Shown here: in pieces, positions 1 to 64,000 of the stretch
Position numbering within the stretch: position 1 is the stretch's first letter
How the letters are laid out: each line of letters begins with the position of its first letter
Origin: Henricia sp. BOLD:AAB3569
Taxonomy: Eukaryota > Echinodermata > Asteroidea > Spinulosida > Echinasteridae
Reading direction: 5' to 3'
Assembly (NCBI GenBank): GCA_037783545.1
Contig: JBBELK010000666.1
Coordinates: 913,001-977,000 of the forward strand
Length of the DNA: 64,000 bases
Made by a program: the position numbers and the translations under genes
The notes under the pieces: model-generated
The model's database searches: none
Seen by the model: the letters and a program-made list of their open reading frames with translations, nothing else
Told to the model about the DNA's origin: nothing

Positions 1-3000
1 TGGTACATAATGTGGGAGGGTCTGGGGGTCCTGGTACCACGCATTGCATGCTGGGATAGCTGTGATAATTTACCTGATATCCCCTGACGGTAGCCCCTCC
101 ATACAGCCTGGGCTCCCCCCATTCCAGAATGAACTCATCCCGTCTTGCCATGGTACAGCATAATGTGGGAGGGTCCGGGGGTCCTGGTACCACGCATTGC
201 ATGCTGGGATAGCTGTGATAATTTACCTGATATCCCCTGACGGTAGCCCCTCCATACAGCCTGGGCTCCCCCCATTCCAGAATGAACTCATCCCGTCTTG
301 CCATGGTACAGCATAATGAGGGAGGGTCCGGGGGTCCTGGTACCACGCATTGCATGCTGGGATAGCTGTGATAATTTACCTGATATCCCCTGACGGTAGC
401 CCCTCCATACAGCCTGGGCTCACCCCATTCCAGAATGAACTCATCCCGTCTTGCCATGGTACATAATGTGGGAGGGTCTGGGGGTCCTGGTACCACGCAT
501 TGCATGCTGGGATAGCTGTGATAATTTACCTGATATCCCCTGACGGTAGCCCCTCCATACAGCCTGGGCTCACCCCATTCCAGAATGAACTCATCCCGTC
601 TTGCCATGGTACATAATGTGGGAGGGTCTGGGGGTCCTGGTACCATGCATTGCATGCTGGGATAGCTGTGATAATTTACCTGATATCCCCTGACGGTAGC
701 CCCTCCATACAGCCTGGGCTCACCCCATTCCAGAATGAACTCATCCCGTCTTGCCATGGTACATAATGTGGGAGGGTCTGGGGGTCCTGGTACCACGCAT
801 TGCATGCTGGGATAGCTGTGATAATTTACCTGATATCCCCTGACGGTAGCCCCTCCATACAGCCTGGGCTCCCCCCATTCCAGAATGAACTCATCCCGTC
901 TTGCCATGGTACATAATGTGGGAGGGTCTGGGGGTCCTGGTACCACGCATTGCATGCTGGGATAGCTGTGATAATTTACCTGATATCCCCTGACGGCAGG
1001 CAGCCCCTCCATACAGCCTGGGCTCCCCCCATTCCAGAATGAACTCATCCTGTCTTGCCATGGTACAGCATAATGTGGGAGGGTCCGGGGATCCTGGTAC
1101 CACGCATTGCATGCTGGGATAGCTGTGATAATTTACCTGATATCCCCTGACGGCAGGCAGCCCCTCCATACAGCCTGGGCTCTCCCCATTCCAGAATGAA
1201 CTCATCCCGTCTTGCCATGGTACATAATGTGGGAGGGTCTGGGGGTCCTGGTACCACGCATTGCATGCTGGGATAGCTGTGATAATTTACCTGATATCCC
1301 CCGACGGTAGCCCCTCCATACAGCCTGGGCTCCCCCCATTCCAGAATGAACTCATCCCGTCTTGCCATGGTACAGCATAATGTGGGAGGGTCCGGGGGTC
1401 CTGGTACCACGCATTGCATGCTGGGATAGCTGTGATAATTTACCTGATATCCCCTGACGGCAGGCAGCCCCTCCATACAGCCTGGGCTCACCCCATTCCA
1501 GAATGAACTCATCCCGTCTTGCCATGGTACAGCATAATGTGGGAGGGTCCGGGGGTCCTGGTACCACGCATTGCATGCTGGGATAGCTGTGATAATTTAC
1601 CTGATATCCCCTGACGGCAGGCAGCCCCTCCATACAGCCTGGGCTCTCCCCATTCCAGAATGAACTCATCCTGTCTTGCCATGGTACAGCATAATGTGGG
1701 AGGGTCCGGGGGTCCTGGTACCACGCATTGCATGCTGGGATAGCTGTGATAATTTACCTGATATCCCCTGACGGTAGCTCCTCCATACAGCATGGGCTCA
1801 CCCCATTCCAGAATGAACTCATCCCGTCTTGCCATGGTACATAATGTGGGAGGGTCCGGGGGTCCTGGTACCACGCATTGCATGCTGGGATAGCTGTGAT
1901 AATTTACCTGATATCCCCTGACGGCAGGCAGCCCCTCCATACAGCCTGGGCTCACCCCATTCCAGAATGAACTCATCCCGTCTTGCCATGGTACAGCATA
2001 ATGTGGGAGGGTCCGGGGGTCCTGGTACCACGCATTGCATGCTGGGATATAGCTGTGATAATTTACCTGATATCCCCTGACGGCAGGCAGCCCCTCCATA
2101 CAGCCTGGGCTCTCCCCATTCCAGAATGAACTCATCCTGTCTTGCCATGGTACAGCATAATGTGGGAGGGTCCGGGGGTCCTGGTACCACGCATTGCATG
2201 CTGGGATAGCTGTGATAATTTACCTGATATCCCCTGACGGTAGCTCCTCCATACAGCATGGGCTCACCCCATTCCAGAATGAACTCATCCCGTCTTGCCA
2301 TGGTACATAATGTGGGAGGGTCTGGGGGTCCTGGTACCACGCATTGCATGCTGGGATAGCTGTGATAATTTACCTGATATCCCCCGACGGTAGCCCCTCC
2401 ATACAGCCTGGGCTCCCCCCATTCCAGAATGAACTCATCCCGTCTTGCCATGGTACAGCATAATGTGGGAGGGTCCGGGGGTCCTGGTACCACGCATTGC
2501 ATGCTGGGATAGCTGTGATAATTTACCTGATATCCCCTGACGGTAGCTCCTCCATACAGCATGGGCTCACCCCATTCCAGAATGAACTCATCCCGTCTTG
2601 CCATGGTACATAATGTGGGAGGGTCCGGGGGTCCTGGTACCACGCATTGCATGCTGGGATAGCTGTGATAATTTACCTGATATCCCCTGACGGTAGCCCC
2701 TCCATACAGCCTGGGCTCACCCCATTCCAGAATGAACTCATCCCGTCTTGCCATGGTACAGCATAATGTGGGAGGGTCCGGGGGTCCTGGTACCACGCAT
2801 TGCATGCTGGGATAGCTGTGATAATTTACCTGATATCCCCTGACGGTAGCCCCTCCATACAGCCTGGGCTCCCCCCATTCCAGAATGAACTCATCCTGTC
2901 TTGCCATGGTACAGCATAATGTGGGAGGGTCCGGGGGTCCTGGTACCACGCATTGCATGCTGGGATAGCTGTGATAATTTACCTGATATCCCCTGACGGC

Positions 3001-3431
3001 AGGCAGCCCCTCCATACAGCCTGGGCTCTCCCCATTCCAGAATGAACTCATCCTGTCTTGCCATGGTACAGCATAATGTGGGAGGGTCCGGGGGTCCTGG
3101 TACCACGCATTGCATGCTGGGATAGCTGTGATAATTTACCTGATATCCCCTGACGGTAGCTCCTCCATACAGCATGGGCTCACCCCATTCCAGAATGAAC
3201 TCATCCTGTCTTGCCATGGTACAGCATAATGTGGGAGGGTCCGGGGGTCCTGGTACCACGCATTGCATGCTGGGATAGCTGTGATAATTTACCTGATATC
3301 CCCTGACGGTAGCCCCTCCATACAGCCTGGGCTCCCCCCATTCCAGAATGAACTCATCCTGTCTTGCCATGGTACAGCATAATGTGGGAGGGTCCGGGGA
3401 TCCTGGTACCACGCATTGCATGCTGGGATAG
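1..3431 (-). repeat. Array A: exon-intron minisatellite over exon 33, 150-157 bp units
   Basis: About 22 copies; the array runs off the left end. Each unit holds the last 141 bp of exon 33, its donor and 12 bp of intron. Variants: a 3-bp deletion (150), and a 4-bp insertion (ggcaggcag instead of ggtag, 157) that shifts the frame. In 150 and 153 units the intron part has no stop, so the frame stays open through successive copies. Single-base variants are few, which points to recent homogenisation. Confidence 0.95.
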
Positions 3432-3491
3432 CTTTCATCCTGCCACATGTCATCGTATTGATTGGCATGGACAGTTATATCATAGAGACAC
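3293..3491 (-). CDS. Exon 33: FN3 end and start of next FN3; source exon of array A
   Basis: 199 bp, phase 2 to 0, residues 2038-2104. CLYDITVHANQYDDMWQDE closes the exon 31-32 domain; PGSPDPPTLCCTMARQDEF and ILEWGEPRLYGGATVRGYQ open another. Its last 141 bp plus 12 bp of intron are the 153-bp unit of array A. The low end assumes use of the first donor (gtaaat). The gene continues beyond position 1. Confidence 0.83.
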
Positions 3492-6400
3492 CTGCAATCG
3501 AAAACAGTTTGGCGTTAGAAGTCGTTAATGAAACCTGCTTTTCCTACAATAGACCGTATCGAATAGCTGCCATCTTGTAGGGCAGTTTCTTTGTTCCTTG
3601 AGGACGTGCATGATTGCATCTTTTGTGCTTACATTGTTGACAACCTGCCCCACAAGAGCTAGAGCAGCAATTTAATACAGTCTATATAGACCTGTGTCTC
3701 CTATTAAAATCAATGTAACTAAAGTGAGGCTTGCAGGAAAAATAGTTTGGTGCCAGTGTTAAAATTGTTCTTTGTGTGCATTGCAATGAGACACACAAAG
3801 CACGATCAAGAAAATGCGCAGCCATGTAGATGCACTGATCGTGCCTGACACGTACTATAGGGAACAAGACCAAGATGGATACACCGGGATAAAGGTCAAC
3901 AGGGTAGTAGTTTACTTTCTATATTATTGTTACGGCAGATAGAGATGTGGTAACTGTGGCTATTTTCAAATTCACTTGATTTGGCTTCAGGCTCGGTCTT
4001 TGTGAATTTGTTTTCTCAATAATAATAATAATAATAATAAAAATAATGTCCAATTCTTATATGGGTCATTCCTTAGATATGGGGGCCAAAGTGTGACATT
4101 TTGATGCATTTGTAAAAATGGCCTTTTCAAGTTACCAAAATATTTTGAAGAAATTTCCGTGCAATTTCTGAATAGTGTAGGATATTTGAAACAATTTCCA
4201 AACATTTAGACATGTCTTGGTGTCATAGTTTTGATAATATTCGAGAAAATTGTTTAACGACGTAAGTAGGGACACCAAGGCATTTTTAAATTGTTGCGAT
4301 TACATTTCAAGTCTTTTTGACCAGGTTCTTTCTGGAAAAGGTAGCTTCTGGTTTTATCCATCTGTAGAACCTGTACCTTATCAATTCAAATTATATTATG
4401 AGCGAAATTTAAATGATTCTTCAATATAAATTTCAAAATGTCACACTTGCATTTAGAAGATTGCACCAGTTTATTGAATCGTTCTGGTCATGTTTTGGGT
4501 AATATTAACAGGCAAAGGTGTTGTTCGATTTACGAGGCCATAATTGTTCATATGCTGAGGGTAACCGTTCTCTGAAGCCCGGTATGTATAAAAATCAACT
4601 CCGGAAGTGTCGCGACGTAAAGGGGGACACTGGGTCCCGTATTTATGGAATGACCCATATAGTGCATTTCACAAACAGTCTCAATGCACTGTACATTATT
4701 ACCCCTGGTCATTGGGCTTGCCTTGTGTGGTTTAAATGATTGAGTTCTTCTTGGTGGCCTTATATGCTCACAGGGGTGAATATTCAAATTGGTGTTGAAA
4801 CCAGAGCTGCGTTCCACATACGCGAACGTTTGCAAACGTTGGTTAACAATTTTGAGTGGAACGCATTGTGCGCCACAACGTTGTCCGACAAACTTTTGGG
4901 TTGTTCGCGAGTCATTTCAAAATGGCGCACACGACATGAAAGATGACACACGATGGTTTCCAATTTTGAAAATAACAAATAAATTGCACCTTGTGTGTTT
5001 TTTCCTTATCAATGGCAACGTGTCACATTTCTTCAATAATTTGGCAAGGACCGCCGAGCCATATACAACGTTGCTACAATCACTGGGACTATGGGTGCCG
5101 CCATCTTGAAAACGTAGTTTGGCAAACAATGTTCCACATTGAGCAAAACGTTAGCCCCAACAGGGCTCCATTATATCATTCCATATACCTATTAGGTATA
5201 TGGAATGATGGTACTATTACAAGTTTGGTTGTTTCATTTCAATGATGATTCAGGCACCATACCAGATGCTGTATTCGTTACTTTGCCCAGTTGCGCCACC
5301 ATGCAACACCGAGAGAAAAATATACCAACTGTGCCTCAGCTGGTAGAGCATCTGCCTTGTGAGTCAGAGGTCTCGGGTTCGAATCCCGATAAGGCCTTTA
5401 CGATTTTTCTGTCATCCCAAGTTTGGTTACCTGTTATGGTAGACAGGGATGTCGTAACTACCAGCAGTTTGTCCTAGTCTGGTAACTCGCTCCTCCCCAT
5501 CCACACTGCTACTCCACGTGACATCGTATCCCACAATGCCTTGCTCATCCGCTGTTCCGTGTTCTTGTTGCAACGACCACTCTACGTGAATGTCACCCTG
5601 CAAATGACTTCAAAGGAGGAGATTATATAGAACAAAACAGGTTCATTGTGGTAATAAGAATAAACACAGGCCTAAAAGCTACATGTAGAACGGAGCCATG
5701 ACACACATAACCGTGCTTTCTCATTAGCATAGTTTTGGGCACCTTCATTTGCATAATTTAGGCACCTCAGTTGCATAGTTCTAGGCACTCATTTGCATAG
5801 TTTTTGGCAGTTTCCAAATGAAATACACGTGAAACCCTGCGCATGAGCACTTTCTCAATGTTTTTTACGATCGTGCATGTTATGTTCAAACACAAAACAT
5901 ACTACACGTGCATGTAATCACAAGTAATTACAAGCATTTCTAAAGCGCCATCTATCTATGTAGACATATTCCAAGGCGGCTGTTGCCATTATTACCGCTG
6001 CCATCATTTCCATTTCCCAACATATAGGCTATAAGCACTTATTGCACAATTAATTTTTTTTTTTTTTTTGATTTTGATTTACATTGTACTTTTTATTATA
6101 ATTATTTATATACAAACAAATTTATTTAATTTACCTTTTATCCCAGTCTAGGGTTGGATGAGCAGGCCTTTGGGCCACAGTGACTTTCACTTTTGTTCAT
6201 CCTGGCCACCTTAGATTGGTTTGTCTTTGTGTCTTGTTACCCCCCACCCCCCCCACCCCCACCCCCCTCCCCCACCCCCCCGCCTCCCCCACCCACCCGC
6301 CTCCCCCACAACTTTACTTTTTATATTTATATACTTATCAATTTATTACCCTATTTATTTGCTCTCTTGTTTATAGGAATATTCTGTTGTATTGTTGCTT

Positions 6401-9400
6401 GTGTTGGCCGAATAAATAATAATAATAATAATCAGAAAATCATCAGAACCATTTCGCTTCAACTAGGTGGCAACCCGGCCAAGGCGCACAACCCTATCAG
6501 CAGTTAGATTGTGGCATTCCCCATAACAGCTTCCCATATATCGTTTGGGTTGACGAGGCAACTGGGATTAAGTGCCTTGCCAAGGGACACAGACACGTTG
6601 GTCGAGGTGGGGATCGAACCCCCAACTTCTGATTGGGAGTCCCGCTTCATACCCACTAGACCACACGCGTAGTCTTGTACCAACCCGTTGTTCCACTTTT
6701 GTTTGGACTTTTATTTTGGTAACTGCTCTAATTTGTTCAGGCATGAGAATGGGTTGTGTTAGAAAAAACTGGAAAATAGCGATTCACTATTAATGACCCA
6801 AACAAGCCGTAGGCATGGCCTGAGCCGAAGGCGAGGCATGCCGGGGTTGAAGGGGTCAGCGCCCCCTTTGGAAAATTTTGACAATTTAGGTACTGAAAAG
6901 TAGCATTTTCAAGCAATTTTCAATGTAATTTTTAGATCTAAATGTCCATAGGCCCTATTAAACAGCGGAAATAAACACAATTGACACTTGAGAATCTAAA
7001 TGTATCACTCTTAGGATCGTTTTAAACACCACCATCAGACCATCGGTCGTGAAAATTGCAATGTCAAAAACATTTTAATCAGGTACATTACAAGATCAAC
7101 CAGTTTTGTTTTAAATATTTACCATGTTTACCTTGAACAAATGTGGATAATATTAAAAAGAATCCATGCAGGCAACATCGATCGTTGAAGACCATGAAGA
7201 CGATGCAGCGAATGCTAGGATAAAATCGGTTCTTGCCCATTGTTTGCCGCATCGCATCGCGCCAGCCACGCATGCAGTGCTGCACACGTGCATGCATCAC
7301 ACACCACACGCAATGCACGGTACGACCGTACCATGCCGTACCGTTGCGTGATGCAGGCAAAGATGCGCTTGCTTAGAGATTAGACTTGTACACGTCTGCT
7401 TCGCTACAAGTTGCAGACTCGGTCAGCTCGCCGAGCGGCACAGTACATACTGTACATGTACATGAAACAGCGATGTATGTCATGGCACTTGCATGGCGAC
7501 TAGACTTGCACAAGTTTGCTTCGCAAAATACTGAGAAACAATTGAGGGCGCTCGTTAAAAAAGTATGGCCTGCTGAAAAGGCAAAAAAACGGAAAATAAA
7601 TTGCGGATCACCCTAGACCAGTCCTCTACCCCCCCAAATTTTAAACCGGATTCACATTGAACTCGGAGAGGACATATTTTGGCCTCCAAAAAGCGGGAAA
7701 CCGCGGAACGGCGGTGTATTCTCATGCCTGTTTGTTTTGTACACAATTCCAAATCGAGGACCCCCTTGGTAATCGCGGACCCTATTATTCCTATTGTTAA
7801 ACGTCCCCCATATGAATACAGAAACCCGCACATGCATTCCATACTGACCTAAACTGGTTACGGTGATGTGCCATTCAATAACACACTCAATTATTATCTA
7901 GCTGTTAATGGAAATTTGTGCAAAATACTTATCTGCCATCTCAAGATGTAGTCAATGATGACCACATCATGAGACAACAGTATGTTATATACATCTCCCC
8001 ATAAGCAGATAGCCTAAATTTATTATACAGTTTCAAGTGAATATAGAGACATTTGATTGAAATGTTAATGTCTGCTTTTGCACGGCGCTGTATTACTAAG
8101 GCATAAAGCACTGTTGCCATTATTATCACTGCTATCAGGAAATCACCAGAATCATTTCACTTCATCCGACAGCTGTTCATGTGTGTGTCTCAAGTTTAAG
8201 TTTCAAAAAGGTATTTTTCACTTACTCGTCTTTATCAGCATCTTGATTGTTTTTCCCTGATGGATGGAATTTGGCAGTAAGTTTGACAATATTCCCTGGT
8301 GGTGGAATTGGAAATATTAAATTTATAACAGAGTCTTTCCATGGTAAAGGGGGCATTTTGGCAACACAGCAAGTGGAGCAAGTGGTTCTGGGGGATATTG
8401 GTCTTTCCACAGTAAAGGGGAACACACACCATATTTTTGAGGAAATACCTTTGTCTGGTCTCAAAATAAAAGAAATAAGTTTCAGTTGTTCTGAAGAGAT
8501 AACTTAGGCCCAAAAAGGGTTACAAATAGTGTGACAACATGCCTTTCTAAAAACCCTGTGTACAAATTTCCAATATACGCTCGTAACCGGGACGGCCTAA
8601 AATGTAACACAAGTGTCCGTCCCGGTTACGAGCATATATTATACATTTTTTTGAAAGGCATGTTGTCACACTATTTGTAACCCTTTTTGGGCCTAATAAT
8701 AAGTTATCTCTTCCAGAACAACTTGAACTTATTTCTTTTATTTTGAGACCAGACAAAGGTATTTCCTTGAAAATATGGTCTGTGTTGCCAAAATGCCCCC
8801 TTTACCGTGAAAAGAACAACCACCACCACATTCAGATGACGTAAAGCTAATTCCAGTGTTGTGTCATAAAATTAAAATAATGAAACTGCTATTTCTGACA
8901 GGAAATCATCAGAATCATCTTGCTCGCTTGAACCAACCGTGCTCGAGTCATCCATAAAGGTATTCTGGATTTCTTGGTGTCATAAGAAAGAGGACACGGT
9001 CAAGAAATAGTTGCCGTCTTCCAATATTCTCAGTCAATATCGAGTAATTAAAGATAGTATACATGATTGGTAAACTGTTACAAATATTTTTCTCCCCCTG
9101 CGTGATTGAAGATATGCATGATTAAAACCAACCTGAGCAAAAACCAGCTCCGTACTTCGTCTAACTTTTGAGAAAACAGTAAAGGGTTTGCAGTAATTTC
9201 GCCCAAAAACCATGCACTTCGCCCTGAACCATTTTGCACTGAATTACGGCCTGTGCACGAAGTGGTTTTGGGGCGAAGTGGCATTTGGGTGATGTAGTGT
9301 TTGGACGAAGTGATTTGGGGCGAAATGGCACTTGGGCAAAATGGTTTGGGGGCGAATTGAATTTTCGTCTCATGAAACGAAAAATATTTGTTTTACTCAT

Positions 9401-12400
9401 TTCTCAAAGACTATAGCACTTCAGACAAAACCATTTCAGGGGAAGTTTCCACGGTCATCATGTTTATATTGTGTAAGTTGGGCGTAAATCTGTGAACATT
9501 TCTGATTTTCTGACTTTAACAATAGCAATTTAATCTTGGTTTCCCTTTGTTTTGACACCGATATCAGAAACGGTGAAACATTTACACCAACCTGACTGCT
9601 GCTTGGGTAGTGTGAAGCATACAGGCTGGGAGGTTGACACATCGGATGAGTCAAGCCAGTTAGGCTCCTTGCTATGACTTATCAGCTTCCGGCTAAGACT
9701 CCTATCAGTGGTAGTTATAGCAGCTAAGATAACCTGATAGGACTGGGCTTCTGTGCAGTGCAGTCTGTACTGCTGTGTGTTGGGTTGGAGGTATGCATGA
9801 GTGGTTCCATTGAGTTGAAGTCTGTACCCAAGGAGGATGCGGCGGATGCATTTGGAACATACAGGATCATCTGAAGGAAGTTAAGGTTAACATTTGGGAA
9901 TGAGAATCATCTGAACAACTCGACCAATAAGCTTACAATCACAATCAGTATTAAAGGCACAGGCTCGTCAGCAATGCACGCGGGCCAAATTTGAACCCCG
10001 AAATACGCAGCTCCATAGCAAAGGCATGGAGCTGCCTATTTCGTGGCACGAATTTGGCGCGTGCCACAATTTGAGGCCGTAAGTTTAAATCATGCAAACA
10101 ATAGATGTGTTGCTTTGCTAGTTGTGCAATGATGCAACACCAAGATAAAAGTTTTGTTCTCAACTCTTTCACTTCGGCAAGTCGCTCACAGCAGCTCGAG
10201 AAATGTCTACTTCCAGCCAGAAAGCCGCTGTGAGTAGCTCACCTTTACACATAAACAGTCCTTGTCACAGAGTCTTTAAAGAGTTAAAGAAAACCTGAGG
10301 GAGTACGCCACTGTGTCTCATAGATTCTTCCTGAGGACATAGCATAAACTGCAAAGTGATTACATATGACCTGCTCTGGTGAAATGATGTTGGATGTTGC
10401 ACAGTCTGGGTCTAGTTTTTGCGACCCTAACTAGAATCAGCTGTGGATTCAGGGCAATTAAAATGCAAAATATGTCTAAAATTGTTCAGTACCCTCCGGA
10501 ATTTCTATTGTATTTTCATAATTTTAATGATCCTGCAGCCGATTTCCCAAAAAAGTGTGTAGCTTGTGCAACTTTTGAAAATGGCATAAGCCCCATACCT
10601 TGTGTGTAATTATAACAGTAATGTTCCATAGCTTACAATAATCTTTGTTACAAACCAATGAGACAAAAGAAAGTTTCGGGAAAAACCGGAACAATCACAT
10701 CCCTGGCAATAAAAAGTTGTGCAAGTGGGGCTTACGCAGTGTGTAAGGTTTTGTGAAATCGGCTGCTGGATCACCCACTGTGTGACATCTCACTATTTCG
10801 CCAGAATGGGTCACATATAACATGCCACTAAATACCTGGGTCTTTGATCGCCGTCATTAACAGCGGCTTCTCCCAGTACAAATCCAACCATGATGGCGCA
10901 AACCCTGTGATGATCATGTCTGGTGCAATACACGGTGCAGGTACTCTAACGATGTACGGCTCAGAATCCAACCTCGTTAACTCCTCCTGGACAGCGCGGC
11001 TTCGTTTCTTAGACTTCCTCTTAGATGTTTTATTACAGTCTTGTCCGGAAATGATTGCAGAAACTATGAAGCAGTACACGTGGCCTTGAACTAAATCCGA
11101 GATATGACAGGATGTCCTGTCACTTGGAATCTCAATCATGTACGAATTACTAGTAGAAGTCACACTGTTGTTTTTCACTTGCGTCCATTGTACTTCGTAT
11201 TTTCTAACAGTAGACGTCGTTCCATCATATTCAGGTCCTGTCCACATTAAGACAGCTACGCCATCTTCACTAAAATCACATCTTAAGTTACTTGGAGGCA
11301 ATGCACCTTCAGTCGTTACATCGATGCTGATACACGGTAGCCATGGGGAATCCTTAGGTATTAGGTTCCAGTCCTCGGACAGGTTCCTTAGGCGTTGTTC
11401 AGGGGATGCTTGATACAAGAACTCGTCCGTAATGGTGACTAGGTGTAAGGAGTAGCTAGTGGATTCTTGTAGATGCTTGATGATTGCTGACGTGGCGTCT
11501 GGTAAGAGGTCCATGTGTTGTAGCGTCCTCACACAGTCATCATGTAGCGTTGTCACGTAAATTCGCAAACCTACAAAATGAAGCAATCATACATGTTGGA
11601 TAATTCACATGAACACAAACATTGGCCATATAAACAATTTTTGTTTCAATGAAAGGTTATAAAATCAGCAACATGACTGGAATGCTTTTACCAAGTTGCT
11701 TCTAAAAGTAGACAAAATTGAATTCGATAGAAATGTGGGGATTAAACCTCCATGAGTTTGGGAAATCTTGATGCAGTGAAAAGTAACCTGGCTCCACCGG
11801 GATTTGAACCGCGGACCTTCTGCTTAACGTGCAGACGCCCTACCAATTGAGCTATAAAGCCAACTGGTGGTCTCGAATCACGGTATTGCAGTTGTTCCTC
11901 ACTGATTGGGATTGGCTATCCTGTGATACAGAGGAATAAACCCATCAATGCAATAACCAAGCCCTCATAAAGACCACTTAAAGGTATAGTACATCATTTG
12001 CAGTGACCCCATTATTTTTTTCAAGAGTTGACAAGAAAAACAATGGTACCAAACATCACATGATTTTATTTCAGCCCCCTTCTCTCTGGGTGGATGCCAG
12101 GTTAACTGGACAGTGTTTGAACTGACCAGTGCAGTGGTCAGTTTGCTGGGTGGTTCTGGTGGACTGGCCGTAGTGACAGCAATTTACTCTACGTAATGAC
12201 CACCAAACAGTTGATCATACCTCTAACTTCAGCCCCCTTCTCTCTGGGTGGATGCCAGGTTAACTGGACAGTGTTTGAACTGACCAGTGGTCAGTTTGCT
12301 GGGTGGTTCTGGTGGACTGGCCGTAGTGACAGCAATTTACTCTACGTAATGACCACTAAACAGTTGATCATACCTCTAACTTCAGCCCCCTTCTCTCTGG

Positions 12401-15400
12401 GTGAGTGCCAGGTTAACTGGACAGTGTTTGAACTGACCAGTGCAGTGGTCAGTTTGCTGGGTGGTTCTGGTGGACTGACCGTAGTGACAGCAATTTACTC
12501 TACGTAATGACCACCAAACAGTTATCATACCTCTAACTTCAGCCCCCTTCTCTCTGGGTGAGTGCCAGGTTAACTGGACAGTGTTTGAACTGACCAGTGC
12601 AGCGGTCAGTTTGCTGGGTGGTTCTGGTAGACTGGCCGTAGTGACAGCAATTTACTCTACGTAATGACCACTAAACAGTTTATCATACCTCTAACTTCAG
12701 CCCCCTTCTCTCTGGGTGAGTGCCAGGTTAACTGGACAGTGTTTGAACTGACCAGTGCAGCGGTCAGTTTGCTGGGTGGTTCTGGTAGACTGGCCGTAGT
12801 GACAGCAATTTACTCTACGTAATGACCACCAAACAGTTGATCATACCTCTAACTTCAGCCCCCTTCTTTCTGGGTGGATGCCAGGTTAACTGGACAGTGT
12901 TTGAACTGACCAGTGCAGCGGTCAGTTTGCTGGGTGGTTCTGGTAGACTGGCCGTAGTGACAGCAATTTACTCTACGTAATGACCACCAAACATACAGTT
13001 GATCATACCTCTAACTTCAGCCCCCTTCTCTCTGGGTGAGTGCCAGGTTAACTGGACAGTGTTTGAACTGACCAGTGCAGTGGTCAGTTTGCTGGGTGGT
13101 TCTGGTAGACTGGCCGTAGTGACAGCAATTTACTCTACGTAATGACCACCAAACAGTTGATCATACCTCTAACTTCAGCCCCCTTCTCTCTGGGTGAGTG
13201 CCAGGTTAACTGGACAGTGTTTGAACTGACCAGTGCAGCGGTCAGTTTGCTGGGTGGTTCTGGTGGACTGGCCGTAGTGACAGCAATTTACTCTACGTAA
13301 TGACCACTAAACAGTTTATCATACCTCTAACTTCAGCCCCCTTCTCTCTGGGTGGATGCCAGGTTAACTGGACAGTGTTTGAACTGACCAGTGCAGCGGT
13401 CAGTTTGCTGGGTGGTTCTGGTGGACTGGCCGTAGTGACAGCAATTTACTCTACGTAATGACCACCAAACAGTTGATCATACCTCTAACTTCAGCCCCCT
13501 TCTCTCTGGGTGGATGCCAGGTTAACTGGACAGTGTTTGAACTGACCAGTGCAGCGGTCAGTTTGCTGGGTGGTTCTGGTAGACTGGCCGTAGTGACAGC
13601 AATTTACTCTACGTAATGACCACCAAACAGTTATCATACCTCTAACTTCAGCCCCCTTCTCTCTGGGTGGATGCCAGGTTAACTGGACAGTGTTTGAACT
13701 GACCAGTGCAGTGGTCAGTTTGCTGGGTGGTTCTGGTGGACTGGCCATAGTGACAGCAATTTACTCTACGTAATGACCACCAAACAGTTGATCATACCTC
13801 TAACTTCAGCCCCCTTCTCTCTGGGTGGATGCCAGGTTAACTGGACAGTGTTTGAACTGACCAGTGCAGCGGTCAGTTTGCTGGGTGGTTCTGGTAGACT
13901 GGCCGTAGTGACAGCAATTTACTCTACGTAATGACCACCAAACAGTTGATCATACCTCTAACTTCAGCCCCCTTCTCTCTGGGTGGATGCCAGGTTAACT
14001 GGACAGTGTTTGAACTGACCAGTGCAGCGGTCAGTTTGCTGGGTGGTTCTGGTAGACTGGCCGTAGTGACAGCAATTTACTCTACGTAATGACCACCAAA
14101 CAGTTGATCATACCTCTAACTTCAGCCCCCTTCTCTCTGGGTGAGTGCCAGGTTAACTGGACAGTGTTTGAACTGACCAGTGCAGTGGTCAGTTTGCTGG
14201 GTGGTTCTGGTGGACTGGCCGTAGTGACAGCAATTTACTCTACGTAATGACCACCAAACAGTTGATCATACCTCTAACTTCAGCCCCCTTCTCTCTGGGT
14301 GAGTGCCAGGTTAACTGGACAGTGTTTGAACTGACCAGTGCAGTGGTCAGTTTGCTGGGTGGTTCTGGTGGACTGGCCGTAGTGACAGCAATTTACTCTA
14401 CGTAATGACCACCAAACAGTTGATCATACCTCTAACTTCAGCCCCCTTCTCTCTGGGTGGATGCCAGGTTAACTGGACAGTGTTTAAACTGACCAGTGCA
14501 GTGGTCAGTTTGCTGGGTGGTTCTGGTGGACTGGCCGTAGTGACAGCAATTTACTCTACGTAATGACCACTAAACAGTTTATCATACCTCTAACTTCAGC
14601 CCCCTTCTCTCTGGGTGAATGCCAGGTTAACTGGACAGTGTTTGAACTGACCAGTGCAGCGGTCAGTTTGCTGGGTGGTTCTGGTGGACTGGCCGTAGTG
14701 ACAGCAATTTACTCTACGTAATGACCACCAAACAGTTGATCATACCTCTAACTTCAGCCCCCTTCTCTCTGGGTGGATGCCAGGTTAACTGGACAGTGTT
14801 TGAACTGACCAGTGCAGCGGTCAGTTTGCTGGGTGGTTCTGGTAGACTGGCCGTAGTGACAGCAATTTACTCTACGTAATGACCACCAAACAGTTGATCA
14901 TACCTCTAACTTCAGCCCCCTTCTCTCTGGGTGGATGCCAGGTTAACTGGACAGTGTTTGAACTGACCAGTGCAGCGGTCAGTTTGCTGGGTGGTTCTGG
15001 TAGACTGGCCGTAGTGACAGCAATTTACTCTACGTAATGACCACCAAACAGTTATCATACCTCTAACTTCAGCCCCCTTCTCTCTGGGTGGATGCCAGGT
15101 TAACTGGACAGTGTTTGAACTGACCAGTGCAGCGGTCAGTTTGCTGGGTGGTTCTGGTAGACTAGCCGTAGTGACAGCAATTTACTCTACGTAATGACCA
15201 CCAAACAGTTATCTTACCTCTAACTTCAGCCCCCTTCTCTGTGGGTGGATGCCAGGTTAACTGGACAGTGTTTGAACTGACCAGTGCAGTGGTCAGTTTG
15301 CTGGGTGGTTCTGGTAGACTGGCCGTAGTGACAGCAATTTACTCTACGTAATGACCACCAAACAGTTGATCATACCTCTAACTTCAGCCCCCTTCTCTCT

Positions 15401-17810
15401 GGGTGAGTGCCAGGTTAACTGGACAGTGTTTGAACTGACCAGTGCAGCGGTCAGTTTGCTGGGTGGTTCTGGTGGACTGGCCGTAGTGACAGCAATTTAC
15501 TCTACGTAATGACCACCAAACAGTTGATCATACCTCTAACTTCAGCCCCCTTCTCTCTGGGTGGATGCCAGGTTAACTGGACAGTGTTTAAACTGACCAG
15601 TGCAGTGGTCAGTTTGCTGGGTGGTTCTGGTGGACTGGCCGTAGTGACAGCAATTTACTCTACGTAATGACCACTAAACAGTTTATCATACCTCTAACTT
15701 CAGCCCCCTTCTCTCTGGGTGAATGCCAGGTTAACTGGACAGTGTTTGAACTGACCAGTGCAGCGGTCAGTTTGCTGGGTGGTTCTGGTGGACTGGCCGT
15801 AGTGACAGCAATTTACTCTACGTAATGACCACCAAACAGTTGATCATACCTCTAACTTCAGCCCCCTTCTCTCTGGGTGGATGCCAGGTTAACTGGACAG
15901 TGTTTGAACTGACCAGTGCAGCGGTCAGTTTGCTGGGTGGTTCTGGTAGACTGGCCGTAGTGACAGCAATTTACTCTACGTAATGACCACCAAACAGTTG
16001 ATCATACCTCTAACTTCAGCCCCCTTCTCTCTGGGTGGATGCCAGGTTAACTGGACAGTGTTTGAACTGACCAGTGCAGCGGTCAGTTTGCTGGGTGGTT
16101 CTGGTAGACTGGCCGTAGTGACAGCAATTTACTCTACGTAATGACCACCAAACAGTTATCATACCTCTAACTTCAGCCCCCTTCTCTCTGGGTGGATGCC
16201 AGGTTAACTGGACAGTGTTTGAACTGACCAGTGCAGCGGTCAGTTTGCTGGGTGGTTCTGGTAGACTAGCCGTAGTGACAGCAATTTACTCTACGTAATG
16301 ACCACCAAACAGTTATCTTACCTCTAACTTCAGCCCCCTTCTCTGTGGGTGGATGCCAGGTTAACTGGACAGTGTTTGAACTGACCAGTGCAGTGGTCAG
16401 TTTGCTGGGTGGTTCTGGTAGACTGGCCGTAGTGACAGCAATTTACTCTACGTAATGACCACCAAACAGTTGATCATACCTCTAACTTCAGCCCCCTTCT
16501 CTCTGGGTGAGTGCCAGGTTAACTGGACAGTGTTTGAACTGACCAGTGCAGCGGTCAGTTTGCTGGGTGGTTCTGGTGGACTGGCCGTAGTGACAGCAAT
16601 TTACTCTACGTAATGACCACCAAACAGTTGATCATACCTCTAACTTCAGCCCCCTTCTCTCTGGGTGGATGCCAGATTAACTGGACAGTGTTTGAACTGA
16701 CCAGTGCAGCGGTCAGTTTGCTGGGTGGTTCTGGTAGACTGGCCGTAGTGACAGCAATTTACTCTACGTAATGACCACCAAACAGTTGATCATACCTCTA
16801 ACTTCAGCCCCCTTCTCTCTGGGTGGATGCCAGGTTAACTGGACAGTGTTTGAACTGACCAGTGCAGCAGTCAGTTTGCTGGGTGGTTCTGGTGGACTGG
16901 CCGTAGTGACATTAAGTGACCGCTCCTCACTCAGGACAGGGACATCATACTCACTAAGAGTAGAATCACCTGGTAATAAACAAAGATGCAAAATTAAAAC
17001 TTGTTAATTGATATTGTCACAAATACAAACAAACCTATTAAAGGCTAATGTTAAGTTCGGGCGGTCTATTCTTAACATGTGCTACTTGTTCTCTGTGGAT
17101 AGGTGGTGTGTGATACTGTTTTAAATGCAGTGTTCTTGGGTCAAGTTTGAGCGAGTTAGCTAGCCCCTGTCAAGAACAAACTCCAAAAACTTGGCCTAAG
17201 TAATCTTCATTGAGATTTGTCCAACTTGTTTCTCAACTTGTTCAATGCTTATATTGAACTTCCGGAGATGCCCTACTTGATAAAACAACGCGTTAGAGGT
17301 TGTGGGTCCAAGTTTCACTGCAGCCAATGTGTTTCTATTCCTGGGCAAGATATTTAATCTCAAATGCCCTGTCAACCCAAGCGATAATTGGGGAGCTATT
17401 AGGAGGAATGACAGAAAAAAATGTCACAAAATGGTCTGTCCACGTTATATACGTGATAAGAAGATTTGTGCGCGGGCTTTTCGGAAATGCATGTTGTGGC
17501 AGCAGTTTCTTACCTTTTTGGGCAAAAGTTATCTCCTGTATGAGAACAGTACAAGGAAATTTCTTAATTTTGGGATAAACTAAGGACATCTGAAAGGAAT
17601 TATTGACTTATTTTTCAAATGTACCCCATTACTGTGGAAACACCCATTTATATATATATATATTTTATTTTATTTTCAATTAGCTTTTTTTCTGTAATTT
17701 CTGTAATTGTGATATATTGTAACATGGTTTATTTAATATATTTATGTACATGTCATTTATTTAAATACCAACCTGTAATTGGCGACTTGATCGCTGTTGG
17801 ATTTGGTTAA

Positions 17811-17841
<31 letters not shown>

Positions 17842-20800
17842 AAGTAATATGATTCTAATGTTTCCCTGATGACGGCAGTGATAATAAAAGTAGCAGTGTT
17901 TTAAATGGTACTTTGGTGATAAAGCACTACACAAAAACAGCTATTATTAAAATCTGATGAGTACTTTGGTTTTAAGCAAAACAATTTATCTGCAGTTCTG
18001 CATTTAATGTTTTTTGGCTTTTTCTTTAAATCGGACAGCTGTAAAAAAAACTGAGGTATACTCACTGTATCCACTGCGTTGTCTGTGCTTGCCCCGTGCT
18101 TCAACCGTAATACAGTACTCTGTGCCAACCTCCAATCCATCAATTAACAGGTGGTCATCTACAGGTGTGAAGGGAACAACATGTTTTAGGACAAAACCCA
18201 ATAAAGGACTTATCACACTGGACAAATCTTGGGGCTGATGCAAGCTTGACAAATTCAACCTTGCATTTTTCAAAATGGCAAGTTTGAGTCAAGTAGGCGC
18301 GCACCTAGTGCAAACACAAAAGATTGACTGAAAAATTGGGTTGAGTTGAACCTTGCAATTTGAGTGTCCTTCGGGAAGGGCTTGTTCAGTGTGCACCCTG
18401 TATGTGTGGTAGCCAGATCCACAGCACCAAATTTGTGCTGCATCCACAACAGGCAGTGATATTTGCAGACTAAATTAAGCTGAAACTGGTAAATGCGGCA
18501 AATATTTAGTTTCAGTCCCGTTTGTGATGAGAATCATTACAGACCATAAATAACTGACCTGATGTTGTTTGGTTCTGCGCTGGTCCTTTGGACATTTCAG
18601 ACACCTTCCTCCATGTGACAAGGTAATCCTCTGCTGATATCTGACGTCTTTTTGGTTTGTTACCTTGACCTTTAGACGGAGTACAACAGATGATGAATTG
18701 TTATATCGTGCACAAATCAACCAAGCACAATGTGACAAAGGATACTTACATAAAGCTACCGAGCGGTTGCAATTAATTGTTTTGGGGTGATGCAAAATCC
18801 GATTGCCCTTCTAAATAAAAATATTACAGATTTATTGCCCGGTGCATAAACCCAACTAATTTTGATGATAAACTCTGCAACTAATGCAACTGTGTGCTGC
18901 GCCATATTTGAAATTTTGAAAGGGATGATGATGTCTTCCATGCAACGACTGCATGGATGACGTCAAGATTGATGCCTTGTTTCCTGACTCCCATACACCA
19001 TAAGTATGTAAAAATCTGTTGTGTCCCGACTCACGCCCTCTCAAGTCCGAACGCCGAATTGCAAAAGATGGTGACTTACATGAAGCGTACATGAAGTATT
19101 GTCCCTTCCTTTAAGTCGGACTAAAGTTGACTAACAAGAAAGTGCTAAATCTGATGAAATCCAAGTCGATTTTGATATATCCAGAAAGCCACCTGTATCA
19201 GGCACCCATTGTCATCAATGAACAAGTTCAAGTTATGAACTACACTGCATTTAGTCTAAAATGGCAGAACATGGTAAACCATATAATCCGTTGTTCATAC
19301 ATGCTCTGTATCTCACCTGGATCCCAGACCGCTACAACAGAGTGTCCCGTGACTAACTCACACCAGACTCTAGAGGGCGCTGGCACCAAGCATCCATAGT
19401 CAACTTTGACCTCTTCACTATGAAGGACTGAGTTTGGAGTCAACAATCTCAGTGATTCTTCTATTTGTTCTGCCAAAAAATAAAAGAATTACAATAACAT
19501 CTTATTTGTAGGAAATTTGTGATGCAATCTAATAAATGGTTTTCCACGCCCTTAATTCCTAATTTTTAATTTCAGAGCCTCTGAAGCAAACATGTACTTG
19601 TTGAGCCACTCTGGTTAAATCTGACAAAATAAGATATACTAGGAAAACAGTGTGCTTTATCAAGATCTTCATCCCAAACACTTTTAATTGACTTCATTTG
19701 ACAAGTTTAATGTCATCAAGTCCAATTTCCTCAAAGGACGCTATATGGCCTTACAAACAATATTCAAGTTTTATAGAGTTCCTGAGCAGATTAAATCTCA
19801 ACTTTACAAGAAAGCAATGACTTTGTTTTTTTCAAAGCACAAAATAATCTTCTGTACAAATGCCTGCCTTCTGAGCACATCAACAGCAATTTAATCACTG
19901 AATGAGCACTGCAGGATGACTAATTGCCTCTGTGAAATTCTTAAGGGCCCTTTCCTTAGGACCATTTTTCATCCATTTTGCATGCGTTGCATTTGCACTG
20001 CGTTCAACCGTCTATATCGGTCTATGGAGCCATTCAGATGCAAATAGAGGAAAAATGCAAGACCAGGCCTTAAAATAACCCATGGCACCATGGCAAATTG
20101 TCATCTATGCCCTATGCTTTTGCCGTGTTGCCTTTAAACTGTTCTAACACAAATTTTCCATTTCCTTTTTCACGTGCTCTTTACTGAGAAAATTGCCGTT
20201 CCTTTTTGAAAATCAATTTCGAGGCCTGCACGACGGATGAAAAATGGACCAAAGATAAGGTGCCTTTATCTTGCTTCAAAGCACTGCTCACCACCAAATT
20301 CAAATGGAAGTAAGTATTCAAAAATAAAACATTTTACTGGATACCTGATGAAAGAGACTGCTCCCTGGTACTAGGTAGAGACTGGGTGAGAGCTAGAACC
20401 TGGATTGTCAACGAGCTTCCTGATTGGATGTCTGACAGCGTTGCCTTGGTAACAGCAGCAGGTAGGATGCCAACAGGGTCAGGATGACTGTCTTTTAGTA
20501 GGATGAACCCCTGCAAGGAATGTCAATAAAAGAGACTTTTAGACTATATAGACTGAGACGTGATGTTATTTTGAGGCTTTACACATTCATCGAGTTGTCT
20601 CCCTCATCCACTACCAGGTTTGAGAATGGGGCAACTCTCCCTAAAACCAGAAAGTGACATTGTCATATGTCTCAGTCCTCACCTTGACTGTGTCTATTGT
20701 ATCTGCATCGGTGACTGCCCAAGCTACATCTATACCACCAGCATGGATGCGTTTAACCCTCAGGTCTACAGCGACTTGTTGTGAAGTAGAGGTGTCTACT

Positions 20801-23800
20801 ATCGTTAGATGGTTTGACTCGGCACTCAGGATGCCACAAGTAGCTTCAGTCGTATGATCCTTCTTGATGGATGTCCAACCAGCGTGAGCCTGTGAGCAGG
20901 AATCATCAATAACCACAAAACCTACGTATCTCAATGTTTAGGGGCTGTCCAGAGTTGTCAACATTTTCACGATTCTACAGAGTGTAGTATTTTTCAAGAC
21001 CTCCTCCCTCCCTCCCCCTGAAATACTACTCATCAACATTATTGTCACTACCATGTAATGTCATCATTTTACAGTGCAATCATAAATACATTTTACAGTT
21101 TACGCATCCCTATTGGCTAAAAGCACATCACGTGGGCAGTTTTAAACAAGCGATAAATGCCCAGTCAGTCTTAAACACTTTTGAGCCTGGCTCACAGCCG
21201 CGGCCACGCACGCGCCCCAGTCAGCGCGTATGGAACACGCACAGTACACGCACATACAAACTGCACACTCTGGAAAGCAAATTGTGCACTGTGACAAGTA
21301 CCCCGTCGTATCGTGTGCGTACAACACGCTTGCATTACGCACGCGATCGAACAAAAACAACTCGACGCACAGCTAGCAATTCATACGAAAGTGGTAGAAA
21401 GTGAATTTATGCAAAACATGCCAAAATGACAAGCTAACTTTGGTGAGTTTTACCGATTTACACAAAAAGGTATTCATGAATGGGATAAAAAGTTGGTTTG
21501 GCCAGTCTTAAACAATCCGTTTAAAACCGGCTAGGGTCCTGGGCGCTGATAATGGCCTAGCCGGTTTTAAACGTATGTTTAAGACTGGCCAAACCTACTT
21601 TTAATCCCTAATATAAATGTGTACTCTGCCCTTAACACCCCTCTCCGCCTTCCTATGCTCTGTAGACCTGTGAAAATCTTGACAATTTTTGATAGCCCTT
21701 TAGGTGAAATACTTAGCTTCATATAAAATCCATTATAACATGCAGTGCACATGAACATATCCATATGAAATGTGAGCTATTATAAATGGAATAACTAATA
21801 AATAAAGCTAGGATTGACACCATATCGTAGGCCCATTTCACCATATAAAGCCAGGATTGACACCATAGCGTAGGCCCATTTCACCATATAAAGCCAGGAT
21901 TGACACCATAGCATAGGCCCATTTCACATAATTATTACATACATCGAGTTCATTGTCACATAGTAAACAAAATATTGACTGTTCATGATGGTGAGGGTGC
22001 AAACTATCGTCCCAAGATGATCTTGAGACTGTAGGCCTGATATTTCCTAACTAACTGATGCCTGTTAAAGTAATGACAGTCATAAGAGTAACTGGGTTCA
22101 AACTTTCGCTAGTAATCTGAAATGTCCATTGCTAAAGGAGTTCACTGGTTTTAGTGTATTCCCCAGTAACCTTGGCAACAAACACATCATGCATGTTCCG
22201 CGAAGCCGGGTGGAGGTAACCAAACAAGGCTTTGTTTCAAGGATTTCATCTACCTACAACCGACTCCATGAAACATGCGATGTGTTTGGGGCACCAACAT
22301 TGAATTCTTTCCGTACACAGATTTATAGAAGTAGTTCCCACTCCTAGCTCAACTATGTTTATTTAGCATCACAGTTTTAGCCAGCTTCACATTGAATTAA
22401 CTTATTTATTGACACAAACGTATGCATATTTATTTATTTATTTATTTAAATTTACATGTAATTTGTAGTTATTTTTTTCTCCATTTAATAGAGTATTTTT
22501 TAAAATGTTTATCTGTAAGTTAGTTTATTTTTTTCATGATACCTGTAAATGGCAGATCTCTGCTGTTGGATATCGAAATAAATAAATAAATAAATAAATA
22601 AACACACAAAGGATTACGTTTTCACTTTAGTACTCTATCACAAAGTTTACTGCCTCACCTTAATCATGACGCTGTACTGGCAGCCATCTTTAATCTTGAG
22701 ATTGCGGAGTACATACTTGTGATGTGTGTGTTTCCTTGGTAGCTTGGCTTTTACTTCACCATGTAACTTGCCATTAACAAACACCCTGTGTGCAATGGAA
22801 CATGTTAGAAATAACAGACCACAACTCCCTCGCCAAAGGAAATGGAGCACAAAGGAAGTGGCTTGAACAAGAGGCTATGAGTTTCAATAAAGAACTGTTC
22901 CCCTCCTCCCCCACCTTTTTTGTTTTTGAAATTTCTATTGGCCGATTAGTTTGCATGGGCTGTTGACACAAAACACGTAGATAAAAACTTCATGTTGCAG
23001 GTTTGATACCTGGCCATGGTAGCTGTGCCCTTAAGCAAGGCATTTATTTGCTCCATCTTTTGGAAGGGATGTATAGGGATGTCAGTTGGCAGTCAAAATT
23101 TGGCCTGAAATAGTCTCGGGAACTTTTGCCTGAAATGTGTATAAACATATGCAGTTATGTACAGACAAACAAAACGAAAAAGCCTGAAATCAGACAATTG
23201 CCTGAACTCTGACATCCCTGGATGTAAAACCGTTGGTCCAATGTGTTGTGTAATGCACTTAAAACATCCCCGAGCACTCCTTCACGAAGAGTAAGGGGAT
23301 TCCCCGGTGTCTCTGGCTGTCGGCTGCCAATGGCGCCACCCACCTATGTATCCCGATGTTTAGGTGGAAGACACTAGTAAGCTTCATGCAATACAGCCTA
23401 TGGGGTGTGAATTGAAAATCCTTAAATCCATATAAAGTATTGCTACACCAACTTACAGACTTTAGCAGCGTTCACATTATCATGGACAAATTGTCTGGTA
23501 TTCCTCTGTGCCGTCAGTTTCCACAGGAACTGATTTCCCACTTGTGCGCGGCCTATCACACCACGCAACACTCGAATCACTATGTTGAATCTCAAGGTTT
23601 GTGGAACTTTGACCAAACAATGCACAACCTTTCCAACGCGCAGCCAACAGTGTTCTGTGATCACAGCAAAACCTGAGAGTGGAATTTTCCATTTTGAAAA
23701 GACTGGTGACTCGAGTCTAATACAAAGTAGTGGGGCATTGCGCACGAGCGTGATTTGTCCACGATAATGTCAGCTCTGCATCACCAATACCAACAGAAGG

Positions 23801-26800
23801 TGGGAGAACAAAAAGAAGACACTGAACTAACCTGTACAATGTGACCTGCTTGTTCCTCTGTCTCGGCCACACAATCACCACACCATCTCCTTGTGATGAG
23901 CTTTCCTGTTTGATGATTGGTACTTCAGGGATCTCAGGACATGTCACAGTGACAAGGTTGGACGCGTTTGTCTGACCGGCAGTGGTGGTTACCAAACACA
24001 CAGTGAGGTAATGCTTTGTACCTACATGTAGCAACACATTGCAATGACATTTTATGAGTTGGTTTTTAAATAACTACAAGTAGCTGAACCATATAAATCA
24101 CACACTATTTGTAGTTTTGAAGAAGCGATAAGGGTGGATTCTTGTATAGAGCACATGGAACTCCTGGCACTGTTGCCATTATTATCGCTGCCATCAGGGA
24201 ATTACCAGAACCATTTCGCTTCAACTAGGTGGCTGCTTGGCCAAGGCGTACAACCTTATCAGCACTTAGATTGTGGCATTCTCCCTAACAGCTCCCCAAA
24301 TATTGCTTTTAGCGAAAAAGTGGCTTGGAAAGAATTTGAAGTGAAACAACAAAATTGAAAACCACACAATCAACTTTGGCGGTAAATATGTTGTGATTCT
24401 GTGATTTTCAGTACGATGTTTCACGTGAAATTTTTTGGAAGCAACAGGTGTCAAATTTACATGCAAAATGGCTCAGTGTAAACTCACGAGGTTTTTAGTT
24501 TTTAATCCGTGTCTCCATCTTGCTATATACATGGAGCGGCCCTGTGTTCACATGACTAAATCTCTCCAGTAATCTCTGATAAACTCACCAGGTTGCAGGT
24601 TCTTAATCCCTGTCTCCATCTTGCCGTAAGCTATCATCTCTGAGTTAGGCTTGCCATTATGAGTCAATTGATAACCCACGACATTGATGTCTTCATGACA
24701 ACGACCCGGTAGCCATGACAAGGTGACCTGCTGTAAGCCAATAGCCTTGATCATAACGTTAGGTGGCTGAGGCTTGCCACCGGTGGTACACGTTATGGCC
24801 TTAGAGCTTCTCTTGATCACATGGTGGTGGTCGTGTTTCTTGTGGTGATACATGGCATGCACTGTCACCCTGCAAACAGCCAAAGATTGTTCGCTGTTAA
24901 TGTTTAGCCCGGTTCAAACTATACGCGAAAGCCAATGTCAACCGACTGACGTAAATCTGATGTCATACATTTTGCAGAGAACATTAAAAAAGTTGAGACT
25001 AGTTTCAGCAAGTTTGCACTGCAAAAACTTCAAATTCGCATTTGCTTTCACGTAAAGTATGAACTGGGCCATGATTATAAATGCAGTAATTACCAATCAC
25101 CACTAAAATGAAAAAAACGAAACATACGAGAGAAAAATAATATGGACTTCATGGGGATTCGAGCCTTAGACCTTTGGCAAACCCGACAGATGCTCTACTA
25201 GTTGAGCTATGAGCAACATTCATATACTCCTCTCAGGATTTCCCTACGAAGCCATTTTATTCTCTCAATGTTGCATGAGTGCGCAACTGAACTAATTTGC
25301 TAATTTACGGAGTCGTATGACTTGGTTGCCATAAAATCAAACTTTAATTTTGGAGCCGGAGGGGAATTTTCCCATTTTTTCTTTTTTTTCCTCTTAAAAA
25401 GAGTTTTTGCAGGTTTTTCGCCCTTCCCGTAATTAGCGTAAATGTTAGTGTCACGTGCATGTATAATAATTACTTGTGATGTTGTTCTTCTGTAACCATT
25501 AGTTTTTTGATGTTGTAGTTGTTGTACAAATGTATCTTATTCCAGTTTGTTAGTAATTATGAAGTTGTTCAATTTAGTATATTTGTTCTATGTGTGTTTG
25601 CAGGACCCCAATGGAAACCAGTTTTTGTAAACTGTTTGGGCACACCCTGGGTAAATAAATGGAATAAATAAATAAACTAAGTATTAAACAAATGCACTAT
25701 TTGGTACGGTGCCTAATCATAATAGAAGTGAAACAAGCAAACAAGGGACGAGACAAACTACAAAACTGAGCATTCAGACATTATACCCTGATGATAACTG
25801 TACATATTTTGGCTTGTAACTGTATTCCTTTGTACAAGTAATACATTGTATTTTACATTGTATTTTACATTGTCATCCATTTCAAAATTTGGCAAATCAG
25901 CAGGCCCTTTTTCTGGCCTGTACCTATATGTGGTATTTTTTCGCCAATCCTCCAGCTGTGTCAAGTCTCTGTCATCCCTAAACTGCCCTACAAGATGACA
26001 GCTAATGGACACGATCTATACTGTTTTCTAGCCTGTACCTGTAGGTTGTATTTTCTGTCAATCCTGATGGTACAAAGACCTGTCCCCTGCCTGCATTCCA
26101 GCTGTGTTGGGTCTCACAAACTGCCCTACAAGATGGCGGCTACTGGACACAATCTATACTGTTATAGCCCGTACCTGTAGGTTGTATTTTCTGTCAATCC
26201 TGATGGTATGAACACCTGTCCCCTGCCTGCATTCCAGCTGTGTTGGGTCTCACAAACTGCCCTACAAGATGGCGGCTACTGGACACGATCTATACTGTTA
26301 TAGCCTGTACCTGTAGGTTGTATTTTCTGTCAATCCTGATGGTACAAAGACCTGTCCCCTGCCTGCATTCCAGCTGTGTTGGGTCTCACAAACTGCCCTA
26401 CAAGATGGCGGCTACTGGACACGATCTATACAGTTATAGCCTGTACCTGTAGGTTGTATTTTCTGTCAATCCTGATGGTACAAAGACCTGTCCCCTGCCT
26501 GCATTCCAGCTGTGTTGGGTCTCACAAACTGCCCTACAAGATGGCGGCTACTGGACACGATCTATACTGTTATAGCCTGTACCTGTAGGTTGTATTTTCT
26601 GTCAATCCTGATGGCACAAAGACCTGTCCCCTGCCTGCATTCCAGCTGTGTTGGGTCTCACAAACTGCCCTACAAGATGGCGGCTACTGGACACGATCTA
26701 TACTGTTATAGCCTGTACCTGTAGGTTGTATTTTCTGTCAATCCTGATGGTACAAAGACCTGTCCCCTGCCTGCATTCCAGCTGTGTTGGGTCTCACAAA

Positions 26801-29800
26801 CTGCCCTACAAGATGGCGGCTACTGGACACGATCTATACAGTTATAGCCTGTACCTGTAGGTTGTATTTTCTGTCAATCCTGATGGTATGAACACCTGTC
26901 CCCTGCCTGCATTCCAGCTGTGTTGGGTCTCACAAACTACCCTACAAGATGGCGGCTACTGGACACGATCTATACTGTTATAGCCTGTACCTGTAGGTTG
27001 TATTTTCTGTCAATCCTGATGGTACAAAGACCTGTCCCCTGCCTGCATTCCAGCTGTGTTGGGTCTCACAGACTGCCCTACAAGATGGCGGCTACTGGAC
27101 ACGATCTATACAGTTATAGCCTGTACCTGTAGGTTGTATTTTCTGTCAATCCTGATGGTATGAACACCTGTCCCCTGCCTGCATTCCAGCTGTGTTGGGT
27201 CTCACAAACTACCCTACAAGATGGCGGCTACTGGACACGATCTATACTGTTATAGCCTGTACCTGTAGGTTGTATTTTCTGTCAATCCTGATGGTATGAA
27301 CACCTGTCCCCTGCCTGCATTCCAGCTGTGTTGGGTCTCACAAACTACCCTACAAGATGGCGGCTACTGGACACGATCTATACAGTTATAGCCTGTACCT
27401 GTAGGTTGTATTTTCTGTCAATCCTGATGGTATGAACACCTGTCCCCTGCCTGCATTCCAGCTGTGTTGGGTCTCACAAACTACCCTACAAGATGGCGGC
27501 TACTGGACACGATCTATACAGTTATAGCCTGTACCTGTAGGTTGTATTTTCTGTCAATCCTGATGGTATGAACACCTGTCCCCTGCCTGCATTCCAGCTG
27601 TGTTGGGTCTCACAAACTACCCTACAAGATGGCGGCTACTGGACACGATCTATACAGTTATAGCCTGTACCTGTAGGTTGTATTTTCTGTCAATCCTGAT
27701 GGTATGAACACCTGTCCCCTGCCTGCATTCCAGCTGTGTTGGGTCTCACAAACTACCCTACAAGATGGCGGCTACTGGACACGATCTATACAGTTATAGC
27801 CTGTACCTGTAGGTTGTATTTTCTGTCAATCCTGATGGTATGAACACCTGTCCCCTGCCTGCATTCCAGCTGTGTTGGGTCTCACAAACTACCCTACAAG
27901 ATGGCGGCTACTGGACACGATCTATACAGTTATAGCCTGTACCTGTAGGTTGTATTTTCTGTCAATCCTGATGGTATGAACACCTGTCCCCTGCCTGCAT
28001 TCCAGCTGTGTTGGGTCTCACAAACTGCCCTACAAGATGGCGGCTACTGGACACGATCTATACTGTTATAGCCTGTACCTGTAGGTTGTATTTTCTGTCA
28101 ATCCTGATGGTATGAACACCTGTCCCCTGCCTGCATTCCAGCTGTATTGAATATCACAATCTACCCTACTTGATGGTGGCTACTAGACACAATCTATACT
28201 GTTATAGCCTGTACCTGTAGGTTGTATTTTCTGTCAATCCTGATGGTATGAACACCTGTCCTCTGCCTGCATTCCAGCTGTGTTGAGTATCTGTCTTGCC
28301 AGTGTCATCATTGAACACTTCTTGCCTGTTATATCAAAATGAAAGTGATATACAAAATATATTTGTTTGTTTTGTTACTCAGTATACTTACTGAATTGGA
28401 AACTTTGAGACGTTTGGTGGCAACAAACTGAATGATCCCATGTGACCAGTCCACTATGTTTGTGTCATTCTTGAGCTGATGTGCTCACGCTCAAAATGAT
28501 GCAAATAATAGTAGACTGATCACGCTGGACCGTTATGTTTGCTGCCACCAATCACTTTAAAAGTCCCCCACAAGAGTGATTTAAATTCTCTTTTAAATGA
28601 CTTTAAATTAAAGACTTTTAGATTTGGCTGAAGTGAAATCCACAGCTCAGGACCATCAGATGGTCACATGCCTGGTCCCTTATGTACATGTGCAGCAGCA
28701 ATTTCAGAGGATTTTTTTTTCATTTATTTCATTTAACAAATGAATATCATCATTAACGTCAATTGCAGATTAGCATTTGAAAGAAGATGAGAAAATTATA
28801 AAGAAATGTTTTAGATGCGGGAGGAAAACACTGCAAACACAAACATGTGGGGACTGAGAACTCAATCCACATAATGGGGCAAGTTTGATTCAGGACCATG
28901 TGGTTACCTATACTTCGACTATTTCCAACCAAACAATGCAGTCTAGTCAATGATGGTTAGTCGTGTCAGGTCGACCATTTAAAACAAGCCCACAGAGCAC
29001 GGTTGCACTGGTCACTGACACCCGTCGCGCATTGAGTTGATGCAGCGTTTTGCGCAGAACCAGGCATTCACACTTGAACGTTAATGTGTGTTGCCAGGAT
29101 GACGTTTGACCAGTGGTTGGCACTAGTCATGAATTGAATATACTCCTGCTGTGGACAGGATTCGAACCAGGGACACAGACACTGTAGTGATACAGTGTGT
29201 ACTGTGTGTGTGTTGGATAGCTGCTGTTTGCACCCATCGGATGTGTAGCTCAGCGTTGGTTGGTTGACTACACACAACGCACACCGCTATACCATCCTGA
29301 TTCCCTTTACCTTGAGTGAGTGGGGATATCAAACTGGCTTCCCTGCACACAGACACTGTAGTGATGCAGTGTGTACTGTATGTGTTGGATAGCTGCTGTT
29401 TGCACCCATCGGATGTGTAGCTCAGCGTTGGTTGGTTGACTACACACAACGCACACCGCTATACCATCCTGATTCCCTTTACCTTGAGTGAGTGGGGATA
29501 TCAAACTGGCTTCCCTGCACACAGACACTGTAGTGATGCAGTGTGTACTGTGTGTGTTGGATAGCTGCTGTTTGCACCCATCGGATGTGTAGCTCAGCGT
29601 TGGTTGGTTGGCTACGCACAACACACACTGCTATACCATCCTGATTCCCTTTACCTTGAGTGAGTAGGGATATCAAACTGGCTTCCCTGCACACAGACAC
29701 TGTAGTGATGCAGTATGTACTGTGTGTGTTGGATAGCTGCTGTTTGCACCCATCGGATGTGTAGCTCAGCGTTGGTTGGTTGGCTACGCACAACACACAC

Positions 29801-32800
29801 TGCTATACCATCCTGATTCCCTTTACCTTGAGTGAGTAGGGATATCAAACTGGCTTCCCTGCACACAGACACTGTAATGATGCAGTGTGTACTGTGTGTG
29901 TTGGATAGCTGCTGTCACCCATTGGATGTGTAGCTCAGCGTTGGTTGGTTGGCTACGCACAACGCACACCGCTATACCATCCTGATTCCCTTTACCTTGA
30001 GTGAGTGGGGATATCAAACTGGCTTCCCTGCACACAGACACTGTAGTGATGCAGTGCGTACTGTGTGTGTTGGATAACTGCTGTCACCCATTGGATGTGT
30101 AGCTCAGCGTTGGTTGGTTGGCTACGCACAACGCACACCGCTATACCATCCTGATTCCATTTACCTTGAGTGAGTAGGGATATCAAACTGGCTTCCCTGC
30201 ACACAGACACTGTAATGATGCAGTGTGTACTGTGTGTGTTGGATAGCTGCTGTCACCCATTGAATGTGTAGCTCAGCGTTGATTGGCTGGCTACGCACAA
30301 CGCACACCGCTATACCATCCTGATTCCCTTTACCTTGAGTGAGTAGGGATATCAAACTGGCTTCCCTGCACACAGACACTGTAATGATGCAGTGTGTACT
30401 GTGTGTGTTGGATAGCTGCTGTCACCCATTGGATGTGTAGCTCAGCGTTGGTTGGTTGGCTACGCACAACGCACACCGCTATACCATCCTGATTCCCATT
30501 ACCTTGAGTGAGTAGGGATATCAAACTGGCTTCCCTGCACACACGTACAGACACTGTAGTGATGCAGTGCGTACTGTGTGTGTTGAATAGCTGCTGTCAC
30601 CCATTGGATGTGTAGCTCAGCGTTGGTTGGTTGGCTACACACAACGCACACCGCTATACCATCCTGATTCCATTTACCTTGAGTGAGTAGGGATATCAAA
30701 CTGGCTTCCCTGCACACAGACACTGTAGTGATGCAGTGTGTACTGTGTGTGTTGGATAGCTGCTGTCACCCATCGGATGTGTAGCTCAGCGTTGGTTGGT
30801 TGGCTACGCACAAGGCACACCGCTATACCATCCTGATTCCCTTTACCTTGAGTGAGTAGGGATATCAAACTGGCTTCCCTGCACACACGTACAGACACTG
30901 TAGTGATGCAGTGCGTACTGTGTGTGTTGGATAGCTGCTGTTTGCACCCATCGGATGTGTAGCTCAGCGTTGGTTGGTTGGCTACGCACAACGCACACCG
31001 CTATACCATCCTGATTCCCTTTACCTTGAGTGAGTAGGGATATCAAACTGGCTTCCCTGCACACAGACACTGTAATGATGCAGTGTGTACTGTGTGTGTT
31101 GGATAGCTGCTGTCACCCATCGGATGTGTAGCTCAGTGTTGGTTGGTTGACTACGCACAACGCACACCGCTATACCATCCTGATTCCATTTACCTTGAGT
31201 GAGTAGGGATATCAAACTGGCTTCCCTGCACACAGACACTGTAATGATGCAGTGTGTACTGTGTGTGTTGGATAGCTGCTGTCACCCATTGGATGTGTAG
31301 CTCAGCGTTGGTTGGTTGGCTACGCACAACGCACACCGCTATACCATCCTGATTCCCATTACCTTGAGTGAGTAGGGATATCAAACTGGCTTCCCTGCAC
31401 ACACGTACAGACACTGTAGTGATGCAGTGCGTACTGTGTGTGTTGAATAGCTGCTGTTTGCACCCATCGGATGTGTAGCTCAGCGTTGGTTGGCTGGCTA
31501 CGCACAACGCACACCGCTATACCATCCTGATTCCCTTTACCTTGAGTGAGTGGGGATATCAAACTGGCTTCCCTGCACACAGACACTGTAGTGATGCAGT
31601 GTGTACTGTGTGTGTTGGATAGCTGCCGTCACCCATCGGATGTGTAGCTCAGCGTTGGTTGGTTGGCTACGCACAAGGCACACCGCTATACCATCCTGAT
31701 TCCCTTTACCTTGAGTGAGTGGGGATATCAAACTGGCTTCCCTGCACACAGACACTGTAATGATGCAGTGTGTACTGTGTGTGTTGGATAGCTGCTGTCA
31801 CCCATTGGATGTGTAGCTCAGCGTTGGTTGGTTGGCTACGCACAACGCACACCGCTATACCATCCTGATTCCCTTTACCTTGAGTGAGTAGGGATATCAA
31901 ACTGGCTTCCCTGCACACAGACACTGTAGTGATGCAGTGTGTACTGTGTGTGTTGGATAGCTGCTGTCACCCATCGGATGTGTAGCTCAGCGTTGGTTGG
32001 TTGGCTACGCACAACACACACTGCTATACCATCCTGATTCCCTTTACCTTGAGTGAGTAGGGATATCAAACTGGCTTCCCTGTACACAGACACTGTAATG
32101 ATGCAGTGTGTACTGTGTGTGTTGGATAGCTGCTGTCACCCATTGGATGTGTAGCTCAGCGTTGGTTGGTTGGCTACGCACAACGCACACCGCTATACCA
32201 TCCTGATTCCCTTTACCCTGAGTGAGTAGGGATATCAAACTGGCTTCCCTGCACACAGACACTGTAATGATGCAGTGTGTACTGTGTGTGTTGGATAGCT
32301 GCTGTCACCCATTGGATGTGTAGCTCAGCGTTGGTTGGCTGGCTACGCACAACGCACACCGCTATACCATCCTGATTCCCTTTACCTTGAGTGAGTGGGG
32401 ATATCAAACTGGCTTCCCTGCACACAGACACTGTAATGATGCAGTGTGTACTGTGTGTGTTGGATAGCTGCTGTCACCCATTGGATGTGTAGCTCAGCGT
32501 TGGTTGGTTGGCTACGCACAACACACACTGCTATACCATCCTGATTCCCTTTACCTTGAGTGAGTAGGGATATCAAACTGGCTTCCCTGCACACACGTAC
32601 AGACACTGTAGTGATGCAGTGCGTACTGTGTGTGTTGAATAGCTGCTGTCACCCATTGGATGTGTAGCTCAGCGTTGGTTGGTTGGCTACGCACAACGCA
32701 CACCGCTATACCATCCTGATTCCCTTTACCTTGAGTGAGTGGGGATATCAAACTGGCTTCCCTACACACAGACACTGTAATGATGCAGTGTGTACTGTGT

Positions 32801-35800
32801 GTGTTGGGTAGCTGCTGTCACCCATTGGATGTGTAGCTCAGCGTTGGTTGGCTGGCTACGCACAACGCACACCGCTATACCATCCTGATTCCCTTTACCT
32901 TGAGTGAGTAGGGATATCAAACTGGCTTCCCTGCACACAGACACTGTAATGATGCAGTGCGTACTGTGTGTGTTGGATAGCTGCTGTTTGCACCCATCGG
33001 ATGTGTAGCTCAGCGTTGGTTGGTTGGCTACACACAACGCACACCGCTATACCATCCTGATTCCCATTACCTTGAGTGAGTAGGGATATCAAACTGGCTT
33101 CCCTGCACACACGTACAGACACTGTAGTGATGCAGTGCGTACTGTGTGTGTTGAATAGCTGCTGTCACCCATTGGATGTGTAGCTCAGCGTTGGTTGGTT
33201 GGCTATGCACAACACACACTGCTATACCATCCTGATTCCCATTACCTTGAGTGAGTAGGGATATCAAACTGGCTTCCCTGCACACACGTACAGACACTGT
33301 AGTGATGCAGTGCGTACTGTGTGTGTTGAATAGCTGCTGTCACCCATCGGATGTGTAGCTCAGCGTTGGTTGGTTGGCTACACACAACGCACACCGCTAT
33401 ACCATCCTGATTCCATTTACCTTAAGTGAGTAGGGATATCAAACTGGCTTCCCTGCACACAGACACTGTAGTGATGCAGTGTGTACTGTGTGTGTTGGAT
33501 AGCTGCTGTCACCCATCGGATGTGCAGCTCAGCGTTGGTTGGTTGGCTACACACAACGCACACCGCTATACCATCCTGATTCCCTTTACCTTGAGTGAGT
33601 GGGGATATCAAACTGGCTTCCCTGCACACAGACACTGTAGTGATGCAGTGTGTACTGTGTGTGTTGGATAGCTGCTGTCACCCATCGGATGTGTAGCTCA
33701 GCGTTGGTTGGTTGGCTACGCACAACGCACACCGCTATACCATCCTGATTCCCTTTACCTTGAGTGAGTGGGGATATCAAACTGGCTTCCCTGCACACAG
33801 ACACTGTAGTGATGCAGTGCGTACTGTGTGTGTTGGATAGCTGCTGTCACCCATCGGATGTGTAGCTCAGCGTTGGTTGGTTGGCTACACACAACGCACA
33901 CCGCTATACCATCCTGATTCCCTTTACCTTGAGTGAGTGGGGATATCAAACTGGCTTCCCTGCACACAGACACTATAGTGATGCAGTGCGTACTGTGTGT
34001 GTTGGATAGCTGCTGTCAGCCATCGGATGTGTAGCTCAGCATTGGTTGGTTGGCTACGCACAACACACACTGCTATACCATCCTGATTCCCTTTACCTTG
34101 AGTGAGTAGGGATATCAAACTGGCTTCCCTGCACACAGACACTGTAGTGATGCAGTGCGTACTGTGTGTGTTGAATAGCTGCTGTCACCCATCGGATGTG
34201 TAGCTCAGCGTTGGTTGGTTGACTACGCACAACGCACACCGCTATACCATCCTAATTCCCTTTACCTTGAGTGAGTGGGGATATCAAACTGGCTTCCCTG
34301 CACAAAGACACTGTAATGATGCAGTGTGTACTGTGTGTGTTGGATAGCTGCCGTCACCCATCGGATGTGTAGCTCAGCGTTGGTTGGTTGACTACGGACG
34401 CTCACTACTGGACTGGGAAGGGAAACTTCGTCCTGCTGGGGAAAAACAACTCAAAATGTGACCCGAACGTGCAAACTGAGTCTCATGCACAGAACTCAAT
34501 TAAAAGCTAGAACCCAATACTAGCTGGGATTGGCATAACCATGCCTTCTCATTTGCATGGTTTTGGGAACTTTCCCCTTGAATTTTCTAGTTTTTTAAAA
34601 TGGAAATCTATGGTCTAATTTCGCCTCGCTCAGTATGGGACGCTCAGCTGTCGCTCAGCTAATCCAGCATCATTAAAATACAAAAATGGAATGAAAATTC
34701 CAGGCAGTACTTGAAAATACCAGGCGGTATCAAGGTACTGAATCCACTGGTAATTTCGGGTTAGCGTCGCAAAAACTCGGCCAAGGCTGTTAAACTCAAA
34801 TACAACCATGCAACCATTTCAATGCAAACAAACCAGAAGGTCAGGAACCACACCCTTTGGCATGCACAGATGTTGAAGAACCAAAAATATTTAGTGCATG
34901 TATGAAAAGCATGTGTATACCGAGCAGGATATGTGACAGAGGTACTCTCCATACTGTTCGTATGCTTCAACACACTCTTCCCTTTTGTTAATGCACCACC
35001 CTGTCCCAGAAATCATGAAGAGTTCCAAAACGGGGAAACCACGGAAGAGGTGTACTCTCTGTCACAAATCGTGCTGCACAAGACCACTTGTGAAGCATTG
35101 TATAAACAAGCATACTATTAAACATGCAGTTTTTGTATAATGGATTTGATTGCAAAAATACCTGCTGTGGGACAAACTCCTCCTGCTGAATTTTCGCACC
35201 GTCGCTGTCATTTCCTTCAAGATCTGATATTTCTGTATTTTCAGCAGAACTACCACTAGCATGCAGTGCTACATCTCCAACATGACTCGTCGTGCAATCA
35301 TCAGCCCCATCTTGCAGTGTGCACTGATTAGCCGACTGACATGATAAGCCACCACCACCATGCAACACCGGGTCCATTTGACTGCAGTCCATTTCATGCA
35401 CCTGCTTAGAGCTAACATTATCTGCATGCATTGGTGTCGCATCACAATGATGTGGAATCAAATCATCATCATGCAATACAGAGACACATCTATCTTCACC
35501 ATGATCCTCATTTTGCACCTTGTTAATACCACTGTCAAATCTATTTTGAGGTGTGTTCCCAGTTTTGCGTATTGCAGTTTGACTGTCCTTATTTATGGTC
35601 TCTTCAGTATTACTTTGAGTTTGGTTTTCAGCAGCAACACTTATTTTAGAATTAATAGACGTTTTGCCATTGTGATTTTCATCCTGCAAACTGCCTTTTC
35701 TGTTTTGTGATGTTAACTGAGGGTTTATTTCACCAGACTCGAGATTCAAAACCTTATTTTTCGCACTCTCGTCCAGTTCTTGTGCCTTGGAGTTATCCTT

Positions 35801-38800
35801 ATCACATGAAATATTCACATCAGAGCAGTTGTCACAATAGTTTTGAGAGTTAGAAACTCGCAAGGCAAATTTTTCACAACCAACATTTTCAACTTGTTTT
35901 GACGCTGCCCCTTGATCCTTGTGATTCATTTGTGAAGGTGGATCTATGTTTGTATTGACAATGTTGCTATTGACCATGGTGCATGAGGGACCAGCAACAC
36001 TGCTCCCTGTGTTTGAGTCTTTGCATGCATTGCTTACGGTGTCCAGCTCTGTAGGGTCATCAGGTTTATCGTTCATTTCAGTCTGTTCATTGGAGTTGGA
36101 CCGTGAATCTGTCCTTGAGTTGTTGAATGTCTCCTCGCTTTACAGCAATCAGCAATGAAAGTGAAAAGTAATATAAGAAAACAGGGTCAGTCATAGCACT
36201 CTTTTCTGGAAAACCAAACATGGGATGAAAACAAAAAATGGTATGGTCCTCAACGGGATTTGAACCCAAGACCTCTCACACACATTGGGCAGATGTCACA
36301 CACATTGGGCAGATGCTCAACCAGCAGAGCTATGAGGCACAGTGGTATACTCCCTTATGCTTTCCCCAAGACCTCTGTCACACACATTGGGCAAATGCTC
36401 AACCAGCAGAGCTGAGGCACAGTGGTATACTCCCTTATGCTTTCCCCAAGACCTCCGTCACACACATTGGGCAGATGCTCAACTAGCAGAGCTATGAGGC
36501 ACAGTGGTATACTCCTTTATGCTTTCCCCAAGACCTCCGTCACACACACATTGGGCAGATGCTCAACCAGCTGAGCTATGAGGCACAGTGGTATACTCCC
36601 TTATGCTTTCCCCAAGACCTCTGTCACACACATTGGGCAAATGCTCAACCAGCAGAGCTATGAGGCACAGTGGTATACTCCCTTATGCTTTCCCCAAGAC
36701 CTCTGTCACACACATTGGGCAAATGCTCAACCAGCAGAGCTATGAGGCACAGTGGTATACTCCCTTATGCTTTACCCAAGACCTCCGTCACACACACATT
36801 GGGCAGATGCTCAACCAGCAGAGCTATGAGGCACAGTGGTATACTCCCTTATGCTTTCCCCAAGACCTCTGTCACACACATTGGGCAAATGCTCAACCAG
36901 CAGAGCTATGAGGCACAGTGGTATACTCCCTTATGCTTTACCCAAGACCTCCGTCACACACATTGGGCAGATGCTCAACCAGCAGAGCTATGAGGCACAG
37001 TGGTATACTCCCTTATGCTTTCCCCAAGACCTCCGTCACACACATTGGGCAGATGCTCAACCAGCAGAGCTATGAGGCACAGTGGTATACTCCCTTATGC
37101 TTTCCCCAAGACCTCCGTCACACACACATTGGGCAGAAGCTCAACCAGCAGAGCTATGAGGCACAGTGGTATACTCCTTTATGCTTTCCCCAAGACCTGT
37201 CACACACATTGGGCAGATGCTCAACTAGCAGAGCTATGAGGCACAGTGGTATACTCCTTTATGCTTTCCCCAAGACCTCTGTCACACACATTGGGCAGAT
37301 GCTCAACCAGCAGAGCTATGAGGCACAGTGGTATACTCCTTTATGCTTTCCCCAAGACCTGTCACACACATTGGGCAGATGCTCAACCAGCAGAGCTATG
37401 AGGCACTAGTGGTATACTCCCTTATGCTTTCCCCAAGACCTCTGTCACACACATTGGGCAGAAGCTCAACCAGCAGAGCTATGAGGCACAGTGGTATACT
37501 CCCTTATGCTTTCCCCAAGACCTCTGTCACACACATTGGGCAGATGCTCAACCAGCAGAGCTATGAGGCACAGTGGTATACTCCCTTATGCTTTCCCCAA
37601 GACCTCCGTCACACACACATTGGGCAGATGCTCAACCAGCAGAGCTATGAGGCACAGTGGTATACTCCCTTATGCTTTCCCCAAGACCTCCGTCACACAC
37701 ACATTGGGCAGATGCTCAACCAGCAGAGCTATGAGGCACAGTGGTATACTCCTTTATGCTTTCCCCAAGACCTGTCACACACATTGGGCAGATGCTCAAC
37801 CAGCAGAGCTATGAGGCACAGTGGTATACTCCCTTATGCTTTCCCCAAGACCTCCGTCACACACACATTGGGCAGATGCTCAACCAGCAGAGCTATGAGG
37901 CACAGTGGTATACTCCCTTATGCTTTCCCCAAGACCTCTGTCACACACATTGGGCAGATGCTCAACCAGCAGAGCTATGAGGCACTAGTGGTATACTTCC
38001 TTATGCTTTCCCCAAGACCTCCGTCACACACACATTGGGCAGATGCTCAACCAGCAGAGCTATGAGACACAGTGGTATACTCCTTTATGCTTTCCCCAAG
38101 ACCTCTGTCACACACATTGGGCAGATGCTCAACCAGCAGAGCTATGAGGCACAGTGGTATACTCCCTTATGCTTTCCCCAAGACCTCCGTCACACACACA
38201 TTGGGCAGATGCTCAACCAGCAGAGCTATGAGGCACAGTGGTATACTCCTTTATGCTTTCCCCAAGACCTGTCACACACATTGGGCAGATGCTCAACCAG
38301 CAGAGCTATGAGGCACAGTGGTATACTCCCTTATGCTTTCCCCAAGACCTCTGTCACACACATTGGGCAGATGCTCAACCAGCAGAGCTATGAGGCACAG
38401 TGGTATACTCCTTTATGCTTTCTCCAAGACCTCCGTCACACACATTGGGCAAATGCTCAACCAGCAGAGCTATGAGGCACAGTGGTATACTCCCTTATGC
38501 TTTCCCCAAGACCTCCGTCACACACACATTGGGCAGATGCTCAACCAGCAGAGCTATGAGGCACTAGTGGTATACTCCCTTATGCTTTCCCCAAGACCTC
38601 TGTCACACACATTGGGCAGATGCTCAACCAGCAGAGCTATGAGGCACAGTGGTATACTCCCTTATGCTTTCCCCAAGAACACTGACAACCTGGGCAGATG
38701 CTTTATCAGCTGAGCTATGAGGCACAGTACTCTCTCGGGTTTTCCCTACAATCCCAATTATTCTCTTGGTGTTGTATGGATGTACACTGAACACAATTAT

Positions 38801-39462
38801 AAACGCCCCATGTGACACTTTGAAACATTTATTAGCCTTAGGGGTTGCAAAATATATTAAATCATACAAAATTCATTTTGTTGTTCAATGTGCTACATAT
38901 TACTGTGCGTTAGAATAACCAATTTGTACAATTATCAGACATTATCAGCTCATTTAGGGCTGCCCATTTCATGTTACATAAATAATTTACATGGGGCGTT
39001 TATATTTTTGCTGAGTGTACAACCAGACAAAGTAGCAAAGTAATATGACACTTCACATAATAATTATGATATACAGAAACACAACAAGTAAAGAGAAAAG
39101 TCACATTTCATTACATTTCTTTGACCATCTCTAAATTTCCTAGAAAGTTTCAGATTGTATCAATTTTTTAAAACTTTCTATGAAATCTTTCAGCATTTTT
39201 CACAACAAACTTTATGCTTGCCACGTACCGCTTCAACAACTGCTGCCATTTGTTTAATAGTTTAGTAAACCTCAAATATCATTTAGTGCCTCACCATTCA
39301 AGTGATCTCTTGGATGGGAGAGGTTGACTAGATTCTTGTGGTGTGTTAACCTGATTCAGAGTGGAAACTGACCCATCAAAGCTCTCTCTCTGCTCAAGGG
39401 TGGGTAGAAGATTGGTATTACCATCTGTAATGTACACGTATACAGTTGTAGTCGGAAGTTTA

Positions 39463-39493
<31 letters not shown>

Positions 39494-42400
39494 TCTTTCT
39501 GGTATTCATACCAAGGATTCCTCAATAGTGCTCATTGCACTGTCACTCGTAAGCGTGAAGAAACCCATGAAGAATTAGAATTAGAAATGGCCAGAGCCAC
39601 CGGGGAATCCCCTTGCTCTTCACGAAAGAATGCTCTGGCATCTTTAGAGTGCGTTACTGTTACCCAACACACTGGACCAACGGCTATACAACCCTTCCGA
39701 AGGACGGAACAAGTGTGGTTGAGTGCCTTGCTCAAGAGCACAAGTGCCACAACCTGTCACGGCCCGGCATCGAGCCCACATTCTAGTACTGGCTGGTACA
39801 GGAACTTGAGTACGCACTAGGCCGCTCGGCCATAACATACTGTGTCAAAACTGGTGTGCTTAAACTGGTGTGCTTAAACTTGCGTTGTCACCATTTTTGT
39901 AACAGTCTTTACTAAAGTCGTGATTTTGTGGAATTCCTCACTTCTTGCAGTACTTAAAACATAGCTTGTACACCTTGCAATGGTTCGGGTAGTCCTGTTT
40001 ATCATTTTGTATTGATCACGTTCACAGACGCCATCTTCGTGGGAAGACATGCTACTGTGTATTAAACGCTTTCAAGTACGCGCACACACACGCTGTAACA
40101 TGTTCCAAACATGCGCGCCAAAATTTTTTCGAAATACGCCGCAGCCTATGCGCGTCACAAAAAATTATGCTCAAAATTCTAATGCACGTGCCGATTTGTA
40201 GGGAGCGACGTCATTTGAACGTGATCAATTGTCAAATTTTGAAAATAATAACATCAAAGAGTTCAGACTTACATGTAAAACTGTCCTTGTTATAAGCAGA
40301 ATGTTGTATTAACAGTGCTCTTATTATCAGGGTTCCTTGTTAATTATAAGCAGAATGTTGTATTAACAGGGTTCCTTGTTATAAGCAGAATGTTGTATTA
40401 ACAGTGCTCTTATTATCAGGGTTCCTTGTTATAAGCAGAATGTTGTATTAACAGTGCTCTTATTTTCAATGTAGTTTGTACCTGGTGCTTTCCCAGAGCC
40501 TTCCATGATGGTCAGGTACAGTTTTCCTGACAAGCTGCCTCCATTCAGTACATGCATGTTATCCAGGCACAGCGGTAGGGTCAGATGGAGTTCATTGGAT
40601 AGGTAGCCATCAGATTCACCTGTAGGTGTCAAGATAGGTACCCGTTACTGACATGCTGGGCCTGAAGGCTAGGAAATTAACCCTAACACTCCTCAATCCT
40701 TCAAAATCAATATTATTTTACATACACCCTAGGGCGTTGGAGTTTATTAATTCACAATTTGTGACAGAGGGTACCCTTCCATTGATCCCCACTGTGTCTA
40801 AAACATGCAACAGATTTTCAGGTTTATGGGGAAGAGAGGTGGTGCACATAAATAGAGCAGTGGGGGAGGGGTGGGGAGGATGCCCCTCTGCCACATATTG
40901 TGTTGAGTTTAAGGCTGGGGTTAAGGAGGGCTTCAAGCTTTCAACTGACAACAACAAAGTCACTTGTGGGTGTCAAAACCAGACGTGTACATGTACTTGC
41001 TACCTGTATCAATCTGTTTACACCAACAGACATCATGGGGAAGTTATTGAATCTTACCCGAGGTGGCTCCAGGCATCGCTAGCACAAAGACAGCAATAGG
41101 TGCCTGATGGGGTGCCCTCTCTGGTAGAGTCAAGACACACCAACAGACATCATGGGGAAGTTATAGAATCTTACCCGAGGTGGCTCCAGGCATCGCTAGC
41201 ACAAAGACAGCAATAGGTGCCTGATGGGGTGCCCTCTCTGGTAGAGCCAAGACACACCAACAGACATCATGGGGAAGTTATAGAATCTTACCCGAGGTGG
41301 CTCCAGGCATCGCTAGCACAAAGACAGCAACAGGTGCCTGATGGGGTGCCCTCTCTGGTAGAGCCAAGAAACACGTCTTGTACCTGTCTCCTGTATCAAT
41401 CTGTTTACACCAACACACATCATGGGGAAGTTATAGAATCTTACCCGAGGTGGCTCCAGGCATCGCTAGCACAAAGACAGCAACAGGTGCCTGATGGGGT
41501 GCCCTCTCTGGTAGAGCCAAGAAACACGTCTTGTACCTGTCTCCTGTATCAATCTGTTTACACCAACACACATCATGGGGAAGTTATAGAATCTTACCCG
41601 AGGTGGCTCCAGGCATCGCTAGCACAAAGACAGCAATAGGTGCCTGATGGGGTGCCCTCTCTGGTAGAGTCAAGACACACGTCTTGTACTTGCCACCTGT
41701 ATCAATCTGTTTACACCAACAGACGTCATGGGGAAGTTATAGAATCTTACCCGAGGTGGCTCCAGGCATCGCCAACACAAAGACAGCAACAGGTGCCTGA
41801 TGGGGTGCCCTCTCTGGTAGAGCCAAGACACACGTCTTGTACTTGCCGCCTGTATCAATCTGTTTACACCAACACACATCATGGGGAAGTTATTGAATCT
41901 TACCTGAGGGGGCTCCAGGCATCGCTAGCACAAAGACAGCAACAGTGCCTGATGGGGTGCCCTCTCTGGTAGAGTTAAGACACACGTCTTGTACTTGCCA
42001 CCTGTATCAATCTGTTTACACCAACAGACATCATGGGGAAGTTATAGAATCTTACCCGAGGTGGCTCCAGGCATCGCTAGCACAAAGACAGCAACAGGTG
42101 CCTGATGGGGTGCCCTCTCTGGTAGAGTTAAGACACACGTCTTGTACTTGCCACCCGTATCAATCTGTTTACACCAACAGACGTCGTGGGGAAGTTATAG
42201 AATCTTACCCGAGGTGGCTCCAGGCATCGCTAGCACAAAGACAGCAACAGGTGCCTGATGGGGTGCCCTCTCTGGTAGAGTTAAGACACACGTCTTGTAC
42301 TTGCCACCTGTATCAATCTGTTTACACCAACAGACGTCGTGGGGAAGTTATAGAATCTTACCCGAGGTGGCTCCAGGCATCGCTAGCACAAAGACAGCAA

Positions 42401-45400
42401 TAGGTGCCTGATGGGGTGCCCTCTCTGGTAGAGTCAAGACACACGTCTTGTACTTGCCTCCTGTATCAATCTGTTTACACCAACAGACGTCATGGGGAAG
42501 TTATAGAATCTTACCCGAGGTGGCTCCAGGCATCGCTAGCACAAAGACAGCAATAGGGGCCTGATGGGGTGCCCTCTCTGGTGGAGTCAAGACACACGTC
42601 TTGTACTTGCCTCCTGTATCAATCTGTTTACACCAACAGACGTCATGGGGAAGTTATAGAATCTTACCCGAGGTGGCTCCAGGCATCGCTAGCACAAAGA
42701 CAGCAACAGGTGCCTGATGGGGTGCCCTCTCTGGTAGAGTCAAGACACACGTCTTGTACTTGCCTCCTGTATCAATCTGTTTACACCAACAGACGTCATG
42801 GGGAAGTTATAGAATCTTACCTGAGGTGGTTCCAGGCATCGCTAGCACAAAGACAGCAATAGGTGCCTGATGGGGTGCCCTCTCTGGTAGAGTCAAGACA
42901 CACGTCTTGTACTTGCCTCCTGTATCAATCTGTTTACACCAACAGACGTCATGGGGAAGTTATAGAATCTTACCTGAGGTGGCTCCAGGCATCGCCAACA
43001 CAAAGACAGCAACAGGTGCCTGATGGGGTGCCCTCTCTGGTAGAGTCAAGACACACGTCTTGTACTTGCCTCCTGTATCAATCTGTTTACACCAACAGAC
43101 GTCATGGGGAAGTTATAGAATCTTACCCGAGGTGGCTCCAGGCATCGCTAGCACAAAGACAGCAACAGGTGCCTGATGGGGTGCCCTCTCTGGTAGAGTC
43201 AAGACACACGTCTTGTACTTGCCTCCTGTATCAATCTGTTTACACCAACAGACGTCATGGGGAAGTTATAGAATCTTACCCGAGGTGGCTCCAGGCATCG
43301 CTAGCACAAAGACAGCAACAGGTGCCTGATGGGGTGCCCTCTCTGGTAGAGTCAAGACACACCAACAGACATCATGGGGAAGTTATAGAATCTTACCCGA
43401 GGTGGCTCCAGGCATCGCTAGCACAAAGACAGCAATAGGTGCCTGATGGGGTGCCCTCTCTGGTAGAGTCAAGACACACCAACAGACATCATGGGGAAGT
43501 TATAGAATCTTACCCGAGGTGGCTCCAGGCATCGCTAGCACAAAGACAGCAATAGGTGCCTGATGGGGTGCCCTCTCTGGTAGAGTCAAGACACACGTCT
43601 TGTACTTGCCTTCTGTATCAATCTGTTTACACCAACATACATCATGGGGAAGTTATAGAATCTTACCCGAGGTGGCTCCAGGCATTGCTAGCACAAAGAC
43701 AGCAATAGGTGCCTGATGGGGTGCCCTCTCTGGTAGAGTCAAGACACACCAACAGACATCATGGGGAAGTTATAGAATCTTACCCGAGGTGGCTCCAGGC
43801 ATCGCTAGCACAAAGACAGCAATAGGTGCCTGATGGGGTGCCCTCTCTGGTGGAGTCAAGACACACGTCTTGTACTTGCCTCCTGTATCAATCTGTTTAC
43901 ACCAACAGACATCATGGGGAAGTTATAGAATCTTACCCGAGGTGGCTCCAGGCATCGCTAGCACAAAGACAGCAACAGGTGCCTGATGGGGTGCCCTCTC
44001 TGGTAGAGTCAAGACACACGTCTTGTACTTGCCTTCTGTATCAATCTGTTTACACCAACAGACATCATGAAACATTTTAGAAGTTTTACTAATTTTACCT
44101 GAACATACGTAATCGTTTTGGTAGAGGCATTTAAATAATGAAATAAAAGTGTAGGTGGTCGGTCTAAAATTCATTTGAATGCTGACATGTCGGAATCATT
44201 ACCTGGCCAAAATGTAGATTTTGAGTCGTTTTTGAGGAAACACAATAAAGATTGACAATGTCTGAAAATGTTAATCAACCATGTGACTGGCAAAACCTCA
44301 CTTAAATGGAAAACGGAAGTGGTACCAACTGTCCAGTGCAATCATTCTGACCAAGACAACATTTTTTTAAAGGGAAAACAGTAACTCACGATAATGTGAT
44401 ATTAAACGAGTGTGCACACGCATTTTTACGAGGGTGTCCTCATAAAACTAGGCTTCTGAATACTATGGTATTATGACTCCATTACCTGTGCACTACAGCC
44501 AGGGAAACAGCCTAAACAGGGGTGATAGCTTCACACAATTTCGTTAAAGTATGGACACTATTTTTCATTGTTTTCTTGGAATGTAGATGAGGCCTACTGA
44601 CCTGACTTATACACAAGATGATTTTTATCATACACATCCTGTATCACACATGGAGATAATGCCCTTTGTAACAGTTTTCCAATCACAAAATTTATCTCTA
44701 ATTTTGCACGCATATCTTGATCATTAGTTTATAGTCTTGGACCCACCTGACAATCTTTCCTTTCTCTGCCATCCACATACACCAGATAGTCCACGGAACC
44801 TGGTGGAAACAGGTCATCCAACGATGTCCAGACTAGCGCAATGGTGTCATCCTGATCAGTGGCTTGGCAGGACAGAATGGGTCCTCCTAGTTCATAGATG
44901 GTAGGGCAGCTAGCTTGCTGTGGAATCAATCGTATTAATATTGTCAGCTAGCCTAGCCTGGCATGACAGAATGGGTCCTCCTAGCTCATAGATGGTAGGG
45001 CAGCTAGCTTGCTGTGGAATCAATCGTATTAATATTGTCAGCTAGCCTAGCCTGGCATGACATGACAGAATGGGTCCTCCTAGCTCATAGATGGTAGGGC
45101 AGCTAGCTTGCTGTGGAATCAATCGTATTAACATTGTCAGCTAGCCTAGCCTGGCATGACAGAATGGGTCCTCCTAGTTCATAGATGGTAGGGCAGCTAG
45201 CTTGCTGTGGAATCAATCGTATTAACATTGTCAGCTAGCCCAGCCTGGCATGACAGAATGGGTCCTCCTAGCTCATAGATGGTAGGGCAGCTAACTTGCT
45301 GTGGAATCAATTGTATTAACATTGTCAGCTAGCCCAGCCTGGCAGGACAGAATGGGTCCTCCTAGTTCATAGATGGTAGGGCAGCTAGCTTGCTGTGGAA

Positions 45401-48400
45401 TCAATCGTATTAATATTGTCAGCTAGCCCAGCCTGGCATGACAGAATGGGTCCTCCTAGCTCATAGATGGTAGGGCAGCTAACTTGCTGTGGAATCAATT
45501 GTATTAACATTGTCAGCTAGCCCAGCCTGGCATGACAGAATGGGTCCTCCTGGCTCATAGATGGTAGGGCAGCTAACTTGCTGTGGAATCAATTGTATTA
45601 ACATTGTCAGCTAGCCCAGCCTGGCATGACAGAATGGGTCCTCCTAGCTCATAGATGGTAGGGCAGCTAGCTTGCTGTGGAATCAATCGTATTAATATTG
45701 TCAGCTAGCCCAGCCTGGCATGACAGAATGGGTCCTCCTAGCTCATAGATGGTAGGGCAGCTAGCTTGCTGTGGAATCAATTGTATTAACATTGTCAGCT
45801 AGCCTAGCCTGGCATGACAGAATGGGACCTCCTAGCTCATAGATGGTAGGGCAGCTAGCTTGCTGTGGAATCAATTGTATTAACATTGTCAGCTAGCCCA
45901 GCCTGGCATGACAGAATGGGTCCTCCTAGTTCATAGATGGTAGGGCAGCTAGCTTGCTGTGGAATAAATCGTATTAACATTGTCAGCTAGCCTAGCCTGG
46001 CATGACAGAATGGGTCCTCCTAGCTCATAGATGGTAGGGCAGCTAACTTGCTGTGGAATCAATTGTATTAACATTGTCAGCTAGCCCAGCCTGGCATGAC
46101 AGAATGGGTCCTCCTGGCTCATAGATGGTAGGGCAGCTAACTTGCTGTGGAATCAATTGTATTAACATTGTCAGCTAGCCCAGCCTGGCAGGACAGAATG
46201 GGTCCTCCTGGCTCATAGATGGTAGGGCAGCTAACTTGCTATGGAATCAATCGTATTAACATTGTCAGCTAGCCCAGCCTGGCATGACAGAATGGGTCCT
46301 CCTGGCTCATAGATGGTAAGGCAGCTAACTTGCTATGGAATCAATCGTATTAACATTGTCAGCTAGCCCAGCCTGGCATGACAGAATGAGTCCTCCTAGC
46401 TCATAGATGGTAGGGCAGCTAACTTGCTGTGGAATCAATTGTATTAACATTGTCAGCTAGCCCAGCCTGGCATGACAGAATAGGTCCTCCTAGCTCATAG
46501 ATGGTAGGGCAGCTAGCTTGCTGACGTATTAACATTGTCAGCTAGCCCAGTCTGGCATGACAGAATGAGTCCTCCTAGCTCATAGATGGTAGGGCAGCTA
46601 ACTTGCTGTGGAATCAATTGTATTAACATTGTCAGCTAGCCCAGCCTGGCATGACAGAATGGGTCCTCCTAGTTCATAGATAGTAGGGCTGCTAACTTGC
46701 TGTGGAATCAATCGTATTAACATTGTCAGCTAGCCCAGCCTGGCATGACAGAATGGGTCCTCCTAGCTCATAGATGGTAGGGCAGCTAACTTGCTGTGGA
46801 ATCAATTGTATTAATGGAAATTTTGGTTGTAAACCCATTTATTACACAAGATTTCTCACACTCAAGCAATTTGTTGCGCTTAAGCAGCTCTGTGAAATTG
46901 GCTCCAGAGGTCTTGACTCAAATTTGTTTCGTCAATCATTTCTTTAACTCACAAATTTTTGTACAATCTCAATTTGCATTATTTTAAATCCCAATGCACC
47001 TTATTGAATACCTGACACCTTGCGGGTCAACTTTTGTTGTCAAAAATGCATGTCCTCAAGGAACAAAGAAACTGGCCTACAAGACGCCAGCTATTCGATA
47101 GTCTATATCACAACTGCAATTAAATGAAATGAGGTACCAGTCTATTTGACTCATGTGGCTGCAGTGTCGAGTCCTTTGGCTGTGCAATGACGTAGATGAT
47201 GTAGGTCTGGTCCCCTGCCAACCCCTCTACGGCAATACTGTGGCATGTTGGTGGTAGGTCATTGTGGTAGCATATGCCGTTTACATACAGCTGAAATTTA
47301 GAGATTAGATAAATGACATGTTTAGACACGACAACACCTTGAGCATGTTTCTACCGATCACAATAATCTTTTTGGAAATGCCTCAATACCATTATCCATC
47401 CAGTACAAATGGCCTTAATTTGGCAGTAGAAGCAACAGATGACACTTTTTGCCTATAAAGCTGGTGCATATTACCAAATACTATTGTCCGGGAAAATTGT
47501 ATTGGTTGAGTATTATGTAGTTCGCGTAATCAAAGATCATTGTAACTTTGTGCTAAACTCTGAATGTCATTGGGGAGTGTATAAAAACACCTCTTGGGTC
47601 GCTTTCAGTACTTTAACATATCCAGAAATGCAAGTAAACACAACACAAAAAGTAAGTCCCCCCCTAAATAACTCCTCATAATTTCTTAAGAACTTTTTAA
47701 AGATCACGACTAGTAAGGAATATTTCTACTGTTGTTGGGTAACAACTTCATAGCTGACTGAGCACAAATTAAAGACAAAATGACCCAATTTCAAAATTCA
47801 CAAGAGTGTATGCATTGGACTCCTGCACTTGTACTCAACTGGAAAAATACTCAGATAAAGGTTATTAACTACAACACTGAAAGATCTGACAAGACTAGCA
47901 ATAGTGATTATTATATATAATGAAGCTTTTGCAAGCACCATGCGTTTCTGATACTGTGCAGCACAGAGCCCTAATCAGATACGCGTCCACGCTGGGCGCA
48001 CCAAAGCAGAAGCGTACGCGCACGTCTGTGCGTGTGTGCAACGCGTGTGTGCGTGCAACACGCGCGCGAGTACAGTAACAAAAGCGAATGCAGTTGTAAA
48101 CGTTGCAAATGAACTGAAGTATTCAACACCAAACAGAAAAAAATCTTGCGGGAATCTTACAAAACAAAGAAGGTATCAGCTTCATTTGATATAATATTGG
48201 ATGTCTTTTCGGGTGATATGAGAATATACCGCACTCGTCATTCGGCATTGTCATGACTCATTCAGTGTTTTCATGAGTTGTGCGCTATATTCTCATATCA
48301 CCCTGAAAGCCATCCATTATATAATTACCTGATATGCCTTGAGTTCTCCTCTGTAGGGTATACTTGGCAAGTCCCAGTAGATCTCCATTGAGCTATCTGA

Positions 48401-51400
48401 AGCACTATGCAGCCATCCGCTGATAGATGGTACACAGTTATACCATTGCCACTTGCTCTGAAAAGTCAGCACAGATTCAAAGTCTAATTGGTCATTGTTT
48501 GCCATATATGATGGTACTTTTAATGCAAGTAAAAACATGCTCTACATGCAAGTCATTGTTTGTAAAATCAAATTTTTGACTCTAGGGCACTGCATCTAGG
48601 GCACTGCATCTACGGGGACTGCATTCTGCAACCAACATTTTTCCTTGTTTGTCCTTCTCTCCCAATTCCCTCTTTCCTAATCCGTGTCTTGCTAAGCCCA
48701 GAGCTGCCATCCCTCCCGGATTTTGCAACAGATTCCTTGGAAAATGACTAATTTTGTGAGTCCTGACATGGATAAAAACCCTCCTGGATTGTCAATTAAC
48801 AACCTTGGGGATTTTTAGATGTGTTTGGAGTCACAGAATGAACCTGTTTTCCCAGATGTCTTCCTCAAAATCCGGGAGGGTTGGCAGCTCTGTAAGCCTA
48901 CCCACTTTTTTGCCCGACTGCTTCTCTTTATGTTCCTCTTGGCTTAATTTGTCTATGCCCTAGCCAGTTGGAACATGAAGCCACCCTATGGTATCACTAT
49001 ACTAAATTAACCCGAATGAAAAGCAAAACCACAAAGAATGTGACCGGATTACTAACCGGTCCAGGGCCGTGGTTCTGCAGGTCAGTATCAAAATCATCAG
49101 TTGCCATGGACACACTGTCTTCATCCTCTGAGCTTGTGTTCACATTGCCTTCTAAGACCCAGAAACGTCTGAAGAGGAAACAAAACACAATGCAAATAGG
49201 CAACACAGTAGAACTTCGTTATAATGAACAAAACAGACATCAGTAATGCCCGAGGATCAACAATTGTACTCACTTTGAGGAAAACACGCCACTCGGCAAT
49301 GCACCACTGCTGATTGCAATAGCTCGGATGATGTGAAGTCCAGAATGCTTTAGAATGATGCCCTTCTCTAGCTTGTACACCTGCAGGAACAATACAATGT
49401 GGCTGGTTGGCTAGAAAATACGTACAAGCTCTAGGGACTGGGGGCTAGTCTAGGTATGAATGGTAGGGAATGCATACCCTATAGTAAACCTGCCATGGAG
49501 TTCTGGTATAGAGCCATCTAACGTATACAGGATACTGGGGGCTAGTCTAGGTATGAATGGTAGGGAATGCATACCCTAGTAGCACTGCCATGGAGTTCTG
49601 GTATAGAGCCATCTAACGTATACAGGATACAGGCAGACTGGGGGCTAGTCTAGGTATGAATGGTAGGGAATGCATACCCTAGTAGCACTGCCATGGAGTT
49701 CTGGTATAGAGCCATCTAACGTATACAGTATACTGGCAGACTGGGGGCTAGTCTAGGTATGAATGGTAGGGAATGCATACCCTAGTAGCATTGCCATGGA
49801 GTTCTGGTATAGAGCCATCTAACGTATACAGGATACAGGCAGACTGGGGGCTAGTCTAGGTATGAATGGTAGGGAATGCATACCCTATAGTAAACCTGCC
49901 ATGGAGTTCTGGTATAGAGCCATCTAACGTATACAGTATACTGGCAGACTGGGGGCTAGTCTAGGTGGGAATGCATACCCTAGTAGCACTGCCATGGAGT
50001 TCTGGTATGGAGCCATCTAACATATACAGGATACTGGCAGACTGGGGGCTAGTCTAGGTATGAATGGTAGGGAATGCATACCCTATAGTAAACCTGCCTT
50101 GGAGTTCTGGTATAGAGCCATCTAACGTATACAGGATACAGGCAGACTGGGGGCTAGTCTAGGTATGAATGGTAGGGAATGCATACCCTAGTAGCACTGC
50201 CATGGAGTTCTGGTATAGAGCCATCTAACGTATACAGGATACTGGCAGACTGGGGGCTAGTCTATGTATGAATGGTAGGGAATGCATACCCTAGTAGCAC
50301 TGCCATGGAGTTCTGGTATGGAGCCATCTAACGTATACAGGATACTGGCAGACTGGGGGCTAGTCTAGGTATGAATGGTAGGGAATGCATACCCTAGTAG
50401 CACTGCCATGGAGTTCTGGTATAGAGCCATCTAACGTATACAGGATACTGGCAGACTGGGGGCTAGTCTAGGTATGAATGGTAGGGAATGCATACCCTAG
50501 TAGCACTGCCATGGAGTTCTGGTATAGAGCCATCTAACGTATACAGGATACTGGCAGACTGATGGGGGCTAGTCTAGGTATGAATGGTAGGGAATGCATA
50601 CCCTAGTAGCACTGCCATGGAGTTCTGGTATAGAGCCATCTAACGTATACTGGCAGACTGGGGGCTAGTCTAGGTATGAATGGTAGGGAATGCATACCCT
50701 GGTAGCACTGCCATGGAGTTCTGGTATAGAGCCATCTAACGTATACAGGATACTGGCAGACTGGGGGCTAGTCTAGGTATGAATGGTAGGGAATGCATAC
50801 CCTGGTAGCACTGCCATGGAGTTCTGGTATAGAGCCATCTAACGTATACAGGATACAGGCAGACTGGGGGCTAGTCTAGGTGGGAATGCATACCCTAGTA
50901 GCACTGCCATGGAGTTCTGGTATAGAGCCATCTAACGTATACAGGATACTGGCAGACTGGGGGCTAGTCTAGGTATGAATGGTAGGGAATGCATGTACCC
51001 TAGTAGCACTGCCATGGAGTTCTGGTATAGAGCCATCTAACGTATACAGGATACTGGCAGACTGGGGGCTAGTCTAGGTATGAATGGTAGGGAATGCATA
51101 CCCTAGTAGCACTGCCATGGAGTTCTGGTATAGAGCCATCTAACGTATACAGGATACTGGCAGACTGATGGGGGCTAGTCTAGGTATGAATGGTAGGGAA
51201 TGCTTGTACCCTAGTAGCACTGCCATGGAGTTCTGGTATAGAGCCATCTAACGTATACAGGATACTGGCAGACTGATGGGGGCTAGTCTAGGTATGAATG
51301 GTAGGGAATGCATGTACCCTATAGTAGCACTGCCATGGAGTTCTGGTATAGAGCCATCTAACGTATACAGGATACTGGCAGACTGGGGGCTAGTCTAGGT

Positions 51401-54400
51401 ATGAATGGTAGGGAATGCATACCCTGGTAGCACTGCCATGGAGTTCTGGTATAGAGCCATCTAACGTATACAAGATACTGGCAGACTGATGGGGGCTAGT
51501 CTAGGTATGAATGGTAGGGAATGCATACCCTAGTAGCACTGCCATGGAGTTCTGGTATAGAGCCATCTAACGTATACAGGATACAGGCAGACTGGGGGCT
51601 AGTCTAGGTATGAATGGTAGAGAATGGCAGTGCTACTAGGGTATTATTATTATTATTATTATTTCTTTCTGGTATTCATACCAAGGATTCCTCAAGTGCT
51701 CATTGCACTGTCACTCGTAAGCGTGAGGAAACCATGAAGAATTAGAATTAGAAATGGCCAGAGACATCGGGGAATCCCCTTGCTCTTCACGAAAGAATGC
51801 TCTGGGATCTTTAGAGTGCGTTACCATTACCTAACACACTAGATCAACGGCTTTACATCCCTTCCGAAGGATAGAGCAAGTGTGGTTGAGTGCCTTGCCC
51901 AAGGGCACAGGTACCGCAGCCGGATTCGAACCCGCAACCCCAAGTTTTCACCCATGATTGCGAGTCAATGGCCCTAACCACTCGGCCACGGTACCCCACT
52001 ACATCTGGTATAGAGCCATCTAACGTATACAGGATACTGGGGGCTAGTCTAGGTATAGGTAAAACTTAAGGCTATGCATGGTGGAAATCAACGTGTGTAT
52101 GGGTTTACGGTAGCACCATGTGAATCTCATTTGTGAATCTCATAATCTCATTTGTAGTCTAGGTATGAATGGTAGGGAATGCATACCCTAGTAGCACTGC
52201 CATGGAGTTCTGGTGTAGAGCCATCTAACGTATACAGGATACTGGCAGACAGGGGGCTAGTCTAGGTATGAATGGTAGGGAATGCATACCCTAGTAGCAC
52301 TGCCATGGAGTTCTGGTATGGAGCCATCTAACGTATACAGGATACTGGCAGACAGGGGGCTAGTCTAGGTATGAATGGTAGGGAATGCATACCCTAGTAG
52401 CACTGCCATGGAGTTCTGGTATAGAGCCATCTAACGTATACAGGATACTGGCAGACTGGGGGCTAGTCTAGGTATGAATGGTAGGGAATGCATACCCTAG
52501 TAGCACTGCCATGGAGTTCTGGTATAGAGCCATCTAACGTATACAGGATACTGGCAGACAGGGGGCTAGTCTAGGTATGAATGGTAGGGAATGCATACCC
52601 TAGTAGCACTGCCATGGAGTTCTGGTATAGAGCCATCTAACGTATACAGGATACTGGCAGACAGGGGGCTAGTCTAGGTATGAATGGTAGGGAATGCATA
52701 CCCTAGTAGCACTGCCATGGAGTTCTGGTATAGAGCCATCTAACGTATACAGGATACTGGCAGACTGGGGGCTAGTCTAGGTATGAATGGTAGGGAATGC
52801 ATACCCTAGTAGCACTGCCATGGAGTTCTGGTATAGAGCCATCTAACGTATACAGGATACTGGCAGACTGGGGGCTAGTCTAGGTATGAATGGTAGGGAA
52901 TGCATACCCTAGTAGCACTGCCATGGAGTTCTGGTATGGAGCCATCTAACGTATACAGGATACTGGCAGACAGGGGGCTAGTCTAGGTATGAATGGTAGG
53001 GAATGCATACCCTAGTAGCACTGCCATGGAGTTCTGGTATAGAGCCATCTAACGTATACAGGATACTGGCAGACTGGGGGCTAGTCTAGGTATGAATGGT
53101 AGGGAATGCTTACCCTAGTAGCACTGCCATGGAGTTCTGGTATAGAGCCATCTAACGTATACAGGATACTGGCAGACTGGGGGCTAGTCTAGGTATGAAT
53201 GGTAGGGAATGCATACCCTAGTAGCACTGCCATGGAGTTCTGGTATAGAGCCATCTAACGTATACAGGATACTGGCAGACAGGGGGCTAGTCTAGGTATG
53301 AATGGTAGGGAATGCATACCCTAGTAGCACTGCCATGGAGTTCTGGTGTAGAGCCATCTAACGTATACAGGATACTGGCAGACTGGGGGCTAGTCTAGGT
53401 ATGAATGGTAGGGAATGCATACCCTATACTAGTAGCACTGCCATGGAGTTCTGGTATAGAGCCATCTAACGTATACAGGATACTGGCAGACTGGGGGCTA
53501 GTCTAGGTATGAATGGTAGGGAATGCATACCCTATACTAGTAGCACTGCCATGGAGTTCTGGTATAGAGCCATCTAACGTATACAGGATACTGGCAGACT
53601 GGGGGCTAGTCTAGGTATGAATGGTAGGGAATGCATACCCTAGTAGCACTGCCATGGAGTTCTGGTATAGAGCCATCTAACGTATACAGTATACTGGCAG
53701 ACTGGGGGCTAGTCTAGGTATGAATGGTAGGGAATGCATGTACCCTAGTAGCACTGCCATGGAGTTCTGGTATAGAGCCATCTAACGTATACAGGATACT
53801 GGCAGACAGGGGGCTAGTCTAGGTATGAATGGTAGGGAATGCATACCCTAGTAGCACTGCCATGGAGTTCTGGTGTAGAGCCATCTAACGTATACAGGAT
53901 ACTGGCAGACTGGGGGCTAGTCTAGGTATGAATGGTAGGGAATGCATACCCTAGTAGCACTGCCATGGAGTTCTGGTGTAGAGCCATCTAACGTATACAG
54001 GATACTGGCAGACTGGGGGCTAGTCTAGGTATGAATGGTAGGGAATGCATACCCTATACTAGTAGCACTGCCATGGAGTTCTGGTATAGAGCCATCTAAC
54101 GTATGCAGGATACTGGCAGACTGATGGGGGCTAGTCTAGGTATGAATGGTAGGGAATGCATACCCCAGTAGCACTGCCATGGAGTTCTGGTATAGAGCCA
54201 TCTAACGTATACAGGATACTGGCAGACTGGGGGCTAGTCTAGGTATGAATGGTAGGGAATGCATACCCTAGTAGCACTGCCATGGAGTTCTGGTATGGAG
54301 CCATCTAACGTATACAGGATACTGGCAGACTGGGGGCTAGTCTAGGTATGAATGGTAGGGAATGCATACCCTAGTAGCACTGCCATGGAGTTCTGGTATA

Positions 54401-57400
54401 GTATACAAATATTGACTGCTCATGAGGGTGATGGTGCAAACTATCGTCCCGAGGTTATTTTGAGACGGCAGGCCTGCTATTTTCCCGAGGCCGTAGGCCG
54501 AGGGAAAATAGCAGGCCTGCCGTCTCAAAATAACCGAGGGACGATAGTTTGCTCCATAACCCGAATAAAGAGCAGTCAATATTTGTTTTATATACCTCAT
54601 ACATTGATTTTATGTGTCAAAATTATTGGTATTTTTGACCTATGACGCAGAGGTCAAACAATAGTACTTTTTCAGTTGCCCAAAATTGTACTATCCTTTG
54701 ACCTATGACGCAAAGGTCAAACAATAGTACTTTTTTTAGTTGCCGTCGGAAATGGTTAAACTATTCCATGTCAGGTGATCTGCTTTTAACCAATCAGTTA
54801 ACGAGACTCAATGTATGAGGTATATAAAGCCATCTAACGTATACAGGATACTGGCAGACTGATGGGGGCTAGTCTAGGTATGAATGGTAGGGAATGCATA
54901 CCCCAGTAGCACTGCCATGGAGTTCTGGTATAGAGCCATCTAACGTATACATGATACTGGCAGACTGGGGGCTAGTCTAGGTATGAATGGTAGGGAATGC
55001 ATACCCTAGTAGCACTGCCATGGAGTTCTGGTATGGAGCCATCTAACGTATACATGATACTGGCAGACTGGGGGCTAGTCTAGGTATGAATGGTAGGGAA
55101 TGCATACCCTAGTAGCACTGCCATGGAGTTCTGGTATAGAGCCATCTAACGTATACAGGATACTCGCTGACTCTGAGCTTGACTGTAGCTCTACAGTGTG
55201 GTAGTGTTCAACCACTCCCCCATTGCAGGTGGATGTGATAATGGGCATTGCTGAAAGCGATTCTGAAAGTCATAAATAACAATGAAAATGCGTAGTAAAG
55301 TGGCATTTACATTATCACGGAAAAGTCACACCGAAGTGCTACATACGTTTCTTTGTTTTAGCTTTGAGTCACCAGTTTTTCTGAAATGGATAATTGTTAC
55401 CTACTCTGCAGAACGGTATAATAAGTCACGCAGGCTAGGTCGAGTTTTGCGACCAGAAGAAGAAATCTGCGGAAGATCCACGCTCATTAAAATACAAAAA
55501 ACACAATGAACATTCCATGTGGAACATGAACATGTATTTTTGTATTTTAAAGAGCATGGATCTGCTGCAGATTTCTTCTTATGGTCGCTGAAGACTCAAC
55601 CTAGCCTGCGTGACTTATTCTACCTTTTTGCTAAGCAGGTCACAATTCGAATCACATGTTCTGCTGTGATAGGAAAACTATTGGTTGCACGTTGTAAAGG
55701 ATAGGCATATTAGGAGGTCATTCTCATAGCCGGCATCTTTGTAGGCCATCTTCATATAATAGGGGATTGTTGTTAAGTATGTAAATTTCATACAGACTTA
55801 ACAAAAGGTTGATCTTAAAGACACATGATTGGAAAACTTTTAAAAACAGAAACACCAGCATTAGAAAACAGAAATATGTTGATAAACTGCCTTGTAGACA
55901 TTTCAGCCACATGGATGCAGTAAAACCTTAAAACTCTATGCATGGTTTTTGTGTTGAATGAATGGTAAAACAAATGCATAGTTCCGAGTTTGCCTAGTTA
56001 GCCCCGCCCCCGTGGATATTGTTGCTATGGCTCACACGCTATCGTCAAAATGTAGACACACAACGCACAAAGCAATGGGACTTTCAACAGAAAGCACAGA
56101 TTCATTGGAGAAAACTCAAAGGTATTCATGTTTCAGGGTCGACAGTTATCTTAGAACACACCGAGTAAAGGGCCAGTAATACAGGGATGTCATATCATGA
56201 CATACGTGCTTTCGTACCTTTGAACAACGAAACGACCGGCCTTGAAACCAAAAATTCACCCGGATCATCGCATACAACACTGTACAAATTGTATGGGGCC
56301 GGCAGAACATATCGCGTGATCATGTTGTTGTGAGACAGTGCACTTTGACCTATGTCAGTGATATCTGCTAGCTCTGTTGTGATTGGTCGGCGGGTTCGGT
56401 TGATTGACAGGTCGGAACTATGCATTGCCTGCAGACCTTCAGTCGGCTATTTCTCCTACAAAGGTACCATTTTACATAGTTGGGTTTTTCTTGTCAACTG
56501 AAGTAATTTCGGGTAACTTCAAATGATGTATTATTTGGCGCTCATCCACGGCTTTTTCCTACCAAAGCAACAACTATCGAATGCAAAAATGAATTCAAAA
56601 GACAAATTTAAAGTAACAAATGAATGAAATAGTTCATCACTAGACAATGGCATGAGAAACATACATGAACACACACACACATAACGAAAATGGCCAAGTC
56701 AAACTTCTCCCAATCAAATGGTCAATATTGGAAGCGCCAAGAAATATGATCCACAAAGCACTACTCACCATTATCCTGAACATTCACCACACCAACGCAA
56801 CCCGGCGCCCCCTCAGATGTCTCATAATATGCCCCTGGCTCCTCAAACATGAACAGGAAGCTGTTATTAGGCTGTGGGTTACCACTGCTAAAGGCAAGGG
56901 GACCAGTGACGGGGCTGTAGGGACATTCATGGGTTGGTGGATTGGCATGAACGATGTTGTGAGTTTCAGATTGGCTGCCCTTCCATGACCATAGCACAGA
57001 CTGACCCTGTGTAGAGCGGACAAGAGAAAGTATGAGTCTATAAGATAAGGGGCTGTCTAAAGTTGTCAACATTTTCACAGTTCCACAAAGAGTAATATTT
57101 TTCAAGAGCCCCTCCTTCCCCTGAAATACTACTTATCTGTACCATGAACATTTCACAGCGCATGTAAAGTCCTATGTGTCCTACTATGCACTGAAAACCA
57201 CAGCATCACAAAGACAGTTTCGGCCCAAGTTTTCAGTTTCATTTCACTCAAAACTCCTTCTATACTGCTTTTGCTCAAACGGTTCGTGCCAAACTCACGC
57301 GCGACAAAGCCGAATGTGAATGTAGCCTTACCCTGTGTATGCTGACTGCTGGGGGCTTGAAGCCTTTACTAGACACTAGCACCGTGACAGTACCACTTGG

Positions 57401-60400
57401 GTTACTGACTACGACACTGCTCAGAACCGTCTTACTGCTGTGCTCATACTGCAAAACACGTACACAGACAACGTGCGACAAGGCTGAGTGTGAATGCACC
57501 CAATACCCTGTGTATGCTGACTGCTGGAGGCTTGAAGCCTTTACTAGACACTAGCACCGTGACAGGACCACTTGGGTTACTGACCACGACACTGCTCAGA
57601 ACCGTCTTACAGCTGTGTTCATACTGCAAAACACGTACACAGACAACGTGCGACAAGGCTGAGTGTGAATGCACCCCTTACCCTGTGTATGCTGACTGCT
57701 GGGGGCTTGAAGCCTTTACTAGACACTAGCACCGTGACAGGACCACTTGGGTTACTGGCTACGACACTGCTCAGAACCGTCTTACTGCTGTGTTCATACT
57801 GCAAAACACGTACACAGACACAACGCGCGCTAGGGCTGAGTGTGAATGCACCCCTTACCCTGTGTATGCTGACTGCTGGGGGCTTGAAGCCTTTACTAGA
57901 CACTAGCACCGTGACAGGACCACTTGGGTTACTGACTACGACACTGCTCAGAACCGTCTTACTGCTGTGCTCATACTGCAAAACACGTACACAGACACAA
58001 CGTGCGACAAGGCTGAGTGTGAATGCACCCCTTACCCTGTGTATGCTGACTGCTGGGGGCTTGAAGCCTTTACTAGACACTAGCACCGTGACTGGACCAC
58101 TTGGGTTACTGACCACGACACTGCTTAGAACCGTCTTACTGCTGTGCTCATACTGCAAAACACGTATACAGACACAACGCGCGCTAGGGCTGAGTGTGAA
58201 TGCACCCCTTACCCTGTGTATGCTGACTGCTGGGGGCTTGAAGCCTTTACTAGACACTAGCACCGTGACTGGACCACTTGGGTTACTGACTACGACACTG
58301 CTCAGAACCGTCTTACTGCTGTGCTCATACTGCAAAACACGTACAAAGGCACAAAACAGCATTAGATGACAACATTCTTACAAATAATTAAGTGACAATA
58401 TCGGAAAATAAAATGAGTTAACTTTTCTGACTAGCAGTGATCAAAGCAATACCCAAGTATGGTGGCATATAAAGGGCCACAGATGGAAACAATGGTAACA
58501 AATAAAATGCACAATTTTCCCAAATACAGAAAAGAAAAGATTGAACCGTTATAGACCTTTATCACGGTGTGGCCATCTTCCCTTTTTCCCTATTAAAATG
58601 AATGTAACCAAAGCGAAGCTTGCCAAAATAAAATAGTTTGGCCCCGTGTTGAAAATGTTCATTGTGTGCATCACAATGACAGCGCGCGGTGCGATCAAGA
58701 AAATGCACAGCGCGGACAGTGATTCTCTCAAAACAACAACGGAAGACTGCACGCGCTATCGCGCAGACACGCAATCGCACTGATCATGCCCGACAAGTAC
58801 ACGTACTATATGCAGTGGGGAACAAGACGAAGATGGACAACACACCGTGATAAAGGTCTATATCACTAGAACTCAACACAAGCTTTCTTGCTATTGCATG
58901 TGTCCATTCCTGCTATTGCATGTGTCCATTCCTGCTATTGTATGTGCCCTGCTGCCAAAATACCAAAGGCACTACTGTATACTGTTTGCCATTGATGAAC
59001 TGGTTCTTAGGTTAAGATTTGTTGCAGAAAGAGCAATCAACCAAGCTTCTGCACATTTACAGGCACTAAATTTTAGACGCTACAAAAATGTTGGTAACAA
59101 ACAAATGCAATTTGACATAAACTCTCACCATAAACTTGTCTACTTTGTTTGAGAATGCTTTGCTGTAGTAGTGATACACCCCAGGATTGGAAAACCGTAA
59201 GGCACAACACCGTCTGTAATGTAACATCAATATAATACAGATAGATTCATGATTACTAAAAATGCAATAGAGTCTAACCTCCGTAAACACTGGGCCTTTT
59301 CACGTGTAAATGCAATGCGCGTTGCTTTGAGACAAAGCGGTGTGGCAGGAATTTGGATTGAAACAATGCATTGTTTGTGATACAACCCAGGATTGGAAAA
59401 CCGCAAGGCACAACACCTTCTGTAATGTAACATCAATATAATACAGATAGATTCATGATTACTAAAAATGCAATACAGTCTAACCTCCTTTAAACACTGG
59501 GCCTTTTCACATGTAAATGCAATGCGCGTTGCTTTGAGACAAAGCGGTGTGGCAGGAATTTGGAATGAAACAATGCATTGTTTGTGACCCAGGATTGGAA
59601 AACCGCAAGGCACAACACCTTCTGTAAAATACCATAAATATAATACAGATAGATTCATCATTACTAAAAAATTGTCTTTCCCTCATCTCCTTTTCTTTCT
59701 TCTTGTAAGCGCCTTGCATCCTCAGGTAATTTGGCGCTATATAAGTACAGTTATTATTATTATTAAACAGAATGCATAGTGCCGACCTGTCAATCAAGCC
59801 GAACCCGCCGACCAATCACAACAGAGCTAGGAGACAGCGCCCACATAGGTCAAAGTGCATTGCATCACAAACAATCACGCGATTTTCTGCCCACACAGTT
59901 TGTACAGCGTTGTATGCGCGATCCGGGTGAATTTTGGGTTCAATGTCGGGCTATTAGCTGTTCAAAGGTAGGAAAACGCATTTTTATGAATATATGGCAT
60001 CCCTGCATTACTAGCCCTTTGCTCAGTGTGTGCTACGGTACCTGTCGACCCTAAAACATAAATACCTTTGAGTTTTCTCCAATGAATCTGTGCTTTCCAT
60101 GCCGAGTCCCGTTGCTTTGTACGTTGTGTCGCCATTTTTTTGCGATGGCTTGTGAGCACATAGCAACAGTATCTAAGGGGCGGAGTTAACTGGGCAATCT
60201 CGGAACTATGCATTACAAACACACTTTCCGCCCAAGTTGATTCTGTGGTGTTCAGTGCATCGTTTTACTCCAAATTCCCTCCACACATCTTTTTTTCAAA
60301 GCAATGCGCGTCCAAATTACGCCTGAAATAGCTTAGTGTGAATCCACCCTAATTGGAACTTTGTAGATTACCTTGTTATAACAAGAACCCTGTACTATCA

Positions 60401-63400
60401 GCAATGAAAACAATGAGCAAGGAGTTGGGACTTAATATTTTCCTTGTTAATGTGTGTTAACATGGCGTTTTTTAACGTACAATTGTTTGAACTTGCACAC
60501 TCTGGGGGCCCAGATAACATGTGAATTGGGGTAGACAGTGTGGAATGAAGGCACATGGAGTGTATAGTGTTGACAATTTCAGAAATATTACCAATAAATC
60601 CTTTGTACGGCAGCCATCCTAGGGGCAATAACATTAAGAACGGCAGCCATCCTAGGGGCAATAACATTAAGAACGGCAGCCATCCTAGGGGCAATAACAT
60701 TAAGAACGGCAGCCATCCTAGGGGCAATAACATTAAGAACGGCAGCCATCCTAGGGGCAATAACATTAAGAACGGCAGCCATCCTAGGGGCAATAACATT
60801 AAGAACGCCAGCCATCCTAGGGGCAATAACATTAAGAACGGCAGCCATCCTAGGGGCAATAACATTAAGAACACCAGCCATCCTAGGGGCAATAACATTA
60901 AGAACGGCAGCCATCCTAGGGGCAATAACATTAAGAACGGCAGCCATCCTAGGGGCAATAACATTAAGAACGGCAGCCATCCTAGGGGCAATAACATTAA
61001 GAACGGCAGCCATCCTAGGGGCAATAACATTAAGAACGGCAGCCATCCTAGGGGCAATAACATTAAGAACGGCAGCCATCCTAGGGGCAATAACATTAAG
61101 CACGGCAGCCATCCTAGGGGCAATAACATTAAGCACGGCAGCCATCCTAGGGGCAATAACATTAGGAACCATTAGAAATGGTGCGCGCATGTACGTACGT
61201 ACGTACATGTATGCTGCTTGGAAAAGCTGGATGGTTATATTACCATTTTGCATCGTTATTTTATCCGACACAAAAGAAGTAAATATGATACCTGCTGTGT
61301 GTTAGTAAGTTGTGTCACTAAGAGCCACATAGTGAGGTTAACAGAGATTGGTAATGGAAGGACTCTAACAAGAGACTGGAATGTCTAACCTGGGTGTGAC
61401 GATATCCTGTGTGTAGGTCTGCAGCTCAAACACCTGCTGTGTGTTAGTAAGCTGCGTCAATCCATGCTTACGCAGCATTGGCCAAACCCAAGCAACACAG
61501 TCATAGGTCTGAGCCAAGACGGGGTCTGGTTGAAGGTGGTTCTTAGACACTAGAACTTGGTGCACCTAGAGGCACATAGATGGGTTAATATAGAGGGGTT
61601 AATATAGAGGGGTTAATATAGAGGGGTTAATATAGAGGGGTTAATATAGAGGGGTTAATATCGAGAGGGTTAATATAGAGGGGTTAATATAGAGGGGTTA
61701 ATATAGAGAGGGTTAATATAGAGGGGTTAATATAGAGGGGTTAATATAGAGGCATGAATGAGGTAATAGAAGGAGCCTGTCACAAAGTTATATTTGGCAT
61801 CTTACAGTATTTGATTTGGTGCCTTATCACTATCATTAATTCAAATTTACTATAAAGCTTTGAGTGAGATGTGCACAATACACAAGGGTTAACGTTGTGG
61901 CTCTAAATACAGTGGAAAGTCGTAAATACGTCAATTTGATGTGTGTCGCTTTGAGAAATAGCTGTGTGGCGGGAAATTGTAGTCAAGAGACGCACTGAAA
62001 ACCACAATCAACTTGGATGGAAAGTATTTTTAATGATTCTGGGGTTTTCAATGTGTTGTTTTGCTCCAAATTCCCTCCACAATTTTGTTCTTCTCAAAGC
62101 GACGCAAGTCAAAATTATGCGTGAAAATGTGTGAATCCACCCTAAATAACTCAAATTTACTAAAAAGCTAGAGTTATGTACAAAGATATTACCTAGTGTG
62201 TAAGATGTGCACAAGCCTGGTACGAAAATAACTAGTGCAAGATTACAAATACAGTGCAGATCGCTTTAATGGAAATCACAGTTGCCTTATAATGTGTTTG
62301 TTGAATTGTTATATATGATATTCACAAGGGCATAATCTTTGTTATAGTAACTCTAGGTGTTTAGAGACCTTTATATCATGTCGCGTCCATCTTTGTCTTG
62401 TTCCCCATAGAATGTGTCGGGTACGATCAGTGCGTCTGTGCGACCGCACGATAGGGTGTGTAATCTCCCGTTGAGAATCACTGTCCACGCCGCGCGCTCT
62501 CTTGATCGCGCAATGCCTGTGCCATTGTAGAACAATTTAAAAACGGGACCAAACTATTTTGTCTGCAAGCCTTGCTTTGGTTACATTCATTGTAATAGGT
62601 GCCAAGGGGAGATGGCCACACCGTGATAAAGGTCTATTGGGCACCACAGCTGAGTGGTGTAGTGGACTTGGTTGTGGGTTCAAGTGCCATCCCAGTCCAT
62701 CCATAGTGCATATGTGCCCATGGACAAGACACTTAGCTGTAAATTGTCTCTCTCTACCCAAACGAAGATGGGTACCTGCGAGGGAAGTGAAAGGCGGTGT
62801 TGTGTTTGATTAGCTCATGAGTGCCTAACAGGCGGCTTGCTCCCTAGTGATTAATCAAAATGGGTAATTATGCAAAGCACCCTGAGACAGTGTGTGAACA
62901 GCACAGTATTCTTACCTGAGCATGTGGAACAGCCACTACTGCCCCATACAACTTGGGTAAAGCAGCACTGCAGATAGACAAAAAACAAAACAATGTTTGG
63001 GATATTTTCAAATTTTTAAAAATATATTTTAGATTTATAAGAAAAGATGTACTCTGTTGCCATGGAGACTATACGATGTTATCTTTGTTGGGATTCCCAA
63101 TTAGTCAATACTAACTCCACTTCAAACAAATTTTGTTTTTACTTCAAACGTATTTTGTCTTTAAACTTATACCCATCAGAGAGTTTACAATTGTACCCTC
63201 AAGAAAACGGTTCTAAATGTTGGCCAACGAAGTAGGCCTTCTAGTAAGAGTTGCTGGGGCCGGTCTTAGGAAGGGTCAGTCTTCTTATCTTGGGATGTTG
63301 GTATGGGAATTAATACACTTTAAACTCGTATGAAATCGATCCCTGGGTTACCTTTGATAGTAGACAACACCTCCATCACTGAACTGACTGACAAATGCAG

Positions 63401-63853
63401 CTGGACTGTCCTGAGGCTGACCACTACAGAAGCCGTCCTTGGTAGGATGACCATGCCGAGATACCTGAGGCATGAAGGTATTATTAAGATATTAACACTG
63501 GTTGCAGATTGAAATTACATTCTTACTTTAACCAAATACAGGCTGAGAGAATTTGTGGTCCTAATCAGGATTCGAACCTCCAACAACACTGGACAAATGT
63601 TCTATACAGCAGTATTAATGTACCCAGTGTGCCAAATCCTGATGAGGGCATTATTAATTATCTTGTTTTCTTTCTTATAGTTTAATAATGGTAAAGCACA
63701 TGTAATAAACAAAATAAAGGAGACAATCATACTAACCTGAATGATATTATGTAGATGCTTGGTGTCCTCCCAGACCCACCATACTCTGTCTTCAGGATGG
63801 ACTCGAAGCACCTTAGGATCAAAGCCAGTATCACTCACTGTGATGCAGTGATC
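3293..63853 (-). CDS. Large multi-domain cupredoxin / CHB_HEX_C / FN3 protein, internal part of gene (33 exons)
   Basis: Manual gene model. Thirty-three exons join with GT/AG sites and matching phases at every junction, giving 6312 bp, 2104 codons and no internal stop; chance cannot easily produce this. Domains in order: three cupredoxin-like beta-barrels (residues about 1-94, 95-181, 200-296), a CHB_HEX_C-like sandwich (302-385), FN3-like domains (421-514, 515-607, possibly 608-653), an acidic low-complexity stretch (654-1022), then FN3-like domains to the end (about 1023-1115, 1125-1213, 1214-1315, 1340-1439, 1455-1546, 1555-1660, 1665-1775, 1776-1870, 1943-2060, 2065 on). FN3 signatures include VQLTWHPP, TLSWLPG and FILEWGEP. 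Both the first and last exons lie outside the window. No signal peptide or membrane helix is visible, so extracellular or intracellular location is open. The function is unknown; a binding or scaffold role would be typical of FN3 arrays. I know no named orthologue. Confidence 0.85.
3545..3625. repeat. Dispersed repeat, copy 1
   Basis: The stretch around gccatcttgtagggcagttt and ttgttccttgaggacgtgca recurs in reverse orientation at about 47040-47106. Part of it also resembles the intronic part of the array C unit. Confidence 0.55.
3683..3899. mobile_element. MITE-like element family 1, degraded copy
   Basis: Shares its interior and ends with the elements at 58552-58860 and 62363-62636. The right end reads gggataaaggtc, the left end tagacctgtgtctcc, remnants of an inverted terminal repeat. 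It encodes nothing. Confidence 0.7.
4018..4045. repeat. AAT microsatellite
   Basis: Run of aat repeats, possibly the tail of a neighbouring retroposon. Confidence 0.8.
4058..4661. mobile_element. MITE-like element with inverted ends (about 600 bp)
   Basis: The left end atatgggtcattcc and the right end ggaatgacccatat are exact inverted copies, and similarity continues inward (ggggaccca-like versus gggtccc). No coding capacity is seen. It fills most of the intron between exons 32 and 33. Confidence 0.65.
4662..5300. other. Intron sequence without recognised feature
   Basis: Unique-looking AT-rich intron. It contains an exact short hairpin at about 5178-5205 (ccatatacctattaggtata). The overlapping short open frames on both strands show no domain. 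Confidence 0.5.
5301..5400 (+). mobile_element. tRNA-derived SINE head (family C)
   Basis: A tRNA-like A box (cagctggtagagcatctg) and B box (gggttcgaatccc) in the right order and spacing. The leader gcaacaccgagagaa is shared with copies at 25140-25260 and 38690-38775. The anticodon arm has an extra base, so this is not a functional tRNA. Confidence 0.75.
5431..5607 (-). CDS. Exon 32: FN3 strands B-C'
   Basis: 177 bp, phase 2 to 2, residues 1979-2037. GDIHVEWSLQQEHGTADEQG and IVGYDVTWSSSVDGEERVTR are clear FN3 strands. The acceptor is ctcctcctttgaag; the later ttgcag would give a stop in the required phase. Donor gtaacc. Confidence 0.8.
5720..5815. repeat. Short tandem repeat, about 26-bp unit, 4 copies
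   Basis: Repeats of tttgcatagttttgggcac with changes. A related single unit occurs at about 34548. Confidence 0.7.
6050..6420. repeat. Low-complexity region with a C-rich tract at 6240-6310
   Basis: AT-rich flanks surround about 70 bases of nearly pure C with A, T or G interruptions on the plus strand. The opposite strand is G-rich with many runs of three or more G and could form G-quadruplex structure. The Pro-rich open frame here is a composition artefact. Confidence 0.8.
6412..6676 (-). mobile_element. tRNA-derived SINE (family B), near full length
   Basis: On the minus strand: tRNA-like head at about 6672-6597 with B box gggggttcgatcccc, then a body containing cccttggcaaggcactt, and a tail of att repeats. 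The body recurs, head-less, at 24165-24300 and in fragments at 8090-8170 and 8895-8935. Confidence 0.8.
6780..8090. other. Intron sequence, no gene recognised
   Basis: Between exons 31 and 32. Holds a GC-richer stretch with the inverted words cggtacgaccgtacc around 7318-7335 and two similar blocks gacttgtacacgtctgcttc / gacttgcacaagtttgcttc (7383 and 7503). Nothing coding is supported. Confidence 0.5.
8226..8334 (-). CDS. Exon 31: FN3 strand A
   Basis: 109 bp, phase 1 to 2, residues 1943-1978. IFPIPPPGNIVKLTAKFHPS opens an FN3; the end is acidic. The donor gtaagt is strong. The acceptor (ccatggaaag) is the very tip of a long foldback element, and the open frame upstream of it is broken in the alternative acceptors. 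Confidence 0.72.
8335..8812. repeat. Long foldback element touching the acceptor of exon 31
   Basis: The arms run from 8335 to about 8605 and from about 8615 to 8812; the right arm lacks some 60 bases present on the left. Outer ends: ctttccatggtaaagggggc and its inverted match ccccctttaccgtgaaaag. The arms meet at a centre built of cgtaaccgggacgg / ccgtcccggttacg. No coding region lies inside. Confidence 0.85.
9190..9365. repeat. Degenerate tandem repeat of gcgaagtgg-type words
   Basis: Loosely periodic repeats of tttgggcgaagtgg and variants. An AT-rich intron surrounds it. Confidence 0.55.
9592..9870 (-). CDS. Exon 30: FN3 strands C-G
   Basis: 279 bp, phase 1 to 1, residues 1850-1942. RRILLGYRLQLNGTTHAYLQ and AQSYQVILAAITTTDRSLSR complete the FN3 begun in exon 29; the tail SKEPNWLDSSDVS links to the next. 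There is no ATG in the frame, so simple ORF scans miss it. Acceptor ccttcag, donor gttggt. Confidence 0.83.
9979..10064. repeat. Foldback (hairpin) element
   Basis: Inverted arms such as cgcagctccat / atggagctgc, flanked by gggccaaattt / aatttggcgcg. Short MITE-like hairpin in the intron before exon 30. Confidence 0.7.
10260..10835. other. Intron sequence, nothing recognised
   Basis: AT-rich, without clear repeats, between exons 29 and 30. Short open frames show no domain. Confidence 0.45.
10836..11570 (-). CDS. Exon 29: rest of one FN3, a complete FN3 and the start of a third
   Basis: 735 bp, phase 1 to 1, residues 1605-1849. LRIYVTTLHDDC finishes strand C of the exon 28 domain and ESTSYSLHLVTITDE its F strand. 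A complete domain follows from PPSNLRCDFSEDGVAVLMW through KYEVQWTQV and LVQGHVYCFIVSAI, interrupted by a basic loop KTSKRKSKKRSR that could act as a nuclear-localisation-like or cleavage motif. A third begins at APDMIITGFAPSWLDLYWEK. One of the clearest coding exons in the window. Confidence 0.92.
11790..11861 (-). tRNA. tRNA-like sequence (pseudogene or SINE head)
   Basis: 72 bp. The acceptor stem (ggcttta with tggagcc) pairs fully counting G-T pairs, and A box, anticodon stem (tctgc/gcaga) and B box ggttcaaatcc are in place. The anticodon loop acgttaa lacks T at position 33 and the T stem has two mismatches. A working tRNA is unlikely. Confidence 0.6.
12073..16911 (-). repeat. Array B: exon-intron minisatellite over exon 28, 157-158 bp units
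   Basis: About 31 copies. Unit = last 115 bp of exon 28 (SPPEPPSKL...GAEVR), donor gtatga, 43 bp of intron. Common variants: ggtggatgcc versus ggtgagtgcc, agactgg versus ggactgg, and small deletions. A block of seven units is itself duplicated with a 1104-bp offset (see findings). Confidence 0.95.
16796..16969 (-). CDS. Exon 28: FN3 strands A-B with unique 5' part
   Basis: 174 bp, phase 1 to 1, residues 1547-1604. SPPEPPSKLTAALVSSNTVQ and LTWHPPREKGAEVR are consensus FN3. The unique first 58 bp (STLSEYDVPVLSEERSLN) identify this as the true exon; its last 115 bp plus 43 bp of intron are the unit of array B, which fills the following intron. Confidence 0.85.
17000..17620. other. Intron sequence, nothing recognised
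   Basis: Between exons 27 and 28. Overlapping open frames of about 90 codons on both strands have no domain signature. Confidence 0.45.
17625..17842 (+). mobile_element. 3' end of a non-LTR retrotransposon or related retroposon
   Basis: AT-rich sequence ending in cgctgttggatttgg and a run of aaat/taaa repeats. The same type of end (ctgctgttggat plus aaata repeats) closes the LINE fragment at 22110-22601, which suggests a shared family. Confidence 0.55.
18066..18158 (-). CDS. Exon 27: FN3 strands E-G
   Basis: 93 bp, phase 1 to 1, residues 1516-1546. LLIDGLEVGTEYCITVEARG is a near-consensus FN3 L-x-x-G-T-x-Y-x-x-x-V-x-A strand. Acceptor cacctgtag, donor gtgagt. Confidence 0.85.
18160..18558. 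other. Intron between exons 26 and 27, nothing recognised
   Basis: About 400 bp without repeats or coding signatures. Confidence 0.45.
18559..18633 (-). CDS. Exon 26: small FN3 exon, strands C-C'
   Basis: 75 bp, phase 1 to 1, residues 1491-1515. AEDYLVTWRKVSEMSKG is the FN3 C strand (Y-x-V-x-W). Without it the FN3 of exons 25 and 27 lacks its middle. The acceptor is gatatcag; the alternative acceptor 9 bases upstream gives a stop. Confidence 0.78.
18640..19310. other. Intron between exons 25 and 26, nothing recognised
   Basis: AT-rich. Several open frames of 60-90 codons without domain similarity. Confidence 0.45.
19317..19469 (-). CDS. Exon 25: inter-domain segment and FN3 strands A-B
   Basis: 153 bp, phase 1 to 1, residues 1440-1490. 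PAPSRVWCELVTGHSVVAVW has the FN3 P-x-x-x-x-V...V-x-x-W pattern and its Asp-Pro end joins exon 26 (AEDYLVTW). Acceptor ttttggcag, donor gtgaga. Confidence 0.83.
19475..20340. other. Intron between exons 24 and 25, nothing recognised
   Basis: No tandem or inverted repeat stands out; short open frames only. Confidence 0.45.
20345..20510 (-). CDS. Exon 24: FN3-like domain, second half
   Basis: 166 bp, phase 0 to 1, residues 1385-1439. GFILLKDSHPDPVGILPAAV, then ATLSDIQSGSSLTIQVLALT, equivalent to FN3 strands C' to G. Acceptor ccttgcag, donor gtatcc. Confidence 0.84.
20683..20889 (-). CDS. Exon 23: FN3 end and FN3-like domain, first half
   Basis: 207 bp, phase 0 to 0, residues 1316-1384. AHAGWTSIKKDHTTEATC closes the previous domain; VAVDLRVKRIHAGGIDVAWA is a divergent FN3 strand A-B pair. 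Acceptor gctcacag, donor gtgagg. Confidence 0.84.
20939..21034. repeat. Dispersed repeat, about 95 bp, copy 1
   Basis: The words aggggctgtc, gttgtcaacattttcac and ccctgaaatactact occur in the same order at 57048-57136. Probably a short interspersed element fragment. Confidence 0.7.
21482..21607. repeat. Foldback element with about 50-bp arms
   Basis: Left arm gggataaaaagttggtttgg onward and right arm ending ccaaacctacttttaatccc. The inner parts ttaaaaccggctag / ctagccggttttaa pair exactly. Confidence 0.82.
21800..21930. repeat. 44-bp tandem repeat, 3 copies
   Basis: Unit containing aggattgacaccata and gtaggcccatttca, three adjacent copies with few changes. Confidence 0.85.
21966..22056. repeat. 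Half copy of the foldback family seen at 54402-54600
   Basis: atattgactg, gtgcaaactatcgtccc and gacaggcctg-like words appear in the same order as in the left arm at 54408-54480. Confidence 0.6.
22110..22605 (+). mobile_element. 5'-truncated non-LTR retrotransposon (LINE) remnant
   Basis: The plus-strand frame at 22190-22345 ends HVPRSRVEV...FVSRISSTYNRLHETCDVF, then PTLNSFRTQIYR and a stop. This resembles the conserved C-terminal tail of CR1/L2-like reverse transcriptase proteins (R-x-x-x-x-x-W/Y-N-x-L, then S-x-x-x-F-R/K). An AT-rich 3' part and an aaata tail follow. Inactive. Confidence 0.6.
22659..22785 (-). CDS. Exon 22: FN3-like domain, second half
   Basis: 127 bp, phase 2 to 0, residues 1273-1315. 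VFVNGKLHGEVKAKLP continues exon 21 and YVLRNLKIKDGCQYSVMIK gives the L-x-x-x-x-x-Y-x-V strand. A basic segment, PRKHTHHK, separates the strands. Confidence 0.84.
22985..23342 (+). mobile_element. tRNA-Ser-type SINE (family A), diverged copy
   Basis: Body words tgcccttaagcaaggcat, tggaagggatgta, cactccttcacgaagagtaa and ggggattccccggtgtctct follow the order seen at 39464-39836 and 51643-51996 (those are on the minus strand). An extra segment about 23070-23225 interrupts it. Confidence 0.7.
23832..24021 (-). CDS. Exon 21: FN3 end and start of the next FN3-like domain
   Basis: 190 bp, phase 1 to 2, residues 1210-1272. GTKHYLTVCLVTTTAGQTNA closes the domain from exon 20; EIPEVPIIKQ and DGVVIVWPRQRNKQVTLYR open another. 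Acceptor ctacatgtag, donor gttagt. Confidence 0.85.
24022..24160. other. Intron, start of a MITE/SINE patch
   Basis: Contains agggtggattc at 24130, a word that also ends elements near 60345 and 62140. Confidence 0.4.
24160..24305 (-). mobile_element. SINE family B body fragment
   Basis: Matches the body of the element at 6430-6550 (accatttcgcttcaactagg, ttagattgtggcattc) but lacks the tRNA-like head. Confidence 0.75.
24589..24869 (-). CDS. Exon 20: end of one FN3 domain and most of the next
   Basis: 281 bp, phase 2 to 1, residues 1116-1209. After a His/Lys-rich loop (HHKKHDHHHVIKRS) a new FN3 begins at KPQPPNVMIKAIGLQQVTLS with WLPG, then NVVGYQLTHNGKP and IKNLQP. Acceptor tgtttgcag, donor gtgagt. 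The poly-His-like loop is unusual for FN3. Confidence 0.87.
25135..25262 (-). mobile_element. tRNA-derived SINE (family C)
   Basis: On the minus strand: leader gcaacattgagagaataa, then catagctcaactagtagagc (A box) and ggctcgaatcccc (B box). The same order occurs at 38690-38775 and 5301-5400. Confidence 0.75.
25370..25680 (+). mobile_element. LINE-like 3' untranslated end
   Basis: Ends with ggaccccaatggaaacca, ccctgggtaaataaatgg and an aaata tail, the usual look of a CR1-type 3' end in marine invertebrates. No coding part remains. Confidence 0.5.
25900..28300 (-). repeat. Array C: exon-intron minisatellite over exon 19, 136-bp units
   Basis: About 17 copies plus a diverged one at 25900-25985. 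Unit = last 71 bp of exon 19 (ending GLTENTTYR), donor gtacag and 65 bp of intron. Two main forms alternate: gtacaaagacctg and gtatgaacacctg. The second copy from the top (28140-28200) is visibly diverged. Confidence 0.94.
28215..28325 (-). CDS. Exon 19: FN3-like domain, second half
   Basis: 111 bp, phase 2 to 2, residues 1079-1115. The end, VFIPSGLTENTTYR, is a textbook FN3 L-x-x-x-x-x-Y-x strand and continues in exon 20 as VTVHAMY. The last 71 bp plus 65 bp of intron are the unit of array C. The copy given is the most upstream and has a unique 5' part beginning QEVFNDDTGKTD. Confidence 0.83.
28326..29170. other. Intron between exons 18 and 19, upstream of array C
   Basis: Nothing recognised except a B-box-like word ggattcgaaccaggg at about 29159, right at the end of array D. 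Confidence 0.45.
29172..34397 (-). repeat. Array D: exon-intron minisatellite over exon 18, 169-178 bp units
   Basis: About 31 copies. Unit = last 126 or so bases of exon 18 (QPTNAELHIRW...FDIPTHSR), donor gtaaag, about 43 bp of intron. Recurrent variants are a 3-bp insertion (tttgcaccc) and a 6-bp insertion (cacacacgtacag), both keeping the codon frame inside the exon part. The 169-bp period does not keep frame from copy to copy. Confidence 0.95.
34266..34435 (-). CDS. Exon 18: FN3-like domain, first half
   Basis: 170 bp, phase 0 to 2, residues 1023-1078. DEVSLPSPVV starts the domain, ELHIRWVTAAIQHTQYTLHH and YSVFVQGSQFDIP match FN3 strands B-C'. The acceptor gtttttccccag is strong. Most of the exon with its donor forms array D; only this upstream copy has the true 5' end. 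Confidence 0.83.
34436..35161. other. Intron between exons 17 and 18, nothing firm
   Basis: Contains a single unit related to the 5720 repeat (catttgcatggttttggg) and a patch attaaaatacaaaaatgga similar to the centre of the foldback at 55417-55622. Confidence 0.45.
35162..36137 (-). CDS. Exon 17: long acidic Ser/Asn/Asp-rich segment
   Basis: 976 bp, phase 2 to 0, residues 697-1022, by far the longest exon. The sequence is rich in D, N, S, E, Q and K with few hydrophobics, and has scattered His/Cys near HHCDATP and MDCSQMD. It is likely a disordered spacer between the N-terminal cupredoxin/FN3 block and the C-terminal FN3 block. The open frame runs from acceptor ctgtaaag to donor gtattt. A 325-codon frame without stops in this base composition is strong support. 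Confidence 0.85.
36240..38720 (-). repeat. Array K: 82-84 bp tandem repeat made from a SINE head
   Basis: About 29 copies. On the minus strand each unit reads gagtatacca..gtgcctcatagctctgctgg ttgagcatctgcccaatgtg and ends ggtcttgggg. It therefore holds the A box and anticodon region of a tRNA-like SINE (family C). The B box (gggtttcaaatccc-like; plus-strand cgggatttgaaccc at 36249) is present only in the terminal unit. It sits in the intron just upstream of exon 17. Confidence 0.9.
38690..38775 (-). mobile_element. SINE family C 5' end bordering array K
   Basis: Minus strand: caacaccaagagaataa, then gtgcctcatagctcagctga. This unit has an intact leader, marking the original 5' end of the SINE from which array K arose. 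Confidence 0.7.
38781..39021. mobile_element. MITE-like element with 33-bp inverted ends
   Basis: The ends tgtacactgaacacaattat and aatatttttgctgagtgtaca-type invert onto each other; the inner part ataaacgccccatgt pairs exactly. 241 bp, non-coding. Confidence 0.8.
39295..39424 (-). CDS. Exon 16: low-complexity linker
   Basis: 130 bp, phase 1 to 2, residues 654-696. Rich in Ser, Pro, Gln and Asn (for example NTPQESSQPLPSKRS). No start codon lies in the frame; support comes from the open frame, acceptor ttacag, donor gtgagg and agreement of phase on both sides. Confidence 0.65.
39430..39460. repeat. Fragment resembling a Tc1/mariner terminal repeat
   Basis: tacagttgtagtcggaagtt followed by tacat is very close to the terminal sequence of Tc1-type transposons of the fish Sleeping Beauty group. 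Only this short piece is visible, next to a SINE tail. Confidence 0.4.
39464..39836 (-). mobile_element. tRNA-Ser-type SINE (family A), full length
   Basis: Minus strand: tRNA-like head beginning tatggccgagcggcc, body with gagcaaggcactcaacca and ttcggaagggttg, and a tail of aat repeats at the low end. About 370 bp. Nearly colinear with the copy in array G. Confidence 0.85.
40287..40466. repeat. 50-bp tandem repeat next to the donor of exon 15
   Basis: Three to four copies of a unit containing ttataagcagaatgttgtat and taacagtgctcttatt, beginning about 15 bases inside the intron. Confidence 0.85.
40482..40619 (-). CDS. Exon 15: beta-rich segment, possibly an FN3-like domain
   Basis: 138 bp, phase 1 to 1, residues 608-653. 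Alternating hydrophobic strands such as ELHLTLPLCLDN and GKLYLTIMEGSG suggest a beta-sandwich piece, but the FN3 assignment is weak. A 50-bp tandem repeat starts within about 20 bp of its donor. Confidence 0.72.
40970..44069 (-). repeat. Array E: whole-exon minisatellite over exon 14, 153-bp units and short forms
   Basis: About 22 copies. The 153-bp unit holds about 20 bp of upstream intron with acceptor gtgtaaacag, the full 109-bp exon, donor gtaaga and about 24 bp of intron. Between adjacent copies the gt-to-ag distance is 44 bp. Several units (41130, 41250, 43360, 43480, 43750) lack the acceptor and 5' part of the exon. Confidence 0.94.
43937..44045 (-). CDS. Exon 14: FN3-like domain, second half; first of about 22 tandem copies
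   Basis: 109 bp, phase 0 to 1, residues 572-607. YKTCVLTLPERAPHQAPVAV and VLAMPGATS supply the last FN3 strands after exon 13. The whole exon with acceptor (gtaaacag) and donor (gtaagatt) is the unit of array E; the copy given is the most upstream. Because its length is not a multiple of three, inclusion of two copies would shift the frame. Confidence 0.78.
44071..44746. other. Intron between exons 13 and 14, nothing recognised
   Basis: AT-rich, without repeats or coding signs. Confidence 0.5.
44747..44917 (-). CDS. Exon 13: FN3-like domain, first half
   Basis: 171 bp, phase 0 to 0, residues 515-571. TIALVWTSLDDLFPPGSVDY and LVYVDGRERKDCQ resemble FN3 strands B-C'. The acceptor and first 50 or so bases are repeated about 20 times upstream as array F; this copy is the only one that continues into the rest of the exon. 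Confidence 0.83.
44866..46815 (-). repeat. Array F: acceptor-side minisatellite upstream of exon 13, 94-bp units
   Basis: About 20 copies. Unit = 3' end of the intron with acceptor gattccacag, about 50 bp of exon 13 (QASCPTIYELGGPILS) and about 9 bp of junction sequence. Unlike A-D and G it extends upstream of the exon, so each unit carries a 3' splice site. Variants alternate ttgtattaac / cgtattaat and ctagctc / ctggctc. Confidence 0.94.
47040..47106. repeat. Dispersed repeat, copy 2 (inverted relative to 3545-3625)
   Basis: tgtcctcaaggaacaaagaa and acaagacgccagctattcga are the reverse complement, with few changes, of the 3545-3625 sequence. Confidence 0.6.
47138..47290 (-). CDS. Exon 12: FN3-like domain, strands C'-G
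   Basis: 153 bp, phase 0 to 0, residues 464-514. LYVNGICYHNDL continues exon 11, and VEGLAGDQTYIIYVIAQPKD carries the FN3 L-x-P/A-x-x-x-Y-x-x-x-V-x-A strand. Acceptor aaatttcag, donor gtacct. Confidence 0.85.
47291..48180. other. Intron between exons 11 and 12
   Basis: No gene. A purine/pyrimidine alternating gcgtgtgtgc/cgcgcg-rich patch lies at 48000-48070. Confidence 0.5.
48186..48326. repeat. Foldback element abutting the donor of exon 11
   Basis: Arms: ttcgggtgatatgagaatat (left) and atattctcatatcaccctga (right), with outer parts tggatgtc / ggccatcca-like. The right end lies a few bases from the exon 11 donor. Confidence 0.82.
48329..48457 (-). CDS. Exon 11: FN3-like domain, strands A-C
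   Basis: 129 bp, phase 0 to 0, residues 421-463. SSMEIYWDLPSIPYRGELKAYQ follows FN3 logic: hydrophobic strand with Trp, loop with Pro, then a G-x-x-x-x-Y-x strand. The intron begins with a foldback sequence a few bases past the donor. Confidence 0.82.
48458..49056. other. Intron between exons 10 and 11, nothing recognised
   Basis: A short direct duplication of actctagggcactgcatcta at 48580-48610; otherwise unique-looking sequence. Confidence 0.5.
49057..49168 (-). CDS. Exon 10: acidic linker
   Basis: 112 bp, phase 2 to 0, residues 383-420. The split Lys codon is completed across the intron. The exon encodes TSSEDEDSVSMATDDFDTD and a short Pro/Gly tail, a probably unstructured acidic linker. 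The acceptor has a long pyrimidine tract ending cctcttcag. The hydrophobic run just before it in the open frame is intron. Confidence 0.78.
49274..49380 (-). CDS. Exon 9: CHB_HEX_C-like domain, second half
   Basis: 107 bp, phase 0 to 2, residues 348-382. SGLHIIRAIAISSGALPSG matches the second half of the CHB_HEX_C domain (x-G-x-x-x-I-R-A-x-A-x-x-x-G-x-x-x-S). It lies about 5.7 kb downstream of exon 8, separated by array G. Donor gtgagt. Confidence 0.82.
51643..51996 (-). mobile_element. tRNA-Ser-type SINE (family A) inserted in array G
   Basis: Minus strand: head ggtaccgtggccgagtggtt with a long variable arm and B box gcgggttcgaatccg; the acceptor stem ggtaccg/cggtacc is perfect. The loop ctcgcaa is close to the tRNA-Ser loop. 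The body and tail (att repeats) match 39464-39836. About 354 bp. Confidence 0.88.
54402..54827. mobile_element. Foldback element inserted in array G
   Basis: It splits a repeat unit between ctggtata and agccatctaacg, with tata at both borders (possible target duplication). The left half is a near-perfect hairpin: aaatattgactgctc ... ggcaggcctgctattttccc against its inverted copy up to 54580. The right half has two direct copies of tttgacctatgacgca and ends atgaggtatata, inverted to 54586-54604. Confidence 0.82.
55108..55250 (-). CDS. Exon 8: CHB_HEX_C-like domain, first half
   Basis: 143 bp, phase 1 to 0, residues 300-347. ILYTLDGSIPELHG is the hallmark Y-T-x-D-G-x-x-P of the chitobiase/hexosaminidase C-terminal domain family. 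The last 55 bp plus 48 bp of the following intron form the unit of array G, so dozens of further donors lie downstream. Confidence 0.82.
55417..55623. repeat. Foldback element with about 85-bp arms
   Basis: Left arm ataataagtcacgcaggcta ... attaaaatacaaaaa; right arm tttttgtattttaaagagca ... agcctgcgtgacttatt. MITE-like, non-coding. Confidence 0.82.
55975..56425 (+). mobile_element. MITE-like element family 2, copy 1
   Basis: Ends atgcatagttccgag and gtcggaactatgcat. The interior (gattcattggagaaaactca, gtgattggtcggcgggttcg) matches 59772-60214 in reverse orientation. About 450 bp. Confidence 0.85.
56430..56768. other. Intron just downstream of exon 7, nothing recognised
   Basis: AT-rich with a short ca run near 56668. 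Confidence 0.45.
56769..57006 (-). CDS. Exon 7: cupredoxin-like domain 3, main part
   Basis: 238 bp, phase 0 to 1, residues 221-299. GQSVLWSWKG, then ETHNIVH (ligand-position His), then FEEPGAYYETSEGAPG and the final strand VGVVNVQ give a full cupredoxin pattern. A Cys lies just before VGVV, but the usual C-x-H-x-M loop is absent, so copper binding is doubtful. Confidence 0.85.
57048..57136. repeat. Dispersed repeat, about 90 bp, copy 2
   Basis: Matches 20939-21034 in the same orientation (aaggggctgtc, gttgtcaacattttcaca, cccctgaaatactac). Confidence 0.7.
57292..58345 (-). repeat. Array H: six tandem copies of complete exon 6, 175-177 bp units
   Basis: Each unit has about 30 bp of upstream intron, acceptor ttttgcag, the 117-bp exon, donor gtaagg and downstream intron. 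The intervening intron is 60 bp in 177-bp units. Exon 6 is phase 0-0, so any number of copies keeps the frame. Copies differ at few positions (the lowest two units are 175 bp). Confidence 0.94.
58213..58329 (-). CDS. Exon 6: start of cupredoxin-like domain 3; one of six tandem exon copies
   Basis: 117 bp, phase 0 to 0, residues 182-220, ending in GFKPPAVSIHR, which leads straight into GQSVLWSW of exon 7. The coordinates are those of the most upstream copy; five more nearly identical copies follow at 175-177 bp spacing, each with its own acceptor (ttttgcag) and donor (gtaagg). Which copy or copies are used cannot be told from the DNA. Confidence 0.75.
58552..58860 (+). mobile_element. MITE-like element family 1, best copy
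   Basis: Inverted ends tagacctttatcacggtgtg and cacaccgtgataaaggtcta. The interior carries aatgaatgtaaccaaagcga and gatcaagaaaatgcacagcg, shared with the other two copies. About 309 bp, non-coding. Confidence 0.88.
58890..58945. repeat. 23-bp tandem repeat, 2.5 copies
   Basis: Copies of tgctattgcatgtgtccatt and cc. Confidence 0.85.
59129..59213 (-). CDS. Exon 5: cupredoxin-like domain 2, C-terminal strands
   Basis: 85 bp, phase 2 to 0, residues 153-181. RFSNPGVYHYYS matches the cupredoxin strand F-x-x-x-P-G-x-Y-x-Y. Phases agree with exon 4 upstream and exon 6 downstream. Its acceptor and 5' part recur at about 59410 and 59620 as additional upstream copies. Confidence 0.75.
59129..59680 (-). 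repeat. Array I: acceptor-side duplication upstream of exon 5, about 208-bp units
   Basis: About 2.4 copies. Each has the intron end atgttacattacag (or a variant) and the first part of exon 5 (CCALRFSNPG). Between them lies an element-like piece with tgcaatgcgcgttgctttga and gcggtgtggcaggaatttgg. Only the lowest copy continues into the full exon. Confidence 0.82.
59690..59766 (+). mobile_element. SINE/retroposon tail
   Basis: gcgccttgcatcctcaggta, ggcgctatataagtacag, then tta repeats: a common 3' end of marine invertebrate SINEs. Confidence 0.55.
59772..60214 (-). mobile_element. MITE-like element family 2, copy 2 (inverted)
   Basis: Same ends (atgcatagtgccgac ... cggaactatgcat) and interior as 55975-56425, opposite orientation. 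The two copies bracket exons 7 to 5 and array H. Confidence 0.85.
60597..61170. repeat. 33-bp tandem array, about 17 copies
   Basis: Unit: ggcagccatcctaggggcaa then taacattaagaac. Nearly invariant; changes such as aacgcc and aagcac are single-base. The 33-bp period gives open frames on both strands, which are artefacts. It lies in the intron between exons 4 and 5. Confidence 0.96.
61390..61565 (-). CDS. Exon 4: cupredoxin-like domain 2, N-terminal part
   Basis: 176 bp, phase 0 to 2, residues 95-152. QPDPVLAQTYDCVAWVW parallels the F-x-P and V-x-W strands of domain 1, and a His follows in RKHGLTQL. The acceptor lies only about 10 bp from a 15-bp tandem array that reads as repeated pyrimidine-rich, branch-site-like sequence on this strand. 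Confidence 0.8.
61572..61755. repeat. 15-bp tandem array next to the acceptor of exon 4
   Basis: About 12 copies of ggggttaatatagag with minor changes. On the transcribed strand each copy reads ctctatattaacccc. Confidence 0.95.
61890..62150. repeat. Foldback/MITE-like patch
   Basis: gtgtgtcgctttgagaaa near 61940 and ttctcaaagcgacgcaag near 62093 are inverted; the end word gtgtgaatccaccct also ends a patch at about 60335-60350 and has an inverted counterpart agggtggattc at 24130. Confidence 0.6.
62363..62636 (-). mobile_element. MITE-like element family 1, inverted copy
   Basis: Left end gagacctttatatcatgtcg, right end ccacaccgtgataaaggtct. The interior is the reverse complement of 58552-58860. 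Confidence 0.85.
62637..62885 (+). mobile_element. SINE-like element with tRNA-like head
   Basis: ccacagctgagtggtgtagt (A-box-like) and gttgtgggttcaagtgcc (B-box-like), then the body gcccatggacaagacactta and ctacccaaacgaagatgggt, typical of tRNA-derived SINEs. It directly follows the MITE. Confidence 0.65.
62916..62967 (-). CDS. Exon 3: cupredoxin-like domain 1, last strand
   Basis: 52 bp, phase 2 to 0, residues 77-94. The split Ser codon is completed across the intron and the exon reads LPKLYGAVVAV, the last beta strand of a cupredoxin fold (G-x-V-x-V). The His and Met of a type 1 copper loop are not evident. Donor gtaag, acceptor ctgcag. Confidence 0.8.
63352..63464 (-). CDS. Exon 2: cupredoxin-like domain 1, central part
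   Basis: 113 bp, phase 0 to 2, residues 40-76. Contains a Cys in DGFCSGQP and the strand FSDGGVVYYQ, equivalent to the F-x-F-x-x-x-G-x-Y-x-Y strand of cupredoxins. The residue after YY is Gln where copper proteins usually carry the Cys ligand. Confidence 0.82.
63555..63630 (-). mobile_element. tRNA-like SINE remnant
   Basis: Minus strand gaggttcgaatcctgattag is a clear B box; no good A box remains. Confidence 0.4.
63737..63853 (-). CDS. Exon 1 of the model: cupredoxin-like domain 1, N-terminal half
   Basis: 117 bp, phase 0 to 0, residues 1-39. The acceptor is cctttttcag, the donor gttagt. The segment GFDPKVLRVHPEDRVWWVW followed by HNIIQ is a classic cupredoxin opening: beta strand, F-x-P, then a V-x-W strand and a His in the position of the first copper ligand. 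Earlier exons lie beyond 64000. Confidence 0.85.
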
Positions 63854-64000
63854 CTGAAAAAGGGGAGTGCAAAGCAAGTTGTCAAAAATTATGCACATAG
63901 AGCACTAAGACAGTTATTCTAAAAGATAAGCTAATCATTATAATATGTAGTATATCATGAGCTAATAGACACCTGTAGCCAATTTTATGGCGCTTTTAAG

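Follow-up and report, generated by a model that had tools for sequence, protein, structure and literature searches.

Mirage-like minisatellites at exon–intron borders in three adjacent genes of the sea star Henricia

In a 64,000-nucleotide stretch of the Henricia sp. genome (the window; contig JBBELK010000666.1, C666), a minus-strand gene carries long minisatellites at its exon borders. Of nine TRF arrays whose units measure at least 82 bp, eight include a predicted exon border, and the same pattern, with splice sites in the copies and the unique half of the exon at one edge of the array, is found across three adjacent genes, where 18 border arrays occupy approximately 56 kb of a 304-kb stretch. 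The kind is already known from the mirages of amphioxus (Adh3, globins and PGBD5), although in the published cases found a gene has one short array or two, while 18 arrays in three genes provide enough cases to ask how such arrays originate, why donor sides are in excess and how the splicing machinery passes over dozens of nearly identical sites. In no fewer than three unrelated genes, introns are filled with hundreds of splice-site copies, which the cell would need to disregard. A sequence-only reading of the window had proposed eight or nine border-straddling minisatellites in one gene, produced by a mechanism tied to splice sites, transcription or R-loops; the observation itself is confirmed, for eight arrays, and the interpretation as a whole is partly supported.

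The eight arrays in the window comprise five donor-side, one acceptor-side and two whole-exon arrays (units and copy numbers from TRF and cyclic alignment, edges read base by base; all window features lie on the minus strand). Judging from their descriptions, arrays A–D keep their previous letters, the arrays previously lettered E, F, G and H are F, G, H and I here, and the previous ninth array, I, is a repeat at 59171–59670. In arrays A, B, C, D and H, each unit carries a donor and the unique 5′ half of the exon stands at a single edge. Array A (6–3433; 153-bp unit of 141 bp exon 3′ part, donor and 12 bp intron; true exon 3491–3293) has 22 full copies in the window and approximately 27 running on to −691; at its far edge, in the left flank, a donor is followed by different intron sequence, as expected of a simple duplication, and no downstream partner exon was found within the window. 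Array B (12070–16911; ~31 copies of 158 bp on the donor side of an FN3 exon at 16969–16796) has a 7-unit higher-order repeat, array C (25980–28285; 17 copies of 136 bp on the donor side of the exon at 28325–28215) ends at its low edge in an old diverged copy, array D (29173–34396) comprises ~31 copies of 169 bp on the donor side of an FN3-like exon (34435–34266), and in array H (49436–55172), on the donor side of a CHB_HEX_C exon at 55262–55108, 46 donor copies of a 103-bp unit form two blocks, with a foldback and a tRNA-like SINE interrupting the array. Array G (44865–46814; 21 copies of 94 bp) is the acceptor-side case, each unit carrying the acceptor and 53 bp of the exon 5′ part, with the unique 3′ half of the true exon (44917–44747) at the low edge only. 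Arrays F (41020–44069; 21 copies, 153/117-bp units, 109-bp exon) and I (57297–58354; 6 copies of 177 bp, 117-bp exon, first copy at ~58329–58213) contain the entire exon. The earlier statement that the unique part of each exon stands at one array edge thus holds for A, B, C, D, G and H, but F and I have no such part; similarly, of the two arrays said to carry whole exons with both sites, I does so in 6/6 copies, whereas F keeps the donor in 21/21 and the acceptor in 16/21.

Copies in the eight arrays contain 172 donor GT and 43 acceptor AG sites, or approximately 205 decoys after subtraction of the 10 true sites, in agreement with the approximately 200 estimated before. The frame had been described as intact in nearly all copies, and the exon part is indeed open and unshifted in 174 of 191 full copies (summed per array, leaving out five H segments below 85% identity around the SINE insertion and taking five short F copies as open). 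Reading units of A, B, D and H as miniature exons with tiny introns, as had been suggested, is possible, but the intron parts of units measure 12–65 bp and the AG sites score at most ~3.5 on our rough donor and acceptor matrices, built from general knowledge; three acceptors of the gene model score equally low (1.5–2.1) on the same rough matrix. Growth from the border into the intron, also claimed, fits the far edge of A, but the low edges of B and D end within the exon part and G carries ~22 bp of filler, so that some edges call for more than simple outward growth. The copies carry their own variants, and the within-array divergence of 2–5%, together with the higher-order repeat of B, points to array turnover. 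The repeat at 59171–59670 (~206-bp unit, ~2.4 copies) has three acceptor copies and ~34 bp of what may be an exon that ends at donor 59128, without domain support, and as a border array is plausible but unproven.

The host gene encodes FN3 and CHB_HEX_C_1 domains and a probable cupredoxin, and in a model of 26 exons 23 of the 25 junctions are phase-compatible, the sites having been chosen with phase visible. Joining the first donor of B to the array-free FN3 exon x23 (10836–11570) gives an FN3 score of 39.8 bits, versus 17.6 and 13.7 for the separate pieces, and joining the exon of H to exon x7 (49274–49380), which completes its CHB_HEX_C domain, gives 35.7 bits for CHB_HEX_C_1, versus 28.4 and none separately. 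The exons of D and C and the next exon, x15 (24589–24869), score as FN3 only when joined as a triple (18.9 bits, below the Pfam cut-off of 25). Among the domains earlier assigned to the exon parts, FN3 (B) and CHB_HEX_C_1 (H) stand, whereas cupredoxin is weak (plastocyanin at E 0.027 across the array I junction; below cut-off in Pfam) and the exons of G and F gave no match to the fn3 profile. A homolog search with the joined gene model returned nothing at E 0.001.

Random placement in the window, which was picked post hoc, yields 1.64 expected border arrays among nine, against eight observed (P = 8e-6), and in the same post hoc window the excess persists without the whole-exon arrays F and I (6/7 at borders, P = 1.4e-4) or when up to 72 borders are assumed (8/9, P = 1.7e-4). 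These above-chance arrays span an exon–intron boundary of the predicted gene model, which is the definition of a mirage, and have an authentic exon at the cluster edge (F and I, with no unique half, being the exceptions) and decoy AG/GT in the copies, bearing out the likeness to amphioxus mirages drawn previously. A property of exons rather than of their borders, such as higher G+C or nucleosomes, may instead have drawn the duplications, with borders included by geometry in units of about exon length. Exons have 49% G+C versus 40% in introns, the border units in the window are each 52–92% exon sequence, and the probability that eight segments, each with half or more of its length in exon, would all take in a border in any case is 0.05, so that splice-site targeting is hard to separate from exon targeting. 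However, the exon share among border placements shows no clear excess (single P 0.05–0.45) and a donor bias is not predicted, and we consider attraction to exons possible but doubtful.

In the 240 kb flanking the window (positions counted on the window scale, negative before position 1; clusters with units of at least 50 bp and at least 2.5 copies), ten of 17 further array clusters lie at exon borders. Two belong to the host gene and three to a KLHL-like gene, which scores 60.8 and 35.2 bits for BTB and 35.4 bits for Kelch_1; the other five belong to an ALDH1L gene with exon pieces that map, in the same order, to residues 139–209, 409–470, 565–630 and 665–693 of PDB 7rlu. One of the ten, at −79220, is unclear, as it carries an ALDH1L exon end with a donor while no unique exon half was found. 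The arrays at −22994 (171 bp), 76701 (64 bp) and −30349 (74 bp), where the exon scan found none, were tallied as non-border, and the length of long open frames was abandoned as an indicator of arrays. With eight more arrays in its KLHL-like and ALDH1L neighbours, the earlier supposition that the host gene is special is not supported. The right-hand 100 kb of the stretch holds mainly transposon-like ORFs and is therefore unusable as a gene control.

Genome-wide searches with four Pfam families revealed, by eye, no short-spaced repeats of one exon piece among 226 matches outside C666, in searches that recovered two of five known arrays of their own families, of which two scored part of the candidates and in which many matches are allele pairs; BTB and Aldedh clusters do show on C666. 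On C23 and C1409, whole BTB domains occur as pairs within a single frame, and these were not classed as arrays. The scarcity of such clusters elsewhere, partly shown for these four families, makes a regional hot spot of border arrays likely, though not proven. A tentative extension is that, over at least ~170 kb, a mutational process directed at the ends of exons, mainly 5′ splice sites, converted exon borders into long minisatellites in three neighbouring genes that are unrelated and lie on both strands, sampled exons elsewhere in the genome being almost free of them. A fifth family, FN3 (150 of 845 candidates scored), gave dense, evenly spaced matches on C24 and C103, where whole domains recur in tandem units of ~471 and 1200 bp; these were taken for a titin-like coding repeat, of another type, and left out of the 226, but they lessen the weight of the hot-spot and exon-end-targeting reading.

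Donor-side arrays outnumber acceptor-side arrays by 13 to 2 across the three genes (binomial P = 0.007, arrays treated as independent), an excess compatible either with selection or with biased mutation at 5′ splice sites. A process at 5′ splice sites or in transcription, such as pausing, U1 binding or R-loops, might have made the first duplications, as this excess and the border position of the window arrays would suggest. Yet the coding-strand GC skew of the eight units has no consistent sign (−0.24 to +0.09), so R-loops, for which a G-rich coding strand is the criterion, are unsupported; no motif is common to the eight units (the commonest 7-mer occurs in three of them, as in 79 of 100 shuffled sets), and hairpin z-scores are unremarkable in 15 of 16 unit strands, the exception being one D strand (−2.2). 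Moreover, selection alone would yield a donor bias if upstream decoy acceptors hurt splicing more than downstream decoy donors, and mutagenesis directed by splice sites appears rather unlikely. The earlier link to R-loops accordingly lacks support, and the proposed tie to splice sites keeps the donor bias in its favour but not a clear separation from exon targeting.

Synonymous changes across all array copies number 46 versus 33.2 expected (P = 0.006). Changes confined to a single copy show no clear excess (19 versus 15.3 expected, P = 0.16), in favour of neutral copies; those shared between copies do (27 versus 17.9, P = 0.009), a pattern that would arise if the older variants had passed through the working exon. 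In array I, the exon part is more conserved than the intron part (11/702 versus 19/361 variant cells, P = 0.001), and this low divergence and the overall synonymous excess might reflect use of some copies. Arrays F and I might then be working exon cassettes, one of several copies being chosen; their joint synonymous excess (14 versus 8.7, P = 0.024), the six open copies of I and its frame-keeping 117-bp exon agree with this. However, the peptides of these copies are nearly identical, where a cluster of mutually exclusive exons would have diverged but constrained coding copies, joining two 109-bp F exons breaks the frame, five of 21 F copies have no acceptor and the spacers in F and I are 44 and 60 bp, and cassettes are improbable. 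An assembly artefact or a chance resemblance to coding sequence is scarcely credible. The genome yielded no second haplotype copy of exon x23, but array copies hold variants of their own, domains continue across arrays, the neighbouring ALDH1L exons match solved structures, and, in the part of PMC3902484 drawn on here, the published PGBD5 repeats were confirmed by re-examined Sanger and new Illumina data.

The arrays are probably mirage minisatellites, formed by largely neutral expansion of exon-edge segments in a probable hot spot and tolerated through exon definition. Segments of ~94–177 bp, comprising an exon edge and adjoining intron, would have been duplicated in tandem and then repeatedly expanded within introns, by unequal exchange or slippage. 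Most copies would be unused, the joining of exons across arrays being predicted from phase and domain continuity, and the decoys would be tolerated because exon definition picks the copy adjoining the unique exon half. In donor-type arrays, the true donor alone would pair with the proper acceptor across an exon of normal size, and would be transcribed first; in G-type arrays, the true acceptor alone would pair with the downstream donor.

Mirages have been proposed earlier as raw material of new introns, and a paper on potato RdRp (PMC4974935) reportedly describes intron gain by tandem duplication. In that model, as given in the sections of PMC3087553 used here, duplicated exon-border segments supply ready-made AG/GT; the copies here supply them too, whereas a gained intron is not among our findings. 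The same sections describe tandem repeats of ~150–160 bp across an exon–intron boundary, of donor and acceptor types, in the amphioxus globins BflGb6 (six repeat units on one haplotype and three on another) and BflGb9 (a duplicate). The Henricia arrays are similar in their border-spanning repeats, AG/GT in copies and edge copies outside homogenization, but differ in having 6–49 copies, in numbering 18 across three adjacent genes and in including two or three with a whole exon. Globin RT-PCR and Adh3 data in that source suggest that splicing is undisturbed by mirages. The Adh3 mirages (Canestro 2002, as excerpted via PMC3087553) are likewise minisatellites across exon–intron borders; undisturbed splicing and unstable length are described for them, and their units are given as 10–72 bp, versus ~94–177 bp in the window. 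Lancelet PGBD5, in the excerpts of PMC3902484 drawn on, also has arrays at splice sites within one gene (two, of 60 and 108 bp), but with 2–7 copies, the number varying between assembly versions.

The one long-unit window array that fails to include a border, ~30 intronic copies of 82 bp at 36276–38728 (minus strand) that the sequence-only reading had not listed, was rejected as an exon-border array, being tRNA-SINE-like. It resembles the Rfam tRNA at 11789–11861 in the B-box stretch (83% over 24 bp, E 1.4e-4) and the A-box stretch (76% over 25 bp, E 0.02); the array itself has no Rfam match, and its strand folds no better than shuffles. A scan of nearby introns for ghost copies of array-free exons left six short matches after filtering, and a tRNA-SINE array elsewhere has 34.6 versus 12.6 copies on two apparent haplotypes.

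One large minus-strand gene occupies the window, and 26 exons were modelled for it from splice-site scores, open frames and domain appearance. Phases agree at 23 of its 25 exon junctions, which is support rather than a blind test, as exons were chosen with phases visible; the two misfits (x12–x13 and x24–x25) probably hide missed exons. Pfam matches FN3 in three stretches of the second part of the model (97.6 bits) and CHB_HEX_C_1 (31.2 bits), while cupredoxin scores below the cut-off, and plastocyanin matches weakly across the x4–x5 junction (E = 0.027). An intronic 383-aa open frame of the gene (34991–36139) has no Pfam family above cut-off, and a 33-bp array of 17 copies (60607–61169), with long open frames on both strands, lies away from all model exons.

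By TRF and cyclic alignment, the nine long-unit arrays of the window have units of 82–177 bp in 6 to ~46 copies each. The sequence-only reading had placed such arrays across exon–intron borders, and in the predicted gene model eight of the nine contain one: A (6–3433), B (12070–16911), C (25980–28285), D (29173–34396) and H (49436–55172) on the donor side, G (44865–46814) on the acceptor side, and F (41020–44069) and I (57297–58354) with a whole exon. Its further claim that the unique exon part lies at one array edge also holds for the six one-sided arrays, with the unique 5' half at the upstream edge of donor arrays and the unique 3' half at the downstream edge of G. Joining exons across B and H gives a clear domain-score gain that bridges both filled introns, and the introns of D and C are bridged by an FN3 match, under the Pfam cut-off, that appears only with three exons joined; F, G and A are supported only by phase and splice sites, and I by the weak plastocyanin match. 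At 11990–12080 the frame continues past the low edge of B as AEIKSCDVWYH, which is FN3-strand-like, yet the model splices elsewhere. A foldback element (inverted repeat, 54402–54551) separates the two blocks of H.

With each array reduced to one unit, 35.6 kb remained (13% exonic, 52 borders), where random units would match borders in 1.64 of nine cases against the eight observed (P = 8e-6). Without F and I, six of seven arrays lie at a border (P = 1.4e-4), and raising the number of borders to as many as 72 gives P = 1.7e-4. Since the window was picked for its odd appearance, which bears on these values, the flanking DNA was examined.

The window lies at positions 913001–977000 of contig C666, and in 240 kb of flanks TRF found 17 more array clusters (unit of at least 50 bp, at least 2.5 copies). 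Ten lie at an exon border (the array at -79220, left of the window, being unclear), and no border was found for the other seven. Two belong to the same gene as the window (-19833 to -17205, FN3-like by eye and sub-threshold in Pfam; 65232–66097, cupredoxin-like by eye with no Pfam match), three to a plus-strand KLHL-like gene (BTB, BTB and Kelch) and five to a minus-strand ALDH1L gene (Pfam matches in three, pieces in order on PDB 7rlu). The ELGGK array, with 49 acceptor copies, is placed on the acceptor side because its unique exon half sits at the 3' edge. Window and flanks together hold 13 donor, two acceptor and three whole-exon or unclear border arrays, which together take up 56 of the 304 kb. 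No border arrays occur in the rightmost 100 kb, where the ORFs are mainly transposon-like; at ~104000–178000, segments with LINE-like ORFs repeat ~33 kb apart, probably a large tandem duplication adjoining the array-rich region. In the gene's downstream flank, a 37-bp array of ~112 copies (-14007 to -9791; ~C666:898993–903209, on the window's contig) has a unit below the 50-bp filter and so lies outside the 17-cluster count.

Were border arrays equally common everywhere, family searches of the 740.7-Mb assembly (2104 contigs) would list one exon piece repeatedly at short spacing. BTB gave 81 matches (144 of 144 candidates scored), 17 of them on C666, including 15 in the KLHL array; the 64 elsewhere contain no repeated exon-piece cluster, nor do the 67 TCP1 matches (87 of 87 scored) or the 83 Myosin matches (65 of 218). 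Aldedh gave 14 matches among 13 of 184 candidates scored, the sole repeated pair being on C666. These four families yield 226 matches off C666, many of them allele pairs, with clusters judged by eye and low sensitivity (two of five known C666 arrays recovered in BTB and Aldedh). Counter to a hot spot, FN3 (150 of 845 candidates scored) shows dense, regular matches on contigs C24 and C103; these are whole-domain exons in tandem units of ~471 and 1200 bp, 92–99% alike, taken as a titin-like coding repeat, unlike border arrays in kind, and excluded from the 226. The C103 and C24 repeats apparently represent two haplotypes. Among three 10-kb tiles sampled on other contigs, TRF showed long-unit arrays in two, all of them tRNA-like. 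A regional hot spot of border arrays is likely, though not proven.

Minisatellites across exon–intron borders are a known kind of repeat. Ebner et al. 2010 describe them in globin genes, naming them mirages after Adh3, with splicing apparently undisturbed and intron gain proposed (PMC3087553); a PGBD5 paper adds two such arrays in one gene and cites troponin C (PMC3902484), and VCBP3 introns are described as containing full or partial exon copies (PMC2632668). In the literature searched, mostly outside subscription journals, a regional cluster, donor bias and tens of copies were unreported.

Such arrays may arise when an exon-edge segment is duplicated in tandem and later expanded. The seven-unit higher-order repeat of B, the drop in identity with distance between copies of C, the diverged edge copies of C and F and the far edge of A support this route; in its simplest form it does not account for the low edges of B and D or for the filler within G. 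Within the units, neither GC skew nor hairpin excess is consistent, and no common motif emerged as a trigger. Either mutation or selection could underlie the donor bias: a downstream decoy donor would compete with a true donor already transcribed, and an upstream decoy acceptor would come before the true acceptor. Exon definition would keep splicing faithful despite decoys.

As the sequence-only reading had it, frames are intact in nearly all copies: of 191 full copies, 174 have an open exon part with no frameshift (five poor H segments excluded). Copies differ by only 2–5%, so open frames say little about use. Synonymous changes are in excess (46 versus 33.2 expected, P = 0.006; shifted-frame controls, P = 0.18 and 0.54), an excess that comes from changes common to several copies (27 versus 17.9, P = 0.009), with no clear excess among single-copy changes (19 versus 15.3, P = 0.16). 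We read the excess as variants that once passed through a working exon. The exon part is more variable than the intron part in A (P = 0.05), B (P = 0.07) and H (P = 0.0004) and less variable in I (P = 0.001), which is the best candidate for used copies.

The ninth window array (36276–38728; 82-bp unit, ~30 copies) is tRNA-SINE-like and contains no exon border. A tRNA-like SINE with a strong fold lies within the larger block of H (~51900–52000), and a minus-strand Rfam tRNA match (11789–11861, 57 bits) is perhaps a SINE head; ARAGORN found no tRNA genes across the window. Similar tRNA-like arrays with 77–78-bp units occur at ~C666:804277–805367 and on contigs C387 and C205, those two contigs carrying 34.6 versus 12.6 copies on what may be two haplotypes.
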